Below, in pieces: positions 1 through 64,000 of a stretch of 64,000 nt of DNA. Both the position numbers and the translations under genes were made by a program. Source of the stretch: Paludibacterium paludis (GTDB lineage: Bacteria; Pseudomonadota; Gammaproteobacteria; Burkholderiales; Chromobacteriaceae). Below the pieces are notes generated by a model. It was not told where the DNA came from. It saw nothing but the letters and a program-made list of their open reading frames with translations, and did no database searches. Numbering within the stretch: the stretch's first letter is position 1; each line of letters opens with the position of its first letter. The stretch is from contig NZ_CP069161.1 in NCBI RefSeq assembly GCF_018802605.1, positions 1,674,001-1,738,000 of the forward strand, written 5' to 3'.

Positions 1-2133
1 GATGCCGCCGAGCCCCTTCCGCCGCGCGATCCGGCGGCCAAACCCGCCGTGCCGATGGTGCAGCTGCCCCTGGCCCCGGCCCCGGTGCCCGAGCCGCCGC
101 CCCCCCTGACCGATCCGTCCCTGCTTCACCCCTTGCCCGAGCCCGCTCCCGTCCCCGAGGACGCCAGCCGCACCACCGTATCCGATACCTATGGCAGGGA
201 GCTTGCCCTGGCGCGCAGTGAATGGCGCGACCAGGTGGTGCGCGCCAATCTCGAACGCTACCGCAACGATGCCGAGTCGCTCTGTTCGCTGATTCTCGAA
301 GCACTCGAGGAAGGGTACGAAAGCGAATTGTCGGAGGCCTCGGCCCGCCTGGTCGAAATTGACGAAAATCCCGAGCGCGCTCACGGTGTGCGTGCCCGAG
401 TCCTGACGGCGCAGGGCGATCTGCCCGGCGCCGAGTCCGTCTTGCGCGAAGGCATGGCGAAAATCGGTGAGCATCCGGCCCTGCTGGACATCCTCGCCGG
501 CGTCCAGCTGGCCCGCAAGGATGTCGGACAGGCGCAGGAAACGCTGTGGCAGGCTCTCCAGCTCTCGCCCCAGGATGACCGGCTGGACGCCTGGCTCGCC
601 CGGGAAAAGGATCGTGGTCCGGAGGCGTATCTTCATGCCCTTGAGCGGGCGGCGACACTGCCCGGAGCCGGTCGCGCGGTGCTGGAGCTCGCCTGCCGGG
701 ATTTTGCCGACGAACAACCCCGGGCGGCTCTGGCGCGTCTGGACCGTTTGCTCGCCGACAAGGCGGTGACGGCGCAAACCGAGGCGCAGGTCGTGTCGCT
801 TCTGGCGGAAAAAGGCCAGGACGAGGTCGTGCTCGGCAAATTCCTGAGCCGTTACCGCCCGGAGCGCCACTCTGACGAGATGCTGGCGCAACTGCTCCGC
901 GCGGCGCGCAAAACGAAACGTTGGCGCGATGGCGCCGCCCTGCTGGCGCGGCGCGAGGCGCAGGAGCCCATTGCGTCGGAGAGTCCGCTGGCCGAGCTGG
1001 GCCGGGAATTCGCCGCCCTTCAGGGAACGACTTCCGCTGCGCAGGTGGCCGCGCCTGCCGCTCAGGCAGCGAAGGCGGTGCCGGCGCAGGCGGCTCCGGC
1101 CTTGCCGCCGGCGGTCGCCGCGCCCGAGCCGGGCGAGAATGCGCCGGTGCGGCAGGTCGCCAATGCCGATTCCGTGGTGCTGACCGAACCGGTGTGGGGA
1201 CTCGGCCTCGCGCGGCCCGATTGGCTGCTGCAGCCCAAGCCGGTCCACGCGCCGGTCATGGCCTTTTTCAATCTGGCCCAGGCGGGCGGGGCGCGCATCG
1301 CGCGGGACGATGAAACCGCCCGCTTGAGTCGCTCCATTGTGCTCTACCTTGCCGAGTCGGTGCATTTCTGGACGGATTACGCCACGCGCGGCCAGTTCCC
1401 CCTGATCAAGGGCAGCGGACCGATGGTGCCGTCCTCCGAGCCCGACGGCCTGGCGCTGTGCGACAGCCTGCCGGGGAATGTGCCCACGTTTGTGACCGGT
1501 TCGATCGAACAGACCGCGGATGGCTGGGTTGTCACTCTCTCCTTGTGGGACCGGTTAAACCGCAAGTCGTTCGCCTGCGAGAGCGTGACGCTCGAGCACG
1601 CGCGCCCCGGCAAAGGGGTGCTGCAGCTGGAAGAGAAGTTGCTGCGCCGCCTGGGCGGCCAGCGCGCGGCGCCGCACGACGGGTTTTACGCGCGTCCCCC
1701 CACCGATGCCATGGATGCCTACCTGGGCCTTCTCTCCGGCATGTTCATGCTGGCGCTGGTCTCGGCGGGGCAGGCGGGCGGAGAGGCCGCGCGCGATGGG
1801 CGGGCGGTGGTCGACGCCGCGCTGGAGCTGATTCCGCGCTGGCCCTGGGCCGATGTGCCGGCCATGCACTTTTTCGCCGGGCTCGGATTGCTCGCGGATT
1901 GCCGTGTGCCGCCGTCGGCCGGCGACGCGGAGCGCGCCATGGCGCTGCTCGAGGAAGCGCGCGCATCGCGTTCGGTGATGGCGCGCCTCGGACCGCTGGT
2001 GTGGCATCTGTGCGCCAGGCGCGATCTGTGGGACGCTGGCGGCGGGCTCAATCCCGCCGGCCAGAGCCATGCCTACCGGCAATGGCTCGCCCGTGTCGCG
2101 GAAAAGCCCGTTTCAGCGGTGGCGGCGGGCTGA
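1..2133 (+). CDS. TPR-like repeat protein, 5' end outside window
   Basis: The frame is open from base 1 through 2133, so the true start probably lies upstream; in-frame GTG 49 and ATG 55 are only fallback starts. After a Pro/Ala-rich segment (roughly residues 1-40 from GTG 49), residues 90-260 look like degenerate tetratricopeptide helices with Leu/Ala periodicity and phrases such as ARVLTAQGDLPGAESVLREG. A second Pro/Ala-rich linker lies near residues 330-370. The C-terminal domain (about 380-690) is unfamiliar, mixed alpha/beta, and has no catalytic motif I can name. No signal peptide is visible because the N-terminus is missing. It could be a periplasmic or cytoplasmic scaffold. I do not assign a function. 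Confidence 0.6.
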   Translation, partial: DAAEPLPPRDPAAKPAVPMVQLPLAPAPVPEPPPPLTDPSLLHPLPEPAPVPEDASRTTVSDTYGRELALARSEWRDQVVRANLERYRNDAESLCSLILEALEEGYESELSEASARLVEIDENPERAHGVRARVLTAQGDLPGAESVLREGMAKIGEHPALLDILAGVQLARKDVGQAQETLWQALQLSPQDDRLDAWLAREKDRGPEAYLHALERAATLPGAGRAVLELACRDFADEQPRAALARLDRLLADKAVTAQTEAQVVSLLAEKGQDEVVLGKFLSRYRPERHSDEMLAQLLRAARKTKRWRDGAALLARREAQEPIASESPLAELGREFAALQGTTSAAQVAAPAAQAAKAVPAQAAPALPPAVAAPEPGENAPVRQVANADSVVLTEPVWGLGLARPDWLLQPKPVHAPVMAFFNLAQAGGARIARDDETARLSRSIVLYLAESVHFWTDYATRGQFPLIKGSGPMVPSSEPDGLALCDSLPGNVPTFVTGSIEQTADGWVVTLSLWDRLNRKSFACESVTLEHARPGKGVLQLEEKLLRRLGGQRAAPHDGFYARPPTDAMDAYLGLLSGMFMLALVSAGQAGGEAARDGRAVVDAALELIPRWPWADVPAMHFFAGLGLLADCRVPPSAGDAERAMALLEEARASRSVMARLGPLVWHLCARRDLWDAGGGLNPAGQSHAYRQWLARVAEKPVSAVAAG

Positions 2134-2892
2134 TCAGTCCGCCGGGGTGTCGAACTGGATGTCCAGAGGCATGCCGCCGCCCATTCCGATGCGAAGGCGC
2201 GTATCGGCCGGAACGTCCAGCACGCCGGCCCAGGAACCGGTGATGACGGCTTGTCCGGCCGCCAGACCTTCGCCGCGCCGGCGCAGGAACTCGACGAGCC
2301 AGTAAAGCGGCGACCACGGGTTCCCGTCGGGATGTCGGGCCGCGCGCCGCACGACGTTTCCGTCGGCTTCCCATGCCAGCTCGGCGGTGCGCCGCGCCTG
2401 TTCGATGTCGATCGGCGGCCCGATGACCAGTCCGTCGTTGAACAACTGGTCGGCGAGCAGTTCGGCGAATGGCAGATCCTGCGCCGAAGCGTAGCGCCCG
2501 CCGACAATTTCCAGAGCGAAGCGGCTCGATGCGACAGCCCTTTCGACTTCTTCGCGGGAGTACGGATCCTGTCGTGGCGGAAGGTCGTGTCCGAGAAGAA
2601 AAGCGACTTCCGGTTCGATGCGTACCCGCGCGTTCTTTCGCGGTAGCGCGTACCGCGCGTCGCGGCCGACCGTGCCGGCAAGGATGGGCGCCGCGACAAG
2701 GCGTCCCTCTGCGGGCAGTCCGCATTTCCACCCTTCAGGCGGCCGGCCGTCCAGTTCGATCAGCGCGCGCTGGATGGCCAGCGCCGATTCGATGTCGGCC
2801 GGGCGGCACGATTCGGCCAGCCGCGGCAGGGGTACCGCGAGGCGTCGGCATGCCATGAGTTCATGGGCGGCGGCTAGGGCGGTGGCGTTCAT
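2134..2892 (-). CDS. 2-keto-4-pentenoate hydratase / fumarylacetoacetase-like protein
   Basis: The 252-residue product has the layout of the MhpD/HpaH hydratase-decarboxylase group: an N-terminal helical part with ADIESALAIQRALIEL, a central acidic metal-site region (RIEPEVAFLLGHDLP) and a C-terminal ITGSWAGVLDVPADTRL segment resembling the family's typical 'tGsl.g...v..Gd' ending. Known members hydrate 2-hydroxypentadienoate in meta-cleavage pathways using a divalent metal. I chose ATG 2892 because it overlaps the stop of the upstream methyltransferase by 4 nt (ATGA), indicating translational coupling; the longer reading frame to 2952 would lie inside the neighbour. No other aromatic catabolic genes are nearby, so the substrate is open. 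Confidence 0.7.
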   Translation of the reverse strand: MNATALAAAHELMACRRLAVPLPRLAESCRPADIESALAIQRALIELDGRPPEGWKCGLPAEGRLVAAPILAGTVGRDARYALPRKNARVRIEPEVAFLLGHDLPPRQDPYSREEVERAVASSRFALEIVGGRYASAQDLPFAELLADQLFNDGLVIGPPIDIEQARRTAELAWEADGNVVRRAARHPDGNPWSPLYWLVEFLRRRGEGLAAGQAVITGSWAGVLDVPADTRLRIGMGGGMPLDIQFDTPAD

Positions 2893-3638
2893 TGTCCGGT
2901 CTCCCTGACCGCGCTGATGAACAGGAACGGCGGCCGTCTGCGATGCGGCCACAGCGCGGGGGTCGCGCGCACCTGCTCCAGGGTCGGCACGGCTTCTTCC
3001 AGCCGGGTCAGACGAAAACCGTGTTCCAGAAGCCCGTTGACATAGGTTTCGAGCGAACGGTGGTATTTCACCACCCCGTCGATGAACCAGTGGGTGTCGC
3101 GCGAGCTTTCGTCGCGATAATTGTCGACAGGCCAGTGCGTGGCCTGCCCGTCCTCGTCAAAGTGCCAGCGCTGGCGCGCCACGGCGGTGCAGATCGGGTG
3201 CTCCACGGAAAACACCAGATGCCCGCCTTCGTTCAGTTTCCTCGCGAGGGCGTCGAGCACCGACGCATAGTCGTCGACATAGTGCAGGGCCAGGGACGAC
3301 ACGGCCAGGTCGAAGCATTCGTCCAGTTGACCCAGATCCTCGATGGCCATCTCCCGGTAGTCGATGGCCGGGTCGTCGGTCCGGGCCCGCGCTTCGGCCA
3401 GCATGTTGCCCGACAGGTCGATGCCGATGACGCGGGCGGCCCCTTCGGCCCTCGCCGCGCGGGCGAAATCGCCGCTGCCGCACCCCATGTCGAGGATGGA
3501 GAGGTTGGCGAGCGAGTCCGGCATGAGCCGGCGCAGGACCGGCTGCTCGAGACACTCGTTCAATCCGGCGCCCTTTTGGCGCAGGGTCTGGTAACCCGCG
3601 AAAAAACGGGGGTCGTCGTACACGTTTTGTCGGGACAT
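2889..3638 (-). CDS. Class I SAM-dependent methyltransferase
   Basis: The 249-residue protein has the Rossmann-type SAM motif I (ILDMGCGSGDFAR, about residues 48-60), an acidic motif II end (VIGIDLSGNMLAEAR), and a motif IV-like SSLALHYVDD, followed by the post-IV strand LVFSVEHPI typical of the Methyltransf_11/25 family that includes UbiE-like and small-molecule methyltransferases. It is cytosolic, with no membrane segment. It is the first gene of a two-gene minus-strand unit, overlapping the hydratase-like gene by 4 nt. The substrate cannot be read from sequence. The ATG at 3638 is preceded on its strand by a plausible GAGCATCCCTCC-type purine/pyrimidine stretch rather than a strong Shine-Dalgarno. 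Confidence 0.85.
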   Translation of the reverse strand: MSRQNVYDDPRFFAGYQTLRQKGAGLNECLEQPVLRRLMPDSLANLSILDMGCGSGDFARAARAEGAARVIGIDLSGNMLAEARARTDDPAIDYREMAIEDLGQLDECFDLAVSSLALHYVDDYASVLDALARKLNEGGHLVFSVEHPICTAVARQRWHFDEDGQATHWPVDNYRDESSRDTHWFIDGVVKYHRSLETYVNGLLEHGFRLTRLEEAVPTLEQVRATPALWPHRRRPPFLFISAVRETGQ

Positions 3639-3744
3639 GGAGGGATGCTCGTGGTGGGCCCGTGACTGGGCGGGGTTGTGATAGGTATTTTAAGGGATTT
3701 TTCGTTCGGAGATGGTTAACCGCGTGGCACCGCTTGCATGAACT

Positions 3745-4413
3745 TCAGTCGAACAGATCGCCTTGTCGCGGCCCCGGCGGCTCGACGCGGGCCGGCGCGG
3801 GGCCGGTGACGAGCTGGTCTGCCGGCGGCAGGAACCATAATCGTTTGACCTCTGCCGGCGGGCCGTCGCCCAGCCAGGCGCCCCGATCCGCGTCGCCGAT
3901 GATGGCCAGGCTGCGCTTCTCGTCGCCCGGGCGGTGCAGCCGGTTCAACAGCGGGTGATGGTCGGCATTGACCGTGATCAGTGTGAAGGCATGACTGACG
4001 GCGCCGTTGTCTTCCTTCCAGGGCCGCCACACTCCCGCCGCGGCGAACAGGGCGCCGTCGGCCCTGCCGACTCGCCAGCGCACGGCCTTGCCCGATTCGT
4101 AGCACGGCTCGTAAAAGCCTTGCATGGGCACAAGACAGCGACGGCCGGCAAGCCAGTGGGCGCGGTAGGCCGGCCGCGCATCGAGGGTTTCCGAGCGGGC
4201 ATTCATCGTCGTCCAGGCCGACTTGGCGGGAAGGTGCCGGCGCGGGATCAGGCCGAAGCTCGCCAGGATCACGCGCGCGCCCCCGCGGGAGCCGACGATG
4301 ATCGGGGCCAGACCGTCCTGCCAGACCTCGGCGGGCCAGTCGAAGGTTTCCGTGTCCACATCGAAATGCTCGGCGAGCCGCCGCGGATCCGGGGTCAGAA
4401 AGTTGATGCACAT
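3745..4413 (-). CDS. SRAP / YedK family abasic-site DNA-protein crosslink protein
   Basis: This 222-residue protein matches the SOS-response-associated peptidase (SRAP, HMCES/YedK) family, which covalently binds abasic sites in single-stranded DNA through Cys2. Starting at ATG 4413 puts Cys directly after Met (MCINFLTP), as the family requires; longer in-frame starts to 4578 would destroy this and overlap the next gene. Other family landmarks are Asn71/Arg73 (MNARSETL), Glu102 (GFYEP) and His160 (NRLHRP). Length is usual for bacterial members. It lies 13 nt downstream of the deoxyribonucleotidase gene on the same strand, so the two may be co-transcribed, which would group two DNA/nucleotide maintenance functions. 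Confidence 0.9.
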   Translation of the reverse strand: MCINFLTPDPRRLAEHFDVDTETFDWPAEVWQDGLAPIIVGSRGGARVILASFGLIPRRHLPAKSAWTTMNARSETLDARPAYRAHWLAGRRCLVPMQGFYEPCYESGKAVRWRVGRADGALFAAAGVWRPWKEDNGAVSHAFTLITVNADHHPLLNRLHRPGDEKRSLAIIGDADRGAWLGDGPPAEVKRLWFLPPADQLVTGPAPARVEPPGPRQGDLFD

Positions 4414-4426
4414 GCGGGGAGTCCGG

Positions 4427-4978
4427 TTACAGGCGCAGCAGCACGCTTTGCCAGTCGGCCCAAGTGGCGCGCGCACCGCCGATGTGCCGGTTGTACGGCT
4501 GGTCGAATACCACGTGCCACCAGTCCGGCGTGCGCACCCCGGTGATTTCGGGTTTGTCGTCCACCAGAATATCGCCATGCACCAGGGTTTTGTCGCGGGT
4601 CAGAATCAGGCGCGACACGAATTCGGTTCCCAGATGGCGCTCCACCCATTCGTACTTTTCCGGCACGCAGTGCCGGTAGCGTTGCAATGGTGAGGTGCAG
4701 ATCCGCACATCCAGGCCCATTTCCAGCATGGCGCGCATGGCCGCCACGGCACCTTCGACGGGGGGAAGGTCCAGGTAGAATCCCTTGGCGGCGCATATGG
4801 CGTCGACCTTTTCCCGGTACTCTCGCGGGTAGTCGTCGCGGACATAAAAACAGCGCCGCGCAGCGGGTTCGATGCCCGGGAAATCGTGGCCGCCCGCTCG
4901 CCATGTGTCGTAAAACCCGCGTTCGAAATCGGCCAGTACGCCGTCTTGATCGACAAGGATTAGCATGACAAAGTGCAT
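4427..4978 (-). CDS. 5'(3')-deoxyribonucleotidase (NT5C-like HAD phosphatase)
   Basis: A 183-residue HAD-superfamily protein. The catalytic motif is LVDQDGVLADF (Asp10 nucleophile, Asp12 acid/base), followed by the NT5C-type signature of a Trp/Phe-rich cap (RCFYVRDDYP) and the ICTSPL motif II near residue 94. Motif III/IV is RDKTLVHGDILVDDKPE, where the paired acidic residues bind Mg2+. Known relatives dephosphorylate deoxyribonucleoside 5'-monophosphates. A second in-frame ATG (4966, MLILVD) is possible; neither has a strong ribosome-binding site, so the start is uncertain by four residues. It is followed closely by the SRAP gene. Confidence 0.85.
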   Translation of the reverse strand: MHFVMLILVDQDGVLADFERGFYDTWRAGGHDFPGIEPAARRCFYVRDDYPREYREKVDAICAAKGFYLDLPPVEGAVAAMRAMLEMGLDVRICTSPLQRYRHCVPEKYEWVERHLGTEFVSRLILTRDKTLVHGDILVDDKPEITGVRTPDWWHVVFDQPYNRHIGGARATWADWQSVLLRL

Positions 4979-5126
4979 AAAGAAGTAAGACCCCCAGCAC
5001 TATACTCCGGATTTCACTCCCGGGGCCGACAACTATTCACGCCGGGTGCGCGCGGCCGGCAAGGCGGCGTCCCGTGAGAAAAATCGATGCGGCAAAACAG
5101 CACATTTCCCGTCCCGTTGGGTTGTT

Positions 5127-5151
5127 GCCGGCGCAACCTTCCTGCGCCGGC
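5127..5151. repeat. 9-bp perfect hairpin in leader of the 5192 gene
   Basis: GCCGGCGCA (5127-5135) and TGCGCCGGC (5143-5151) form a perfect 9-bp stem around a 7-nt loop. It lies 40 nt upstream of the start codon at 5192. No T-run follows, so it is more likely a structured 5' leader or a protein-binding dyad than a finished terminator. Confidence 0.5.
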
Positions 5152-5191
5152 GAGTTCTACCCCTCTCCAATTCCTTGCGAAGGAGTGAGGT

Positions 5192-5662
5192 ATGCGAATA
5201 TTGCGGAGAATGGTGTTGCCGATGGTCGTGTGGAGCGTTCTGGCTGAGGGGGCGATGGCCGGTAGCCATGAGTCGTGCCCGTCAATCCGGAGTATTGTCG
5301 TTTCCCGGTCCGTCTACAAGGCGGCCACGGCCAGCGGCGCGGGCGAATGGATCGGTGTTGCCGATGCGCGTTCCGAGGGGAAGGTTCGGCGCTTCATGGA
5401 AGCCGTGTTTTATCCCGAGCACGGCAGCGAGACCTCCAGGGGATCGCTGGGCAAATGCACTTACGAGCTGGATCGGGGCATCGTGGATCTGCGTTTCCGT
5501 CCCGACGCCAATCCGGTCGTGGCGCTGGCCAATCCCGGCGCCTGGTCGCAAAGGCAGGGACCGTTCGGCGTCCTGTATTACGAGTGCCGGGGCAGGGAAG
5601 GCGATTGCCGGTTCATCGATCCTTCCCCCGCGGCCGCGCGCTCTTCTCCGTCGGGCAAGTGA
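5192..5662 (+). CDS. Small secreted protein, possibly DUF3757-like
   Basis: The 156-residue product starts with a classical Sec signal peptide (MRILRRMVLPMVVWSVLAEGAMA, cleavage probably after AMA near residue 23). The mature part begins with CPSIRSI and contains further cysteines (GKCTYELD, YYECRGREGDC), suggesting two disulphides in a small periplasmic or secreted domain; the pattern reminds me of DUF3757 proteins, but this is a weak recognition. A good ribosome-binding site (AAGGAG) lies 8 nt before ATG 5192. The last 85 nt overlap the 3' end of the convergent LysR gene. Function unknown. Confidence 0.7.
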   Translation: MRILRRMVLPMVVWSVLAEGAMAGSHESCPSIRSIVVSRSVYKAATASGAGEWIGVADARSEGKVRRFMEAVFYPEHGSETSRGSLGKCTYELDRGIVDLRFRPDANPVVALANPGAWSQRQGPFGVLYYECRGREGDCRFIDPSPAAARSSPSGK

Positions 5663-6552
5663 CGCGCGGTGTGCAGAAATTGCCCGACCCTGGCGTCTCT
5701 TCCTTCTTCCCGGGTCGCGAGGCAGATATGCACCCGGGCATCGGGGTCCGACAGCCGAAGATACCTGACGCCGGGCAGATTCAGGTGCTCCCAGGGCGCG
5801 GGCAGCACCGCCAGTCCGAGTCCGGCGGCGACAAGTCCGATCTGCGTCATGGCATCGGTGGCTTCCTGAACGATATTCGGTAAAAACCCCCGCCCGGCGC
5901 ATAACTGCGCCAGGGCATCGCGCACCCCCGTTCCCGCGCTGGCAGGAAAACTGACGAACCGTTCGCTCCGGCATTCCGCCAGGGCGAGACTCGCGCGCGT
6001 GGCCCAGGGGTGCGCCGCGGGCACCACCAGCCACAGGGGGTCGGTGTGCCAGCGTTCGATCGCGATACCCGGCTGGACGGGCACGGTGGCGGAGCGCAGG
6101 AAGGCAACGTCGATGCGTCCATCCGCGAGGCTTTGCAGCTGTTCGGTGGTGTGCATGTCCAGCATCGTCAGCGTGACGCGCGGGCAGCGCGCGGCGTGCG
6201 CCCGCACCAGTGCCTGAAAACGCGGATTGAGCGGGACGGTGCCGGCAAGGCCGATCGTCAGCGCGCCCTGTTCGCCCAGCGCCGTCTGCCGGACTTCCGC
6301 GGCGATGCGCGAGGCTTCGGCAAGCCAGGGGCCGGCCAGTTCGCGCAGACGTTCTCCCGCGTCGGTGAGGCCGACCCGGCGGCTGGTGCGCTCGAAGAGC
6401 ATCGCGCCCAGTTCGTCTTCCAGCGCACGGATTTGCTGGCTCAATGGCGGCTGGGCGATGTGCAGGCGCTCCGCCGCCCGGGTGAAGTTGAGTTCCTCTG
6501 CCACCGTCAGAAAATATCGCAGGCGCCGCGGATCCATAAAGAGTTTTTTCAT
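5578..6552 (-). CDS. LysR-family transcriptional regulator
   Basis: A 324-residue LysR regulator. The N-terminal winged helix-turn-helix (MDPRRLRYFLTVAEELNFTRAAERLHIAQPPLSQ... about residues 6-65) is typical of the BenM/CatM-like branch with the AQPPLSQQIR recognition helix. The effector domain follows (GALTIGLAGTVP from about 95). A C-terminal tail of about 25 residues beyond the usual length produces the 85-nt overlap with the secreted-protein gene. It is divergent from the LysE-type exporter at 6642, the usual arrangement for a LysR that controls its neighbour. ATG 6552 and ATG 6537 are both possible starts; neither has a strong ribosome-binding site. Confidence 0.9.
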   Translation of the reverse strand: MKKLFMDPRRLRYFLTVAEELNFTRAAERLHIAQPPLSQQIRALEDELGAMLFERTSRRVGLTDAGERLRELAGPWLAEASRIAAEVRQTALGEQGALTIGLAGTVPLNPRFQALVRAHAARCPRVTLTMLDMHTTEQLQSLADGRIDVAFLRSATVPVQPGIAIERWHTDPLWLVVPAAHPWATRASLALAECRSERFVSFPASAGTGVRDALAQLCAGRGFLPNIVQEATDAMTQIGLVAAGLGLAVLPAPWEHLNLPGVRYLRLSDPDARVHICLATREEGRDARVGQFLHTARHLPDGEERAAAGEGSMNRQSPSLPRHS

Positions 6553-6641
6553 CTTGATCGATGCTGAATTATATATTGGATTGGATGAATGAATAGGAAT
6601 AACCTGCTTTCGTCATATCGGTATTTCGAGAGCGAAACACA

Positions 6642-7307
6642 ATGGACTCCCTGGTTTCCTGGTCGCCGGCCATGCTGAGCGTTCCTTACTGGAAATTCCT
6701 TTCCATCGCGGTGGTGGCCGTGCTCAGCCCCGGCCCCGCTGTGATGCTGGCCTTGCATAATGGCTCCACGCACGGTGTTTCCGCGGCGCTGCGTTCGTCG
6801 CTGGGCAACATCAGCGGTCTGCTGGTGCTGGCGCTATTGAGTCTGGCGGGGGCGAGTCTCGTACTGCGCGAGTTTCCGCCGGTGTTCTGGGTCGTCAAGC
6901 TGATCGGGGCAGGGTATCTGGTACTGCTGGGGGCGAGGCAGTGGTCGGCGGTCCGCAAGGGAACCCCCGCGGCCAGCGCGCCGCGCCGTCGAGGGGCTTC
7001 CGGCCGCTTCTATCGCGAAGGCATGCTGCTCGCCCTGACCAATCCCAAGGCCATCCTGTTTCTGGGCGCGCTGCTTCCGCAATTTCTCAATGCCAGGGCG
7101 CCATTGTTTCTTCAGTCGCTCTGGCTGGTCGGAGGCTTCATGACATGTTCGTTCATGGCTTTGATGGGCTACGCCACCATGGCATGGCTGACGCGCCATC
7201 GCATGGGCGAGTCGGAACGGGCGCGCAAGCTGGCCGTGCTGCTGCGGGCGGTCAGCGGCACGGTGCTGATCGCGCTGGCCCTGTCGATGCTGACGCTGGA
7301 GGTCTGA
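6642..7307 (+). CDS. LysE/RhtB family amino-acid exporter
   Basis: The 221-residue inner-membrane protein has the six-helix LysE/RhtB plan. The family signature SPGPAVMLALHNGSTHG lies near residues 29-45, and ALTNPKAILFLGALLPQF near residues 127-145. Proteins of this family export amino acids or homoserine lactone-type metabolites by proton-driven antiport. It is divergent from the LysR gene at 6552, which probably regulates it. The 89-nt intergenic region contains a short dyad (TTTCG-4-CGAAA at 6624-6637) close to the start. An internal ATG at 6672 would shorten the N-terminus by ten residues. Confidence 0.9.
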   Translation: MDSLVSWSPAMLSVPYWKFLSIAVVAVLSPGPAVMLALHNGSTHGVSAALRSSLGNISGLLVLALLSLAGASLVLREFPPVFWVVKLIGAGYLVLLGARQWSAVRKGTPAASAPRRRGASGRFYREGMLLALTNPKAILFLGALLPQFLNARAPLFLQSLWLVGGFMTCSFMALMGYATMAWLTRHRMGESERARKLAVLLRAVSGTVLIALALSMLTLEV

Positions 7308-7314
7308 GCGGCGC

Positions 7315-7731
7315 TCAACACTCCCGCCAGCGCCGCTCTTCGCGCAGCCGTCTTGCGACGCAGTGCAGCGCGCCGTTGCCGATCGCCGCGGCGATCGGAG
7401 AACCGCCGTCGCGGTCCAGGCGTTGGGGGCTCACCGCCAGGGCTTGGACGAAGCGTCGGACTTCGTGGAATGAGGCTTGGCCAAGCAGCTCGGGACGCTC
7501 AAGATAGGGATCGAGATGTTTGCCGTAGGTGGCGACGTCGCGGCAGACGAATCCGCAGGCTCGGGCCCCTTCGACAAAACGCCTGTGTTCGGGCAACTCG
7601 TCGGGAGCCGTGTCGTGCCGCCGCGCCGCGTCAAGCAATTCGTCGATCAGCAGCGCGAGGAAGTCGGCCTGTTCGGCGCGCACGGCGGTACGCTGGGAAA
7701 TACCGTTGCGATGGATAGGAGGCGATGACAT
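7315..7731 (-). CDS. Hypothetical protein, 138 residues
   Basis: A soluble, Arg/Glu/Ala-rich protein with no motif I recognise; it contains phrases such as LLIDELLDAARRHDTAP and FVEGARACGFVCRDVATYGKHLDPY. I start it at ATG 7731 because the 25 residues upstream in the longer frame (to 7806) are low-complexity and would run into the downstream end of the response-regulator gene. It is 76 nt downstream of that gene on the same strand and could be co-transcribed with it. It converges with the LysE gene, whose stop lies 7 nt away. Function unknown. Confidence 0.55.
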   Translation of the reverse strand: MSSPPIHRNGISQRTAVRAEQADFLALLIDELLDAARRHDTAPDELPEHRRFVEGARACGFVCRDVATYGKHLDPYLERPELLGQASFHEVRRFVQALAVSPQRLDRDGGSPIAAAIGNGALHCVARRLREERRWREC

Positions 7732-7807
7732 CGGATTTTGATGGAGTCGGACACTGACGGGGCATCTTAGCGGAGTCGCCGCGGCGGCGCCACGATCCCG
7801 GCGCACG

Positions 7808-8974
7808 CTACCCCGTTCCGTAAGCGCTGGTCTGGCAGCGCACCATCAGCAGCGACACGTCGTCCTGAAGCACCGCGCCGTGCAGATGCTCGGTCAGGGC
7901 GTCCAGAATGCTCGGCCCCACCTTGTCCGGCCATCCTTTGCGCACGGCCGCCTTGATCCCGCCCACGCCAAACATCGCGGCCGTGTCATTGCTCGCTTCG
8001 GTGATTCCGTCGGAACTCATGATCAGGACATCGCCCTCGCTCCAGCCGAAGGTTTTAACGGTCGGGTCGAAGGTGTCTTCGCTCAGAATGCCCAGCGGCG
8101 GGTGAAACGACGGCAATTCTTCGCGCACTTCGCCGTTGGCAGAGAACAGCAGCACGCAGGGTATGCCGCCGTTCCAAACCGACAGGGTGCGCGCGGTGTA
8201 ATCGATCGAGACCAGCGCCGCCGCGACAAACCGGCCGGTGGGCAGCAAGGTGTTCAGTTTTTTGTTGATGCCGCTGGCCAGCAGGCTGGTCGACAGGTAC
8301 TGCTGCACCAGTTCATGAAAACCGTCTATGGCGGGCAGGGCGCTGATCGCGGCGGTCAGGCCGTGACCGGTGCAGTCGGCCAGCATGAAATGCTCGGCGC
8401 CGGATGGCGTGGCCGCGCGGCAGATGAGATCGCCGCTGAAGTTTTCCGCGGGACTGAGCCGATGCCAGATGTGCGGCAGCGCGATGCTGGAGCGCTGGCT
8501 GAGCCGCTGCAGCAGCTCCAGCGCCAGCGCCTGCTCGGCCTCATTGTCTTCATAGTATTTCTCGAGGCGCGCGGCATCCCGGCCGATCTGGCGCTTCATG
8601 TCGGCGATGCGCAAAAAGACCTTGATCTTGGCGCAGAGCAGGTCGAAGTGCACCGGCTTGCTCAGATAGTCGTCGCCTCCGGCGGCAAGCCCCGCGATGA
8701 TGCTCGACAACTCGTTGTGACTTGTCAGGAAAATGATCGGTATCCAGTCCTCTCCGAACAGGGAGCGCAGTTTGGCGGTGGCTTCCAGTCCGTCCATTTC
8801 CGGCATCGAAACATCCATGAGGATCAGGTCGGGACGCTCGGTTTCGCAAGCGGCCAGCGCATCAACGCCATTGACGGCGAAGGTGCACCGGTAGCCCAGG
8901 CGGGCAATGAGTTTCCCGGTGAGCTTGCGGTTGGTTTCGCTGTCGTCGACCATCAGGATGGTGGGAGTTGGCAT
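7808..8974 (-). CDS. Response regulator with PP2C/SpoIIE-type phosphatase output
   Basis: A 388-residue two-domain signalling protein. The receiver domain (residues 1-120) has the acid pair Asp10-Asp11, phospho-acceptor Asp54 (ILMDVSMPEMDG), Thr84 and Lys106 (YLSKPV). A short coiled-coil linker (about 120-160) leads to a PPM/SpoIIE phosphatase domain with FSGDLICRA, MLADCTGHGLTAAIS and the C-terminal MSSDGITEASN and DDVSLLMV metal motifs. This RsbU/HsbR-like architecture usually dephosphorylates an anti-sigma-factor antagonist when the receiver is phosphorylated. No STAS or kinase partner gene is adjacent. It is divergent from the adaptor operon that begins at 9288. Confidence 0.92.
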   Translation of the reverse strand: MPTPTILMVDDSETNRKLTGKLIARLGYRCTFAVNGVDALAACETERPDLILMDVSMPEMDGLEATAKLRSLFGEDWIPIIFLTSHNELSSIIAGLAAGGDDYLSKPVHFDLLCAKIKVFLRIADMKRQIGRDAARLEKYYEDNEAEQALALELLQRLSQRSSIALPHIWHRLSPAENFSGDLICRAATPSGAEHFMLADCTGHGLTAAISALPAIDGFHELVQQYLSTSLLASGINKKLNTLLPTGRFVAAALVSIDYTARTLSVWNGGIPCVLLFSANGEVREELPSFHPPLGILSEDTFDPTVKTFGWSEGDVLIMSSDGITEASNDTAAMFGVGGIKAAVRKGWPDKVGPSILDALTEHLHGAVLQDDVSLLMVRCQTSAYGTG

Positions 8975-9287
8975 GAATTCCCCGATGAGAGACCTGTGCA
9001 GGAACCGGGCTCGCGCGAGTCCGGGATGACTGCCGACTATTTACCGTCATGTCATTATCGTTGGGCCTTAAGAGAATGCAAGTTTCGCGGCGTCGTGCGG
9101 AGGTTCAACGCAAGAAATGAAAACAACAAAACTATGATATAAAGATACATTAATGGTATTGACACGCATAAGACCGACGACGACCGGGGGCAAGGGGATG
9201 ATGCCCGTGGGCGCATGTCAGCCGGTCAGGCTCGTCGCTTTCCTGCTCGTCGGCACAGAATGAGAAGAATTTATCCGGAGGGAAGGT
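8975..9287. other. Intergenic region between divergent units
   Basis: No gene is supported in these 313 nt. The centre (about 9110-9160) is AT-rich in an otherwise GC-rich window and contains TATGATATAAAG-like sequences suitable for a promoter. I could not place a confident -35/-10 pair. Long open frames across it on the minus strand are shadows of the adaptor operon. Confidence 0.5.
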
Positions 9288-10052
9288 ATGAAATCGAATT
9301 GGTTCGCCGGTGGATGCGCACTGGCGATTTTCGCGTCGGCCTGCGCTGGCGCGCAACCGGCGGCAAAGCCGGCCGGAACGGCTCCGCTCAACGCACAGGA
9401 CGGACGGATCCGGGTGCAATTGATGGCGCGCAACGCGGTGACTCTGTCCGGCGAGATCGCCGCCAAGATCGCCGCGCTGCCGGTCGAAGAGGGGGGCAGT
9501 TTCAAACGGGGCCAGGCACTCGTCGAGTTCGATTGCGGCAGTTACCGGGCGCAATGGCGCAAAGCCCAGGCGTCGCTTGAGGCCGCCAATCAGCTCGCCA
9601 GGGTCAACAGCCAATTGGCCAAGCTCAATTCGATCGGCGCGCTCGAAGTGGCCCAGGCTCAGGGCAAGGCCAAGGAAGCCGCGGCCGATGCGAGCTATAT
9701 GCAGACCATTGTCGGCAAGTGCGCGATCGGCGCGCCGTTCAACGGGCGGGTGGCTCGCCGCATCGCCGCTGTCCATCAATACGTCAGCCCGGGAAATCCG
9801 ATTCTCGATATCGTCGATACCGGGGCCTTGCAGCTTCGCATGCTTGTCCCTTCCAAATGGATCGCCCACCTGAAACCCGGCAGCCGCTTCACGGTGGCGG
9901 TGGACGAGCTGGGCACGAGTTTTCCGGCGAAAATCGAGCGGCTTGGCGCGCAGATCGATCCGGTCAGCCAGTCCATTCTGGCCATCGGGGTCATCGACGG
10001 CCCGGCCGCGAACCTGTTGCCCGGCATGAGCGGCTGGGCCAGCTTCAAGTAA
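9288..10052 (+). CDS. Periplasmic adaptor (HlyD/RND-MFP type)
   Basis: A 254-residue membrane-fusion-protein subunit. The N-terminus is a signal sequence with a possible lipobox (FASAC, Cys about residue 19), so it may be lipid-anchored. It has the barrel-sandwich halves IAALPVEEGGSFKRGQALVEFDCGSY and GAPFNGRVARRIAAVHQYVSPGNPILDIVDTG flanking a short helical hairpin (about 85-135), then a beta-barrel domain. A purine-rich site (GGAGGGAAGG) precedes ATG 9288. It opens an operon with a membrane-bound adaptor (10062) and an M50-HlyD fusion (11372). No ATPase or RND pump is encoded here, so the motor of the export route is elsewhere or unusual. Confidence 0.85.
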   Translation: MKSNWFAGGCALAIFASACAGAQPAAKPAGTAPLNAQDGRIRVQLMARNAVTLSGEIAAKIAALPVEEGGSFKRGQALVEFDCGSYRAQWRKAQASLEAANQLARVNSQLAKLNSIGALEVAQAQGKAKEAAADASYMQTIVGKCAIGAPFNGRVARRIAAVHQYVSPGNPILDIVDTGALQLRMLVPSKWIAHLKPGSRFTVAVDELGTSFPAKIERLGAQIDPVSQSILAIGVIDGPAANLLPGMSGWASFK

Positions 10053-10061
10053 GGGATGGGC

Positions 10062-11378
10062 ATGTCCGATACAAGTCGGGAACTGGCCGGTCTGATCGCG
10101 CTCATGCGCCGCGCCCGCGAGGCGGGCGATGCCGCGGAACTGGGATTCATCGCGGTCAATGAAAGCCGGCAACTGTTGCCTTACCGGCAGGCGGCGATGT
10201 GGCGGGAGGGTATGCACCGTCATGTCGGCGCTCTGTCGGGGTTGTCGGAGATCGATCCTACCGTTCCCTATGTCCAGTGGCTGGGCCAGGTATTCAGGCA
10301 CATGGAGCACGAGGCAGGCGACGCGGACTGCCGCGTGCTGCGCGCCGCCGATCTTCCGGAGCGGCTGGCGGGGGAATGGCCGTCCTTCTTGCCCGCCGAG
10401 GCTCTGTGGCTGCGCCTTGGCGCGCAAGGCGCCCTGCTGTTCGCGCGCGATGACGCATGGTCCGACTACGAAATCAGGCTCGCGACGGAACTGGCCCACG
10501 GTTACGGGCATGCGCTGTCGTTTTTCGGATCGCGCCGGGACTGGCGCGAAACCGCGCGCCGCTGGTTCGCTCCCGGTCCGAAGCAGCGGCGGCTGCTTTT
10601 GGCCGCGCTGATCATCGCCTTCCTGCCGATCCGGCTGAGCGTGCTGGCGCGAGCCGAGGTCGTGCCGCAAACACCGCAGTTGGTACGCGCACCGATCGCC
10701 GGCGTGATCGACCGCATCAATGTCGAGCCCAATCAGCGTGTGGCCAAAGGCAGCCCCCTGTTCGATCTGGATGCGACGGTCCTCTCCGGCCAGCTGGCGA
10801 TGGCGAGCCAGGAGCGCGATGCCGCCCAGGAGCGTTTCCGGGCCAGTGCGCAACTGGCGGTGACCGATGACAAGGGCAAGCTTGCCATGGAGCAGGATCG
10901 CGCGCGACTCGAAGAAAAGAGCATCGAGGCCGAGTATGCCGCGCGCGAGCTGCAGCGCTTGCACGTGACGGCGCCATCCGGCGGCGTGGTGGTGTTTTCC
11001 GATAAGAATGACTGGCAGGGCAAAGCGGTCGCGGTCGGCGAAAAAGTCATGACCCTCGCCGATCCGGCGAAGGTGGAGCTCGCGGTCTGGCTGCCGGCGG
11101 CCGAGGCGATCGATGTCGCTCCCGGCGCCGGCGTCACCCTGTATCCCAATGCCTCGCCCACCGAGTCCTACGATGCCAGGGTCACGCGCGTGGCCTACAA
11201 GGCCGAAGCCGTCGAGGGAGGATTGCTGGCCTACCGGCTGCAGGCGGCGTTCGCGCCCGGCGAGCGGCCAAGACTCGGTCAAATGGGCACGGCGCGCGTA
11301 TACGGCAGCTGGGTGCCGCTGTGTTATTACGCGCTGCGCCGCCCGCTGACGGCCGCCCGTCAATGGTTGGGATGGTGA
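10062..11378 (+). CDS. Membrane-anchored HlyD-family adaptor with N-terminal cytosolic domain
   Basis: A 438-residue protein. Residues 1-160 form a soluble, probably cytosolic domain with a GAF-like feel (LLPYRQAAMWREG, ALWLRLGAQGALLFARDDAWSDYEIRLATELAHGY). One transmembrane helix follows (LLLAALIIAFLPIRLSVLA, about 175-193), then a periplasmic HlyD module: APIAGVIDRINVEPNQRVAKGSPLFDLD, a coiled-coil hairpin, and LHVTAPSGGVVVF. I prefer ATG 10062 because AAGGG lies 6 nt upstream; ATG 10056 would sit directly on that site. Its end overlaps the M50 gene. Adaptors with a cytosolic GAF-like domain beside M50 proteins recur in proteobacterial genomes, but their cargo is not established to my knowledge. 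Confidence 0.8.
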   Translation: MSDTSRELAGLIALMRRAREAGDAAELGFIAVNESRQLLPYRQAAMWREGMHRHVGALSGLSEIDPTVPYVQWLGQVFRHMEHEAGDADCRVLRAADLPERLAGEWPSFLPAEALWLRLGAQGALLFARDDAWSDYEIRLATELAHGYGHALSFFGSRRDWRETARRWFAPGPKQRRLLLAALIIAFLPIRLSVLARAEVVPQTPQLVRAPIAGVIDRINVEPNQRVAKGSPLFDLDATVLSGQLAMASQERDAAQERFRASAQLAVTDDKGKLAMEQDRARLEEKSIEAEYAARELQRLHVTAPSGGVVVFSDKNDWQGKAVAVGEKVMTLADPAKVELAVWLPAAEAIDVAPGAGVTLYPNASPTESYDARVTRVAYKAEAVEGGLLAYRLQAAFAPGERPRLGQMGTARVYGSWVPLCYYALRRPLTAARQWLGW

Positions 11379-13489
11379 CGATGACCGAACGCGTATTGCC
11401 CGGAATCCGGCAGGAACTCACGCTGCATCCCGGTCCGGCGGAAGCGGACGGATCGCCAAGCTGGACCTTGCACGATCCGTGTTCGAACCGCTTTTACCAG
11501 TTGGGCTGGGCGAGCTTCGAGATCCTCCGCCGCTGGCATCTGGCCACGCCCGGCAAAGTGCTCGAATCGATCCGCTCGGAGACCACTCTGAACCTGGACG
11601 GGGACGACATCGACGCGGTGGTGTCATTTCTGGCGCGTCATCAGCTTCTGGACGCCGGAACCGAGGAGCGCAGCCGCGGTTTGTGGCGCGCGCGGCAGGC
11701 GGCCCGGCCAAGCCGCATGATGTGGCTGCTGAAGAATTATCTTTTTTTCCGGATTCCCCTGGTGCGGCCCGAGACGGTGCTCAACCGTCTGCTGCCCTGG
11801 TGCGCCTGGCTGTTCGAGCCACGCTTCTGGTGGATCATGGGCGGCGTTCTCGCGTTCGCGCTGGCCATGGTGTCGCGCCGCTGGGACGAGTTCACGCACA
11901 CTTTTTCCGGATACGGCGGGGCGGGGGCGGCCATCGGGATCGGGCTGTCGCTGAGCGTGGCCAAGGTGCTGCACGAATTGGGGCATGCCCTGACCGCGAA
12001 GCGCTTTGGCTGCCGCGTGCCGGCGATGGGGGTCGCGTTCCTGGTGATGGTGCCGGTTCTTTACACCGATACCAACGATGCCTGGAAATTACCGTCCCGG
12101 CGCCAGCGGCTGTTGATCGGCGCCGCCGGCATGCTGGCCGAGCTGACGCTGGCCGTCTGGGCGACGGTGCTGTGGTGTTTTTTGCCGGATGGCCCGTTGC
12201 GGGCGGGGGTGTTCCTTCTGGCCTCGACCACCTGGCTGGCCACGCTGGCGGTGAATGCCAGTCCGTTCATGCGGTTCGACGGCTATTTTCTGTTGTCGGA
12301 CTATCTTGGCCTGCCCAATCTGCATTCCCGTGCTTTTGCCCTGGCGTTGTGGCGCTTGCGCCGATGGGCGCTCGGGCTGGACGATCCGGTGCCGGAACCG
12401 CTGCCGCCCGGGCGCGAACGGCTGCTCGTGCTGTTCGCCTGGGCCACCTGGCTATACCGGCTGGTGGTTTTCCTGTCGATCGCGTTTCTGGTTTATCACA
12501 TGTTTTTCAAGGCGCTCGGGCTGCTTTTGCTGGTTGTCGAGCTGGGCTGGTTCATCGTGCGCCCCGTGACCGGCGAACTTCGCGTCTGGTGGCGGCGCCG
12601 GCATGAGCTTCGCTGGTGCCGGCCGACAAAGCGCAGCGCGGTGATCGTTGTGTCGTTCCTGCTCTGGATCGCCGTTCCCTGGCAGGGTGAAGTCGCCAGT
12701 CCCGCGGTGATCGGCGCGCGGCAATCCCAGGGCATGTACGCGCCGGTCGGCGCCGTGGTGGCGGACGTGTTTGTGAAGGCCGGGCAAGCGGTGCGGGCCG
12801 GCGATCGGCTCGCCAGGCTCGAGTCGCCGGAGCTGTCGCTACGCCTGGCGCGGGCCGAGGCGCGCGAACGCGAGGCCGCGTGGCAGGTGTCCCGGCAACC
12901 GTTCAATGCCGACTTGCAGGTGCAAGGACCGGCCCTGCGGAAACAGTGGATGGCCGCGCAGGAGGAGGTCAACGGTCTGCGGCAGCAGCAGGACCGTTTA
13001 CTGTTGACCGCTCCGTTCGCCGGGAGGGTGACCGATGCCGGCGATGCTCTGCTGCCGGGCACGATGGTCACGGAGGGCGAACATCTGCTGGATGTGGTGG
13101 GGCCGCATGGCGCGAAGGGCGAGGCGTTCGTTGACGAGGCGGGAGTCGGCGGGCTCAAGACCGGCGATCCGGTGCGCTTTGTCGCCGACGGCGGCGAGCA
13201 CTGGGGAATCTCTTGCCGTCTTGGCGCGGTCGACCGTCTGAATCTTGCCGTGCTTGACCAACCGGTTCTGGCGTCGGTCTACGGTGGTCCCATCCCTGTC
13301 GAACAGCGCCAGCATGGACTGGTTCCGCTCGCGGCCACGTTCCGGGTGCGCCTGGAGTCGTGCGACACGGAGGTGGCGCCGGTCAGGGAAATGGCGGGCC
13401 TCGCGCGTATCGATGGCGAGCGGCACAGTCTTCTTGGCGATGCCGCGCGGCGGTTTTTCGTGGCGCTCAGACGCGAGGCGGGGCTGTGA
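11372..13489 (+). CDS. M50 (site-2-protease-like) membrane protein fused to HlyD adaptor domain
   Basis: A 705-residue fusion. The N-terminal about 115 residues are soluble, resembling a PqqD-like winged region (FYQLGWASFEILRRW). A multi-pass segment carries the zinc motif HELGH at residues 201-205 and the second S2P motif NASPFMRFDG at 295-304, so the protease site looks intact. After further helices (to about 470) comes a periplasmic biotinyl-lipoyl-like/HlyD part (GMYAPVGAVVADVFVKAGQAVRAGDRLARLES ... LLLTAPFAGRVTDAGDALLPGTMV). The 5' end overlaps the preceding gene by 7 nt; ATG 11381 is an alternative start. PqqD-like plus M50 plus HlyD is reminiscent of peptide export/maturation systems, although no obvious precursor peptide lies nearby. 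Confidence 0.85.
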   Translation: MVTMTERVLPGIRQELTLHPGPAEADGSPSWTLHDPCSNRFYQLGWASFEILRRWHLATPGKVLESIRSETTLNLDGDDIDAVVSFLARHQLLDAGTEERSRGLWRARQAARPSRMMWLLKNYLFFRIPLVRPETVLNRLLPWCAWLFEPRFWWIMGGVLAFALAMVSRRWDEFTHTFSGYGGAGAAIGIGLSLSVAKVLHELGHALTAKRFGCRVPAMGVAFLVMVPVLYTDTNDAWKLPSRRQRLLIGAAGMLAELTLAVWATVLWCFLPDGPLRAGVFLLASTTWLATLAVNASPFMRFDGYFLLSDYLGLPNLHSRAFALALWRLRRWALGLDDPVPEPLPPGRERLLVLFAWATWLYRLVVFLSIAFLVYHMFFKALGLLLLVVELGWFIVRPVTGELRVWWRRRHELRWCRPTKRSAVIVVSFLLWIAVPWQGEVASPAVIGARQSQGMYAPVGAVVADVFVKAGQAVRAGDRLARLESPELSLRLARAEAREREAAWQVSRQPFNADLQVQGPALRKQWMAAQEEVNGLRQQQDRLLLTAPFAGRVTDAGDALLPGTMVTEGEHLLDVVGPHGAKGEAFVDEAGVGGLKTGDPVRFVADGGEHWGISCRLGAVDRLNLAVLDQPVLASVYGGPIPVEQRQHGLVPLAATFRVRLESCDTEVAPVREMAGLARIDGERHSLLGDAARRFFVALRREAGL

Positions 13490-13534
13490 TGGCCTGGCGG
13501 ATCGATCAGCATTTCACCACTTCGGGAGGGGAAT

Positions 13535-14062
13535 ATGGCGGCGTTTATGCAAACCTCTTCGTTGGCGCGCAGCGTGACGTTGCGCCCGGCAAGGCAAAGT
13601 GACGAGCCTTTCATCGCGCAGGTTTACCGCGCGGCCAGACCGGATCTTCTGTTGATCGACGCGGAGCCCGATTTTGTCCGTATGGTTCAGGATCAGCAGT
13701 GGAACGCGATGCGGCAGGGCGCGGGCGAGCACTCGCCGGATGCGATGCATTTTATCGTGGAAAAGACCGGGGCCGGGATCGGCGCCGTGATGGTGGATTT
13801 CGGCCACAATGAGGTTCGCCTGCTTTTTCTCGGGCTGCTCCCCGAGGCGCGCGGCAAGGGGTACGCCAGGGATGTCCTGGCCGGCCTGCAGCAGGCGGCA
13901 AGACAGGTTTGCACGCCACTGGCGGTCGTGGCCTGGCATGACAATCTCCCCGCGAAGAGGCTGTATCGGGCCATGGGGTTCGTTCCCGAGGAAAGCGGGC
14001 CGGTCGCCGACAAGCTGGTGTGGTATCCGGCGCCCCCGGAGGGGCTGCCGGGCATCAGTTGA
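13535..14062 (+). CDS. GNAT-family N-acetyltransferase
   Basis: A 175-residue GNAT protein. The acetyl-CoA-binding strand/loop is LLFLGLLPEARGKGYARDVLAGL (Q/RxxGxG/A type, about residues 90-112), followed by the family's late motif NLPAKRLYRAMGFVPEE. A strong ribosome-binding site (GGGAGGGG) lies 5 nt before ATG 13535. It follows the M50-HlyD gene by 45 nt and is probably the last gene of that operon. Its stop overlaps the convergent DUF6916-like gene by 8 nt. The acceptor substrate is unknown; modification of an exported protein or peptide is a guess from context. Confidence 0.85.
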   Translation: MAAFMQTSSLARSVTLRPARQSDEPFIAQVYRAARPDLLLIDAEPDFVRMVQDQQWNAMRQGAGEHSPDAMHFIVEKTGAGIGAVMVDFGHNEVRLLFLGLLPEARGKGYARDVLAGLQQAARQVCTPLAVVAWHDNLPAKRLYRAMGFVPEESGPVADKLVWYPAPPEGLPGIS

Positions 14063-14384
14063 ACGGCAATTGGAAATAGGCGAAGGCCGGATCCCGGCCC
14101 GCCGGGATGACGCGGCCGATCCAGACCTGCTCCAGTGCCGGTCCCGGCTTGTCCGGCGCCGTGAAAGAAAGCCGCCCGACGGCATCGGCGAGAACTGTCG
14201 GTTCTTCGCTGACCAGCGCGACAACGAACGGGGTGCGGCCGGCCGGCTTGCGTGGCAGGCGCGCGAGCGGTCTGAGTTCGACCGCCTGGATGGTCAGACG
14301 CAGGGTGGTGCCCTGCGAGCACTCGAAAAGGCAGGTTTGGCCGAGTCGTTTTGTGAACTCGTCGGCGCAGACGGTGGATAGCAT
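14055..14384 (-). CDS. DUF6916-like small protein
   Basis: A 109-residue protein resembling the DUF6916 family, which is often found beside tail-collar (microcystin-dependent) proteins. It contains CADEFTKRLGQTCLFE and the beta-rich TLRLTIQAVELRP...PFVVALVSEE, and ends with a conserved-looking AFAYFQLPFN, like an edge strand exposed at the C-terminus. It lies 24 nt downstream of the collar-protein gene on the same strand, so the two are probably co-expressed. I see no signal peptide. The family identification rests on length, context and the C-terminal motif, so it is moderate. Confidence 0.65.
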   Translation of the reverse strand: MLSTVCADEFTKRLGQTCLFECSQGTTLRLTIQAVELRPLARLPRKPAGRTPFVVALVSEEPTVLADAVGRLSFTAPDKPGPALEQVWIGRVIPAGRDPAFAYFQLPFN

Positions 14385-14408
14385 GGCGGTTCTGCCCCCG
14401 TGCGACGG

Positions 14409-14996
14409 TTACGGACGGACCGGGTAAAGCCCGTTGATGGCGATACAGAAATTGAGCGCCAGGAACGGATTGAGCACGGACACCGGGGTATTTCCGCCTG
14501 TCGCGTCGGTTGCGCCGGAAACGGACAGACCCTTCACCGCGACCGGGTTGTTCAGGGCCGTCGACCAGATGGTGGCCAGTCCCGTGCCGGCTCCCGAGGC
14601 GCCAAGGTAAGGATTGGCGGCGGAGGGGGCGCTGGCCGGCGTGGTCGGAGTGGGCGTGCCCGCCGCCTGGAAGGCGACCTGCATGGCGGAGCTGGTATGC
14701 GTATGGACCGGCAGATTGGCGATGGAGAGCGAGGCGCTTTGCTGCCCTCCGTTCTGACCGGGATTATAGGCGGGAAGATTGAACGCGGGTTGCGCCGGTC
14801 CGGTACCGATGGGCATGCGGGCCGTCAGGTTGGGCAGCATGAAATTTTGCGATCCATTGCCGCCATAGAGCGTGCCCAGCAAAGAAAACAACGCCTGGTA
14901 CTGCGATACCTGGTAGGTTTGGCCCTGGCACATCGCCCAGTCCTGCGGGGCGTAGTTGAAGGCGAAGATCGTGATCGTACCCATGTAGGCTTCCAT
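14409..14996 (-). CDS. Phage tail-collar / microcystin-dependent (MdpB-like) protein
   Basis: A 195-residue protein of the tail-collar fold. The N-terminus has the hallmark ITIFAFNYAPQDWAMCQGQ and YQALFSLLGTLYGGNGSQNFMLPNLTARMPIGTG, followed by a Gly/Ser/Thr/Ala-rich middle with the HTH stretch (LPVHTHTSSAMQ), and ends with PFLALNFCIAINGLYP. In phages this domain sits in tail fibres; free-standing chromosomal copies (MdpB) are exported in some bacteria by unknown means. No other phage genes are nearby, so this is not a prophage remnant by context. The neighbouring HlyD/M50 operon makes an export role plausible. An internal ATG at 14984 (MGTITIF) fits the usual family start better than 14996. 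Confidence 0.88.
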   Translation of the reverse strand: MEAYMGTITIFAFNYAPQDWAMCQGQTYQVSQYQALFSLLGTLYGGNGSQNFMLPNLTARMPIGTGPAQPAFNLPAYNPGQNGGQQSASLSIANLPVHTHTSSAMQVAFQAAGTPTPTTPASAPSAANPYLGASGAGTGLATIWSTALNNPVAVKGLSVSGATDATGGNTPVSVLNPFLALNFCIAINGLYPVRP

Positions 14997-15164
14997 GCGC
15001 TTACCTCCGGTAATGGCCCTGTCCGGGCCTCAGTCGGGTGCGGGGCCTGATTCGGTTGCCCGCGTGCCATACCGGTGTAGATCACTCTCCGCTTAATTCA
15101 ACTGGCATTTATGCTGGTTGATTGGCGGCAAGGGCGAAAAGGGGAGCCGGGCTCCCCTTCGCCG

Positions 15165-16736
15165 TTAGGCGTGCGCGCTTTCCCGGATCAAGTGATCGAA
15201 TGCGCCCAGAGCGGCTTTCGCGCCTTCTCCCATGGCGACGATGATCTGTTTGTAAGGCACATCCGTGACATCGCCGGCGGCGAATACGCCGGGAGCCGAG
15301 GTGTCCTGATGACGGCCGGTGACGATTTCCCCACGGCCGGTCAGCTCGATACTGCCCTTGAGCCAATCGGTGTTCGGCAGCAATCCGATCTGTACGAAGA
15401 TCCCTTCCAGCGCCAGTTTACGTGTCTCGCCATTCGTGCGGTCGGTGTACACGAGCCCGTCGACTTTCGCGCCGTCGCCCGTCACTTCGGTGGTTTGCGC
15501 GTTCAGAATCACGGTGACATTGGGCAGGCTTTTCAGTTTGGCCTGCAGCACGGCGTCGGCGCGCATGGCGTCGCCGAACTCCAGCAGCGTGACATGCGAG
15601 GCGAGCCCCGCCAGGTCGATCGCGGCTTCCACGCCCGAATTGCCTCCGCCGACCACCGCCACGCGCTTGCCCTTGAAGAGCGGACCGTCGCAATGCGGGC
15701 AGTAGGCGACGCCCTTGTTGCGGTACTGCTGTTCTCCCGGAACATTCATTTCGCGCCAGCGCGCGCCGGTGGCCACGATCACGCTCCTGGCTTTGAGCGC
15801 GACGCCGCTTTCCAGTCCGATCTCCACGAATCCGCTGACACTGTCGGCGGCCGGGATCAGGCGCGTCGCGCGCTGCAGATTCATGATGTCCACATCGTAA
15901 TCCTTGACGTGCTGCTCCAGGGCGGTGGCCAGTTTCGGTCCTTCGGTTTCCTTGACCGAAATGAAGTTTTCAATGCCCAGGGTGTCGAGCACCTGCCCGC
16001 CGAAGCGATCCGCCACCACGCCGGTGCGGATGCCCTTGCGCGCGGCGTAGATCGCCGCCGCCGCGCCGGCCGGTCCGCCGCCAACCACGAGGACGTCGAA
16101 CGGGGCCTTGTCGGCGAGTTTGGCCGCTTCGCGTTCCGCGCTGCCGCTATCGAGCCGCGCGACGATCTCTTCCAGCCCCATCCGGCCCTGGCCGAATGGC
16201 TCGCCGTTCAGGAAAACGGTCGGAACCGACATGATCTGGCGGGAGGCGACCTCGTCCTGGAACAGCGCGCCGTCGACCATGGTGTGGCGGATGGACGGAT
16301 TGATGGCCGCCATCAGGTTCAGCGCTTGTACCACGTCCGGACAGTTCTGGCAGGACAAGGAGATATATGTTTCGAACACCAGATCGCCGGGCAGGGCGGC
16401 GATCTGTTCGATGAGCTCGCGGGACGCCTTGGACGGATGGCCGCCCACCTGCAGCAGGGCCAGGACGAGCGAAGTGAATTCATGGCCCATCGGCACGCCG
16501 GCGAAGGCGATGCGCGCATCCGGCCGGCCGGGCTGTCCGACCGTGAACGACGGCTTGCGCGCAGCCTGTCCGTCAAAGCGCGCGACCACCTTGTCGGACA
16601 GCCCGGCGAGGTCGGTCAGCAATTCCCGCACCTCGGTGTCCTTGGCGCCGTCGCCGAGCGAGGCGATCAGCTCGATGGTGTGTCGCAGGTTGGCGAGGTA
16701 GCTTTTGAGTTGGGTCTTGATGGTGGTATCCAGCAT
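15165..16736 (-). CDS. ahpF: Alkyl hydroperoxide reductase subunit F
   Basis: A 523-residue flavoprotein that regenerates AhpC using NADH. The N-terminal double-thioredoxin-like domain carries Cys129/Cys132 (LSCQNCPD), at the same positions as in E. coli AhpF. The thioredoxin-reductase-like part has the FAD motif [19 protein letters not shown], the redox CPHCDG pair near residue 345, the NADH-binding [12 protein letters not shown] and the late FAD contact [19 protein letters not shown] 16736 has a good AGGAGAA site 5 nt away; the longer frame to 16820 would read through the hairpin region. It is downstream of ahpC on the same strand, separated by about 120 nt of strong inverted repeats. Confidence 0.97.
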
Positions 16737-16758
16737 GGTTCTTCTCCTGTTTCGGGTA

Positions 16759-16796
16759 CCTGGAAAACCCGCCTTGGCAAAAGCGGTTTTTCCAGG
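16759..16796 (-). repeat. Hairpin in the ahpC-ahpF intercistronic region
   Basis: A 14-bp stem with one mismatch (16759-16772 with 16783-16796, 10-nt loop) lies between ahpC and ahpF. It is followed, towards ahpC, by two more GC-rich inverted repeats (about 16797-16815 and 16823-16846). Read on the minus strand there is an A/T tract inside the stem but no clean terminal T-run, so partial attenuation or mRNA stabilisation of the ahpC part is more likely than full termination. Confidence 0.6.
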
Positions 16797-16857
16797 GGCC
16801 CGGCGAGGCCCGGGCATCAAGCCGGAACCGGCGGGACCGGCTCCGGCGGGGTAGGAC

Positions 16858-17421
16858 TCAGATCTTGCCGATCAGGTCGAGCGACGGCGCGAGGGTGGCT
16901 TCGCCTTCTTTCCACTTGGCCGGGCACACTTCGCCCGGGTGGTTGGCGACGTACTGCGCGGCCTTGACCTTGCGCAGCAGTTCGGAAGCGTCGCGGCCGA
17001 CTCCGCCGGAGGTGATTTCGACGATCTGGATGCGGCCTTCGGGATCGATCACGAAGGTGCCGCGATCGGCCAGGCCTTCTTCTTCGATCAGCACGCCGAA
17101 GTTGCGGGAGATGGCGTGCGTCGGATCACCCAGCATCGGGTACTGGATTTTCTTGATCGTGTCGGACGTGTCGTGCCAGGCCTTGTGGGTGAAGTGGGTA
17201 TCGGTGGATACCGAGTAGATCTCCACACCCAGCTTCTGGAATTCGGGGTACAGATCGGCCAGGTCGCCCAGTTCGGTCGGGCAGACGAAGGTGAAGTCGG
17301 CCGGGTAGAAGAAGACGACCGACCACTTGCCTTGCAGGGTTTCATCGCTGACGTTGATGAACGCGCCGTTATGGAAGGCTTCGGCGGTGAACGGTTTGAT
17401 TTGGCTGTTGATGATGGACAT
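16858..17421 (-). CDS. ahpC: Alkyl hydroperoxide reductase subunit C (peroxiredoxin)
   Basis: A 187-residue typical 2-Cys peroxiredoxin. Peroxidatic Cys47 is in DFTFVCPTE, and resolving Cys166 is in GEVCPAKW; the length and spacing match E. coli AhpC. It reduces H2O2 and organic peroxides in the cytosol and is recycled by AhpF, encoded just downstream. AAGGAG lies 7 nt before ATG 17421. The 188-nt region upstream is AT-rich (17470-17530), suitable for a regulated promoter; OxyR control is usual for this pair, but I could not identify a full OxyR site. Confidence 0.97.
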
Positions 17422-17609
17422 GTTTCGCTCCTTGCGTTGTGGTGCCGTTGTCGATGGCTGAATGATGCTCTTGTTTGTTTGCCAAATCCAATTGAATGTT
17501 TTTTTGCAATAGTTTTATTTTATTTATTGGGTGACATGATGGGTGGACGGCAAGACGGGAGGCGGTTCGTATCGAAAAACGTCGAGGAGGGCGGCGCGGG
17601 CGGGGGGCG

Positions 17610-18326
17610 TCAGGAGGCCGGAGTTCGGATGGCCGACACAAAAGCGGCGTCGGCGCTCGCGGCATTGAAGGCGCAGGCGAAGGCGTCAAGCCCGGCAAAG
17701 CCTTCGATGCGCCGGTCGCGGATCAGCAGGATTTCGTCGCAAAGTCCTCCCAACTCATCCAGAAGATGCGAAGAGATCACGATCAGCCGCTGCACAGTCA
17801 GCGCGTCGCGGATACGCTGACCGATAAGCAGCCTGTATTCCGGATCGACGCCGGCGGTCGGCTCGTCAAGCAGCAGGCAATCCAGGCCGGGAAGTTTCAG
17901 CAGCCATTCCAGATACAGCCAGCGGCGCTCCCCGGTGCTCAGCGTCCACAGGGGCTTGAGCGCCAGACGCGCCGCCCGTTCCCGGTTGTCGACGGCCAGA
18001 TTGTCCAGCAGGGCGTGCCAGCCTGGCGCGCCGGCTTCCCGGTTGATCAGTCCAATGAAATCGAACGCTTCGGATACTCTGAGTTTCGAGAAAGCCGCAT
18101 AGTCCTGAACCAGCATGCCGATCCTGTGGGGCGCGATCCCCGACTCGATCCCGCCCCCCTGGGGACGCTCGTCGCCCCGCAGCAAATTGAAGAATGTGGT
18201 CTTGCCCGCGCCGTTCGGGCCGATCAACCCGTATAGCCGGCCGGCGCGCAGCGTGACGCTGCAGTTGTCGAACAGCACGTGATCGCCATGGGCGAAGCGT
18301 AATTGCCGGACTTCGATCGCTTCCAT
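17610..18326 (-). CDS. ABC transporter ATP-binding protein
   Basis: A 238-residue ATPase. It has Walker A GPNGAGKTT (about residues 36-44), a Q-loop LVQDYAAFSK, a signature region LSTGERRW in place of canonical LSGGQ, Walker B CLLLDEPTAGVD and the switch His in ISSHLLDEL. It partners the six-helix permease encoded immediately upstream (3-nt gap). The first part of the protein contacts the gene's own ATG 18326 without a long tail. The substrate is unknown; a two-gene ABC-2 type exporter is the simplest reading. Confidence 0.9.
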   Translation of the reverse strand: MEAIEVRQLRFAHGDHVLFDNCSVTLRAGRLYGLIGPNGAGKTTFFNLLRGDERPQGGGIESGIAPHRIGMLVQDYAAFSKLRVSEAFDFIGLINREAGAPGWHALLDNLAVDNRERAARLALKPLWTLSTGERRWLYLEWLLKLPGLDCLLLDEPTAGVDPEYRLLIGQRIRDALTVQRLIVISSHLLDELGGLCDEILLIRDRRIEGFAGLDAFACAFNAASADAAFVSAIRTPAS

Positions 18327-18329
18327 CGC

Positions 18330-19055
18330 TCACCTCATCTGGGTCGGCATGGTGCCGGCCCGCCCGAGCGAGACAAGACCCAGTGCGCCGGCCGCGAGCA
18401 ATTCACCGCAAAGCAGAGCCGTCCGGCTGTCCGGCGCCGTAAAGGGCAGAGCGATCCACTGCGCGCCCCAATCGAGGGGATTCACATACTGCAGCCAGTG
18501 CAGGCCGGGCTGCGCGGAGGCGTACATCAGCGCGACCGCAATGAAAAACAGGCCGTTCAGGGTCGATTGCAATGAACGGAATCCGAGGCGCACGGTGAAT
18601 AGCACCATGACCGCGCAGCAAAAGAGCGCACCGGTCGCGAGACTGGCGGTGATCAGGGCGGCCATGTCGAAGGGCGTCAGTCGCAAGGGGGACAGAATGT
18701 GCGCGATCGCCAGAAAAACACCGACGGCGACGGCGCTGTTGACCAGCGAGCCGAGCATCGATGCCGCCAGCAAACGCGCGAAAGCGTGCTTTGCCAGGCA
18801 GAACGAGCGCAGAAACCCCGTTTCTCGCCGCCACACCAGGGTCATGGCGAAGGCGAAACAGGCGTTCGACAGAAGAATGTAACTGAGGAAACGGGCGATA
18901 TAGGGCCATTCGGCTCCGCCGCCGGGCAGGCGTTGACTGAAGAGCGCGAAGAACCCCACCGGCACGGCGCAACTCCATAGATAACCGACTTTTTCGCGGG
19001 CGGTTTCCAGGTAGAGCAGCCAGCTGAGTGTGACGATGTCGCGCATTCGGGCCAT
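18330..19055 (-). CDS. ABC-2 type transporter permease
   Basis: A 241-residue membrane protein with about six predicted helices (for example ARFLSYILLSNACFAFAMTLVW, LVNSAVAVGVFLAIAHIL, LITASLATGALFCCAVMVLF, LLAAGALGLVSLG). It has no conserved enzymatic motif and sits directly upstream of the ATPase gene, so the two form one exporter. I use ATG 19055; ATG 19046 is also possible, because a GGAG element is 2 nt from the first and about 11 nt from the second. The intergenic region to the divergent chemoreceptor (19056-19249) is AT-rich. Confidence 0.8.
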   Translation of the reverse strand: MARMRDIVTLSWLLYLETAREKVGYLWSCAVPVGFFALFSQRLPGGGAEWPYIARFLSYILLSNACFAFAMTLVWRRETGFLRSFCLAKHAFARLLAASMLGSLVNSAVAVGVFLAIAHILSPLRLTPFDMAALITASLATGALFCCAVMVLFTVRLGFRSLQSTLNGLFFIAVALMYASAQPGLHWLQYVNPLDWGAQWIALPFTAPDSRTALLCGELLAAGALGLVSLGRAGTMPTQMR

Positions 19056-19249
19056 GGCTCCAAGTTTTATTCTGAAAGAATATTTCCTGTGTTTGGTAAT
19101 TGCAATGGATTTTTCCGGGGTGGTGCCCGCAGTCGTTCGCCGAGTGCAATATTTCAGTGAAACTGACTTTGCCATTCCCTTGGCTATAACGGTTAAAGGG
19201 AGGGGTTTCGTGCGTTTTGGCGAAGAATGGATCGAGGTACAGGGAAGTC

Positions 19250-20872
19250 ATGAATATATCACGGCGGATCGTAGTTACTTTGGCGGTGGCCATGTTGTCG
19301 TTGCTTATCGTTGGCGCTATCGGAATGTGGGAGCAGAAACAGGCCAACGATCGTTTCAATTACCTGAAAATGAACACGTTTCCAAGTATTTCGGCGCTGG
19401 ATGACGCGCAAGACGGCTTGACTCAGTCGCGTACCGGTACGTACCGGCATATCATCGACTCGGAGGACAGCCAGAAAGCGGTCGATCAGCAGGTGATCAA
19501 TGCGGCCGACAAGAAAATCGATGAAGCCCTGGCCCGTTATGAAAAGGACCTGGTATCCAATGAAGCGGACAAGGCGCTGCTGGACAAGGATCGGCGCATC
19601 CTGGCCGATTACCGCGTAGCCCGCGATGCCATTTTGCGGTTGTCGCTAGAACATAAACGGCAAGAGGCCGAGCAGGCCATTCGCACAGGACCGATGCGCA
19701 TCAAAAGTAGCGAACTGAACAAGGCCTTGCTGGAACATGTCAAATTCAACCATGATCTGGCCGATAGTTTGTCCCATGACAACGAAGCCGCGTATGACCG
19801 GGCGTTGACGGTCTCGCTTGCCATCGTTGCGGCGAGCCTGGCGGCGTGCGCGATGCTTGGCTGGATGCTGTTCAGCCATATCCGTTCGAGTCTGGACGCC
19901 ATCCGCGCTGTCGTTACCGGAGTCGGCCAGTCACTGGATTTCCGGCTTCGCGTCAACACGGGGCGCAAGGATGAAATCGGCGAAACAGCGGAAGCCTTCA
20001 ATGGTTTGCTTGAGCAGTTGCAGCTCAGTTTCCGGGAGATCCGCCAGAGTATTCAGTCCGTCGATATCGCCATCGAGAGCATGGCGGCCAACACCACCCA
20101 GATCGCGCGCAGTTCCGAAACGCAAAGCGAAGCCGCGGCCGCCATGGCCGCCGCGGTGGAAGAAATGACGGTAAGTATCAATCATGTGTCCGACCGAGCC
20201 CTGGAAGCCGCGGGCCAGACCCGTTCAGCCGGTAATGCCGCCGCTCTGGGAGGGCAGGTCATTCAATCGACCGTGACGGGTATCAATCAGGTTTCCGCGT
20301 CGATTCGCGAGGCCGCTGGTCACATTGATCAATTGCAGGGCGACAGCCAGACCATCGCAACCGTGATGGGCATCATCAGAGACATCGCCGATCAGACCAA
20401 CCTGCTGGCGCTCAATGCCGCCATCGAAGCGGCACGCGCCGGGGAAATGGGCCGGGGATTCGCCGTGGTCGCCGATGAAGTGCGCAAGCTGGCCGAGCGA
20501 ACGGCGCAATCGACAACAGAAATTTCCGGGGTGGTCGGCAAAATGCAGACCAGCACGCGCGAGGCGGTGAGCAGCATGGAGTCTGTGGTCGGCAAGGCCA
20601 ACCAGGAGGCGGACGGAGCGAGAAAAGCGAACGAAGCGATCGATCGCATCCAGTCCAGTTCCCGGCAGGCGATGGAACTGGTCAACGATATTTCGGGAAG
20701 CATCTCCGAACAGACGAGCGCCAGCAATACCATCGCGCAGCGGGTGGAGCAGATCGCACAGATGGCGGAAGAAAACTCGAGCGCGGTCGGCAGTTCAGCC
20801 GATGCCGCAAAAGCGTTGCACCACCAGGCGCGCTCCATTTTGCAGACGGTGGCGCGTTATCAGGTGGACTGA
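19250..20872 (+). CDS. Methyl-accepting chemotaxis protein
   Basis: A 540-residue chemoreceptor. TM1 (about residues 7-26, [20 protein letters not shown]) and TM2 (about 188-209) enclose a four-helix-bundle periplasmic domain of about 155 residues resembling the 4HB_MCP type. A HAMP domain follows TM2 ([14 protein letters not shown]...[14 protein letters not shown]), and then the long cytoplasmic signalling coiled coil with the conserved hairpin tip [32 protein letters not shown] 19250 is preceded by AGGGAAG. The last 13 nt overlap the convergent GNAT gene. Ligand unknown. Confidence 0.93.
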
Positions 20873-21330
20873 GTGTGCCGATCGGGCTGATGTAGCGTTT
20901 TTTGCAGAAATACCCTGGCATTGCCATCCGGCCGGCAATCCACCCTGCCGAACTCCACGTAGCCATGCTTGCGATAGAAATCGGGTGCCTGGATTTCCAT
21001 GGTGAACAGCATGGCCGTCCGACAGCCCCGGCGGCGGGCCTCGTCTTCGGCAAGCCCGAGGATTCGCGAGCCCAGTCCCTGCTGCCGGAGCGACTCGGGC
21101 AGGTAAAAGACATTGATGAAAAACACGCCGAGCGATGTACGCCCTGTCAATCCGCCGGCGGGTCGGCCGGTTTGCGGATCGGTCACCGTTACGTCCAGCG
21201 GCTGGTCATCGTCGATTCCGGCATGCGCGATGTTGTAGCGGCCAAGGCCTTCGTTGATGACGCGGCGAGCTTCTTCATCGGCATAGGGCAGGACGTGGAG
21301 ATCGGGTTGCCGAGGCAGGGGGGTGGTCAT
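20860..21330 (-). CDS. GNAT-family N-acetyltransferase
   Basis: A 156-residue GNAT protein. The acetyl-CoA motif is [30 protein letters not shown] (R/QxxGxG pattern near residues 82-88), and the late motif [23 protein letters not shown] is characteristic. It resembles the short Rv/PhnO-like acetyltransferases that act on small molecules; no substrate can be stated. It is a stand-alone minus-strand gene whose 3' end overlaps the chemoreceptor gene by 13 nt. Confidence 0.85.
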
Positions 21331-21440
21331 GGTTCGGGTTCCTTGATGTGATTCACGATTATCGGTGGAACCCGGACTTCGCGCGAGTCAATTTATTTTA
21401 ATTGCATATTTTCGGGGTGCCCGGTCTGTTCGGCCGCAGA

Positions 21441-21463
21441 GGCGGCGCTGTCACGGCGCCGCC
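21441..21463. terminator. GC-rich hairpin between two minus-strand genes
   Basis: GGCGGCGC (21441-21448) pairs perfectly with GCGCCGCC (21456-21463). It lies 17 nt beyond the stop of the EthD-like gene and could end that transcript. No strong T-run follows on either strand, so it is a weak terminator call. Confidence 0.4.
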
Positions 21464-21479
21464 TTCTGTTTCCTGTCGC

Positions 21480-22496
21480 TTAACCGTTCGGATCCGTTGC
21501 CACCTCCGGCCCGATACGGTTGACCAGCACCATGCCGATCGCCGTCCACCATTCACTGGCCTTCGTATCCGTCATGCGGGCCTCGTCTTCGCCGATCGCC
21601 TGCCAGGCTGAGCTGCGCAGAAAATCCTCCAGGTCGCCGACACTGGCGAAGCTCATCAGCGTGACGCCATCGATCTTGCTCGCCTCTGGGTGATAGAGCG
21701 GCTGCCCGGGCTCGGTCGGCCCGATGGCGTGAAGCTGCGCGTAGCGTTTCACCCAGGGCCGGGCATGCGCGGCGGCGTGTCGGGCATGTTCGTGCCGCCA
21801 CCAGCGCTGAAAGGTGTCGCGGTCGATGGCCGGCGAGCGGTGATGCGTCTTGACCAGCGTGACCGCCTCGTTGCCGTCGGCGCTGGGCACAACCACGTAC
21901 TGGCGGGCCAGTACCGGTGCGATGTCCCGAAAGATCACCCGGTCCTCGGGCAGGATTTTTTCGCGTACGCGGGCATTGCCCAATACCGTGGCGATGTCTT
22001 CCGCGCCGGCGAAATTCAGATAGGCGACGCCGTCCCAGCGCGGGCGGCGATAGGGCTCGATATGACCGATAACGGTCGGCCACAGCTTGCCTTGGGCATC
22101 GACCGGCGCGCGATACGGCGGCGCATCGGTGTGGGTCGGACCCGGCGCGAAACGGTGCAGCTGGTCGTAGCGCAGCAGGCGCTCCAGGCTGCGGTCATCC
22201 GCTTCTTCGGCATGGATGAAGCGCACGCCGTGGACTTTACGCCAGTACTCGCCCCAATGTTCGAAGTTGAGGTTGGCATCGGTCTCGAAGGCGTTGGCGG
22301 CGGTATGAGCGGCCGGGTCGCCAAGGGGATTGCCCTCATGATCGAGCATATGGTCATCCGCGCGTCGCCGTATGTCGAGCGGTGTCGAATCGGCCCGTGA
22401 GAGAAACGAGCACAGCACGGTCAACGGCCGGTTGCTGCCCGGCGCGGATGGCAGGTGGGGGGGGCGGAACAGGGGCTCCCTGGCAAGGTCGGTCAT
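21480..22496 (-). CDS. EthD-like (dimeric alpha+beta barrel) domain protein
   Basis: A 338-residue protein. The C-terminal half has EthD-like features: HHRSPAIDRDTFQRWWRHEHARHAAAHARP and YHPEASKIDGVTLMSFASVGDLEDFLRS, a pattern of the dimeric alpha/beta-barrel family. The N-terminal half repeats a related layout (FEHWGEYWRKVHGVRFIHAEE ... WDGVAYLNFAGAEDIATVL), suggesting an internal duplication of the fold. Such proteins accompany oxidative degradation or polyketide-like modification, but the reaction is unknown. ATG 22496 overlaps the stop of the upstream MFS gene by 4 nt, so the two are translationally coupled and probably share LysR control from 23801. Confidence 0.65.
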   Translation of the reverse strand: MTDLAREPLFRPPHLPSAPGSNRPLTVLCSFLSRADSTPLDIRRRADDHMLDHEGNPLGDPAAHTAANAFETDANLNFEHWGEYWRKVHGVRFIHAEEADDRSLERLLRYDQLHRFAPGPTHTDAPPYRAPVDAQGKLWPTVIGHIEPYRRPRWDGVAYLNFAGAEDIATVLGNARVREKILPEDRVIFRDIAPVLARQYVVVPSADGNEAVTLVKTHHRSPAIDRDTFQRWWRHEHARHAAAHARPWVKRYAQLHAIGPTEPGQPLYHPEASKIDGVTLMSFASVGDLEDFLRSSAWQAIGEDEARMTDTKASEWWTAIGMVLVNRIGPEVATDPNG

Positions 22497-23680
22497 GGTC
22501 GGGGGCTTTCGGTGGTTGAGTGAAGAAACGAGACGGCCAGGGCGCACAGCCCGGCCATCGCGGCGAATCCGTAAAGTCCGGCGAGGCCGGCGTGCGTCCA
22601 GATCAGTCCGCCCATGGCGGCGCCCGCCGCCATTCCGGCCATGGCGCCGGTCATCAGAAGACCGTTGAGCCGGCTGCGGGCCTGCGGGTCAAGACTATTG
22701 ACGATGAACTGGTGGGACACCAGCGCAGCCATCACGCCCAGATCGAAAACAACGGCGCCCGCCGCGAGGCTCCACAGGCTGGCGGGCAGCCCGGCCATGC
22801 CAAGAAAGGCGGCGCAGGTCAGCAGGCATCCGGCCCTGACCGCGGACAGCGGGCCGCGCCGGTCGGCGATACGGCCGAAAAGCGGCGCGGCGAACGCGCC
22901 GGCGGCGCCAGCGACGCCGAAAGCCCCGGCCACGCCGGCGCCCTGATCAAAAGGCGGCGCGGCCAGAACCAGCGCCAGGGTGGACCAGAAAGCGCCCAGG
23001 GTCGCCGCCAGAAGGGCCTGGGTGAGCACGGCGAGCCGCAACGCGCGGTACTCGCGCCAGTATGTCCAGAGGCTGGCCAGCAGCTTGCCATAGCGGCTTT
23101 GACTGGCCGGCGGCAAGGCGGGCACGGTTTGCCGGGCGATGACCATGACCAGCAGCATCAGGATCGCCGCCAGCGCCTGCATGATTCGCCAGCCCAGCGT
23201 GCTGGCGACCAGCCCGCCCAGGGTCCGCGACAGCAGAATACCGCTGAGCAATCCGGTGGTGATCACGCCCACGGCGCGACCGCGCTGCGTATCGGAGGAC
23301 ATCTGCGCGGCGATCGGCACGAAATCCTGGCCGAGGCTGCCAAGCAGGCCGATGACGGCGCTGACGGCGGCGAGCATGCCAAGTCCCGGCGCCACGCTGG
23401 CCGCGAGCAGCATGACGGCCAGCATCGCCGCCTTGACCAGAATCAGCGTGCGCCGTGGAACCGTATCGCCCAGCGGCGCGAGGAGCAGCATGCCCAGCGC
23501 GTAACAGGCCTGGGTCAGCGCCGGCACCCAGGCCACCTGATCCGGGCCTGCGCCAAACTCCGCCTGCACCAGGGAAAGGCCGGGCTGAAGGTAGTAAACG
23601 TTGGCGACGCCAAGTCCCGAGCATAGCGCCAGCAATACCAGGCTGCCGTTCCTGAGCGGCTGAAGAGAGGAGCAATTCAT
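22493..23680 (-). CDS. MFS transporter (DHA1-like)
   Basis: A 395-residue, 12-helix major facilitator. The first-half loop motif PLGDTVPRRTLILVKA (motif A) and second-half FGRIADRRGPLSAVRAG mark an efflux-type MFS protein. ATG 23680 is chosen because an in-frame extension to 23782 has a polar, non-membrane sequence and would enter the operator region. It heads a two-gene unit with the EthD-like gene and is divergent from a LysR gene, with a large inverted repeat between the two. Confidence 0.9.
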   Translation of the reverse strand: MNCSSLQPLRNGSLVLLALCSGLGVANVYYLQPGLSLVQAEFGAGPDQVAWVPALTQACYALGMLLLAPLGDTVPRRTLILVKAAMLAVMLLAASVAPGLGMLAAVSAVIGLLGSLGQDFVPIAAQMSSDTQRGRAVGVITTGLLSGILLSRTLGGLVASTLGWRIMQALAAILMLLVMVIARQTVPALPPASQSRYGKLLASLWTYWREYRALRLAVLTQALLAATLGAFWSTLALVLAAPPFDQGAGVAGAFGVAGAAGAFAAPLFGRIADRRGPLSAVRAGCLLTCAAFLGMAGLPASLWSLAAGAVVFDLGVMAALVSHQFIVNSLDPQARSRLNGLLMTGAMAGMAAGAAMGGLIWTHAGLAGLYGFAAMAGLCALAVSFLHSTTESPRP

Positions 23681-23726
23681 GATCTTTATCGACGAGTCTG
23701 CACGGTGAATGCCAAGCGTGTAGGAT

Positions 23727-23791
23727 ATTGGCGATTGAAGTGGCGATATAGAGGAGCCGCTTCGTATTTGAGTTGACTTCAATTCGCCAAT
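23727..23791. promoter_or_regulatory. Large inverted repeat in LysR/MFS divergent region
   Basis: ATTGGCGATTGAAGT (23727-23741) is repeated in inverted orientation as ACTTCAATTCGCCAAT (23776-23791); the arms match at 15 of 16 positions, allowing a one-base insertion. They are 34 nt apart, so their centres are about five helical turns apart. This is a good candidate for a two-site LysR operator controlling both the regulator (23801) and the MFS-EthD unit. Confidence 0.7.
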
Positions 23792-23800
23792 GGAGGCGCC

Positions 23801-24727
23801 ATGACTTCACCGGATCCGTTTCGAGGCATCGCCGTATTTTTGCGGGTGGTGGAGGCGGGCAGCTTCACTCGTGCCGCCGAGCGGCTGGACATGAGCAAAT
23901 CGGGTGTCGCCAAAAGCATTGGACGCCTGGAGGACGGACTGGGGGTGCGCCTGTTTCAACGCACCACGCGCCGTCTGAGTCTGACCGACGAGGGTCTCCG
24001 TTTCCGGGAAGGGTGCCTGCGCGCGCTAAGCGAACTGGAGGATGCGCAAGCACAGTTGACGAACCGGCGGCGGGAGCTGGCCGGCAGGCTGCGGATCGAC
24101 TTGCCGGTGGTGTTCGGGCGGCGTTGGGTGATGCCGGCGTTGCTGGAGATCGCCGCCCGGCATCCTTCGCTGGAGCTGGATATCAGCCTGTCCGATCGCC
24201 GCAGCGATCTGGTGGAGGACGGCATCGATCTGGTCATCCGCATCGGTCCCTTGGTCGATAGCGCCACCCAGGTCGCCAGGCCGCTGGGCGTGCAGCGGGC
24301 CGTGCTGGTCGCGGATCCCGGTTACCTCGCCCGCCATGGCTGGCCGGGCGCGCCGGAAGACCTGCACGGGCACGCCTGCATCACCTTCGGCGGCGGCGGA
24401 CAGGCGCGTCCCTGGCATCTGCTCGATGAATATGGGCATGGGCAGGCCCTGAACGTGCGCGGCCGCCTGGGGCTGAATCATAGCGAAGCGATCCTCGACG
24501 CCGTGCTGGCCGGGCAGGGTATCGCGCTCTTGTCGGACTGGCTGGTGGCCGAACACCTGCGGACGGGCCGGCTCGAACGGGTGCTGCCCGCGGTACGGAC
24601 CCAGGGATTTCCCATTCACGCGGTCTGGCTGAAAAACCGCCACTTGTCGGCCAGGGTCAGGCATGTCGTCGATCTTCTGGCCGAACGGTTCGTGCCGCAT
24701 GCGCCGTGGGAACCGCCAGCGCCATGA
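23801..24727 (+). CDS. LysR-family transcriptional regulator
   Basis: A 308-residue LysR protein of the CrgA/DsdC-like branch. The winged helix is DPFRGIAVFLRVVEAGSFTRAAERLDMSKSGVAKSIGRLE, with the family's long linker helix and an effector-binding domain beginning near residue 92 (GRLRIDLPVVFGRRWVMPALL). It is divergent from the MFS/EthD unit and sits 10 nt beyond one arm of the inverted repeat, consistent with autorepression. Its stop is 12 nt from the convergent LysR gene at 24740. Confidence 0.93.
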   Translation: MTSPDPFRGIAVFLRVVEAGSFTRAAERLDMSKSGVAKSIGRLEDGLGVRLFQRTTRRLSLTDEGLRFREGCLRALSELEDAQAQLTNRRRELAGRLRIDLPVVFGRRWVMPALLEIAARHPSLELDISLSDRRSDLVEDGIDLVIRIGPLVDSATQVARPLGVQRAVLVADPGYLARHGWPGAPEDLHGHACITFGGGGQARPWHLLDEYGHGQALNVRGRLGLNHSEAILDAVLAGQGIALLSDWLVAEHLRTGRLERVLPAVRTQGFPIHAVWLKNRHLSARVRHVVDLLAERFVPHAPWEPPAP

Positions 24728-24739
24728 CCCCGTCAAGCG

Positions 24740-25663
24740 TCAGGCGGGCGGTGGCGGCTCCGCTGTCCCGGGCCAGACGTTCGGCGCATGGCGGCGAAGG
24801 GCGGCCAGGAACGCCTCGACCTTGCGCGGCCGGAAACCCTGTTCCGGCAGAACGGCATGCAATATCGTCAACTGACTCGTCCGGCGCACGGTGTAGGCCT
24901 CCAGCAGCGGCGTCAGCCGCCCTTCCTTCAGGGCCGCGGCCACCGCCCAGGCCGGTTGCCGCACAATACCCAGTCCTCCTTCCGCCCAGGCCAGTAGCGC
25001 ATTCGCATCATTGCTGACCAGGTGTCCGGTCACCGTGTAATCGAGCGTTTCTTCCCCCGCCTGATAGCGCCATTCCGCGCGGGTTTGATAGGTGAGGCAC
25101 GCATGGCGTTCCAGTTCGTCCGGATGCGCTGGGGTGCCGTGCATGGCCAGATAGGCCGGACTCGCGCAGGTCAGATGGGGGTAGCGCGCCAACGGCAGCG
25201 CGACATAGTCCGCTCCGGTGACCGGCCCGGTGCGCAGCGCGAGATCCATGCCCTGTGCGCGCAGATCGACCAGCCGGTCGCTGATGTGCAAATCGACGCC
25301 GATCAACGGGTATTGCCGGCAGAAATCGGGCAACCAGGGGTAGAGGAAGCTGCGCGCCACGCCGGCGCTGGCGGTGACGCGCAGCCGTCCGTGCGGTTCG
25401 CGCGCATGCTTCTTTGCCGTTTCTTCCGCCTCCGCGGTCTGGCGCAGAATCTGACGCGCATGCCGGTACCACGCCTCACCGGCTTCCGTGACTCCCAGGG
25501 TCCGCGTGCTTCGGCGCAACAGACTGACACCGAGGTGCCGTTCGAGACGCGCGACGGTTCCCGTGACGCTGGCGGGCGCCAGGGCCAGCACCCTTGCCGC
25601 GTTGGCCATGCTTCCCGAGTCGACGACCTGGCAAAAAACTTTCATTGCATGAAGCAGATCCAT
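24740..25663 (-). CDS. LysR-family transcriptional regulator
   Basis: A 307-residue LysR regulator. The DNA-binding segment is MDLLHAMKVFCQVVDSGSMANAARVLALAPASVTGTVARLE, followed by an effector domain (GRLRVTASAGVARSFLYPWLPDF...). I start at ATG 25663, which gives the normal family N-terminus; the longer frame to 25702 lies in the AT-rich operator region. It is divergent from the oxidoreductase gene at 25764 and probably controls it. Its C-terminus is Pro-rich and ends 12 nt from the other LysR gene's stop. Confidence 0.92.
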   Translation of the reverse strand: MDLLHAMKVFCQVVDSGSMANAARVLALAPASVTGTVARLERHLGVSLLRRSTRTLGVTEAGEAWYRHARQILRQTAEAEETAKKHAREPHGRLRVTASAGVARSFLYPWLPDFCRQYPLIGVDLHISDRLVDLRAQGMDLALRTGPVTGADYVALPLARYPHLTCASPAYLAMHGTPAHPDELERHACLTYQTRAEWRYQAGEETLDYTVTGHLVSNDANALLAWAEGGLGIVRQPAWAVAAALKEGRLTPLLEAYTVRRTSQLTILHAVLPEQGFRPRKVEAFLAALRRHAPNVWPGTAEPPPPA

Positions 25664-25664
25664 T

Positions 25665-25714
25665 TTATTCGTAAAAATTGAATAACAAATGCATATTGCC
25701 AATCTTTATTCGTA
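25665..25714. promoter_or_regulatory. Repeated TTATTCGTA boxes upstream of oxidoreductase
   Basis: TTATTCGTA occurs at 25665-25673 and again at 25706-25714, 41 nt apart (about four helical turns). The first copy also forms a TTATTC-9-GAATAA dyad ending at 25685. The boxes fill the divergent intergenic region between the LysR gene (start 25663) and the oxidoreductase gene (start 25764), so they are a plausible LysR binding region. Confidence 0.6.
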
Positions 25715-25763
25715 TCGTACAGCTCATTAAGCTTGAGGCCTCTCATCGCCAAGGAGTGCTGAT

Positions 25764-26765
25764 ATGTCTACGTGTTTGGTTATTCCGTCCCGCCGTCAAC
25801 TATTCCACCTGGTGCGACGGCCTGTCGGCGCCCCCGCGCGGGATGCCTTTGAACGGGTTGATGAGCCGATGCCCGAACTCTTGCCGGGCAGTGTGCTGGT
25901 CGCGAACCGCTATTTGTCGGTCGATCCCTATATGCGCGAATGCATGGATGAGGAATGGGAGTTGCATCGACCGCTGGAGGGGCGAAGCCTGGGACAGGTT
26001 GTGGCATCGCAGTCCGAGAGCCTGCCGGTGGGCAGCTGGGTGTTTCACCGGCAGGGCTGGGCAACGCACGCGCGGGTTCCCGAGGAGGACGCGCGCCATA
26101 TCGAGGTGCCGTCATCCGTGCCTCCCAGGGTGTGGCTGGGACTGCTGGGCGGCACAGGCCTGACCGCGTACGTGGCGCTGACCCGCATAGCGGCATTGCA
26201 GCCGGGGCAATCGGTGCTGGTCAATGCGGCGGCGGGGGGCGTGGGCATGGCCGCCGCGATCATGGCCAGGCGGCTTGGCGCCGGAAAGATCGTCGGCTGC
26301 ACCGGTTCGGCGGACAAGACCGCACGGTTGATGCGCGACGGAATCTACGACCGGGTTGTCGATTACCGGTCGCCCGGCGCCTGGCGCGAGCTGGCCGATG
26401 CGTTGCCCGGCGGAGCCGATGTCGCCCTGGAAAATGTCGGAGGAGCGCACCTCGCGCGGACCATCGAGCTGATGGCGCCGCATGGCCGCATCGCCTGGGT
26501 GGGGGCGGTCAGCCAGTATAATGGCGACGTCGTGCCCGTTGAGAATCTGTACCGGCTGATCGAGAAACGGCTGACCTTGCGCGGGTTTCTGGTCAGCGAT
26601 CACCGCACTGTTCAATCCGAGCTGGAAAGCTGGCTGCTTCCGGCCCTGATGCGCCGCGAACTGCCGCTGGCCGATACGGTTGTTCACGGCTTCGAGCATT
26701 GCGCCGAGGCGTTTCTGGCCATGCTGGAAGGCCGCAATCTGGGAAAAATGATCGTCGAACTCTGA
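25764..26765 (+). CDS. NADP-dependent MDR oxidoreductase (CurA/leukotriene-reductase-like)
   Basis: A 333-residue zinc-independent medium-chain dehydrogenase/reductase. The N-terminal catalytic fold has the family phrase LSVDPYMRECMD, and the nucleotide-binding part has GLTAYVALTRIA, VNAAAGGVGMAAAIMA (NADPH-binding AAxGxxG) and DVALENVGG. This group, including E. coli CurA and prostaglandin reductases, reduces C=C bonds of enones. An AAGGAG site lies 7 nt before ATG 25764. It is monocistronic, ending at a probable terminator at 26770, and is probably controlled by the divergent LysR. Confidence 0.88.
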   Translation: MSTCLVIPSRRQLFHLVRRPVGAPARDAFERVDEPMPELLPGSVLVANRYLSVDPYMRECMDEEWELHRPLEGRSLGQVVASQSESLPVGSWVFHRQGWATHARVPEEDARHIEVPSSVPPRVWLGLLGGTGLTAYVALTRIAALQPGQSVLVNAAAGGVGMAAAIMARRLGAGKIVGCTGSADKTARLMRDGIYDRVVDYRSPGAWRELADALPGGADVALENVGGAHLARTIELMAPHGRIAWVGAVSQYNGDVVPVENLYRLIEKRLTLRGFLVSDHRTVQSELESWLLPALMRRELPLADTVVHGFEHCAEAFLAMLEGRNLGKMIVEL

Positions 26766-26769
26766 GCTC

Positions 26770-26795
26770 AAGCCGCGTTTGTCCGCGCGGTTTTT
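26770..26795 (+). terminator. Rho-independent terminator after oxidoreductase gene
   Basis: CCGCG (26773-26777) pairs with CGCGG (26786-26790), extended by A/T pairs at the base, and the stem is followed at once by TTTTT (26791-26795). It starts a few bases past the oxidoreductase stop and separates that gene from the biosynthetic cluster. Confidence 0.6.
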
Positions 26796-27150
26796 CCGTG
26801 CGGGCAAACGCATTCCCCCTGCCGTTTTTACGGTATTCCCTGGTGCGCGGCGTCGCCTCCCTGCCGAAGCCTCTGCAACTTTTCTCTATTCCGTATGTCC
26901 TTGAATGGTTTGCATGTTCATGTGATTTGAATGGCCGTGCCGTATTGCGGTCCGGCCGCCCTGAACATCATTTCTCCTCCTGATGTCCCCCGCCAGACGA
27001 TTTTCTTTGCATTGGACTGGAACTTCGTACAGGTCACACAGTCGAAATGTTATATGAATATACATTGTTCATATAAATGAAATAAATATATGCAAATCTA
27101 CGCAAAATGATGTGCGAATCGTAATAGTTCGTAATTATTGGAGGTGGTTA
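26796..27150 (+). promoter_or_regulatory. AT-rich leader of the aminoglycoside cluster
   Basis: No gene is visible in these 355 nt. Composition drops to AT-rich at 27040-27140, in sharp contrast to the very GC-rich cluster that follows. It contains the dyad at 27050-27076, a tandem CGTAATAGTT/CGTAATTATT near 27119-27138, and a strong ribosome-binding site GGAGGTGG just before ATG 27151. This is the only substantial non-coding gap upstream of the operon and is probably its promoter region. Confidence 0.6.
27050..27076. promoter_or_regulatory. Perfect 9-bp dyad upstream of the cluster
   Basis: TTATATGAA (27050-27058) and TTCATATAA (27068-27076) are perfect inverted copies separated by 9 nt. 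The size and spacing suit a dimeric regulator, and the site lies about 75 nt before the first biosynthetic gene. No regulator gene is encoded inside the cluster, so the cognate protein is unknown. Confidence 0.6.
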
Positions 27151-28419
27151 ATGGTGTCCGAGCTTGCCGTTCATGGCGGTCGCCCTGTCCGTACCGCCGT
27201 TTGGCCGGGGTGGCCCGTCAGTTCATCCCGAACACTTGAAAATCTTCAGGCGGTTCTGGCCAGCGAGCGCTGGTCGATCAGCGGCCCATACCGCGGAACC
27301 GTTTCCTTCGAGCAGCGCTTCGCTTCGGCGTTCGCCGCGTTCACCGGCTCGCGGTATTGCGTTCCGGCCGCCTCCGGAACATCCAGTCTGACCATGGCGC
27401 TGGAGGGGGCGGGCGTCGGCGCGGGAGACGAGGTGATCGTGCCTGCCGTGTCCTGGGTCGCCTCGGCGTCCGCCGTGCTGGGCGTCAACGCTGTGCCGAT
27501 CCTGGTCGACATCGATCCGCGCACCGGATGTCTGGATCCGGCCGCCGTGGAGCGGGCGCTGACTCCCCGCTGCCGGGCCGTTACCGTGGTGCACCTGGGC
27601 TCGGCCGTCGCCGACCTGACCGCGCTGCTGAAGCTTTGCCAACGCCACGGCATTCCATTGATCGAGGATTGCGCCCAGGCGCATGGCGCGCGTTTCGCGA
27701 ACCGTCATGTGGGCACATTCGGCATCGCCGGCACGTTCAGCATGCAGCACAGCAAGTTGTTGACCAGCGGAGAGGGCGGCGCGGTGATCACCGATGACGG
27801 GGATCTGGCCAGAAGGCTGGCGCATTTGCGGGCCGATGGGCGCAGCTTCGGCGATGAACCGCCCGGGCCGGATCAGATGGAGCTGCAGGAGACCGCGGAG
27901 CTGATGGGGTCGAACTATTGCCTGTCGGAATTTCACGCGGCCATTTTGCTCGCCCAACTGGAAAAGCTGGAAGCCGAAAACACCACGCGCCGCGACAACG
28001 CGGCGCGCCTTGACGCGCTGCTGCGGGAGCTGGGCTGCGAGCCGCAGGCGACCTCGCCCGGCACCACCGCGCGCGCCTACTACACCTATGTGCTCGGATT
28101 GCCCGCTCCGGCGCTGGCCCGCGCGCCGGTGGAGCGCATCGCCGAGGCGCTGTCGGCGGAATTGGGGCTGACCTGCAAACCGATGTATGCGTCCTTGAAC
28201 CATTGCCGGCTGTACCGGCCGGAAACCCGCCGCCGTTTCGCTCTGAGCGAGGCGTTCCAGGAGGCGGTGCGGCCGAGGCGATTCGAACTTCCCGCCGCGG
28301 AAGCGTTCGCGCGCAGCCATATCGCATTGCCGCACCGGCTGTTGCTGGCCGATGCCTCCGCGATGGCGGATGTTCAGCGCGCCATGGATAAGGTGCTGTC
28401 CCATGTCGGCAGGTTGTGA
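27151..28419 (+). CDS. btrS: L-glutamine:2-deoxy-scyllo-inosose aminotransferase
   Basis: A 422-residue DegT/DnrJ/EryC1 (fold-type I) aminotransferase. It resembles BtrS/NeoB/StsC along its whole length: WPGWPVSSSRTLENLQAVL, RWSISGPYRGTVSFEQRFASAF, GDEVIVPAVSWVASASAVLGVNAVP, IEDCAQAHGA (Asp173), the PLP lysine Lys202 in SKLLTSGEGG, and GSNYCLSEFHAAILLAQLE. The family transfers the amide-derived amino group of Gln to 2-deoxy-scyllo-inosose, and the same enzyme also acts at the second position to give 2-deoxystreptamine. I chose ATG 27151 for its GGAGGTGG site; an in-frame GTG at 27112 lacks one. It is the first gene of the cluster. The BtrS family is the best fit, but sister aminotransferases of other aminocyclitols cannot be excluded from sequence alone. 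Confidence 0.9.
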   Translation: MVSELAVHGGRPVRTAVWPGWPVSSSRTLENLQAVLASERWSISGPYRGTVSFEQRFASAFAAFTGSRYCVPAASGTSSLTMALEGAGVGAGDEVIVPAVSWVASASAVLGVNAVPILVDIDPRTGCLDPAAVERALTPRCRAVTVVHLGSAVADLTALLKLCQRHGIPLIEDCAQAHGARFANRHVGTFGIAGTFSMQHSKLLTSGEGGAVITDDGDLARRLAHLRADGRSFGDEPPGPDQMELQETAELMGSNYCLSEFHAAILLAQLEKLEAENTTRRDNAARLDALLRELGCEPQATSPGTTARAYYTYVLGLPAPALARAPVERIAEALSAELGLTCKPMYASLNHCRLYRPETRRRFALSEAFQEAVRPRRFELPAAEAFARSHIALPHRLLLADASAMADVQRAMDKVLSHVGRL

Positions 28420-29068
28420 GCCCGCTGTCCGGCACCGTTTTGTCTTTATCCGGCATGCCGAGGCCCGCTGCAATCTTCAGTCCGCCGATGCGCGTATCGA
28501 TTCCGTCTCTCCTGACTCGCCGCTGACGGCGACCGGGGAGGAGCAGGCGCGGCTCCTGGCCGCGGGACTGCCGGAAGAGCTGGTCGGCGCCCGGGTGTTC
28601 TGCAGCCCGATGCGCCGGGCCGTGCTGACCGCCGGCGCGATCGCCGACCGGCACGGCGTGCCGCTGGCCGTGGATGGACGGCTCGAGGAGTTGAGGATCG
28701 CTTCCCCGCTGCGGCCGGCACTCGATGTCGCGGCGTGGGACAGCATGCTCGAGCGCAGACTGGCGCATCCGCGGCGCGAAGCCTTGCCGGGAGTGGAGAC
28801 GCTTTTGGCGCAGCGCGAACGGGTGGCGGATTTCTTGCTCGATCGGCATGCCGGCCGCGGGCGGGAGCTGTCGACACTGGTGGTGTCGCATGCTTTCACC
28901 ATCGAGTTGGCGATCAACCTGCTGTTGGGGCAGACGCCGCGGATGCTGGCGCGCTGGCGGCTGCGCATCAGCAACGCGGCTTTGCATGTCATCGAAAACG
29001 ATTATGTGGGCGGGCCTTCCCGGCTGATGCTGGTGAACGCGAAAAACCACCTCGGAACCCTGCTTTAG
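28403..29068 (+). CDS. Histidine phosphatase family protein
   Basis: A 221-residue member of the histidine-phosphatase (phosphoglycerate-mutase-like) superfamily. The catalytic RHAE motif is close to the N-terminus (FVFIRHAEARCN), with SPMRRAVLTAGAI as the second phosphate pocket, the acid/base region RLEELRI and the second histidine in VVSHAFTIEL. The start ATG 28403 overlaps the aminotransferase gene by 17 nt; the preceding frame from 28352 is out-of-character sequence. In butirosin and neomycin biosynthesis a phosphatase (BtrP/NeoI role) removes the 5''-phosphate left by the phosphoribosyl transfer, and this gene is a natural candidate because a phosphoribosyltransferase gene follows at 33583. 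The role is inferred from context, not proven. Confidence 0.78.
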   Translation: MSAGCEPAVRHRFVFIRHAEARCNLQSADARIDSVSPDSPLTATGEEQARLLAAGLPEELVGARVFCSPMRRAVLTAGAIADRHGVPLAVDGRLEELRIASPLRPALDVAAWDSMLERRLAHPRREALPGVETLLAQRERVADFLLDRHAGRGRELSTLVVSHAFTIELAINLLLGQTPRMLARWRLRISNAALHVIENDYVGGPSRLMLVNAKNHLGTLL

Positions 29069-29080
29069 GAACGGATAGTT

Positions 29081-32000
29081 ATGACTGCCAAATTGGAACG
29101 CCTGCGACAGCTGTCGCAACACCCAGAGTTTGCCGTGCTGGTGCCGCCGCTGGCGGCGCTGCCCACCGACGGGCTCGCCGCCGAAACCGAATGGACGCAA
29201 GGGCAGGCGCTGCTTGCCGTGTGCGCCGAGCGCGCCGCCGGCCGCGGCGACTGGCTGGAGCACGTCAAGAGCGTGTGCGGACCGGCGCCGTGGATCATCC
29301 GCAGCGCGGGGCTGGAGGACGGAGAGCACTTCGTCAACGCCGGCGGGTACGCCAGCCTGGTGTGCCGCAGCGAGGCCGAATTCGCCAACACCATCGCGGC
29401 GGTCGCGCTCAGCGGTTTCGCGGCGCAAGCCGTCGAGCAGCAGCGGCTCGCCGATCCGGCTTACCGGCCGCGGCCGATCGCCTGTTTCGCCCAGCCGCTC
29501 ATCGAGTCCGGGGACGACAGGGTCGACATGGAGCGGGCGCCTTACCTTTCCGCGGCCGACTGCGCCGGGCTGTTGGGCACGCTTGCCGCCCTGCATCGCC
29601 ATTTCGCCTTCGAAGCGCTGGATACGGAGTGGGTGCTGGAAACCGACCAGGGCATGGTTTCGGTCACCGGCCTGACCTTGGCCGGCGTCGACGGTGTGCG
29701 CGGACAATTGGCGTTCGGTTACGGTTTCGCCTCGGCGCAATCGCCGGGACTGCGCGCGAATTCGGTGGCGTATTGCTGGCCCTCGCTGGCCGCGCCCCTG
29801 TGGCAGGGCGAGCGTCTGCTCATGGCCCGCATCCGCAAGACCTGGCTGGTGCAGGTGCGCCCCGCTCCGGGGTATGCGCTGGAGCGCCGCGTGCGGCGGC
29901 TGACCGCCGCGGCGCGCGGGCAACTGTCACAGCGCTTGCGCGAGGTGCGGGCGGTGCCGGTGCTGCAACCGGCCGCGCCGCGGCAGGGCGGGTTTCTCGC
30001 GGCGGCGACGCTGGACGATGCCTGGAGCCGTTATCTGCGCCTGGCGCCCGAGGCGCGCGCGGAGCTGGCCGCGGTCTTCGTCGAGTCCGGCGTGGCCAGC
30101 GAGCATGCCGGGATCATGTTCCGACAGCAGCGTTTGCCGGTGTTCCGTGTCGAACTGGCCGCGCTGCCGGCGGTTTCGGGCGTGGTGGTCGATGCCGTCG
30201 GCGAGCGGGCCTGGTTCGGTACGGTGACCCCCTCGCTTGAGCCCGAGACGGAGGAGGCCGACTGTGTCGACCTGCCCGCCGGTGTCCGCTGTTGGTTCGA
30301 CGATGAGGCGCCGGCGCTGGATGGTCCGGATGCCGAACGGGCGCAGGCGCGTTTGCGCATGGCGCTGGCCGGCCTGCCGGCCGCCGCGGAGCATGATCGG
30401 GCGGCCATCGAGCAGCGCAGCGCCTGGCCGTCGAGCAGCTGGCTGGAGTGCGATGGCGGGGTACGCAGCCCGAGCTTGCTCGGCTGGCTGCTCAGCCATG
30501 ACCGCGCGGCGCTTCAGGCATGGCGGTCGAACTGGGAAACCGTGCCCGAAGCGGTCGCGTATGTCCATGCCGAGCATGCCTGCCGCGATCCGCGGGCGGA
30601 GTTGCCCGTGCTGTGCCGCGAATGCCCGTCCCTCGCGACATCCCTTCCCTCGGTGCGCGACATCCGGCTGGCCATGGCGTTGTCCGGGGCCGAGCGTTGG
30701 GCGGCAAGGTTGCCGGGCACAAGGCTGGCCGCGCTCGCGGGCACCGCACTGGAAAACCCGGCGGCGCGCGAGCAGCTGGAATGCGTGCTGCGGGTGCTCG
30801 ACGATACCGGGGTGATGCCGATTTACGATGATGAGGACCGGATCGCCATTGTCGGTGCCCTGTGCGCCGCGGTGGACCACGGCATCGCGCCGGCCGATCT
30901 GTGGCGCGCGGTGCGTCGCGGCCAGCTTGCGCCCACCGCGCTGGCGAGTCTGGTGGCGTCCCCCCGCGCCTTCGCCGCGTATCTGGAGTTGCTCGGGCCG
31001 CTCGAAACGTTCCGCGCCGCCGCTGCGCTGGCGGGAGGCAACGAAGCGGCGGCGTTGCTGGAGGCCTCATCGGCCCTGACGCGGGTCTTGCGGGAGAACG
31101 GCCTGTCGACTCTGGAAGGTTTGTGCCGGATCGATCAGGTCGATACCTGGGATCAGGTGCTCAAGGCCGTTCTGACCGACGTGGTGGAGCGGCGCGACCC
31201 CGCCGCGCACCGGCGCTATCTGGATCTGTTGGCCGGCTGGATCGGTTTTGCGCGGCTCCAGGGCATTTCCGCGTCCGACGATGCCGCTTTGGCGGTGTTT
31301 CTGGAGTGGCTGGCCCTGGCGCGGGAAGCGCCGGTGCCGGACGCCTTCCTGCTGGAACTGGAGGAAGAGGAGGCGGAGCGTCTGGGCGACGAGTTCTTGC
31401 GCTGGCAGGTGCTGATGCCGATCGCCGGAAGCGGGGGGGTGGAGGCGTTGCCCATGCAGAACGCCCACCAGCTGCACAACTTGCTGCACCAGTGGATGCT
31501 GGCGCGTTTTCGTGCCGAGGCCGGCGCCGAGTTGCCGGGATGCTTGCGCCAACTGCTGACCATCGCCGACGGATTCGGCGACGCCAGATCGTGCCTGCTC
31601 AGGCTTGGCCGTTCGGTGCTGGAGATCTCCCTGCCGATGGTGGTGCACAAGGCGAGTTTCCTGTTCGACGACCGGGAACTGACGGTCGAATTCGCCGAGC
31701 TTCCCGACGCGCCGGAGGAGGAAATCGGCCGCCTGCTGGTGTTCGAGGCGCTGGCGCGGCGGATCGGCGAATGGGAGCCGGCCTGGCGCGTTTCGCTGAA
31801 CCGGGTCTGCGTGCTGGGAACCTGGACGCTGTTTTTGCGCGTGAGGCGCAGCGACGACGAGCGGCTGCGGGCCGGCGATGTGCGGCAGATGCTGATCTGG
31901 CTGCGTGTGCTGTTCGATACGGCGTACGACTTTTCTTATGTGGACAACGAGGAGGTCGAAGAGGCGTACGCGCTGTTCGGCGAGTCGCCCTGGCCCGATC

Positions 32001-32755
32001 TGTTCCGTTTTTATGCCGATTACCGCGAGGCGATCGACTTTTCCATGCAGCGTGCCACGGTGTATGCCTTGCCGTTCGCCACCACGCTGGCCTCGGTGTG
32101 CCAGGACGAAGCGGTGCGAGAAGCGGTGGCGGACGCCTATTTGTCCGGCTTCGAGGGAGCCTGGCAGGCGTTTCTGGACACCTGCGCGGAACTTGAGCAA
32201 CCGGATGAGGATGTCGGGGACTGGTCCAGCCGTTATGCCGCGGCCGGGCAACTGGGACTGCTGCTCGCCGCCGTGTGGCCGCGGCAAGCGTTGGCGCGGC
32301 TCGCGCAAGCGCCCGTGTCCGATATCGCCGGCGAGCGCATCGGCGCCAGTTTGCTGCATCGCCGCGATCTTGCCGGAGAGTTGCGCCGACTGATCGCGCC
32401 GGGCGCGGCGCCGGCCGGGGCCGCGCTGCGGGCGCTGGCCCTGAGCCGGGCGCCGTGCCGGGTGGTGGAGGCGGCGACAGCCATCGAGATCGGCGAAGAG
32501 GTGGCCCGGGCCGGACGCGCGTTCAAGCGCTGCAAAGAGTATCTGCTCGCGCATCATGCCGATCTTTTGCCGGAGCGCGTGTGCGAGCGGTTGATCGCCC
32601 AGCTCGATCTCGTGCCGCGCGGCGTGACGCCCGCGGCGGAGGCCAGTATCGGGCGGGCGCTGGAACGGGCGGCGGAGCGACGCGCCCGGTTCCATCTGGC
32701 CGAGGTGGATTATGTCGCCATCGTTCGCGCATTCAGCACGGAGATTACCGCATGA
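29081..32755 (+). CDS. 1224-residue protein with PPDK/PEP-synthase-like N-terminal domain
   Basis: I do not recognise this protein as a whole. Residues about 70-265 resemble the ATP-binding domain of pyruvate phosphate dikinase/PEP synthase: PWIIRSAGLEDGEHFVNAGGYASLV recalls the family's 'vRSSa..ED...asfaGqy', and IRKTWLVQVRPAPGY recalls the ending 'iylVQaRP'. Residues 300-1224 are Ala/Leu/Glu-rich, probably mostly helical, with no His-swivel or PEP-binding motif that I can find. There is no transmembrane segment or signal peptide. An AGGAAC-type site precedes ATG 29081, and its stop overlaps the next gene (ATGA). I recall no counterpart in the butirosin, neomycin, kanamycin or gentamicin clusters. 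Possible roles include ATP-dependent phosphorylation of the antibiotic (self-protection), ligation of an acyl group, or scaffolding; none is established. Confidence 0.75.
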   Translation: MTAKLERLRQLSQHPEFAVLVPPLAALPTDGLAAETEWTQGQALLAVCAERAAGRGDWLEHVKSVCGPAPWIIRSAGLEDGEHFVNAGGYASLVCRSEAEFANTIAAVALSGFAAQAVEQQRLADPAYRPRPIACFAQPLIESGDDRVDMERAPYLSAADCAGLLGTLAALHRHFAFEALDTEWVLETDQGMVSVTGLTLAGVDGVRGQLAFGYGFASAQSPGLRANSVAYCWPSLAAPLWQGERLLMARIRKTWLVQVRPAPGYALERRVRRLTAAARGQLSQRLREVRAVPVLQPAAPRQGGFLAAATLDDAWSRYLRLAPEARAELAAVFVESGVASEHAGIMFRQQRLPVFRVELAALPAVSGVVVDAVGERAWFGTVTPSLEPETEEADCVDLPAGVRCWFDDEAPALDGPDAERAQARLRMALAGLPAAAEHDRAAIEQRSAWPSSSWLECDGGVRSPSLLGWLLSHDRAALQAWRSNWETVPEAVAYVHAEHACRDPRAELPVLCRECPSLATSLPSVRDIRLAMALSGAERWAARLPGTRLAALAGTALENPAAREQLECVLRVLDDTGVMPIYDDEDRIAIVGALCAAVDHGIAPADLWRAVRRGQLAPTALASLVASPRAFAAYLELLGPLETFRAAAALAGGNEAAALLEASSALTRVLRENGLSTLEGLCRIDQVDTWDQVLKAVLTDVVERRDPAAHRRYLDLLAGWIGFARLQGISASDDAALAVFLEWLALAREAPVPDAFLLELEEEEAERLGDEFLRWQVLMPIAGSGGVEALPMQNAHQLHNLLHQWMLARFRAEAGAELPGCLRQLLTIADGFGDARSCLLRLGRSVLEISLPMVVHKASFLFDDRELTVEFAELPDAPEEEIGRLLVFEALARRIGEWEPAWRVSLNRVCVLGTWTLFLRVRRSDDERLRAGDVRQMLIWLRVLFDTAYDFSYVDNEEVEEAYALFGESPWPDLFRFYADYREAIDFSMQRATVYALPFATTLASVCQDEAVREAVADAYLSGFEGAWQAFLDTCAELEQPDEDVGDWSSRYAAAGQLGLLLAAVWPRQALARLAQAPVSDIAGERIGASLLHRRDLAGELRRLIAPGAAPAGAALRALALSRAPCRVVEAATAIEIGEEVARAGRAFKRCKEYLLAHHADLLPERVCERLIAQLDLVPRGVTPAAEASIGRALERAAERRARFHLAEVDYVAIVRAFSTEITA

Positions 32756-33582
32756 CGCAACGTCCTTTGATCGCGTTCCAGCTGGCGGCCGACGCCGCCT
32801 ACGCCCGGATGTGCACGGCCATGGTGCACGCCATCCGCCATTTTCATCCGGATGCGCCGGTCCGGCTGTACCGGCCGGAAGCCGACCGGGAAGCCTTTGC
32901 CCATCTGGAAGGCAAGGCGGAACTGCTGCCGCCGCCGCCGAGCACCTTGCCGTTCGGCGAATTCCATCCCCTGATCTGGACCAAGATGGAGGCCGCCGCC
33001 TGGGAGGGACCCGACGTCGTCGTGGTGCTCGATCCGGATCAGATCCTGTACCGCCCGATGCGCGAGCTGTGCGAACGGTTCTGGGCCAGCGACGCGGACT
33101 TCGGCAGCACGACGGACGATGAGGATGTGCGCCATCAGTTCCGCCAGTTGCCCGCCATTCTGGAACCGGTGGCCGACCGGGCGGGCATCAGCAGCGGCAC
33201 CATGCTGATCCGGCCGTCAGCGCGCTTTTACGCCAGTTTGCGCGAGGTCGCCGAAAACTTCGCCCAGCACGCGAAGTACCCGGATCAGGCGGTACTCAAT
33301 GTGCTGGCCTATGTCACCGGCCGATGGATGTATTTCGATGAGGTATTGCAGATGCCGCACCTGTCCCCGGGCATCCTCGACGAAGCGCACGACGCCTGCC
33401 TGATCCATTTTTATACACCGCGGCCGGCATGCTTCGGAGCCAGTCCGCGCCGGGCGAAGGAGGAATCGTTCGCCGAGGCGTGCGCCGAGTTCGCCGAGCT
33501 GACCGGACGGCCTTATCCGGAGCAGAGGGTCGAGCGCGATTTCCTGGTCCGTCTGGAAAACCGCCTTGCTAAGGCCGGTTGA
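32752..33582 (+). CDS. GT-A glycosyltransferase (GT8-like)
   Basis: A 276-residue nucleotide-diphospho-sugar transferase-like protein. The N-terminal Rossmann part (LIAFQLAADAAYARMCTAMVHAIRHFHPDAPVRLYRP) leads to the metal-binding DxD motif in VVVVLDPDQILYRPM (about residue 93), and ISSGTMLIRPSARFYASLREV plus YPDQAVLNVLAY correspond to acceptor/donor loops of GT8-like enzymes. It is cytosolic. ATG 32752 overlaps the stop of the 1224-residue gene, so the two are coupled. The known ribostamycin/neomycin pathway uses two GT-B glycosyltransferases, both already represented in this cluster; this extra GT-A enzyme has no assigned step and may add another sugar. Confidence 0.78.
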   Translation: MTQRPLIAFQLAADAAYARMCTAMVHAIRHFHPDAPVRLYRPEADREAFAHLEGKAELLPPPPSTLPFGEFHPLIWTKMEAAAWEGPDVVVVLDPDQILYRPMRELCERFWASDADFGSTTDDEDVRHQFRQLPAILEPVADRAGISSGTMLIRPSARFYASLREVAENFAQHAKYPDQAVLNVLAYVTGRWMYFDEVLQMPHLSPGILDEAHDACLIHFYTPRPACFGASPRRAKEESFAEACAEFAELTGRPYPEQRVERDFLVRLENRLAKAG

Positions 33583-35457
33583 GTGCCGCCCGCGATGCAC
33601 AACTCCGTCACGATGAGCGCTCGGGCACAAGGCGACGGGGACGGTGTGCGCATCGTTCCGGCGGCGCTGGTCGCCGCACTGGCGGACGCTTCCGGATCCG
33701 GCGACGACTACTTGGCCGCCTGCGCGCTGTTGCAGGTGTGGAGCGATCTGCAATTGCTCGCCGAGGGGAGCGGCCAGCCGGACCCGGTGCGCCGCCGTGC
33801 CCGGGCCGCCACCGCGCGCGCGGCGCAGGCGGCATTCGACGCCGCTTGCGGGCGCCCCCTGGCGCCGGCGCGTTCCGCCCGGGCCGGCATTGTGCTGCGC
33901 GGCCGGCTCGACGCCTGGCAGGACATGCTGGAGCGCGCGCTGATGGTCCCGATGCCGGAATGCTGCGGCTATGACCTCGGCGACACCGCGGTGTGCCTTG
34001 ACGACGCCGTCCGTTTCGCGCGCGGCCTGCCGCGCGGCCGCCGTGTGGTGGTGGTCGGCATCCGGGGCGGCGGGGCCTTTCTGGCGCCGCGCTGGGCCGC
34101 CGGATTGGCGCGGGCCTCCGGCCGCGCGCCGCCATGGGTCACGCTGCGGCCGCTGGGCGCCGCGTCCTTGCGCGGAGGATACCATCCGTTCGAACTGGAT
34201 GCCGTCCGGCGGCTTTGCGTGGCGCAGCCGGATACGCCGGATATCGTGATTGTCGACGATCAGCCCGATACGGGCGGCACCGTGGATCTGCTGGCGCAGG
34301 CGCTCAAGCCGTGGGCGGACCGGATATGGGCCGCCAGCATCGGCAAGGTCAGTCTCTGGCATGGGCCGGGCCGCTGGACGCGGGTGCAGGAGCGGGCGGT
34401 GCTCGCGCCCCGGCCGAGGCCGGCGCTGTGGCAACTGTTGCGGGAGGAGGACCGGCCGGCGTTTCTCTCGGTGCTTTGCGAGGCGCTGCCGCAGGCCGCG
34501 GATGGAGCGGCCGGCGTCTCGATCCGCTGCCCGTCGCTCGAGCGGCGCTATGGCCGCGAAACGGCCTGGCTGCCGTGGAATGATCCGGCGCTTTCGCATC
34601 ATCGGCGGCGATTGATCAATCCCCGCAAAACCCCCTTGCTGGTGACCGGCGACGATGGCCGTCCCTTGCTGCACCTGCGTTTTATCGGCGAGGGCGCATT
34701 CGGCGCCGCCGAATTCCGGCGCGTTCAGGCGCTGGCCGCGGCGCAAGGCGAGGCCTGGTTCCTGGACGGGTACCGCATCGCGGCGCACCAGCCCGGCCTG
34801 CGGCCGCTGAGCGGCATCCTGGCCGAGGCCGATGCCGTGTCGCGGCGAACCTGGCTGGCCCGCTGCGCCGCGCTGCTCCGTGACAGCCGCGATCGGCCGC
34901 TGGCGAGGGTCGGGGAGTGCGCAGGCGATCTTCGCGTTGGCGAGCGCGCCGGCGCGGTCCTGGCGTCCTTGCGGGCACGCATTGGCGGCGTTTTGCCTCC
35001 GCCGCCTTCGTGGCTGCCGGCTTTACGGCTACCGGTTTTCGCCGGCAGCCGGGAGCCCGTGCGCGGCGCGCTCACCCACGCGTTCGGCGACTGGCACTGG
35101 CAGGCTCGACCGGACGGAACGCTGCGGCGCTTCCATCTGGAGGCCAACTGGGGTGGCGTGAGCTGGCCCGAGCTGGATGCGGCGTCCTTCCTGCTGGCGC
35201 ACCGGCTCGGACCGGAGGCGCTCGAGGCGATGATCGCCGGCGGCGCGCTGGAGGCGTCGCGACGGGACAGCATCGCGCTCTCGATGCCCGTCGCGGCATG
35301 GTTGTGGCTTGACGGTTGCCGCCGGGACCTGCGGCAAATCAGCCCCGACGGGGCGGCGCTCTGGCGCGAGGATCTGTCTTCGCTGTGGTCCGTGCTGTCG
35401 CAATACACCGATCTTATTTTCTCTTCACCTGCCCTGAAAGGGAGTGCGCATGAGTAG
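33583..35457 (+). CDS. Phosphoribosyltransferase-domain protein (BtrL/NeoL-like role)
   Basis: A 624-residue protein. The type-I phosphoribosyltransferase PRPP loop is plain at residues 221-233 (IVIVDDQPDTGGT), preceded by the pyrophosphate-loop-like VVVVGIRGGGAFLAP (156-168). PRPP-dependent transfer of ribose 5-phosphate to neamine, giving 5''-phosphoribostamycin, is the known role of BtrL-type proteins, and this is the expected partner of a phosphatase. The region from about 350 to 624 is a large extra domain with a glycine-rich LRFIGEGAFGAAEFRRV segment faintly like a kinase P-loop lobe; I leave its role open. The start is GTG 33583 directly after the previous stop (AAGG 8 nt upstream); ATG 33595 and 33613 are alternatives. 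It overlaps the next gene by 8 nt. Confidence 0.78.
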   Translation: MPPAMHNSVTMSARAQGDGDGVRIVPAALVAALADASGSGDDYLAACALLQVWSDLQLLAEGSGQPDPVRRRARAATARAAQAAFDAACGRPLAPARSARAGIVLRGRLDAWQDMLERALMVPMPECCGYDLGDTAVCLDDAVRFARGLPRGRRVVVVGIRGGGAFLAPRWAAGLARASGRAPPWVTLRPLGAASLRGGYHPFELDAVRRLCVAQPDTPDIVIVDDQPDTGGTVDLLAQALKPWADRIWAASIGKVSLWHGPGRWTRVQERAVLAPRPRPALWQLLREEDRPAFLSVLCEALPQAADGAAGVSIRCPSLERRYGRETAWLPWNDPALSHHRRRLINPRKTPLLVTGDDGRPLLHLRFIGEGAFGAAEFRRVQALAAAQGEAWFLDGYRIAAHQPGLRPLSGILAEADAVSRRTWLARCAALLRDSRDRPLARVGECAGDLRVGERAGAVLASLRARIGGVLPPPPSWLPALRLPVFAGSREPVRGALTHAFGDWHWQARPDGTLRRFHLEANWGGVSWPELDAASFLLAHRLGPEALEAMIAGGALEASRRDSIALSMPVAAWLWLDGCRRDLRQISPDGAALWREDLSSLWSVLSQYTDLIFSSPALKGSAHE

Positions 35458-36700
35458 ACCTGTCCAGATCGTTTCCTCCGTCGGCGTACCCGAACCGAAG
35501 CTGCGCGCGCGGCATGCCAGCGGTGCCGTGGTGCAGCTGTCCGATGGCCGCGAATATCTTGATCTCATGAATGGAAAGGGATGCGTCACGCTGGGCCATC
35601 ACCATCCCGCCGTGGACGAGGCGATGATGGCCAGTTTGCGCAATCAGGCCGGCTGCGCGACCTGCTGGTCCGATCCGTTCGAGGAGTTGGCGTCCATCAT
35701 CGCCGCCGACAGCGGCGTTCCCGGCGCCGAACTGGCTTTTTTCAGTACGGGCACCGAGGCGTGCCGGGCGGCCGTGCAATGCGCGCGCCGTTACAGCGGC
35801 AAACCGCTGATCGCCAGTTCCGGTTACCACGGCTGGGGGGATTTCTGGGAAACGGCGCCGGGTTTTCTCGAGCCGAACGACAACGGCGTGGTGGATTTTT
35901 TCTTTGTGCCCGAATTGCTGGAGCAGGTGCTGGAGCGCTATCGGGGCCGCATCGCCATGGTGATGGTGTCGCCCGACTACGTGCATTTGCGGCCCGAGAC
36001 GCTCGGACAACTGGTGCGGCTGGCGCGGGAACAGGGTGTGCTGTTCTGCAGCGACGATGTCAAAAACGGCTACCGTTCGGTCGCCGGTTCGGCCCTGCCG
36101 GGCGTGACCGGCGAACAGGCCGATCTTTACACGTTTTCCAAGGGACTGGCCAACGGGCAGCGGCTCTCCTGCCTGGTGGGCGCGCCCGAGGTGGTGCGCA
36201 AGGCCAAGCGCATGACCTACACCTCGTATTTCGATTCGCTGCCCGTCGTGGCCGCCCTGGCCACGCTGAACCACATGCGCGGCGAGCGGGGCTACGAACG
36301 GCTGGTCGCCTGCGGCGCAAAACTGGCCGGCGGTCTGCGCGCCCTGATCGAGTCGTCCGGCGTGCCGGTCAAGGTGATGGGCGATGGGCCTTTGCTGCAG
36401 TTCGTCGGCGCGACCGAGGCGCTGGACGAGGCGTTTTACGCCGCGAGCGCGCGGCGCGGCCTGCTGTTGTACGACTATGACAACCAGGCGGTGTCGCTGG
36501 CCACCGAGGAGGTGTTGCCCGAACTGATGGCGCGTTTCAAGCGGGTCTTCGAGGATCTGGCCGAATCGTTCCCGGCGCTGCGGGGCGAGCCTGTGCCGAT
36601 GGCGCGGCAGATGGAAGCGGCTTTCGGCATGATGGACGGCGCCACCGACGCCGTGCCCGCCGCCGATGCGATCCGCTGGCTGCAGGAGCGGGAAGCGTGA
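35450..36700 (+). CDS. Class III aminotransferase (6'-aminotransferase, BtrB/NeoN-transaminase role)
   Basis: A 416-residue PLP enzyme of the glutamate-1-semialdehyde aminomutase type. Conserved sites are GHHHPAVDEAM, FFSTGTEACRAA (101-104), SSGYHGWGDFW, the Asp pair in FCSDDVKNGYR (about 202-203, normally DEV..GFR) and PLP lysine Lys231 in TFSKGLANG. In butirosin and neomycin biosynthesis a class III aminotransferase installs the 6'-amino group after a GMC flavoenzyme oxidises the 6'-hydroxyl; the matching GMC oxidase is present at 43062. ATG 35450 has AAGGGAG 6 nt upstream and overlaps the previous stop; an in-frame GTG 35444 is less likely. The DDVKNGYR replacement of the usual DEV motif is worth noting. 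Confidence 0.83.
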   Translation: MSRPVQIVSSVGVPEPKLRARHASGAVVQLSDGREYLDLMNGKGCVTLGHHHPAVDEAMMASLRNQAGCATCWSDPFEELASIIAADSGVPGAELAFFSTGTEACRAAVQCARRYSGKPLIASSGYHGWGDFWETAPGFLEPNDNGVVDFFFVPELLEQVLERYRGRIAMVMVSPDYVHLRPETLGQLVRLAREQGVLFCSDDVKNGYRSVAGSALPGVTGEQADLYTFSKGLANGQRLSCLVGAPEVVRKAKRMTYTSYFDSLPVVAALATLNHMRGERGYERLVACGAKLAGGLRALIESSGVPVKVMGDGPLLQFVGATEALDEAFYAASARRGLLLYDYDNQAVSLATEEVLPELMARFKRVFEDLAESFPALRGEPVPMARQMEAAFGMMDGATDAVPAADAIRWLQEREA

Positions 36701-37434
36701 ACCCCTGCCTGGATTGGCGCGGCATGCGGGTGGCGTTGATCGCGCCGCATCCGGACGATATCGCGTACTCGATCGGCGGTTTCGCCGCCGGGCTGGCGGA
36801 CGGGGCGGAACTGGTTCTGGTGACGGTATTCACCCGCAGCGCCTGGGCGCTGCCCAAGGCGTTGCGCCTTGCCGGGCCGGAGGCGGTGGCCGCCGCGCGG
36901 GAGGCGGAGGATCTGGCCTTTTGCCGGCGTCTTGGCATGCGTTTTCATTCGCTGGGCTTCGCCGATTCCAGTCTGTCCGGATACGACGACGACAGCGAGC
37001 GCGTGGCGGATCCCGCGCAGGACGCGCGCGCGCCCCTGGTGGCCGAACGGCTGAACGGCCTGCTCGCCGGTTTGGCGCCCGACGTGGTGCTGGCGCCGGC
37101 CGGCATCGGCGGGCATGTGGATCACCGCATCGTGCACGACGCCTTGCGCTACCGGTGCGCCGGCGCCTGGCGCCTGGCGTTCTACGAGGACTTGCCTTAT
37201 GCCGCCGAATACACCCTGCCGCAGCTGGAGTCCGCGCTGGATCTGGCCGGGCTGACGCATTTGGCGGCCATCGATATCAGCCCGGTGTGGCACGAGAAAC
37301 TGGCCGCGCTTAGGGACTACCCGAGTCAAACCGAGCAGGACACCGTGGATGCCATTCTTGCCCATGCTCGACGGATGGGCGAATGGTCCGACTCACCATC
37401 TTCTTACGTGGAAAGAATACTGGAGGCCTTGTGA
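36697..37434 (+). CDS. btrD: PIG-L family deacetylase (2'-N-acetylparomamine deacetylase role)
   Basis: A 245-residue zinc deacetylase of the LmbE/PIG-L family. The metal and catalytic motifs are APHPDD (His18, Asp20, Asp21) near the N-terminus and GGHVDHRIVH (140-147) in the middle. The family removes acetyl from N-acetylglucosaminyl groups; BtrD/NeoL-type members deacetylate 2'-N-acetylparomamine, and one enzyme can also serve the later GlcNAc-ring step. It begins at GTG 36697, overlapping the aminotransferase stop by 4 nt with AGGAG upstream; ATG 36724 (MRVALIAPHPDD) is a shorter alternative. Only one deacetylase is seen in the cluster, so it would have to do every deacetylation. Confidence 0.85.
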   Translation: MNPCLDWRGMRVALIAPHPDDIAYSIGGFAAGLADGAELVLVTVFTRSAWALPKALRLAGPEAVAAAREAEDLAFCRRLGMRFHSLGFADSSLSGYDDDSERVADPAQDARAPLVAERLNGLLAGLAPDVVLAPAGIGGHVDHRIVHDALRYRCAGAWRLAFYEDLPYAAEYTLPQLESALDLAGLTHLAAIDISPVWHEKLAALRDYPSQTEQDTVDAILAHARRMGEWSDSPSSYVERILEAL

Positions 37435-37730
37435 CCATCTCTTTCGACTTCGTTAAGCACTTCATCATTAAAACCGCATGCGATACCACCGGCGATGAGC
37501 CGGAGGAATTGCTGGAGAGCGGGAGGCTGGAAATCGCACCGCGCGATGCGATCGAATTCGTGGTCAGGCTGGAAACCACCTTCGATTGCGTGTTGGGCCG
37601 GTTGAGTTATGCGCCCTTGTCGGTGGACATCGATGAACTGGCGTTCCGGGTGCTCGCCGCGCGGGAGGCGGTAGCGACACGCCCGTCCGAGCGCGCCGGC
37701 AAGGATGGCGCGTATGCCGACCCCGCCTGA
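37431..37730 (+). CDS. Acyl-carrier-protein-like small protein lacking the attachment serine
   Basis: A 99-residue protein starting at GTG 37431 (GGAGG 5 nt upstream, 4-nt overlap with the deacetylase stop). Residues 8-75 follow the acyl carrier protein plan: helix FVKHFIIKTACDTTG, a loop EELLESGRLEI, then the helix that normally begins with DSL reads DAIEFVVRLETTFDCVL. The serine that would carry phosphopantetheine is therefore alanine. A last helix (DIDELAFRVLAAREA) precedes a polar tail. Butirosin uses the carrier protein BtrI to build its side chain, but no acyl-ligase or acyltransferase partner (BtrJ, BtrH) is seen here. It may be a degenerate carrier acting as a scaffold. The ACP-like fold is my reading, not a certain homology. 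Confidence 0.55.
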   Translation: MTISFDFVKHFIIKTACDTTGDEPEELLESGRLEIAPRDAIEFVVRLETTFDCVLGRLSYAPLSVDIDELAFRVLAAREAVATRPSERAGKDGAYADPA

Positions 37731-37878
37731 CCTGCCGACGGCCGGCGCTGGCGCCGGACCGGACAGTTAGCCGGGCGAGAGGATTTGCGGCCGCTGCGCC
37801 GCGTGTTGGGAAAGGCGATGCGTGCCGCGCATGGTGTGGCGCCGGTATTGGCATGGCCTGCTGAATGGGTGAATCGAC
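37731..37878. other. Longest internal gap of the cluster, with GC hairpin
   Basis: These 148 nt are the only real break within the otherwise overlapping gene chain. They contain a near-perfect palindrome, CCGGCGC-TG-GCGCCGG at 37742-37757. No gene is supported; an open frame across the region is out of frame with, and overlaps, the start of the DOI synthase. The hairpin could modulate expression between the two halves of the operon. Confidence 0.5.
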
Positions 37879-39150
37879 ATGAACGCACTGGATCATCAAT
37901 CGGAACACCGGCCCGGAAGCGGCGGACATCTGCCGCCCCGGGCGGCGGAACAATGGGCCCGGGACCAGGACGCACGGGGCAACGGCGAACCGATGCAGCG
38001 CATCGACCTGAGTTTTGAAGATGTCGCGTATCCGTTCTGGATAGGCAGCCGCTGCACCGGCGAGATCGCCGCGCACCTGGATGCGATGGCGGCTTCATCG
38101 CTGCATATCGTCACCGACCGCAATGTCGGCGCGCTGCACGCCGGAACGCTGGCCGGGCATCTGCGCGACGTGGCGCCGGTCTCGGTATGGACCTTGCCGG
38201 AAGGCGAGATGACCAAATCGCTCGGCACGCTGGAGCGCCTGGCCTGCCAGTTGCTCGATGCCGGCGCCGACCGCAAGAGCGTGGTGATCGCCATGGGCGG
38301 CGGGGTCGTGGGCAATATCGCCGGTCTGCTGGCCGCGGTTCTTTACCGCGGGATACGGCTCGTGCATGTGCCGACCACGCTGATGGCGATGAGCGACTCC
38401 GTGATTTCGCTCAAGCAGGCGGTCAACATGCCGCAAGGCAAGAATCTCGTCGGATGTTTTCATACGCCATCCGCAGTGTTCGCCGATACCGCCTACCTGA
38501 TGACGCTGCCGGCCGAGCATTTGCGCTCCGGTTTGTGCGAAATCATCAAGAACGTGCTCACCATCGACGCCGATCGCCTTTCCTTTCTGTCGGCGACCCT
38601 GGATCCGTCCGCCCGCTATGACGAGACAACGCTGGTGCGCATGGTCGAGGCCGGCGTGGTCGCCAAGCAGCGGGTCATGATCGACGACAAGCGCGAGAAG
38701 GGCCGCGCCATCGTGTTCGAATACGGGCATACCGTCGGACACGCCATCGAACTGGCGTGTGGCGGACGGCTCAGTCATGGCGAGGCGGTGGGACTCGGAA
38801 TGGTGGTGGCGGCCGAGGTGGCGCATGAACTGGGGCTGCTGCCGGGGGAGGTGCGCGATCTGCATTACCGGCTGTTGCGGCGCAACGGCGTGGCGATCCG
38901 CGCGCCGGAAGGGCTGACTCCGGAAGCGGTGATGACGGCTTTGCGCTCGGACAACAAGCGCGGCTATGTGCGCGCCGGGGCCGGCGAAATCCCGATGATC
39001 CTGTTGCGCGGACTCGGAGAGCCGCTTTGGGGGAACGGGGAGCAGCCTTTGACGCTGGTCGACGCCGATCTGGTCGGCGCGATGCTGCGCCGTCACCTTT
39101 TTCAACTCGAACCATCCCATAGCATGCAGGAGTTCCCATGTCTGTCGTGA
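37879..39150 (+). CDS. btrC: 2-deoxy-scyllo-inosose (DOI) synthase
   Basis: A 423-residue sugar-phosphate cyclase. It converts glucose 6-phosphate to 2-deoxy-scyllo-inosose, the first committed step of 2-deoxystreptamine antibiotics. The substrate loop is VHVPTTLMAMSDSVISLKQAVNMPQGKNLVG, with the S-L-K-Q (Lys179) and G-K-N-L (Lys188) that separate DOI synthases from dehydroquinate synthase (which has SSVGGKTG). Metal/catalytic residues are Glu221 (LCEIIKN), His284 and His288 (EYGHTVGHAIEL), and His300 (SHGEAV). The NAD-binding AMGGGVVGNIAGL is intact. Residues 1-38 are an extra polar N-terminus; ATG 37993 would give the size of BtrC but lacks a visible ribosome-binding site. Valiolone synthases are less likely because the motif differs and the neighbouring enzymes are all 2-DOS enzymes. 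Confidence 0.93.
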   Translation: MNALDHQSEHRPGSGGHLPPRAAEQWARDQDARGNGEPMQRIDLSFEDVAYPFWIGSRCTGEIAAHLDAMAASSLHIVTDRNVGALHAGTLAGHLRDVAPVSVWTLPEGEMTKSLGTLERLACQLLDAGADRKSVVIAMGGGVVGNIAGLLAAVLYRGIRLVHVPTTLMAMSDSVISLKQAVNMPQGKNLVGCFHTPSAVFADTAYLMTLPAEHLRSGLCEIIKNVLTIDADRLSFLSATLDPSARYDETTLVRMVEAGVVAKQRVMIDDKREKGRAIVFEYGHTVGHAIELACGGRLSHGEAVGLGMVVAAEVAHELGLLPGEVRDLHYRLLRRNGVAIRAPEGLTPEAVMTALRSDNKRGYVRAGAGEIPMILLRGLGEPLWGNGEQPLTLVDADLVGAMLRRHLFQLEPSHSMQEFPCLS

Positions 39151-40043
39151 CCCACACGGTGCATCGCATCGAAAAGGCGGCGGCGTGGCCGCCGGTTACC
39201 CGCCGGGTGCGCCGCTATCGCAATATTGTCATCAAGGCGGCCTGTAATCTGCGCTGCAGTTATTGCGAAATGAAAAAAGCCCGGGTCGATGTCGGGGCGA
39301 CCATTGCCTCGGTCGAGCGCATCATGCGCCGCTTTTCCCCCGAGGACACCCTGTTCCGCGTCGAGGCCGACGGCGAGATCACGCTGTATCCGCAAATCCT
39401 GGATTTTCTGGCGGAGCGGGTACGGACCGACGGTTATGCGATCGAAGTGCTGACCAACGGCACGCGTTTTCCCGATTGCCTGCGCCCGGGCCTGCTCTGG
39501 GTGGTGTCCGTCGACGGACACACGGCGGGCATGAATGAAGCGCGCGGTCTGAGCCAGGCCCAGGTCGACGTGATCCTCGATCACGCGGTGGCGCTCAAGG
39601 CGGAGCTGCAGTGCGTCTACCACGGCCAGGGGGTGGAGCAGATCAACGCGTTCATCGCCGCGCTGGACGCGCGCGGTTTCGCCGGACGGCTGCATTTTCT
39701 GCCGTTGCTGGCGACGGAGGGGCGGCCGCTGACCGTGCATCTGGATTATGCCCAGCTGCGCAAGGCCCCGTTTCTGGAGCGCGAGGAGTTTTTCCGGCGT
39801 TGGGACTATATCTTCCGTCACGGCCGCCGCGGCGATTTCCTCTGCGACCAGATCCTCAACGGATTCAACTACTACGTCGACGGGGACAAGATCTCGATGG
39901 TCAAGTGCGACTGCTATTCGCCGGTGCCGGACGAACTCGAAATCGAAGGTCTGCAGAGCGAGCGCGAGTACGACAACTTTCCGTGCGGCACCTGTCTGTC
40001 GCATCAGGAGTTCAACAACCAGCGCGACCGCATGGCGATCTGA
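39138..40043 (+). CDS. Radical SAM enzyme with C-terminal Cys cluster (NeoN-size)
   Basis: A 301-residue radical SAM protein. The [4Fe-4S]-SAM motif is CX3CX2C at Cys36, Cys40 and Cys43 (AACNLRCSYCEM). A second cysteine set near the C-terminus (Cys236, Cys257, Cys259, Cys283, Cys286) suggests a SPASM/auxiliary cluster or a hydrogen-donating cysteine. Its size and site resemble NeoN, the radical SAM epimerase that converts neomycin C to neomycin B at C-5''', but I have not aligned it. The AprD4-type C3' dehydratase is an alternative, less likely because its dehydrogenase partner is not encoded here. ATG 39138 has AGGAG 7 nt upstream and overlaps the DOI synthase end by 13 nt. Confidence 0.72.
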   Translation: MSVVTHTVHRIEKAAAWPPVTRRVRRYRNIVIKAACNLRCSYCEMKKARVDVGATIASVERIMRRFSPEDTLFRVEADGEITLYPQILDFLAERVRTDGYAIEVLTNGTRFPDCLRPGLLWVVSVDGHTAGMNEARGLSQAQVDVILDHAVALKAELQCVYHGQGVEQINAFIAALDARGFAGRLHFLPLLATEGRPLTVHLDYAQLRKAPFLEREEFFRRWDYIFRHGRRGDFLCDQILNGFNYYVDGDKISMVKCDCYSPVPDELEIEGLQSEREYDNFPCGTCLSHQEFNNQRDRMAI

Positions 40044-40067
40044 GTGCGGGGGCGGCGAAAGGACGGT

Positions 40068-41318
40068 ATGCGCGTTTTGCGTTTGACGCCATTTTTTCAT
40101 CATCCCGATGCGGACGCCTGGCCGGCCGAATACGATTCGGTCGGCGGCATGCAGATCCAGGCCTGGCGGCAGGCCATGTGGCTCGCGCAGCAGGGGGTGA
40201 GCCAGCATGTGATGACCATCGGGTTTCCCGGTTTGCCGCGGCTGCGCGATCTTCACGGCAACTTGCGGGTGGAGCGGGCCTATCTGCCGCTGCCCAGATT
40301 CCGCTCCGAACTGACCGGATTGTGGGGGCTGACCCAGTCCTGGGCGCTGGCCACCTTGCTGTCCGTCCGGCGCAGGGCCCGGCGTGAGCCGTTCGATCTG
40401 GTGCATGCGCATCTGGACGGCCAGATTCCCGCGCTGCTGGTGGCGTGTCTCGCGCCTTTTCTGCTGCGTCGGCCGATGGCCCTGACCATCCATTGCTCCC
40501 GTTTGTCCGTGTACCGGCCGATGTCGGCGTGGGACCGGGCGACCCACGGTCTGGCATGCCGTCTGGAGCGCAAGGCGCTGGCCGCCGCCGCCGTCTCCAT
40601 CGCCTTGACCGAGCGCACCGCCCGGGTGATCGGGCCGCATGCCCGGCGCGTCGAGGTGGTGCCCGACGTGGTCGACCCGCGGCAGTTCCAAGCCCCCTGC
40701 GAGGGCGACATCGAGGCGTTTCGGCGGCGTTACCGGCTGGACGGCCCGGTTGTCGGCTTTGTCGGGCGCATCGCCAAGGAAAAGGGATGGCCGCACTTCG
40801 TGGAGCTGGCCGCCCGGTTGCGGGATCCCTCGTTGCGTTTTCTGGTGGTGGGCGACGGCCCGCAGCGCGAGAGGCTCGAACAGGCGGTGGCTAACGCGGG
40901 GTTGCAGGACCGGTTCACCGTGACCGGTTTCATTCCCAACGACAAGGTGCCGGCCGCGCTGGCGGCCTGCCGGGTCGTGGTGATGCCGTCGGAGCATGAA
41001 GAGTTCGGCGGGGTCGCGATCGAGGCGATGGCCGTCGGAACGCCGGTCGTCGGCTACGCGGTCGGCGGCATCAAGGAAATCCTCGGCCGTCTCGCGCCGG
41101 ACCGGCTGGCCCCTCCGGGCGATGTGGAGCGGCTGGGCGAGAGGGTGCGCGCCGTGCTGGACGAACCATCGGCCGGCGTTCGCTGCGCTGCGGAGCCGTC
41201 TCCCATCCATGCTTTCGCGCCGGACACGGTGCTGCCCAGACTCGCCGCGCTGTATCGCGAGCTGGCCGGTTTGTCCGCGCCGAAAGCGCCTTCCACTCAT
41301 TCAGCAGGGATGATCTGA
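40068..41318 (+). CDS. btrM: 2-deoxystreptamine glycosyltransferase (paromamine-forming, GT4)
   Basis: A 416-residue GT-B glycosyltransferase. The N-terminus MRVLRLTPFFHHPDADAWPAEYDSVGGMQIQ is characteristic of the 2-DOS transferases (BtrM, NeoM, KanF, TobM1 group), which join UDP-GlcNAc to 2-deoxystreptamine. The donor domain has VVPDVVDPRQF, VGFVGRIAKEKGW, and the E-x7-E type motif PSEHEEFGGVAIEAMAVGTPVVGYAVGG. I chose ATG 40068 for the AAAGGA site 5 nt upstream; an in-frame GTG 40044 is weaker. It lies directly between the two radical SAM genes. Whether the enzyme is selective for GlcNAc cannot be said from the sequence. Confidence 0.9.
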   Translation: MRVLRLTPFFHHPDADAWPAEYDSVGGMQIQAWRQAMWLAQQGVSQHVMTIGFPGLPRLRDLHGNLRVERAYLPLPRFRSELTGLWGLTQSWALATLLSVRRRARREPFDLVHAHLDGQIPALLVACLAPFLLRRPMALTIHCSRLSVYRPMSAWDRATHGLACRLERKALAAAAVSIALTERTARVIGPHARRVEVVPDVVDPRQFQAPCEGDIEAFRRRYRLDGPVVGFVGRIAKEKGWPHFVELAARLRDPSLRFLVVGDGPQRERLEQAVANAGLQDRFTVTGFIPNDKVPAALAACRVVVMPSEHEEFGGVAIEAMAVGTPVVGYAVGGIKEILGRLAPDRLAPPGDVERLGERVRAVLDEPSAGVRCAAEPSPIHAFAPDTVLPRLAALYRELAGLSAPKAPSTHSAGMI

Positions 41319-41319
41319 C

Positions 41320-42027
41320 ATGTTTTCCATGGTAGAGATCGAAGTCAACTCGCGTTGCAACCGCCGCTGCGATTATTGCCCCAATGTCATCGAGCCGCGC
41401 AAAGCGCCCAAGATGATGAAACCGGAGCAGTTCGAGCGCATCCTGGATCGGCTGGTGGAGGCGGATTTCTCCGGGCGGCTGTCTTACCACTTTTACAATG
41501 AGCCGCTACTGCATCCGAAGTTGCCGGACTTCGTCGGGCGCGTGCGCGAGCGTCTGCCGCGGGTGCGGCAAATTCTCTACAGCAACGGCGATTTTCTCAC
41601 CGACGAGAAATACCATTTGCTCCACGAGCGCGGCATCGAGCGTTTCATCATCACCCAGCACGACGGCAACCCCGGCGAGCCCAAGCCCAATCTGGTCTGG
41701 CTGACGCCTCAGTTGCTCAAACTGACCAGCCGGGCCGGCACGGTGGAAGCCGGCCCTCCGGTGGCCCCCGGCGTGTCATGCTTCGCGCCTTCGGACATGC
41801 TGATCATCACGATTACCGGCAACGTGGTGCTCTGTTACGAAGACAGCCGGGAAGAGGTCGTGATGGGCAATGTCTTCGATACACCGATCATGGACATCTG
41901 GATGTCTCCCGCGTTCCGGGCCGCCCGCGAAGCGCTGACGGACGGCGACCGCACCGTGTCGGAAATCTGCCGGCGCTGCAATAACCGGGCCCACCAGACA
42001 AGCGAGGCGTTCGATTATGTCCTGTAA
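41320..42027 (+). CDS. btrN: 2-deoxy-scyllo-inosamine dehydrogenase (radical SAM, BtrN)
   Basis: A 235-residue radical SAM dehydrogenase that oxidises 2-deoxy-scyllo-inosamine at C-3 to amino-DOI. The radical SAM motif is Cys13, Cys17, Cys20 (SRCNRRCDYCPN), and auxiliary cluster ligands are Cys154, Cys172, Cys217 and Cys220. From memory, the auxiliary ligands of B. circulans BtrN are C169, C187, C232 and C235; the intervals 18, 45 and 3 residues are identical here. FSMVEIEVNS at the N-terminus and FDYVL at the C-terminus also parallel BtrN (FSMIEVEVNS, YDYVL). In many actinomycete 2-DOS clusters this step uses an NAD-dependent dehydrogenase instead, so the choice of BtrN links this cluster to the butirosin branch. 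It overlaps the next gene by 11 nt. Confidence 0.93.
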   Translation: MFSMVEIEVNSRCNRRCDYCPNVIEPRKAPKMMKPEQFERILDRLVEADFSGRLSYHFYNEPLLHPKLPDFVGRVRERLPRVRQILYSNGDFLTDEKYHLLHERGIERFIITQHDGNPGEPKPNLVWLTPQLLKLTSRAGTVEAGPPVAPGVSCFAPSDMLIITITGNVVLCYEDSREEVVMGNVFDTPIMDIWMSPAFRAAREALTDGDRTVSEICRRCNNRAHQTSEAFDYVL

Positions 42028-43027
42028 CCGTACCGTTCTGATCGAGCGCTACCCGGACAGTTTCGACAGGAGGCAGTGGGGCGGCATCGAGACCGCCTAC
42101 TGGAACCTCGCCCGTGTGCTGCCATCCTGCGGTGTCGAGGCGGTCTGGTATACCGCCCGGGAGTGCCCGACGCTGGCCAGTCTTGCGCGGCGCGCGCAGG
42201 AGGTCCGGGCGGCGGCGGTGATGCCGCTGGTCGACCACGAGCTGTTTCGCACGCCCCAGGCCGCCCCGGCCGGTCTTCGGCGCCGCACCGTGCGTGTCTG
42301 GCATGACGTGTCGGCGATTTCCCCGCGGTTTTCCACGCTGACAGGCTGCGACGCGCACCGTCCCGGCTCGGCCGCCGTTTGCCGGGCGGAAGCGGCCGCG
42401 CCGTCCGCCAGCGCCGCGGATGTCTTTTTTTACGAAGAGGCCTGGACCCATTGCTTTCCCAACCGGCGCTACATACCGTGGGCGGCGGATCATGTTCCGG
42501 CGCGCGATTATCACAATCCGTCCGGCCCGCTGGTGCTGCTGGCCGGAAAAATCCCGCTCGACACCCTGCGGCCTGTCGTCGAGGCCTGCCTGGCGCGCGG
42601 CTTGCGGTTGCGCGTGATATTCAACAACTGGTCGAAGCTGGGACTGGAAGCGAAAACCTATTTCACCGCCCTGGGGCTGGGGGAAGGCCACCGGGTGTTC
42701 GACATCTACGATATCGAGCGGGACCACGAACGCATCTTCGGCGGTGCCTGCGCGGTGCTGGTGCTCAGTCATTTTCATGAAACCTTCAATTTTCTGGCGG
42801 CCGAAGCGGTGCAACTGGGCGTGCCGGTCGTGGCGTTTGTCCGGTCCGGCGCCACGCGGCGTTTCGCCTCTCATCTGGAGGAGGACGGCGACGGGCTGAT
42901 CGACTGGCTGGATGACGGGGGCCTGGCCGCGCTGCGACCGCTGCCGCGCTCCGGCTGGTCATGGCGCGATGTCGGTTCCGCCTATGCCGAATTGTTGGGT
43001 TGTCTGGAGGCCGAGCCCGCGTGGTGA
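42017..43027 (+). CDS. Second GT-B glycosyltransferase of the cluster
   Basis: A 336-residue protein with GT-B features. The N-terminus RRQWGGIETAYWNLARVLPSCG matches the acceptor-domain loop of GT4-like enzymes, and the C-terminal half has LVLLAGKIPLD, a donor-side FDIYDIERDHERIF and the sugar-nucleotide loop LSHFHETFNFLAAEAVQLGVPVVAF (E-x7-E). In neomycin biosynthesis a second glycosyltransferase (NeoF/Neo15 role) attaches GlcNAc to ribostamycin; this gene is the obvious candidate, though the family is divergent. It starts inside the btrN gene (ATG 42017, 11-nt overlap). Confidence 0.75.
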   Translation: MSCNRTVLIERYPDSFDRRQWGGIETAYWNLARVLPSCGVEAVWYTARECPTLASLARRAQEVRAAAVMPLVDHELFRTPQAAPAGLRRRTVRVWHDVSAISPRFSTLTGCDAHRPGSAAVCRAEAAAPSASAADVFFYEEAWTHCFPNRRYIPWAADHVPARDYHNPSGPLVLLAGKIPLDTLRPVVEACLARGLRLRVIFNNWSKLGLEAKTYFTALGLGEGHRVFDIYDIERDHERIFGGACAVLVLSHFHETFNFLAAEAVQLGVPVVAFVRSGATRRFASHLEEDGDGLIDWLDDGGLAALRPLPRSGWSWRDVGSAYAELLGCLEAEPAW

Positions 43028-43061
43028 GGCGAAACGTCATTTCGAGAAACGAGGGCACAGG

Positions 43062-44609
43062 ATGTCGATTCAAGCTGAACGACCGCTGGGAGCGAGGCAC
43101 TTTCACGGATTCGGGGATGTGCCGGGAGAACTTGAGGCGGATGCCTGCATCATCGGCAGCGGAGCCAGCGGCGCCGTGGCGGCGGATGCCCTGCGCGATT
43201 GCGGCTGGTCCGTCATCATGGTCGAAGAAGGGAGCCTGCTGCGCCGCGATGTCTCCCAGGAGGAAGTGGACGATGCCTCGCCGGCCGCCGAGGTTCGCGG
43301 CGAGCAAGGCTGGGAAGACAAGGGATGGCCATGGAGCACGCGCAATGTGGGCGGCGGCACCCTGTTTTACGGCGGAGCGTCGTTCCGCTTCCCCGACTGC
43401 GATTTCGACGCGTCTTCCTGGCTTCCCGGGCATGGCCTGGAGGTGGCCTGGCCCATCGGCCCCGCCGATCTGGCCCCCTATTACGAACTGATCGAGCGGC
43501 GCATCGGGGTCAGCGGCGGCCGTCCGGACGAACCGGCGGGCGGGCGGGGCAGTCCTTTGCCGATGACGTTGCCGGCCGAGCGCATGTCGGCGGCGGCAAA
43601 ACGCTTGGGCTACGCGCCGTTTCCCACTCCGGTGGCGGTCAACGGGGGGGCGTGCAATCTGGAGAAACGCTGCATCGATTACCAGTGTCCGAATGGCGCG
43701 AAGGGCGACGTTGTGCGCGTTTATCTCAAAAAACTGGCCGATGATCCCGATTTCCTGCTGCTGTCGGGCATCCGGGGCGTCGCTCTGGAGCAGGACACGG
43801 CGGACCGGGCCGCCGCGCTACGCTGCCTGGACCTGGCCAGCGGCGTCACCCGCCGCGTGCGCGCGCGTCATTTTTTCGTGGCGGGCAACGCCATCCAGAG
43901 CGCCGCGCTGCTCTTGCGGTCGGTGACGCCGTTCGCGCCGGAGGGCATCGGCAACCGCCACGATCTTGTCGGCCGCGGCCTGTGCATGAAGCTCAGTCAG
44001 TACGTGCGCGGCATGACGGAGGTTCCGCCGGATGCCGATCGCCATCCGGTGGGGCTGCGCGGACCGTTCTCCACCCTGGCCATCCTCGACCATTATCTGG
44101 ACGCCGGCTGTCCGACCGGCATGGGCGGGCTGATTTACGAAGCGCGTTCGCTGACCTTGCCTCCCGGGCCAGTCCGGCAGTTGCCGATGGAGCTGGAAAC
44201 CATCATCGCGGATACGCCTTCGTACCATAACCGGGTACGCCTCTCGGGCAATCGCGATGCGTGGGGGATGCCCAAAATCGTCATCGACTACCGGGTCGAT
44301 CCGGTGGATCTTGCCCGCCTCGCCTATATGGCCGGCCGATGCGAACGCATTCTGCGCGAGGCCGGCGTGGACGAGGTGAAGTCCAAGCGCGCCCGCTCGG
44401 AGCATGGCAGCACCCATCTGCATGGTACCTGCCGCAGCGGCACCGATCCCGCGCGTTCGGTGCTGGATCCGCATTGCCGCGTGCATGACCTCGAGAATGT
44501 TCATGTCGTGGACGGCAGCTTCATGCCGTTTCCCGGCGGTCTTAATCCCACTTTGACCATCCAGGCCAATGCCTTGCGGGTGGCGCTGCATGTCGCGGGA
44601 GCCTGTTGA
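43062..44609 (+). CDS. GMC-family FAD-dependent oxidoreductase (6'-dehydrogenase role)
   Basis: A 515-residue glucose-methanol-choline oxidoreductase. The FAD motif GSGASG lies at residues 32-37, with a typical GG-rich FAD loop TRNVGGGTLFYGGASFR. The C-terminal catalytic pair is His452/His454 (STHLHGTCRSG) and Asn495 (GGLNPTLTIQANALRVA), preceded by NVHVVDGSFMPFP. NeoG/BtrQ-type enzymes oxidise the 6'-hydroxyl of paromamine (and C-6''' later) so that a class III aminotransferase can aminate it; the aminotransferase is at 35450. GAGGG lies 6 nt before ATG 43062; an open frame from 42912 is inside the preceding gene and not used. Confidence 0.85.
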   Translation: MSIQAERPLGARHFHGFGDVPGELEADACIIGSGASGAVAADALRDCGWSVIMVEEGSLLRRDVSQEEVDDASPAAEVRGEQGWEDKGWPWSTRNVGGGTLFYGGASFRFPDCDFDASSWLPGHGLEVAWPIGPADLAPYYELIERRIGVSGGRPDEPAGGRGSPLPMTLPAERMSAAAKRLGYAPFPTPVAVNGGACNLEKRCIDYQCPNGAKGDVVRVYLKKLADDPDFLLLSGIRGVALEQDTADRAAALRCLDLASGVTRRVRARHFFVAGNAIQSAALLLRSVTPFAPEGIGNRHDLVGRGLCMKLSQYVRGMTEVPPDADRHPVGLRGPFSTLAILDHYLDAGCPTGMGGLIYEARSLTLPPGPVRQLPMELETIIADTPSYHNRVRLSGNRDAWGMPKIVIDYRVDPVDLARLAYMAGRCERILREAGVDEVKSKRARSEHGSTHLHGTCRSGTDPARSVLDPHCRVHDLENVHVVDGSFMPFPGGLNPTLTIQANALRVALHVAGAC

Positions 44610-44611
44610 TC

Positions 44612-45619
44612 ATGATTCTGGCGGACGGTGTAGGCAAAAGTTATCTTGTGCATCGGCGCGGCGAGGCGCTGGGTTCCGCGATAGCTGCGCTGTGGCGCAG
44701 GCGGTACGAGGAAGTGGCCGCCTTGCGGGAGGTGAGCTTCCGTATCGAAGAGGGCGAACGGGTGGGCGTGCTGGGGCCCAATGGCGCCGGCAAAACGACG
44801 CTGATGAAATTGCTCAGCGGTCTACTGCATCCGAGCGCCGGACACTTGCGGGTGGAAGGACATGATCCGTCCCGGCGCGAGGATGCCTTCCTGAAGCGGA
44901 TCGGCCTGGTCATGGGCAACAAGGGGCAACTGATCTGGGATTTACCCCCGGTGGACACCTTCGACATGATCCGGGTGCTGTTTCGCGTGCCCCGGGCCGA
45001 GTATCGGCGTTCGTTGGCGGAGCTGGCTGAACTGCTGCAATTGGGCGACATCATGACCAAACCCACGAGGCAGCTGTCGCTGGGGGAGCGGATGCGTTGC
45101 GAGGTGGCCGCCTCCCTGATCCACCAGCCCCGCGTGCTGTTCCTCGACGAGCCGACCATCGGTCTTGACGTATCGATGCAGGCGGCATTACGCGATTTCG
45201 TCGCCGAGTACAACCGGCGGCGCGAAGCGACGGTGCTGTTGACCTCGCATTACATGGAGGACGTGCGCGTCATCTGCCCCCGCGTGATTATCGTGGATCA
45301 AGGTTCCATTCTTTACGACGGCGAGCTGCGCCGTTTCGTGGCGCACCAACGGCCCGAGCAGATTCTGACGTTTTCCCTGAACGAGAAAGCCCGGCAGACG
45401 GAACTCTCCCGTTTCGGAACGCTGATGCAGGGGGATGAAGAGCGCACCAAGCTGATCGTGCCGCGCGATCAGGTGCCGGAGGTGGTGCGTCTGCTGCTCG
45501 ATCAGCGACTGGCGCTGGATCTGACCATCGAGGATCCGCCCTTGGAAGAGCTGTTGCGCCAGATGTTCGGCAGGACGCCCGCGCCGGCGGTGCGTCAGGA
45601 TGAGGAGGCGACGACGTGA
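44612..45619 (+). CDS. ABC transporter ATP-binding protein (antibiotic export)
   Basis: A 335-residue ATPase. Walker A is GPNGAGKTT (55-63), the signature region is LSLGERMRCEVAASL (LSGGQ replaced by LSLGE), Walker B is RVLFLDEPTIGLD and the switch histidine is in LLTSHYMEDV. The length and the C-terminal extension of about 100 residues suit the ABC-2/DrrA-like drug or polysaccharide exporters. It forms one unit with the two permeases that follow (GTGA overlap). Because it closes the biosynthetic operon, it probably exports the aminoglycoside and may give part of the self-protection. ATG 44612 is chosen; TTG 44606 is possible but less likely. Confidence 0.9.
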   Translation: MILADGVGKSYLVHRRGEALGSAIAALWRRRYEEVAALREVSFRIEEGERVGVLGPNGAGKTTLMKLLSGLLHPSAGHLRVEGHDPSRREDAFLKRIGLVMGNKGQLIWDLPPVDTFDMIRVLFRVPRAEYRRSLAELAELLQLGDIMTKPTRQLSLGERMRCEVAASLIHQPRVLFLDEPTIGLDVSMQAALRDFVAEYNRRREATVLLTSHYMEDVRVICPRVIIVDQGSILYDGELRRFVAHQRPEQILTFSLNEKARQTELSRFGTLMQGDEERTKLIVPRDQVPEVVRLLLDQRLALDLTIEDPPLEELLRQMFGRTPAPAVRQDEEATT

Positions 45620-46389
45620 TCGCGGCGCTGGTGAGGATCCGCTTGCTCGAAACGCTGGCCTACCGCGCGGAGTTTCTCCTGTGGCTGGTCACGCTGACGA
45701 TGCCTTTGGTGATGCTGGTGTTCTGGCGCTCCGTCGCGCAGGATGGCGCGTTTCACGGGTATACCCCGGAGGACTTCAATGTTTACTATCTGGCGGTGCT
45801 GGTCTGTACCTTGCTGACCAATTGCAACAGCGTCTGGGAGGTCAATGAAGACATCCGCACCGGCGAGCTGTCGTTCTGGCTGATGCGCCCTGTCCATCCT
45901 TTCGTCAATTATATGACCATCACCTTCGCCGAACTCGGCTTGGGGCTGCTGGTCGCGTTGCCGGTCTTTTTTCTGGCGCTGGGAATGGGCGGTGACGGGC
46001 CGCCGCGGGAGTGGCTGCGGTTCGCGCTGTTGCCGCCGGCCCTGCTGGGCGGTTTGCTGATCAATCAGGCGATTCACCTGCTGATCGGCAGTCTGGGCTT
46101 CTGGATCGAACGCTCGCTGGTGGTTCACAAGCTCTATGCGACGGCCAGCGCGGTGCTGTCCGGCTATATGTTTCCGCTGGCGTTTTTGCCGGACCGGGCA
46201 AAGGACATGGCCGATCTGCTGCCGTTCCGTTTTGTCATCGCCTTGCCCGTGGAGCTGTTCACCGGCAAGGTGTCGCTCGATGAGGCCATCGGTCTGATGG
46301 CCTGGCAAGCCCTTCTGGTGGCGGTGCTGTTTGCCGCCGCGCTTCTGGTCTGGCGGCGAGGTGTCCGCCGTTACTCGGCGTTTGGATGA
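45616..46389 (+). CDS. ABC-2 type permease (DUF990-like)
   Basis: A 257-residue six-helix membrane protein. Helices include FLLWLVTLTMPLVMLVFW, YYLAVLVCTLLTNCNSVWEVN and GLLVALPVFFLALGMG, with the short motif EDIRTGELSFWLMRPVHPF in the N-terminal half, reminiscent of ABC-2 permeases of the DUF990 kind. It uses GTG 45616, overlapping the ATPase stop, with GAGGAGG upstream. It works as a pair with the next permease. Confidence 0.85.
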   Translation: MIAALVRIRLLETLAYRAEFLLWLVTLTMPLVMLVFWRSVAQDGAFHGYTPEDFNVYYLAVLVCTLLTNCNSVWEVNEDIRTGELSFWLMRPVHPFVNYMTITFAELGLGLLVALPVFFLALGMGGDGPPREWLRFALLPPALLGGLLINQAIHLLIGSLGFWIERSLVVHKLYATASAVLSGYMFPLAFLPDRAKDMADLLPFRFVIALPVELFTGKVSLDEAIGLMAWQALLVAVLFAAALLVWRRGVRRYSAFG

Positions 46390-47177
46390 TGACCCACTAC
46401 CTGTCTGTTGTTCGCATGGCGTTGATGCTCGGCTTGAAGCGGTCGATGCAATACCGCTGGGATTTCCTGATCGAGGGATCCTTGTCGCTGGCCATGGCCG
46501 CGTTGCAACTGCTCCCCTTGCTGGTCCTGTTTTCCGAGCGCAGCTCGGTGGCGGGGTGGTCGGTGAATCACATGCTGGTGCTGATGGGCTGGTACATGAT
46601 GGTGCGGGCGCTGGTGGAGGGGGTGGTGGCGCCGGGCCTCGCCGCATCGGTTGCCGGCATACGCACCGGACAGTTCGATTACACGCTGATAAAACCGGTC
46701 GACTCGCTGTTCCTGTGTTCGCTGGCCGAACTCAAACCCTGGAAAATCATCGATTTTCTCTTCGGTCTTGGCCTGGCCGGCTATGCGCTGTCCCGCCTGG
46801 ATGTCGCGCCGTCAGCCGTCGATGTGCTACTGGCCGCGGTGTTGTCCGTGGCCGGGGTGGCCGCCGCCTATGCGCTTTTCGTGCTGGCGGTCGCCGCGTC
46901 GTTCGTGCTGGTGCGCATCCAGAATCTGACCAATGTGCTGTCATCGTTTCTGGATTTCGCGCGCTGGCCGATCCAGGCGTTCGACCCGGTCTGGCGGCTG
47001 GTGTTCAGTGTGGTGATCCCTCTGGGTGTGATGACCAGTTACCCGGTCATGGCGCTGCTTGGCATGCTCAGTCTGCCGCTGGCCGCCGCTTCCCTGGCGG
47101 TGGCCGCGCTGTTTTTCGCCGCGGCGCGTCTGGCGTGGAGCCGGGCGTTGCGTGGATACCGCTCGGCGTCCAGTTAA
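46386..47177 (+). CDS. ABC-2 type permease, last gene of the cluster
   Basis: A 263-residue six-helix protein, paralogous in layout to the preceding permease (SVAGIRTGQFDYTLIKPVDSLFLC corresponds to its EDIRTGELSFWLMRP motif). The two permeases and the ATPase give a heterodimeric export complex in the inner membrane. ATG 46386 overlaps the previous stop (ATGA); a second ATG follows directly. No clear terminator was found downstream; a 12-bp palindrome (GCTCCCGGGAGC, 47198-47209) is present without a T-run. Confidence 0.85.
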   Translation: MMTHYLSVVRMALMLGLKRSMQYRWDFLIEGSLSLAMAALQLLPLLVLFSERSSVAGWSVNHMLVLMGWYMMVRALVEGVVAPGLAASVAGIRTGQFDYTLIKPVDSLFLCSLAELKPWKIIDFLFGLGLAGYALSRLDVAPSAVDVLLAAVLSVAGVAAAYALFVLAVAASFVLVRIQNLTNVLSSFLDFARWPIQAFDPVWRLVFSVVIPLGVMTSYPVMALLGMLSLPLAAASLAVAALFFAAARLAWSRALRGYRSASS

Positions 47178-47265
47178 GCCGCTTCTGGCCGCGTGGCGCT
47201 CCCGGGAGCAAGGGGGCCTTGACCTGCCCGACCGGAAGGCGTGCCGACCGTTCGGGCGAGTCCCG

Positions 47266-47796
47266 CTAACGCTGATGATCCTGGTGCTCGGGATCCGGGT
47301 GGTGGTCTCCCTCCGGAAAAATCCGGTTTGTCAGCGGCCAGGGAGCGGCGACCAGGATGAGGCCGACCACACATTGGCACGCGGTCGTGATCAGCGGCAT
47401 GCTCTGATCCGGGTTGGCGTAATACGTCATGAACCTGAAACCGTCTATGGCGTACATGCTGATGGCGGCCAAAAGCGCGGGCAGGGTGTGAATCACCGCC
47501 CATAGTCCCAGTATGGCAATCGACGCCGCGGTGAGTTCTCTGGCCGGAATGCGCAGCATGTTGCTGTCGTGGGTCCGGGGAACGAGTTTGTGCGCCACCG
47601 CCATCGGAAACATCCAGAGGAGAATCGCGGGCACCAGCACGAGCAGCATGGCGCCCAAACCGAGAAACCGAAGGTCGGCCGGTGCCGTCAGTTGTTTACC
47701 AAGCAGAGTGATGATGCCAAGACTTTGGAAGGAGATGAGGGCCAGCCAAATAGCGAACAACCGTACACCAAGACCAACGAGCTGTTGCGGGGTCAT
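47266..47796 (-). CDS. Small inner-membrane protein of unknown function
   Basis: A 176-residue protein with about four hydrophobic helices (LFAIWLALISFQSLGIITLL, LGLGAMLLVLVPAILLWMF, ASIAILGLWAVIHTLPALLAAI, LITTACQCVVGLILVAA). The C-terminus is a polar His/Asp-rich tail (EGDHHPDPEHQDHQR) that might bind metal. It converges with the end of the aminoglycoside cluster and is not part of it by orientation. I do not recognise the family. Confidence 0.65.
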   Translation of the reverse strand: MTPQQLVGLGVRLFAIWLALISFQSLGIITLLGKQLTAPADLRFLGLGAMLLVLVPAILLWMFPMAVAHKLVPRTHDSNMLRIPARELTAASIAILGLWAVIHTLPALLAAISMYAIDGFRFMTYYANPDQSMPLITTACQCVVGLILVAAPWPLTNRIFPEGDHHPDPEHQDHQR

Positions 47797-48160
47797 GCGA
47801 TTGCTCCTGATTTTATGATTTTGTCATCATAAATGAGTTTGGTATGGATTGACAGCGTTTGACGCTTCGAAACCATTCCTCGTTTCGGGAATGGCCCGCT
47901 GACCGGCCGACTATCGCCGGGCGTGATAGGGATCTGTCCCGCCGGCCCGACTGCGCGACCGGATTCGGGCGACAAGGAGGTTGCGCGGCGTCAAACGGTT
48001 GTAAAGAAAAGTGTAATGTCTTCGCGGTTTTGTGCGTGATCCGGTTGTATACCGTGGGCATCTGTCTATAACAACGAATAGAGTAGGGAATTATCGCGGG
48101 AAAACCCTGCGGGTCCCGCCAGTACCCACCTTCGGCGGCGCACGATGTCCGGGAGATAAC
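47797..48160. other. Divergent intergenic region
   Basis: No gene is supported in these 364 nt between the small membrane protein (minus) and the PAS chemoreceptor (plus). A GTAAAGAAAAGTGTAATG stretch lies near 48000-48017. I could not identify a sigma-28-type promoter. The chemoreceptor's own frame is open upstream to 48032 but begins properly at the strongly placed ATG 48161. Confidence 0.5.
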
Positions 48161-49753
48161 ATGCGCAATAATCAGCCTGTCACAGATCGCGAACTTTTTC
48201 TTAAGCCCAAGCGACCGATTGTCACGAAAACGGATCTGAAAGGGCAGATTACCTATGTCAATCGGGCTTTTGTCGAGATCAGCGGATTTACCGAACAAGA
48301 GCTGATCGGGCAGTCTCACAATATCGTGCGTCATCCAGATATGCCCTGCGAGGCATTTGACGATTTGTGGCAAACAATCCGCGCCGGGCGCCCGTGGCGG
48401 GGACTGGTCAAGAACCGCAGCAAACAGGGGGATTTTTACTGGGTCGAAGCGTATGTCACACCCTTGAAGGAAAATGGACGCATTGTCGGATACATGTCTG
48501 TCCGGAATGCGCCTTCCCCTGAGGACAAGGCCGCCGCTGAAAAGCTTTATGCCGCGGTCCGCAATAAAACGGCGGTTTTCCCGAAAACCCGAAAACCGAA
48601 TGCCCCGTCTCTGGTTCGGCTGCTCGCCATCGGCCTTGTTCCGCCTTTGCTGGCGCTGGCTGCCCAGTTCGTTGTTCCCGATGCCAACGGGGTCCACGAG
48701 AGCCTCAATATCGGTGTGCTTGCCTGGCTCTGTGTTTGCGCGGTGCTGCTGCACCGGAGCATCGTCAAACCGCTGCAGGTCACTCGGCTGGGCCTCGAAA
48801 AACTGGCCGAAGCGAACTTCAGCGAACCATTCACTCCGAGCGGCCGCCGGGAATTGCAGGCGCTGCAGGCATCGCTTGAAGCGATGCGGATCAATATGCG
48901 CGCTTTGTTTTCCGATGTGGTGGCCGGCGCGTCGACAGTGGAAGGCGCGGCGGCTTGCGTGCACGAGCAGGCCGAGGCCTTGCAGCACAGGGAAGAACAG
49001 GCGCTGGACAGCGGGGCCAGAGTGGCCGCCGCGCTGGAGGAGTTGTCCGTTTCGGTCAACGAAGTGTCCAACAGCACGCATTCCGGGGCCGATCATGCCT
49101 TGAGAGCCGCGCGACTGGCCGAGCAGGGGGAGCGGGATATCACCAGAACGGTCGATGCCACAAAAAAAGCGGTCAAGGAGTTCGAGGAAACAAAGGTTTC
49201 CATCGATCTGTTGAGCAAGTGTTTTGTCGATATTGTTTCCATCACCTCGGTGATCCGGGACATTGCCGATCAGACCAATCTTCTGGCGCTCAATGCCGCG
49301 ATCGAGGCCGCCAGGGCGGGAGAGCAGGGGCGGGGATTCGCGGTCGTGGCCGACGAGGTGCGCAAGCTGGCGGAGCGCACCACGCGCAATACGGGGGAGA
49401 TCGAAGGTTCGGTGTCGGTGCTCAAGGAACAGATTGGCCGGGTATCGGCCAGCATGGACGGCGCGATCCGCGAGGTGCAATTCATCGAAGGGTCGGTGCA
49501 TACCGTCAGCGAAAGTCTGGCTTTGATCAGAACCGCGAGCCATGAGGTTTCCCAGGCCTCGAATTCGGTCGACAGCATGCTAAGACAGCAGTCCTCCTCT
49601 TCGACGGAAGTCGCGCAGAACATGGAGGCGCTGACCGGCTTCACGGAACAAAATACCGTCAGCCTGGGCGAAATCAACCGGCTGGTCAATCAACTGCATA
49701 CCACATCACATGATCTGGAGTCGCTGGTCAGCCGATTCGAGCGCTATCTGTGA
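48161..49753 (+). CDS. PAS-domain methyl-accepting chemotaxis protein (Aer-like)
   Basis: A 530-residue receptor. The N-terminal PAS domain (about residues 20-120) has the Aer-type phrases [37 protein letters not shown] and [24 protein letters not shown]; Aer-like receptors bind FAD and sense redox or oxygen. Two hydrophobic segments follow (about 147-185), then a HAMP-like region and the conserved signalling tip [34 protein letters not shown] lies 6 nt before ATG 48161. No other chemotaxis genes are adjacent. Confidence 0.92.
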
Positions 49754-49949
49754 TGCCTGGTGGTTGAGGACTTTCCGGGGGCCGGGCGAGTCATCTCCCA
49801 TGCTGGCCGGGTCGAATCTCGTGTGTCTTTGCGCAACGATGGTGAAGGATTCCCGGGTGGGTCGTGCTTGATGAATATTTGCCCCTTTTGCCGCTTGCGT
49901 CCTGACGTCCGGCTGGTTGCGAGGCAACCGGCGCGCATCGTCGCCGGGA

Positions 49950-50741
49950 TCAACACGGAACAATGGTTTCGGCATTATTGATACTGTCTTCGAATAAAGG
50001 TTTGCATAACAGATAACCCTGGATCAACTCGATGCCCAGGTCGCGCAGGCAATGGTATTCACCGAGGCTTTCGACACCCTCGGCGACAAGCAGGATGCCC
50101 AGTTCTCCGCACAGGCCGACGACACTCCGCACGATCGCCTGGCTGGTTGTTCGTGTGTGGATGTCGCGTATCAGTCCCATGTCCAGTTTGACGATGTCGG
50201 GCTGGAAATCCGCCAGCAAGTTCAGCCCAGCATAGCCGGCGCCGAAGTCATCGATAGCCGTCATGAAGCCAATGCGCCGGTATTCGCGAAACACCGTGGC
50301 GAGCCATTTGCCGTCGTCAATCCGCTCACCTTCCACCGCCTCGAAGATGATTCTGTCGACGGGGAAACCATGCTGCCTCGCGGCCTGCAGCGTCGTCATG
50401 ATGCATATATCGGGTCGGTAGATGGCATTGGGCAGGAAGTTGATGGAAACCTTGCCGGCAATGCCCAGCCTGGCGGCCATTTCGATCGCTTTTACCCGGC
50501 ATGCCTGATCGAACTGATACCGGTTGTCGGGCGTCACCTTGTTCAGTATCTGCCCGGCTCCTTCTCCGTGCGCTCCCCGGATCAATGCCTCGTGGGCAAA
50601 GACTTTCCGTGCGCCGGTGTCGATGATCGGCTGGAACGCGTAACTGAATGCGAAGTCAAGCGGACGGCCGTTCCGGCATGCTCCACAGGCAGGCGCGTCA
50701 ACCGGAAGTTCAGCATGTTGCCCTTTGCCGACCGAAGTCAT
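49950..50741 (-). CDS. EAL-domain c-di-GMP phosphodiesterase
   Basis: A 263-residue, nearly stand-alone EAL domain. All the usual catalytic residues are visible: Glu51 in HEALIRG, Asn101 (NFLPN), Glu134 (FEAVEGERI), Asp164/Asp165 in DDFGAG, Lys185 (KLDMG), Glu221/Glu224 (AEGVE) and Gln241 (QGY). It should hydrolyse c-di-GMP to pGpG in the cytosol. The first 30 residues carry a short Cys pair (ACGAC), possibly a sensory or metal site. No GGDEF domain is present. The gene converges with the PAS chemoreceptor. Confidence 0.92.
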   Translation of the reverse strand: MTSVGKGQHAELPVDAPACGACRNGRPLDFAFSYAFQPIIDTGARKVFAHEALIRGAHGEGAGQILNKVTPDNRYQFDQACRVKAIEMAARLGIAGKVSINFLPNAIYRPDICIMTTLQAARQHGFPVDRIIFEAVEGERIDDGKWLATVFREYRRIGFMTAIDDFGAGYAGLNLLADFQPDIVKLDMGLIRDIHTRTTSQAIVRSVVGLCGELGILLVAEGVESLGEYHCLRDLGIELIQGYLLCKPLFEDSINNAETIVPC

Positions 50742-50959
50742 CCTGTGTTCCTTGTGTCAGGTACTCGCTACGGTTTTAAGTTTTTATCATAGTTGTTGGT
50801 GTTGGGAGGGCAACCATCCAAATACCAGCAATCCGGCCAGATTGACGGCTGGCAAACGGCCGCCGACCTCATGAACAGCCCTGTCGCAAGCACGGTGAAG
50901 GGGGCATGACAGGAACGCCGCACAGACGTTTTGGACGCGGCCGGCGGTGGCTCCTTCAG

Positions 50960-52195
50960 TCATTCCTGGCCTGCTGTCCTTATCCAGCGCCGATACCGGC
51001 AGCCCCTGACGGCGGTGTCCCATTGCTGCTGCGCCAGCGCCACGGCCGGCAGCACATTCGGCCGGGAAGGGCGGCCGCGGCTGAGGTGGCGCAACTGATA
51101 CTTCACCATGGCCATATAGCCGATTGAGGCCAGTACTTTGTTTTTCCATAAAATGGCGCGCAGCCGGGGGGAGGCCGATATGTTCCCGCGCCATTTCTCC
51201 GGCAGGCCAGGGTCGATGGCCAGCGCGGTGGCCATGCCGACGAGATCAATCCCGCTGTCCAGAACCTGCTCCGCCACTGGATAGCGGCGAATACCGCCCG
51301 TGACCATGACGGGCATGCGGGCGATGGCGGCGATGTCTTTCGCGAACTCCAGAAAATACGCTTCGCGGGCCAGTGTGCGGCCATCCCGTGCCTGACCGTG
51401 CATGGCCGGAGCTTCGTAGCTGCCTCCGGACAGTTCGATCAGGTCTACGCCAAGCTCGTTCAGCATGGCGACCACCCGACCGGCGTCCTCCGTGCTGAAG
51501 CCGCCCCGCTGGAAATCGGCCGAGTTGAGTTTTACCGAAACGGCGAATCCGGTTCCCACGGTCCGGCGGATATCCCGGACAATGTCCAGGAGCAGACGGG
51601 CCCGGTTCTCGAGACTGCCGCCCCAGCGGTCCGTGCGCCGGTTTGTGAGGGGAGACAGGAACTGGCTGATCAGGTAGCCGTGCGCGGCATGGATCTGGAC
51701 ACCGTTGAAGCCGAATTGCTCGGCCAGTTGCGCCGTTCTGACAAAGCGCGCCAGCACCTCAGCGATATCGCTTTCCGTCATCGCGCGCGGAACGGCGAAT
51801 TGCCTGGAAAAATTGCCCAGCGACATGGCCACCGCCGACGGCGCGATGGTCGCCTGACCCAATGATGCCGGCATCTGGCGTCCAGGGTGGTTGATCTGCA
51901 TCCAGACCTGCGCGCCTTGCGAACGGGCGGTGGATGCCCATTTCTCAAAACGGTCGCCGAATTGCGCCGACTCGAGCACCACGCCGCCCGGTCCTGTCAT
52001 GGCGCGGCGGTCCACCATGACATTGCCGGTGATCATCAGACCCGCTCCGCCTTCCGCCCACACACGGTACAGACGGATCAGTTCATCCGATGGGGCGTGG
52101 TCCTTGTCGGCCATGTTTTCCTCCATGGCGGCCTTGGCGAGACGGTTCGGCAGTACCGAACCATTGGGCAGGGTCAGGGAAACGAAGGGGGTCAT
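50960..52195 (-). CDS. NADH:flavin oxidoreductase (Old Yellow Enzyme family)
   Basis: A 411-residue FMN enzyme of the OYE family. It has LPNRLAKAAMEENMADKDHAPSDELIRLYRVWAEGGAGLMITGNVMV, the conserved substrate/FMN-site segment FGFNGVQIHAAHGYLISQFLSPLTNRRTDRWGGSLENRARL, and VTGGIRR near the phosphate site. The HAAH version fits 2,4-dienoyl-type or xenobiotic reductases that reduce activated alkenes. I use ATG 52195 because GAGGAG is then 6 nt upstream; ATG 52198 is directly adjacent. It is divergent from the MerR gene at 52489, and a long-spacer MerR-type promoter lies in front of it. Confidence 0.88.
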   Translation of the reverse strand: MTPFVSLTLPNGSVLPNRLAKAAMEENMADKDHAPSDELIRLYRVWAEGGAGLMITGNVMVDRRAMTGPGGVVLESAQFGDRFEKWASTARSQGAQVWMQINHPGRQMPASLGQATIAPSAVAMSLGNFSRQFAVPRAMTESDIAEVLARFVRTAQLAEQFGFNGVQIHAAHGYLISQFLSPLTNRRTDRWGGSLENRARLLLDIVRDIRRTVGTGFAVSVKLNSADFQRGGFSTEDAGRVVAMLNELGVDLIELSGGSYEAPAMHGQARDGRTLAREAYFLEFAKDIAAIARMPVMVTGGIRRYPVAEQVLDSGIDLVGMATALAIDPGLPEKWRGNISASPRLRAILWKNKVLASIGYMAMVKYQLRHLSRGRPSRPNVLPAVALAQQQWDTAVRGCRYRRWIRTAGQE

Positions 52196-52223
52196 CATGC
52201 TCTCCTCGGGTAGCGATGACGGC

Positions 52224-52254
52224 ACGATAAGATTAAAGCCGACTTCAAGGTCAA
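52224..52254 (-). promoter_or_regulatory. MerR-type promoter with 19-bp spacer
   Basis: On the minus strand, TTGACC (52249-52254) and TATCGT (52224-52229) are separated by 19 bp, longer than the 17-bp optimum and typical of MerR-controlled promoters. The spacer contains the near-dyad TTGAAG-4-CTTTAA. It points at the OYE gene start (52195), and a MerR gene lies divergently at 52489. Confidence 0.7.
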
Positions 52255-52488
52255 GCTCTGAAGCGAGCCGCAGCACCCTCGCTGTGCGAAAAGAACGGAT
52301 CCGGCGAATTGACCGCGTGTCTTGCCGCTTTTCCGGGCAAGACGCCATGGGCGGTGACGAAATGCTCTATCATCCGAAGACATCCGGCGGCTCCCGTTCG
52401 GACAATATCGGGAAGCAGGATGGGGGCCGGCTCGTTCGCTATTTGCGCCGGCGGGTATCTTTACTGTCAGGTGTTGGTCAGGAGCAGC

Positions 52489-52902
52489 ATGAAAATCGGC
52501 GAATTGGCGAAACGAAGCGGGATGGCGACATCCGCGATCCGCTTCTATGAATCGAAAGGCCTGCTGAAGGCGGGCCGTCGTCAGCCAAACGGCTATCGCG
52601 ACTATCCGCCAGAGGCGGTGACGGTGTTGTCCATCATCAGCGATGCACAGCAGGTCGGTTTTACCCTGGACGAGATCCGGCAAATTCTGCCAGAGGGCAG
52701 CGCGCCCTGGCAGCACGACCAACTGATGACAGCGCTCAGGCGCAAGGTGGCGGAAATCGAAGCGCAGGAAGCGAGTCTGGCGCAAAACAAGGCGCACATC
52801 CAGTCCCTGATCCGGCTGATCGATGCCAGCCCGCAGGACATGGATTGCAAGGTCAACGCCGCCAGGGTGATGGCCGGCATGGGCATCGGCGATAACCCGT
52901 AA
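52489..52902 (+). CDS. MerR-family transcriptional regulator
   Basis: A 137-residue MerR regulator. The DNA-binding part MKIGELAKRSGMATSAIRFYESKGLLKAGRRQPNGYRDYPPEAVTVL is canonical, followed by the helical linker and a coiled-coil dimerisation helix (about 85-120). The C-terminus contains only one cysteine (MDCKVN), so a SoxR or metal-ion cluster of the SoxR/CueR kind is unlikely; an organic effector or quinone is more plausible. GGAG lies 5 nt before ATG 52489. It is divergent from the OYE gene, which it probably regulates through the 19-bp-spacer promoter at 52224-52254. Confidence 0.92.
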   Translation: MKIGELAKRSGMATSAIRFYESKGLLKAGRRQPNGYRDYPPEAVTVLSIISDAQQVGFTLDEIRQILPEGSAPWQHDQLMTALRRKVAEIEAQEASLAQNKAHIQSLIRLIDASPQDMDCKVNAARVMAGMGIGDNP

Positions 52903-53250
52903 TGCGGGCACGCGCGGGCGGCAAGGGCTCCGATGCCGCTTACCGACGGTGCATCGTTTCTTCCCGTCCGTGGTGGATCGGCGTTGCCAGTGCCGGTACG
53001 AGCCGCGATGCCTTGCCCCATCGGATCGTCGATCAACCGCCGCATCGATGTGGAGCAAGGGCTCCCGTCGGTTGCGTGCGCGAGTTTCGCCTCGGCCGGA
53101 GGAGGGGCGCGTATCGGGTGTTTTGTCCGTGATGCGCGAGGGAGGTGCGCAATGCTGCCCGGGAAATATTGGTATCATCGATCGGTGTGAAAGGCAGCGC
53201 CGCCGCCCTCTGGCGGGCGGTGTCCAACGGAACTTAACCGGGATTCGCGA
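52903..53250. other. Intergenic region without a gene
   Basis: These 348 nt hold no convincing gene; short open frames lack ribosome-binding sites and coding character. A GC-rich hairpin (CCGCCGCCCTCTGGCGGGCGG, about 53199-53219) sits in the leader of the GNAT gene. Confidence 0.5.
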
Positions 53251-53712
53251 ATGACTGATCAAGTTGTTGTAAGACCCGTGGCGGAGGAGGACTACGCGGA
53301 ATGGCGTCCATTGTGGGATGCCTACAATGCCTTCTATGGGCGGCAGGGCGATTCCGCTTTGGATGAAGCGATTACCGCCAATACCTGGGCGTGTTTTTTT
53401 TCCGACGCGGAGCCTGTTAACGCATTGGTGGCCGAATCGCAGGGTCGTGTTGTCGGTATCGTTCATTACCTCTTCCACCGAAGTACAACCCGTCTTGGCG
53501 ATGTCTGTTATCTCCAAGACCTTTATACGCTGGAATCCCTTCGCGGCAAGGGAGTCGGACGCAAGCTCATCGAGGCCGTCTATGTCGCGGCAGGCGATGC
53601 CGGTTGCAGCCGAACCTACTGGCAGACTCAGGCGTCGAATGCGGTGGCTAGAATGCTCTATGACAAGCTCGCTGAAAATAAGGGCTTCATTGTCTATGGC
53701 CACGAACTCTGA
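53251..53712 (+). CDS. GNAT-family N-acetyltransferase
   Basis: A 153-residue GNAT protein. VRPVAEEDYAEWRPLWDAYNAFYG is the typical N-terminal start, and the acetyl-CoA site is LQDLYTLESLRGKGVGRKLIEAV (RGKGVG). The late motif is QTQASNAVARMLYDKLAENKGFIVY. It resembles small ribosomal/antibiotic-type acetyltransferases only in general layout; nothing indicates an aminoglycoside acetyltransferase. It is monocistronic, about 6 kb from the aminoglycoside cluster. Confidence 0.88.
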   Translation: MTDQVVVRPVAEEDYAEWRPLWDAYNAFYGRQGDSALDEAITANTWACFFSDAEPVNALVAESQGRVVGIVHYLFHRSTTRLGDVCYLQDLYTLESLRGKGVGRKLIEAVYVAAGDAGCSRTYWQTQASNAVARMLYDKLAENKGFIVYGHEL

Positions 53713-53869
53713 GGCGGAAAGCAACGTCGTTCATCGGCTTCCCTGCGAGTGGTAAACCGGGCGGGAGGCAAGGAATATCTTTGCTTCCCGCTCCGGGCGA
53801 CGTTTCCGGTGACTTGTGTTGTCTTGTCGCTTTTCACTCGATCCATCCGGTCGCGGCTCGCGCCAACCC

Positions 53870-54453
53870 TTAGTTTGTCGGCAATCGCAACTGGCTTTCA
53901 TCTTATGTGTCGGATTCGGCTCGGCCCTGGTAGCCGAAATCATCGGTATTCATGCGCTTTATTGGTGCATTCTTGGCCTGTGCCATCATGCCCAACGAAC
54001 TTAGGACCAGGTTTGAGCGCCAAGAGCGAGGCGCTGACCTCGGTTGTCTTGTAGCCGATCTTTTTCGCCTACGCCGGTATCTGGGCTGAAAGCGGACTGC
54101 TTGGCCGTTGGCAAGGCTGGCATGTATGCGGTGGCACCGTTCTGGTTGCGACAACGGGCAACGTCCTTGGCGTTGCCATTTCCGCCCGTTGGGCCGGTGT
54201 CAGCAGGCATGAATCCCGGGCTTTGGGCGCCTTGATGAATACCCGTGGCCTGATGGAATTGGTGGCGTTGAATATAACATATTATGGCATGGGTATTATT
54301 GCTCCGACCCTCTTCGCCATGATGGTGGTGATGGCGCTGGCAACCACTTTCATGACCTGTCCCTTGCCGGCCTTGCCGCGGCCTTCTTTGCCCCCTCATT
54401 CTTACGGCGAAACAAAGCGGACGCCCGGGTTTCTGAGCCGAGTCCGCTTCTGA
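53870..54453 (+). pseudogene. Remnant of a CPA2/Kef-type cation:proton antiporter gene
   Basis: Several broken frames encode pieces of one antiporter. From about 53891, in frame 2, the sequence reads LAFILCVGFGSALVAEIIGIHALYWCILGL, like the late transmembrane helices of Kef/NhaP-type antiporters. From 54061, in frame 1, FFAYAGIWAESGLLG...LVATTGNVLGVAISARWAG and LMNTRGLMELVALNITYYGMGIIAPTLFAMMVVMALATTFMTCPL follow in the order of the intact family. The two parts are in different frames with stops between them, and the N-terminal two thirds of the gene are absent. I see no intact start, so I call it a decayed, truncated gene. Confidence 0.7.
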
Positions 54454-54569
54454 ACCGAATGCGATTCGCGAGAGTTGAAGAAGTACCGGTGCAAGCTCTC
54501 CGCCGTCTGGGCCATGTTCCGGATGGCGGCGGGCATGGCCCGCGGCGAAGCTGGCCGGCTGTGCGTCGT

Positions 54570-55685
54570 TCAGGCCTCCGAATCGGCCAACGCGGGGTAA
54601 TCGGTCAGTCCGCGTGCGCCGCCACCGAACAGCGTGTCGCGATCATGCGGGGCCAGCGGAGCATCGGTGCGCAGGCGCTCGGGGAGATCGGGATTGGCGA
54701 TGAACGGACGGCCGAAGGCGATCAGGTCGGCCCAGCCCGCGGCGATCGCTTCGCGAGCCCGTTCCGAGGTGTACCTGCCCGCATAGATCAGCATGCCGGG
54801 GAAGGTCTCGCGCAGCTTCCATTTGAATTCCAAAGGCATGACCGGCGCATCTTCCCAGTCCGCTTCCGCGATGTGAATGTAGCCGATGCCGAGGCTGCCC
54901 AGCTGCTTGGCCGCAGCGAGATACGTTGTCTGCGGATGATCGTCTATACAGCCGTTCAGTGTGGTCAGCGGCGCAAGACGGACACCGACGCGAGAGGCGT
55001 CGCCGGTGCCGCCGATCAGCGCCCGGGTGACTTCGTCGAGGAAGCGCAGGCGGTTCTCCAGCGAACCACCGTAGTCGTCCGTGCGGGTGTTGGCGTTCGA
55101 ATCGATAAACTGGTTCACAAGGTAGCCGTTCGCTCCGTGCAGTTCGACGCCGTCGAAGCCCGCGGCCATCGCGTTGCGGGCGGCGACGCGGTACTGTTCC
55201 ACGATTTCCCCGATCTCGGCGACGGTCAGCGCGCGCGGCGCGGAGGCCTGAACAAAACCTGGCGTGCCGCCGTCCTCCGCGGCGATGAACACGTTCACTC
55301 CGGCCGCCTGGATTGGCGATGACGATACCGGCTGGCGGCCTCCTAGGAGACTGACGTGGCTTAACCGGCCGACGTGCCAGAGTTGCGCGAAGATGCGGCC
55401 TCCGGCGGCATGCACGGCTTCGGTGACTTTGCGCCACCCGGCGACTTGACCGGGAGTATGAATGCCGGGAGTCCAGGCATAGCCCTTGCCCAGTGGCGCG
55501 ATGTAGGTGCCTTCACTGACGATGAGGCCGGCGCTTGCGCGTTGGGCGTAATACGCCGCCATCAGTTCGTTGGCTTCGTCGCCGGGCTGGCTGGCCCGCG
55601 AGCGTGTCATGGGAGGCATGACGATGCGGTTCGGCAGTGTCAGAGAGCCAAGCCGCAGCGGTTGAAACAGGGGATGCCGAGTCAT
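54570..55685 (-). CDS. Alkene reductase, Old Yellow Enzyme family (NemA-like)
   Basis: A 371-residue FMN alkene reductase similar to E. coli NemA throughout: LPNRIVMPPMTRSRA, AQLWHVGRLSH, the substrate-binding pair in VELHGANGYLVNQFIDSNANTRTDDYGGSLENR and a C-terminal AFGRPFIANPDLPERL ... GGGARGLTDYP. It reduces N-ethylmaleimide, nitro esters or activated alkenes using NADPH. It belongs to a minus-strand cassette with dkgB (55751) and an MFS gene (56726), adjoining a divergent LysR at 58048. ATG 55685 is the family-typical start (MTRHPLFQPL); upstream in-frame extension is out of character. Confidence 0.93.
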   Translation of the reverse strand: MTRHPLFQPLRLGSLTLPNRIVMPPMTRSRASQPGDEANELMAAYYAQRASAGLIVSEGTYIAPLGKGYAWTPGIHTPGQVAGWRKVTEAVHAAGGRIFAQLWHVGRLSHVSLLGGRQPVSSSPIQAAGVNVFIAAEDGGTPGFVQASAPRALTVAEIGEIVEQYRVAARNAMAAGFDGVELHGANGYLVNQFIDSNANTRTDDYGGSLENRLRFLDEVTRALIGGTGDASRVGVRLAPLTTLNGCIDDHPQTTYLAAAKQLGSLGIGYIHIAEADWEDAPVMPLEFKWKLRETFPGMLIYAGRYTSERAREAIAAGWADLIAFGRPFIANPDLPERLRTDAPLAPHDRDTLFGGGARGLTDYPALADSEA

Positions 55686-55750
55686 GAGGAGATCCTGTTT
55701 GGGTCCACGGCCAGCGGGCCGCGGACGGGTCGAAGAAAATACCGGTTGGC

Positions 55751-56557
55751 TCAGTCCCATTGAGGCGCAAGGCCGGCTGGGTCAACTTCACGGCCATTAC
55801 GCTCGAGCGCGGCGATCAGTGCCATGTCCTCGTCGCTCAGGCGCAGGGTCTGCGCGAGCAGGTTACTGGCAAGGTTCTCGCGTTTGGTGGAGGATGGAAT
55901 CACCGAGTAGCCAAGCTGCAAGGCCCATGCGAGCGCGACTTGGGCCGGGGTGGCCTGGTGCCGTTGTGCGATCGCGCCGATCGTCGGATCGCCGAGTACT
56001 TTGCCGTACGCAAGAGTCATGTACGACGTGACGTGAATGCCTTCGTTCTGCAGGAATTCAACGAGTTTGCGATTCTGCAGATAGGGACTGAGCTCAATCT
56101 GATTCGTCGCGATCGCGTCCTTGCCGACCGCGGCGATCGCCTGTTTCGTCAGTTCGATATTGAAGTTCGAGATGCCGATCTGGCGTGTCAGCCCCTGCGA
56201 CTTCGCATCGGCGAGCGCGGCCATGAAGGCGTCGACGGACACGCCGTTGCCGGGTGCCGGCCAATGAATCAGGGTCAGGTCGACATAGTCGGTGCGCAGT
56301 TTGGCGAGGCTTTCCTTCAGGCTGGACACGAGCTTGTCCCGGGCGTAGTTGTCGACCCAGATTTTCGTGGTGAGGAACAGATCTTCGCGGCGCACGCCGG
56401 ACGATGCGATCGCTTCGCCCACTTCCGCTTCATTGCCGTAGATCTGGGCCGTGTCGATGGCGCGGTAGCCGAGTTCGAGGCCGGTGCGGACCGAGTCGAT
56501 GACCACCTGGTCTTGCAGGCGGAAGGTGCCCAGGCCGAAAGCAGGGATAAGAGTCAT
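55751..56557 (-). CDS. dkgB: 2,5-diketo-D-gluconate reductase B (aldo/keto reductase)
   Basis: A 268-residue NADPH-dependent aldo/keto reductase, the same size as E. coli DkgB. The catalytic tetrad is recognisable in [17 protein letters not shown] (Asp, Tyr), TTKIW (Lys) and TLIHWPAPG (His), and NADPH recognition is in [16 protein letters not shown]. It reduces methylglyoxal, 2,5-diketogluconate and similar carbonyls. It forms a detoxification cassette with the NemA-like and MFS genes on the same strand. Confidence 0.93.
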
Positions 56558-56725
56558 GTGGTTTTCTCCGTGGTGGATGAGTCGTGATAGCGATAGCGGT
56601 ATTGTGCCAATCCCTATCGATGCGAAAAACTGCGGTAGACGCGAATTATCGTTGCGTTGAAATCAAATATCGGTTGGGGGAGCCGCCACCAGCGGGCCGG
56701 TGTGCCCCCGCTGGCGGTTTCCCGG

Positions 56726-57958
56726 TTAAGAAGACGCGCCTTCAGCGCGCGAGGGAGCGACAGAGTCGGCGGTGCCTTCGGGCAGACCGTCACGCTGGTC
56801 AAGCGATCCGCTTAGCGCGGTCAACGCGAAGGCGCCGAGTGTCACGATCGCGGCGATCCACGGCGTGTGGTCAAGGCCGATGTGCGCGACGATCGCGCCT
56901 CCCAGTGACGACCCCCCCGCGACGCCGAGATTGAAAGCGGCGATATTGAAGCCCGATGCGACATCCACCGCCTCTGGCGAGAAATGCCGAGCCTGTCTGA
57001 CGACGTAAACCTGCAGGCCCGGCACGTTGCCGAACGCGACCGCGCCCCAGGCGAACAGTGTCAGCACGGCGAGCCAGGCGACGTGGATGGTGAACGTCAG
57101 CGCGAGCAGCACGAGGGCGAGCAGCAGGAAGATCCGCTTGAGCGCCTTGACCGGTCCGGCGCGATCCGCGAGCCTGCCGCCCCACACGTTGCCGAATGCG
57201 ACCGATACCCCGTAAGCGGCCAGCACCAGGCTGACTTGAGATGGGGTGAAGCCGGCGACTTGTTCGAGCAGCGGCGCGAGGTAGGTAAAGGCGATCAGCG
57301 AGCCGCCATAGCCGACCGCGGTTATGGTGTATACGAGCAGCAGGCGCGGTTGAGTGAGCACGCGAACCTGTCGGATCAGCCGTGCCGGCTCGCCCTGGGG
57401 CAGATGGCGCGGCATGAATCCGGCCGTGCCGATGAAGGCGGCGAGGCCGAACAGCGCGACGATCAGAAACGTGGCGCGCCAGCCATAGTGCTGGCCGATG
57501 AAAGTGCCGAGCGGAATTCCGGCGACGAATGCGACGGTCATCCCGCTGAACATGGTCGCGATTGCGCTCGCCGCCTTGTCTTTCGGCACCAGTGTCGTCG
57601 CGATGACCGAGCCGATTGAAAAGAACACGCCATGCGCGAGGCCGGTGAGAATACGTGCAACGATCAGCGACTCGTAACCGGGCGAACGCCAGGCGATGAG
57701 GTTGCCGATCGTGAACAGCGCCATCAGTGCGACAAGCAAGCGTTTGCGCGGCACGTGGCCGGTCAGGGCGGTGAGGAGCGGAGCGCCGATCGCCACTCCG
57801 AGTGCGTAAAGGCTGACGAGCAGGCCGGCGGAAGGCAGGCTTACCGTGAGATCGGCCGCGATCGTCGGAATCAATCCGACTATCACGAATTCGGTGGTGC
57901 CGATGGCGAAAGCGCTGATTGTCAGCGCGAGCAGGGCGAGTGGCATGATGGTATCCAT
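56726..57958 (-). CDS. MFS efflux transporter (DHA1, AraJ/YdhP-like)
   Basis: A 410-residue, 12-helix major facilitator. Motif C-like region GIPLGTFIGQHYGWRATF and motif A in TALTGHVPRKRLLVALM mark the DHA1 drug/sugar efflux group, and FVIVGLIPTIAADLTVSLPSAGLLVSLYALGVAIG is typical of the AraJ/YdhP branch. It heads the minus-strand cassette with dkgB and the NemA-like gene and is divergent from the LysR at 58048. MPLALL (ATG 57946) is an alternative start. Confidence 0.9.
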   Translation of the reverse strand: MDTIMPLALLALTISAFAIGTTEFVIVGLIPTIAADLTVSLPSAGLLVSLYALGVAIGAPLLTALTGHVPRKRLLVALMALFTIGNLIAWRSPGYESLIVARILTGLAHGVFFSIGSVIATTLVPKDKAASAIATMFSGMTVAFVAGIPLGTFIGQHYGWRATFLIVALFGLAAFIGTAGFMPRHLPQGEPARLIRQVRVLTQPRLLLVYTITAVGYGGSLIAFTYLAPLLEQVAGFTPSQVSLVLAAYGVSVAFGNVWGGRLADRAGPVKALKRIFLLLALVLLALTFTIHVAWLAVLTLFAWGAVAFGNVPGLQVYVVRQARHFSPEAVDVASGFNIAAFNLGVAGGSSLGGAIVAHIGLDHTPWIAAIVTLGAFALTALSGSLDQRDGLPEGTADSVAPSRAEGASS

Positions 57959-57990
57959 GGCTTCGATAGCGATGGACGCAGTGTGCCCGC

Positions 57991-58006
57991 TTTACTTTTG
58001 CGTAAA
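57991..58006. promoter_or_regulatory. Short dyad in the LysR/MFS divergent region
   Basis: TTTAC (57991-57995) and GTAAA (58002-58006) form a dyad with a 6-nt spacer in the 89-nt region between the MFS start (57958) and the LysR start (58048). The centre is AT-rich and could be a LysR-type site; the evidence is only the dyad and its position. Confidence 0.4.
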
Positions 58007-58047
58007 AACTGGCTTATAAACGAAATTATTTTGATTTCAATTCAATA

Positions 58048-58974
58048 ATGAAAGTCACGCTCGATGAACTTCAGGCTTTTACCTCGGTGGTGGACACCGG
58101 CTCGATCACCGCGGCGGCGCCGCAGCTCGGTCTGACCGTATCGGCGACAAGCCGCTCGCTCGCCCGGCTTGAGGAGAAGCTGAAGACGACGCTGCTGCGC
58201 CGGACCACGCGCCGTCTTGAGCTGACCGAGGAGGGCCGGGCGTTCCTGCAGAATGCGCGGGCGATCATCGACTCGGTCGAAAGCGCGGAGGAGCAGATGC
58301 TCGCGCGGCGCGAGATGCCGGCTGGCCGTCTGCGGATCGACGCCGCGACACCGTTCATGCTGCATGTGATCGTACCGCTGGTGCGCGGCTATCGCGAACG
58401 GTTTGCGCAGGTGGAGCTGGAGTTGAACAGCAACGAGGGCATCATCGATCTGCTCGAGCGGCGCACCGACGTCGCGATCCGGATCGGTCGCCTGAAGGAT
58501 TCGACGCTGCACAGCCGGCTGGTCGGCCACAGCCGGGTGCGCATCCTCGCCAGTCCCGACTACCTTGACAGACACGGGCTGCCGGATACGGTCGAGGCGC
58601 TTGGCAAGCATGCGCTGCTGGGTTTCAATCAACCCGAATCGCTGAACGTGTGGCCGATTCTCGGCGCGGACGGCGAGCCGTACCGGATCGCGCCCGCGGT
58701 ATGGACGTCGAGCGGTGAGACGCTCAGACAGCTCGCGCTCGACGGGGCCGGCATCGTCTGCCTGTCGGATTTCATGACCGCAGGAGACCGCGAATCCGGG
58801 CGTCTTGTTCAGATCCTCTCGCAACATACCCAGGATGTGCGGCAGCCGATTCATGCCGTTTACTACCGGAATACCGCGCTTTCCTCGCGTATCGCATCGT
58901 TTGTCGATTATCTGGTGGAAGCGCTCGCCGACAAGGCTCCTGCGGGTCGGGCCGTGTTGTGGTCGACCCAATGA
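58048..58974 (+). CDS. LysR-family regulator of the NemA/DkgB/MFS cassette
   Basis: A 308-residue LysR protein like YafC, which accompanies dkgB in E. coli. The winged helix is KVTLDELQAFTSVVDTGSITAAAPQLGLTVSATSRSLARLEEKL, followed by the effector domain from about residue 92 (GRLRIDAATPFMLHVIVPLVRGY). It is divergent from the MFS gene and probably represses or activates the MFS-dkgB-nemA-like cassette in response to electrophiles or carbonyls. Confidence 0.93.
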   Translation: MKVTLDELQAFTSVVDTGSITAAAPQLGLTVSATSRSLARLEEKLKTTLLRRTTRRLELTEEGRAFLQNARAIIDSVESAEEQMLARREMPAGRLRIDAATPFMLHVIVPLVRGYRERFAQVELELNSNEGIIDLLERRTDVAIRIGRLKDSTLHSRLVGHSRVRILASPDYLDRHGLPDTVEALGKHALLGFNQPESLNVWPILGADGEPYRIAPAVWTSSGETLRQLALDGAGIVCLSDFMTAGDRESGRLVQILSQHTQDVRQPIHAVYYRNTALSSRIASFVDYLVEALADKAPAGRAVLWSTQ

Positions 58975-59237
58975 GGTCCGCTTCGGGCCTGAGTGTCTCT
59001 CGGGACCCAAGTCGTTTTTCCGGTTCGATTCGGTCAGGCTAGATCCATTGCGTTTCCTTACACGCAAACCGGATGAGTTTGGAAAAAACGAGGGTATGCA
59101 AGGTAGCGTGCATCAGCGTAAAACTCGGATAATCCACCTGAAACGATAGCGGGTCGATGAGATCTTCGAAGCATAGGGCGCCGGATGCAGGGCGCTATGC
59201 TATAGTTGAAGATATATTCAAATGCTGGATGAGATTT

Positions 59238-60044
59238 ATGAGCTTACAGACATTTATTGGAAAGCAGGTTCTTGGTGTGCTTGCTTTTTATCGTCATGGC
59301 AAGACCATCATACATATATGCTGTGTCTATCCGCTGTTTGATAACAGCTTGAAGATATTTTTTCCTCGTGGCCACTCCCTGGTATTGGGCGATTTTGCCA
59401 CGATTCATCTTGATAACAGAACCGGTGTTTATGAATTCGATTCTGATATCAAAGTATACCGTGCTTCTTATAAGGGCCATGTGTCAGAGGTCGATGGTGA
59501 TTGGTTGACGCTGACGGCAAGGGAATGCATCGTAGTGCATGGGATGTCCCCGGTTCTCAGTCTAAAGGAACCTGGATATGAGTTTCCAAAGGATTGCAGG
59601 CCTGAACGGGCCATCAGCAAGTCGCCGCTGAACACCATCCCCAAGTTTGCAGACAAGGATTTCCCTAATAAAGTTGGTGTGCTGGTTACTGAGGCGATTG
59701 AACAACCCCATACAACGGTGCTGGCATTCCTGTCATCAGAGGATGATGATATATTTCTGATTACTTTTCCCGAGACATTCAAGTCGAAGCTATTGAAGAG
59801 GAGCGCTCATTGCTATTTTGTTATGGATGAGCGCGCGTCCTATACCTTCGAAAAATCCATAGAATGGAATTACACGATAATTGAGGGAGAAGCCTACTCT
59901 ATTGAACGCAGTGACCCTGTTTTTGAGGAGGTTAGACAGGCGTTTATCGATAAAAACCCATGGGAGTTGCCATTCTTTATAAGGCAGGATCTTGAGATGT
60001 ATCATATCAAGAGGGAGAAGATCGTTTTCCCGGGCGCGCTATAG
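59238..60044 (+). CDS. Split-barrel (PilZ/PNPOx-like) protein of unknown function
   Basis: A 268-residue protein in a locally AT-rich stretch, unlike its GC-rich neighbours. The N-terminal half (VLGVLAFYRHGKTIIHICCVYPLFDNSLKIFFPRG ... VYRASYKGHVSEVDGDWLTL) is beta-rich, resembling a PilZ/YcgR-N-like barrel, and the C-terminal half (VGVLVTEAIEQPHTTVLAFLSSEDDDIFLITF ... SKLLKRSAHCYFVMD) resembles the split barrel of pyridoxamine-phosphate-oxidase-like flavoproteins. I do not see the catalytic residues of a proven PNPOx. I start it at ATG 59238; the frame continues upstream to 59157. Its composition suggests recent acquisition. Confidence 0.6.
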   Translation: MSLQTFIGKQVLGVLAFYRHGKTIIHICCVYPLFDNSLKIFFPRGHSLVLGDFATIHLDNRTGVYEFDSDIKVYRASYKGHVSEVDGDWLTLTARECIVVHGMSPVLSLKEPGYEFPKDCRPERAISKSPLNTIPKFADKDFPNKVGVLVTEAIEQPHTTVLAFLSSEDDDIFLITFPETFKSKLLKRSAHCYFVMDERASYTFEKSIEWNYTIIEGEAYSIERSDPVFEEVRQAFIDKNPWELPFFIRQDLEMYHIKREKIVFPGAL

Positions 60045-60376
60045 ACTATACCGCGCTGTATAGGTTTTCAAATCAATGCGTGACCTCATGGCGCTAACTG
60101 AGGTTATCCTCGGATAAAAGTTTGCGAGTATGTTTGAAAGTTGCGGCTTCGCTCTTGCATGGCTTGTATGGCATGTATCTGTTTCACGACTTTAATTGCG
60201 ACATGCCATCGTGTCTATAGGCGGGTTGTTGCATGTGTGTATGTGGTGCGCAGGTTGCCATTGGGTTCTTTACGCGATAACTCCTTCTGGAGTGTGTCCT
60301 GTGCGCACTGCAATTAGGCGACTTGGCCAGTTTGCGCAGTCAGGAAAACATTTCAAACGCTTTGCATTCAAGTAAG

Positions 60377-60402
60377 AAAAGGCGAGTTGAGTAACGCCTT
60401 TT
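60377..60402. terminator. Hairpin with flanking A- and T-tracts
   Basis: AAAAGGCG (60377-60384) and CGCCTTTT (60395-60402) form a perfect 8-bp stem around a 10-nt loop. The A-tract on one side and T-tract on the other mean it could work as a terminator on both strands. No gene is found within 300 nt upstream on the plus strand. Confidence 0.65.
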
Positions 60403-60646
60403 ATTGCTTCGGAAATGACTCACTGCCTATAACTTCGCATTCTTCCCCTGCAGCCAACGTCAAACTTTGGAATGTGTCAGTTTATGCGGTGGAGATCTGT
60501 CGCTATGGCTGACGTATTTTTCGATTTATGAAAAATCAGCAGTGGAAGATCTGTGCGCGCGAGGCGCATGGAATGACGAGTTCGGCAATAGAACGCCTCG
60601 TAGGAATCAAGAGAAGGTTCCTGATGCGATCAGGGGCGTGATAGCG

Positions 60647-60675
60647 CGCACCTTCGCAGTGAAGGTGCGTTTTTT
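60647..60675 (+). terminator. Strong rho-independent terminator with no upstream gene
   Basis: CGCACCTTC (60647-60655) pairs perfectly with GAAGGTGCG (60661-60669) around a 5-nt loop and is followed at once by six T's (60670-60675). This is a textbook plus-strand terminator, yet there is no recognised gene between 60403 and 60646, suggesting a small RNA or a lost gene. Confidence 0.75.
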
Positions 60676-61138
60676 CAACCGATCGTCGTCAATCGTCAAC
60701 GTGGTGCTTGCCGGCTTGGTCTGATTGCCCGAACTCATGGTTCGAAACCATATTGGATCCCGCCATATGAAATAATTGCTTTAATGTTTCGTGTAAATTA
60801 ATAAGTATTATTGTCTGTTTTTGCCTGCGTCAAAGTAGCCCTCCGTCCGTATTTTCAGTGTTGTTTAAAGAATCGCGCGCTTAATTGTCATTCTCACTTG
60901 TCCATATTCTTGGAATACCAGTTGATGCTGAGGGTAATTTTTAGGCGGCAGCGGGTCGATCAGGTTTGTGGATAGTGTAGATAGTGCGGGTCATATGTCA
61001 TATTCTGATGGTGTCAGGTTGCAGGATTTTATCGGGCGCATCCTTGACGTCCTCCGACTTTCATTGCTTGAGTCGATACATCGCCTTCTGAATGATAAGC
61101 CGGATCAGATGGTCTGAACTCGAAAAGGGGGGGGCTGC

Positions 61139-64000
61139 ATGCGTGAATGTTCCCATATGACTCGAGCCGGTCGATATGGTGCCATTGTTCTGCTTCTTGG
61201 TTGTCTGGTCAGCGCGCTCTTGGCCTGGCAGATTCAACAGGACAATCAAAAACAGTTGGCAATGTCGCTGCGACAAGCGTTGGGTGATATGTCGAACGAG
61301 GTTCACGAGCGTTTCAAGCTGTATCAGTATGGCTTGCGCGGGATGCGGGGGACGGTCGTTACCGCCGAGGAATCGCTGAGCTTTGGCAAAGTTCTTCGCT
61401 ATATGCAGACTCGGGATCTGGATGGCGAGTTTCGCGGGGCAGGGGGGTTCGGGTATATCCAGCGCGTGGCTCCTGAACAGGTGGCTGGTTTTTTGCGGCA
61501 AGCACGCGCCGATCAGCAGCCGGACTTTCAGATTCGGGAACTCAAGCCCAACCCCGGAGAGCGTTTTGTTATCCGTTATATCTTGCCGCTGAAGCCAAAT
61601 GCGAAGGCGGTGGGACTCGATATTGCCTCTGAGGATCACCGGCGTCAGGCCGCTGTCGCAGCGATGACATCCGGCACGCCTCAGCTTACCGCCCCGATCA
61701 CCTTGGTGCAGGCTTCAGGCAAGCCAACGCAGGCTTTTTTGTTCCTGCTGGCGATCTACAGAAACGGTGTCATGCCAGCATCCATTCGGGCTCGGTATGA
61801 GCAGACCATCGGTTGGAGTTATACCCCCTTGCTGATAGAGGATGTATTGGGCGAACTCAGAAAAACCCCGGACTATCTTCAGCTGCAGCTAGTCGATATC
61901 ACCGATCCCAAGCATCCCATTCCCTTTTATCAGCCACGACACAGTATTCAAAACATGCCCTCCGCCGAGTTGACGCGTGACGTTTTCGGGCGGCAATGGC
62001 AGATTCGACTCTTTGCCGGCCCTGCTTTTATCCGGCAGTTGAATCAACCCTCGGCATTACAGACATTTGTTTTTGGGTGCATGGGAAGTGTCCTGCTGGC
62101 TGCTCTGCTGATGGCGTTAAGTCTCAACAGGTTTCGTCGCAATGAACTCTATGCTCAGCAGGCAAGACTGGCTGCCATTGTTTCCAGCTCGGCCGATGGC
62201 ATCATCGGTTTTCAAAGCGATGGCACGATCACCTCCTGGAATAATGGCGCGACAACGTTGTTTGGCTACCATGCGGAAGAGGTCATCGGCCTTAAGGTCG
62301 CTAACCTGTTGGTTCCCGAGGCGTTGCAAGCCGAAGAGGCGTTTATCCTGCAGCGGATCCGGGAGGGACGTCTGTTACCCGGTTTGGAAACCCGCCGGCA
62401 GCATAAAAGCGGCAAACTGCTGGATGTCTCCTTGACGGCGTCTCCGATTCTGGATACGCAGGGTCAGGTGGTGGGCGGATCCAAGACGCTACGTGATATC
62501 AGCGAGCACAAGCAGGCGGAAGCGCAGATTCACGAACTGAATAGCAATCTGGAAACTCTGGTGGCCAGACGTACGCAAGAACTGGCGCATGCCAATCAGC
62601 TGCTGGAAAGTGTGTTGAATGCGGCTACGCAGGTCGCGATCATCGCCACCGACCCTCAAGGACTCATCACGCTGTTTAATCGTGGCGCGGAGCTGATGCT
62701 GGGTTTTCGGGCGTCGGACATGCTGCACAAAGTCAGCCCTCTCCGGATTCACGTTGGGTCCGAAATCAGCGAGCGCCGCGCCGCGCTAGAGCAGAGTCAC
62801 CAGATTGAGATCGCGGATTTTCACGCATTGGTTTTTCAGGCCGATCTATCAGGGGCCGAAGTGCGGGAATGGACCTACGTCCGCAAAGATGGCAGCCCAT
62901 TCTCGGTATCCCTTGCCGTTACTCCCATTCTTGATGAACAGGGCGGCAGTAACGGCTATTTGTTCATCGCCATCGATATCAGCCAACGCCTTCAGGCCCA
63001 GCATCAATTGGCGACCAGCCTGGCGACCACCCAAGCTATTCTGAACACCGCTCCCAACCCTGTGTTCACCATCAATCCGCAGGGCATCATTCAGTCTTTC
63101 AACCAGGCGGGAGAAGATATCTTTGGCTGGTCAAGCGAGCAAATTATCGGTCAACCCCTGGACCGGTTGCTGCCGCAGTTGACGCCTGAGAAATACCGGC
63201 AATTGCTGCAGGAAGGGCATGTGTCCGGAGGCAGTCAGAGAGTTGAAGTGCAGGCGAAATGCCGGGATGGTCGTTGCTTTCCCGCGCAACTCAGCCTTGG
63301 CGGACATCTGTCGGCCGGGGAGCATGTCGCCGTCGCGGTATTGACCGACCTGTCGCTACTGCAACAACAGCAGGCAGAAGTGCTGGTTACGCGTGATCAA
63401 TTGGAAATGGCGGCCAATGTGGCTGAACTGGGTGTATGGACCTGGGTTCTGGCGAATAACTCCCTGCACTGGAATGATCGCATGTATGAAATGTATGGCT
63501 GGCCAATCAGTTTGAGAGAAGAAGGCATCGATTATTCCCACTGGTACAGCCGGGTACATCCGGATGATATTGCCGTTACCGAAAAAGCCTTGCTGGATGC
63601 TGTCGCGGGGAAAGCTGCATATACGCCGATCTTCCGTGTGCAGCGCCCTGATGGCAGTTGCATTTATATCCAGGCTGGCGCGCAAATTGAACGCGATAGT
63701 CACGGCAACGCGGTGCGTGTCACGGGCATAAATCGAGATATCACCTCCCAGTTGCAGCTGGAGGGGCATTTACGCGAGGCCAAAGAGCGGGCGGATGCCG
63801 CCAGCGCGGCCAAGTCGACTTTTCTCGCGAACATGAGCCACGAAATCCGTACTCCGATGAATGCCGTGCTCGGTATGCTGCAGTTGCTCAAGCAGACGGC
63901 ACTGACGGATCGTCAGCTTGACTATGTCACCAAGGCCCAGGGCGCAGGCACTGCGCTGCTAGGCTTGCTGAATGATATTCTCGATTACTCGAAGATCGAG
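61139..64000 (+). CDS. CHASE- and multi-PAS-domain sensor histidine kinase, 3' end outside window
   Basis: The open frame starts at ATG 61139 and runs through the window end (at least 954 residues). TM1 is near residues 13-30 (GAIVLLLGCLVSALLAW). A periplasmic CHASE domain follows (GFGYIQRVAPEQV, GERFVIRYILPL, GLDIASEDHRRQAA), then TM2 near 300-318. At least four PAS repeats are visible (ARLAAIVSSSADGIIGFQ; LLESVLNAATQVAIIATD; AILNTAPNPVFTINPQG; MAANVAELGVWTW), with a coiled coil between the first and second (ELNSNLETLVARRTQEL). The HisKA phospho-acceptor motif is STFLANMSHEIRTPMN about 40 residues before the cut. CHASE kinases sense small extracellular ligands; the receiver and any output domain are outside the window. 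An alternative start is ATG 61157. Confidence 0.92.
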   Translation, partial: MRECSHMTRAGRYGAIVLLLGCLVSALLAWQIQQDNQKQLAMSLRQALGDMSNEVHERFKLYQYGLRGMRGTVVTAEESLSFGKVLRYMQTRDLDGEFRGAGGFGYIQRVAPEQVAGFLRQARADQQPDFQIRELKPNPGERFVIRYILPLKPNAKAVGLDIASEDHRRQAAVAAMTSGTPQLTAPITLVQASGKPTQAFLFLLAIYRNGVMPASIRARYEQTIGWSYTPLLIEDVLGELRKTPDYLQLQLVDITDPKHPIPFYQPRHSIQNMPSAELTRDVFGRQWQIRLFAGPAFIRQLNQPSALQTFVFGCMGSVLLAALLMALSLNRFRRNELYAQQARLAAIVSSSADGIIGFQSDGTITSWNNGATTLFGYHAEEVIGLKVANLLVPEALQAEEAFILQRIREGRLLPGLETRRQHKSGKLLDVSLTASPILDTQGQVVGGSKTLRDISEHKQAEAQIHELNSNLETLVARRTQELAHANQLLESVLNAATQVAIIATDPQGLITLFNRGAELMLGFRASDMLHKVSPLRIHVGSEISERRAALEQSHQIEIADFHALVFQADLSGAEVREWTYVRKDGSPFSVSLAVTPILDEQGGSNGYLFIAIDISQRLQAQHQLATSLATTQAILNTAPNPVFTINPQGIIQSFNQAGEDIFGWSSEQIIGQPLDRLLPQLTPEKYRQLLQEGHVSGGSQRVEVQAKCRDGRCFPAQLSLGGHLSAGEHVAVAVLTDLSLLQQQQAEVLVTRDQLEMAANVAELGVWTWVLANNSLHWNDRMYEMYGWPISLREEGIDYSHWYSRVHPDDIAVTEKALLDAVAGKAAYTPIFRVQRPDGSCIYIQAGAQIERDSHGNAVRVTGINRDITSQLQLEGHLREAKERADAASAAKSTFLANMSHEIRTPMNAVLGMLQLLKQTALTDRQLDYVTKAQGAGTALLGLLNDILDYSKIE

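Follow-up and report, generated by a model that had tools for sequence, protein, structure and literature searches.

A predicted operon for a neomycin-B-like aminoglycoside in Paludibacterium paludis

Described 2-deoxystreptamine clusters

The neomycin (neo) cluster of Streptomyces fradiae and its paromomycin, lividomycin and ribostamycin relatives share with the operon described here 2-deoxy-scyllo-inosose (DOI) synthase, L-glutamine:DOI aminotransferase, 6'-aminotransferase, PIG-L protein, GMC oxidoreductase, phosphoribosyltransferase (PRTase), phosphatase, ABC exporter and NeoN-type epimerase. Relatives of its 1224-residue protein are also found in Streptomyces, in S. fradiae (P0111, 40% identical over a third of the query) and in S. 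lividus (P0082). The third step of 2-deoxystreptamine (2-DOS) formation in Streptomyces is carried out by an NAD-dependent enzyme of the NeoA type, whereas the present operon has a BtrN-type radical SAM protein for this step, an extra glycosyltransferase and a Gram-negative host. The Streptomyces clusters of the neomycin family, as described in PMC11405602, all encode APH(3'); in contrast, an aphA- or aacC-type gene was not found among the 17 genes of this operon.

The butirosin (btr) cluster of Bacillus circulans contains BtrC and BtrN, which are the best solved relatives of the cyclase and of the dehydrogenase found here. None of the genes attributed to the butirosin acyl side chain was recognised in the operon and, unlike butirosin, its NeoN-type epimerase points to a pseudotetrasaccharide. 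Pseudomonas Ps639 is Gram-negative, like the present host, and has a predicted aminoglycoside-like cluster with DOI synthase, PRTase, 6'-aminotransferase, deacetylase, Gln aminotransferase, dehydrogenase and GlcNAc transferase (PMC8719888). The description of that cluster names a 2OG-Fe(II) oxygenase, which is absent from this operon, and its account of the genes mentions neither a NeoN epimerase nor BtrN (PMC8719888). Pseudomonas relatives of the 1224-residue protein are 31-32% identical to it. Since predicted aminoglycoside clusters of Gram-negative bacteria have already been published (PMC8719888; PMC4971723, section 7), such a cluster is not new as a kind, and the rarity claimed in the original prediction has to be toned down.

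Organization of the operon and its relatives

The window, which is the whole 64-kb stretch of DNA analysed, carries at positions 27151-47177 the 17 plus-strand genes that had been predicted, which form one operon of about 20 kb; all genes below are on this strand. The genes had been called overlapping, which is the case at 11 of the 16 junctions with the longest starts (several by 4 bases) or at 10 with the preferred starts, and not at the remaining junctions. The longest intergenic gap is the one upstream of the DOI synthase gene, measuring 148 bp if this gene begins at its first ATG and 262 bp if it begins at the BtrC-compatible start. Pfam models recover the DegT aminotransferase, histidine phosphatase, class III aminotransferase, PIG-L protein, dehydroquinate-synthase-like cyclase, two radical SAM proteins, GT4, GMC, ABC ATPase and two ABC2 permeases named from the sequence. 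The claimed phosphoribosyltransferase has a weak Pfam match below the cut-off (E 0.002), but a structural match is present. The 1224-residue protein, a DUF6137 protein and a protein with a weak Nucleotid_trans match had been left unexplained. The host is Gram-negative and probably a betaproteobacterium, as its 16S rRNA is 91.8% identical to that of Neisseria and about 90% to that of Burkholderia in plasmid-collection records, which bears out the Gram-negative host of the original prediction.

Five loci of Xenorhabdus and Photorhabdus (L003, L004, L005, L006 and L012) each contain 16 of the 17 genes in the same order, with 45-77% identity per gene, which rejects a chance assembly. Unlike the window, they have no extra glycosyltransferase, and an alkaline phosphatase adjoins four of the five; none was found in the 64-kb window or at the Sodalis locus. 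This last operon, on plasmid pHS1 of Sodalis praecaptivus (L016), keeps 12 of the 17 genes in the same order and lacks the 6'-aminotransferase, the GMC oxidase, NeoN, the second glycosyltransferase and the extra one. Its predicted product, from gene content, is a ribosylated paromamine, and these exact losses fit the division of labour proposed below.

Predicted formation of 2-deoxystreptamine

Three genes have pathway-specific best matches in the PDB, as expected for the claimed 2-DOS set and for membership in this pathway. The predicted L-glutamine:DOI aminotransferase (27151..28419; BtrS/NeoS type, DegT family) matches best 5w70, which is named L-glutamine:DOI aminotransferase (E 2.6e-149), and also 2c7t (E 6.9e-86); it has an SMQHSK motif and is 69% identical to its X. 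szentirmaii counterpart. The putative DOI synthase (37993..39150, with an alternative longer start at 37879) matches best BtrC (E 9.8e-75, versus 1.5e-51 for the best dehydroquinate synthase, AroB) and stands apart from AroB in a tree with support 1.0. It is DOIS-like at 13 of 21 diagnostic sites and AroB-like at two, while at the sites where three AroB sequences agree and BtrC differs it is BtrC-like at 20 and AroB-like at 26, which counts against the assignment. The BtrN structures 4m7s and 4m7t are the only two PDB matches (E 1e-62) of the radical SAM/SPASM protein (41320..42027), a predicted BtrN-type dehydrogenase for the third step. Best hits outside aminocyclitol pathways, which would have spoken against the original prediction, were thus found neither for the cyclase nor for the BtrN-like protein.

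Predicted neamine and ribostamycin steps

The class III aminotransferase (35450..36700), predicted to act at C-6' and C-6''', has C-6' aminotransferases as its best PDB matches, among them the neamine transaminase 6cbk (E 1.5e-64). Its matches and those of the Gln:DOI aminotransferase are as specific as those of the cyclase and BtrN, which supports the ribostamycin pathway first read from the sequence. Five steps are predicted from family and position: a GT4 glycosyltransferase (40044..41318; PF00534, E 9.1e-36 at family level) would be the NeoM-type 2-DOS N-acetylglucosaminyltransferase; a PIG-L protein with an HPDD motif (36697..37434; PF02585, E 7.2e-17), the N-acetylparomamine deacetylase; a GMC oxidoreductase with a GSGASG motif (43062..44609, start uncertain; PF05199, E 1e-27, and PF00732, E 3.2e-11), the 6'-oxidase; a histidine phosphatase with an RHAE motif (28403..29068, longer start at 28352 possible; PF00300, E 1.3e-26), the BtrP-type 5''-phosphoribostamycin phosphatase, for which pathway logic also speaks; and a 336-residue glycosyltransferase, the ring IV transferase. 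The operon would thus contain the 6'-oxidase and 6'-aminotransferase of a 4,5-disubstituted pathway, the oxidase being assigned by its GMC family, as well as a neamine phosphoribosyltransferase and a 5''-phosphatase, the latter again assigned by family.

The predicted neamine phosphoribosyltransferase (33613..35457; BtrL/NeoL type) has two relatives that carry this name. Its predicted model shows a PyrR-like PRTase domain and an aminoglycoside/choline-kinase fold, a fusion that is new as a prediction; the low TM-scores of the kinase-fold match (0.25/0.44) count against it. The PRPP motif is kept in all 19 sequences, while the catalytic Asp of the HxD motif is found in none of them at one candidate position (488) and in seven, the window protein included, at the other (490), so the C-terminal part does not appear to be an active aminoglycoside phosphotransferase.

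Predicted NeoN-type epimerase and ring IV

The radical SAM protein at 39138..40043 is a predicted NeoN-type C-5''' epimerase. It is 59% identical to the S. fradiae radical SAM protein P0027, has a CNLRCSYC motif (CxxxCxxC) and keeps the equivalent of the hydrogen donor Cys249, as expected in a neomycin-type pathway. P0027 itself fits the neomycin epimerase NeoN, with its Cys26, Cys30, Cys33 and Cys249 matching the numbering given in PMC10991966, where the substrate of the NeoN-type enzyme with Cys249 is neomycin C. In three of the five Xenorhabdus/Photorhabdus loci this cysteine is replaced by Ser. The 336-residue glycosyltransferase (42017..43027; weak GT4 Pfam matches below cut-offs) occurs with NeoN in these five loci, and both are missing in Sodalis. 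Because the NeoN-like protein keeps Cys249, the product is predicted to go beyond ribostamycin and to be neomycin-B-like, which strengthens what had been put forward as possibly neomycin.

The 1224-residue protein, proposed protection and export

The 1224-residue protein (29081..32755) is predicted to be a dikinase with ATP-grasp and phosphohistidine swivel domains and a large C-terminal part. Its relatives are found in S. lividus (lividomycin), S. ribosidificus and S. fradiae. The N-terminal third has, in the predicted structure, the fold of an antibiotic phosphotransferase similar to rifampin phosphotransferase (RPH). His342 and the other catalytic or ATP-binding positions, seven of catalytic type in all and assigned to RPH/PPDK residues by motif, are kept in 61 of 61 sequences, so fold and residues both agree with PPDK/RPH dikinases. 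Foldseek gave no match at E 0.001 and no dikinase among the matches listed, a profile search of PDB sequences found nothing, and the window protein has no Pfam match, all of which counts against this structural assignment. RPH, as presented in PMC4844700, has a C-terminal His domain, whereas here this domain follows ATP-grasp directly, as in PPDK, and precedes more than 800 residues. The protein is therefore not an RPH proper, and is predicted to be a divergent ATP-grasp/phosphohistidine enzyme resembling it, which is new as a prediction.

No APH or AAC family match occurs among the 17 products, PF02522 has no match in the genome, and both 16S copies that were read show no change on the A1408 side of the decoding site. 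The host therefore needs protection of another kind. Six APH-family matches lie in the genome outside the window and could protect the host. Phosphorylation by the 1224-residue protein together with ABC export is proposed as a possibly unusual self-protection. The alkaline phosphatase beside four of the five Xenorhabdus/Photorhabdus operons speaks for this proposal, and the failure to find one in the window or at the Sodalis locus speaks against it. The exporter is formed by an ATPase (44606..45619; PF00005, E 4e-28; Walker A GPNGAGKT) and two ABC2-type permeases (45616..46389 and 46386..47177; PF06182, E 3.6e-25 and 1.4e-46).

The DUF6137 protein (37431..37730; PF19634, E 3.4e-27) is found within the class in this genome only, among 369 searched, and some Photorhabdus relatives of the 1224-residue protein have PF19634 in the same chain. 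The extra putative glycosyltransferase (32752..33582), which is Nucleotid_trans-like with a DPD (DxD) motif (PF03407, E 0.0011, below cut-off), has no counterpart in any of the five Xenorhabdus/Photorhabdus loci, Sodalis, 60 further genomes from the family, 368 others from the class or plasmids. It could turn the product into something other than neomycin.

Proposed pathway and alternatives

The operon, which encodes homologues of the enzymes for 4,5-disubstituted 2-DOS compounds, probably makes and exports a neomycin-B-like aminoglycoside, with the 1224-residue protein phosphorylating a pathway compound for protection. What the analysis establishes is which genes are present and in which order, what they are homologous to, which residues they keep and which folds are predicted for their products; the individual reactions in the host, the product and the self-protection are inferred from this. 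Glucose 6-phosphate would be converted to DOI by the DOI synthase, and DOI to 2-DOS by amination, BtrN-type dehydrogenation and a second amination. GlcNAc transfer, deacetylation, 6'-oxidation and 6'-transamination would then give neamine, which the PRTase with its kinase-fold domain would phosphoribosylate, dephosphorylation yielding ribostamycin. A second glycosylation and a repeat of deacetylation, oxidation and transamination would lead to neomycin C, which the NeoN-type enzyme would convert to neomycin B by epimerising C-5'''. Intracellular phosphorylation by the dikinase-like protein would keep a pathway compound harmless until it has left the cell, and export of the product would fall to the proteins of the three ABC genes.

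A 2-DOS aminoglycoside other than neomycin B, either a ribostamycin-like end product or one with a further sugar added by the 32752-33582 enzyme, is unlikely but deserves some weight, given that this glycosyltransferase is missing from all relatives examined and that ring IV transfer by the 336-residue protein is itself a prediction; against it, an epimerase acting on neomycin C would be pointless without ring IV. The role of the 1224-residue protein is nearly balanced, with slightly less than even chances that it works in biosynthesis, on the ribosylation branch (where it might, for instance, supply or handle a ribosyl donor or acceptor in phosphorylated form), or is no longer catalytic. It is retained with the PRTase and the phosphatase in the reduced Sodalis operon, and its named actinobacterial relatives come from producers of ribosylated aminoglycosides that have APH and AAC self-resistance, as covered in PMC6804068 and PMC11405602. 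The antibiotic phosphotransferase fold and the seven conserved positions speak for the protector instead. A PRTase and a histidine phosphatase would also suffice for ribosylation, by analogy with BtrL and BtrP in butirosin biosynthesis.

An operon that is not expressed, or whose product is an aminocyclitol conjugate that does not serve as an antibiotic, is improbable. In favour of this reading, a weak scan scored no promoter-like site upstream, X. beddingii has two of the genes split into two pieces each, and no product is known for the Gram-negative relatives found; against it, all 17 frames are intact, ribosome-binding-like sequences precede several starts and members of at least three bacterial families share the gene order. 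That the cyclase makes a different cyclitol, in an operon unrelated to 2-DOS, is hardly credible despite its 26 AroB-type residues, in view of the BtrC match, the tree position and the three neighbours whose best solved relatives belong to the same pathway. Beyond the neomycin-B-like pathway preferred here, a more speculative and rather doubtful extension is a phospho-prodrug circuit that replaces APH/AAC in Gram-negatives, in which the dikinase would cap the drug with phosphate by way of a phosphohistidine, the ABC proteins export it and an outside phosphatase arm it. In this extension the PRTase would hold its acceptor by means of a former aminoglycoside-kinase domain, and the extra glycosyltransferase may add a sugar that known neomycins lack.

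Implications

The operon is predicted to put the neomycin family well outside its best-known producers. If this is true, Gram-negative bacteria, whose own ribosomes such drugs attack, would be a second home of neomycin-type antibiotics, and the hosts would include symbionts of nematodes and insects as well as a free genome of the beta branch. The two enzyme designs would bear on the role of the large protein common to ribostamycin, lividomycin and neomycin producers, and the kinase-fold domain of the PRTase would explain how a ribosyltransferase recognises neamine. Since the epimerase has natural Cys-to-Ser variants and the Sodalis operon is reduced, the order of the steps can be tested directly by comparing loci.

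Relation to described clusters and genome setting

Aminoglycoside clusters of Gram-negative bacteria have already been published as predictions, and the operon studied here is a variant of them. A report of 2021, based on antiSMASH, predicted the neamine set for a cluster in Pseudomonas (PMC8719888), and one aminoglycoside cluster was counted in P. temperata subsp. thracensis DSM 15199 (PMC4971723). In the literature covered, mostly that outside subscription journals, no account was found of a Gram-negative NeoN (the C-5''' epimerase), nor of a kinase-fold ribosyltransferase (here at 33613-35457) or a dikinase in such clusters. Further papers found on Photorhabdus and Xenorhabdus clusters do not mention 2-DOS, and the titles and abstract openings returned for neomycin and Photorhabdus name no such cluster.

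The genome comprises 4,069,732 bases in one contig, with the window at bases 1674001-1738000, and the operon consists of seventeen consecutive plus-strand genes (27151-47177) with small gaps or none between them. The host 16S rRNA is 91.8% identical to that of Neisseria gonorrhoeae and about 90% identical to that of Burkholderia, as found in records of the plasmid collection, so the host is Gram-negative and probably betaproteobacterial. The gene models 28735-30237, 30237-30812 and 30862-32193 have no family match and were discarded in favor of one frame of 1224 residues (29081-32755), which shows a coding GC3 pattern and is predicted to encode an ATP-grasp/phosphohistidine dikinase-like protein. 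The model 33583-35454, initially without a family match, was retained with a later start.

The right flank is less GC-rich than the operon, which alone is no proof of transfer. Of five other genomes of the genus, one matches the upstream dehydrogenase at E 1e-60, and the downstream chemoreceptor has relatives at 33-42% only, so no empty insertion site is demonstrable from comparisons of these flanking genes. Within the window, scans detected no Rfam family and no tRNA, and three proteins compared with defence-system models gave no match either. An ORF of 694 residues at 49-2133 scores well for coding and matches no Pfam family.

Enzymes of the 2-DOS core

The best solved relative of the cyclase is the DOI synthase (DOIS) BtrC, at E 9.8e-75, while the best dehydroquinate synthase (AroB) is found at 1.5e-51. 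In the tree, the cyclase groups with nine DOI-synthase-like proteins, apart from three AroB proteins whose branch has a support of 1.0. At 21 sites where BtrC and the annotated DOI synthase of a Streptomyces plasmid agree against the three AroB proteins, the cyclase is DOIS-like in 13 cases and AroB-like in 2. A cruder count, which takes BtrC as the only DOI synthase set against the three AroB proteins, points the opposite way to the 21-site count, with 20 BtrC-like and 26 AroB-like residues in the cyclase; in this cruder comparison, over a larger set of sites, the genome's own AroB has 4 BtrC-like and 90 AroB-like residues. The closest match of the aminotransferase is an L-glutamine:DOI aminotransferase (5w70, E 2.6e-149), and the third-step enzyme is of the BtrN type (E 1e-62), as it is in Bacillus circulans.

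BtrN-like proteins at 35-39% are also present in Bacteriovoracaceae/Halobacteriovorax (L008:10001-13710, L009:10001-13691, L010:2738-6415, and L013:10001-13676), and in each case an ABC ATPase follows at a distance of 2.3 to 2.4 kb. Other operon genes were not found in these four loci, save a distant DegT protein in L008.

Distribution and related operons

The operon is rare. The 1224-residue protein occurs in one of 398 genomes sampled from the phylum, which is the present one, and the DUF6137 protein (37431-37730) in one of 369 genomes of the class. Five Xenorhabdus and Photorhabdus loci, with 75-76% identity in BtrN, keep all but one of the 17 genes, and in unchanged order. Plasmid pHS1 of Sodalis praecaptivus (L016:7280-22193) bears a reduced operon with 12 of the 17 genes, lacking the 6'-aminotransferase, the GMC oxidase, NeoN, and the second and extra glycosyltransferases, all five of which are present in the window. 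Among plasmid records, the 1224-residue protein is found in Sodalis only and the extra glycosyltransferase (32752-33582) has no match. The only actinobacterial find among the plasmid records is a lone DOI synthase gene in Streptomyces sp. NBC_00015 (L017:19977-22690), where the annotated gene adjoins an MFS transporter and the other operon genes are absent from the 41 kb read.

In X. beddingii (L004, L033), the DegT aminotransferase and GT4 genes are each split into two tblastn pieces, and for this reason that operon may be decaying or may contain sequence errors. In Photorhabdus sp. CRCIA-P01, the operon is preceded by co-directional fatty-acid/polyketide-like genes that include a class III aminotransferase domain (L031:6919-11954, minus strand). 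RacL of S. ribosidificus (P0123) has only 724 residues as deposited and its second half is unlike its relatives, pointing to a frame error in the deposited sequence.

Proposed self-protection

No match to an APH or AAC family was obtained for any of the 17 operon products, whereas APH(3') is encoded in all Streptomyces clusters of the neomycin family, according to PMC11405602. Elsewhere in the genome there are six APH-family matches, and PF02522 has no match in the genome. Both 16S copies read have the usual CCCGTCACACC at the A1408 side of the decoding site; a pattern search for the A1492-1493 side gave no match. An alkaline phosphatase family gene, whose product has a signal-peptide-like start, lies directly after the exporter genes on the opposite strand in four of the five Xenorhabdus and Photorhabdus loci (for instance L003:16146-17591 and L012:15992-17485, both minus strand), and is absent from the X. 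beddingii locus, the Sodalis locus and the window. The lack of APH/AAC in the operon, the usual 16S sequence and the phosphatase adjoining these relatives lead us to propose that the aminoglycoside would be capped, then exported and then uncapped; the uncapping activity would come from elsewhere in the present host. This proposal is the most doubtful part of the account.

Predicted NeoN-type epimerase and ring IV

The radical SAM protein encoded at 39138-40043 shares 59% identity with the S. fradiae protein fitting NeoN (P0027), whose cysteines 26, 30, 33, and 249 match the NeoN numbering in PMC10991966, where Cys249 is the hydrogen donor. The equivalent of Cys249 is kept in the window protein, which has no relative in the PDB at E 0.001. 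NeoN acts on neomycin C, and therefore ring IV should be made, with the 336-residue second glycosyltransferase (42017-43027) as the candidate enzyme. NeoN-like proteins were matched in two of 61 genomes of the family, the present one and another with a partial match at E 4.9e-4, which was set aside, and in none of the plasmid records; by name they are also found in Roseateles, Mitsuaria and Sphingomonas.

The Cys249 site is Cys in 29 of 34 NeoN-like matches, including two remote, poorly aligned sequences (P0033 and P0034), Ser in three, Gly in one and a gap in one. Among the five Xenorhabdus and Photorhabdus loci, it is Cys in two and Ser in three. Ser is found in three Photorhabdus loci (L005 7825-8727, L006 7807-8709, and L012 7806-8708) and also in P0003, P0006 and P0014, namely proteins of P. 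bodei and Sphingomonas zeae and one of metagenomic origin, while Cys249 is retained in P. cinerea and Xenorhabdus. The Cys/Ser variation at position 249 of the epimerase is a natural experiment on a NeoN-type enzyme.
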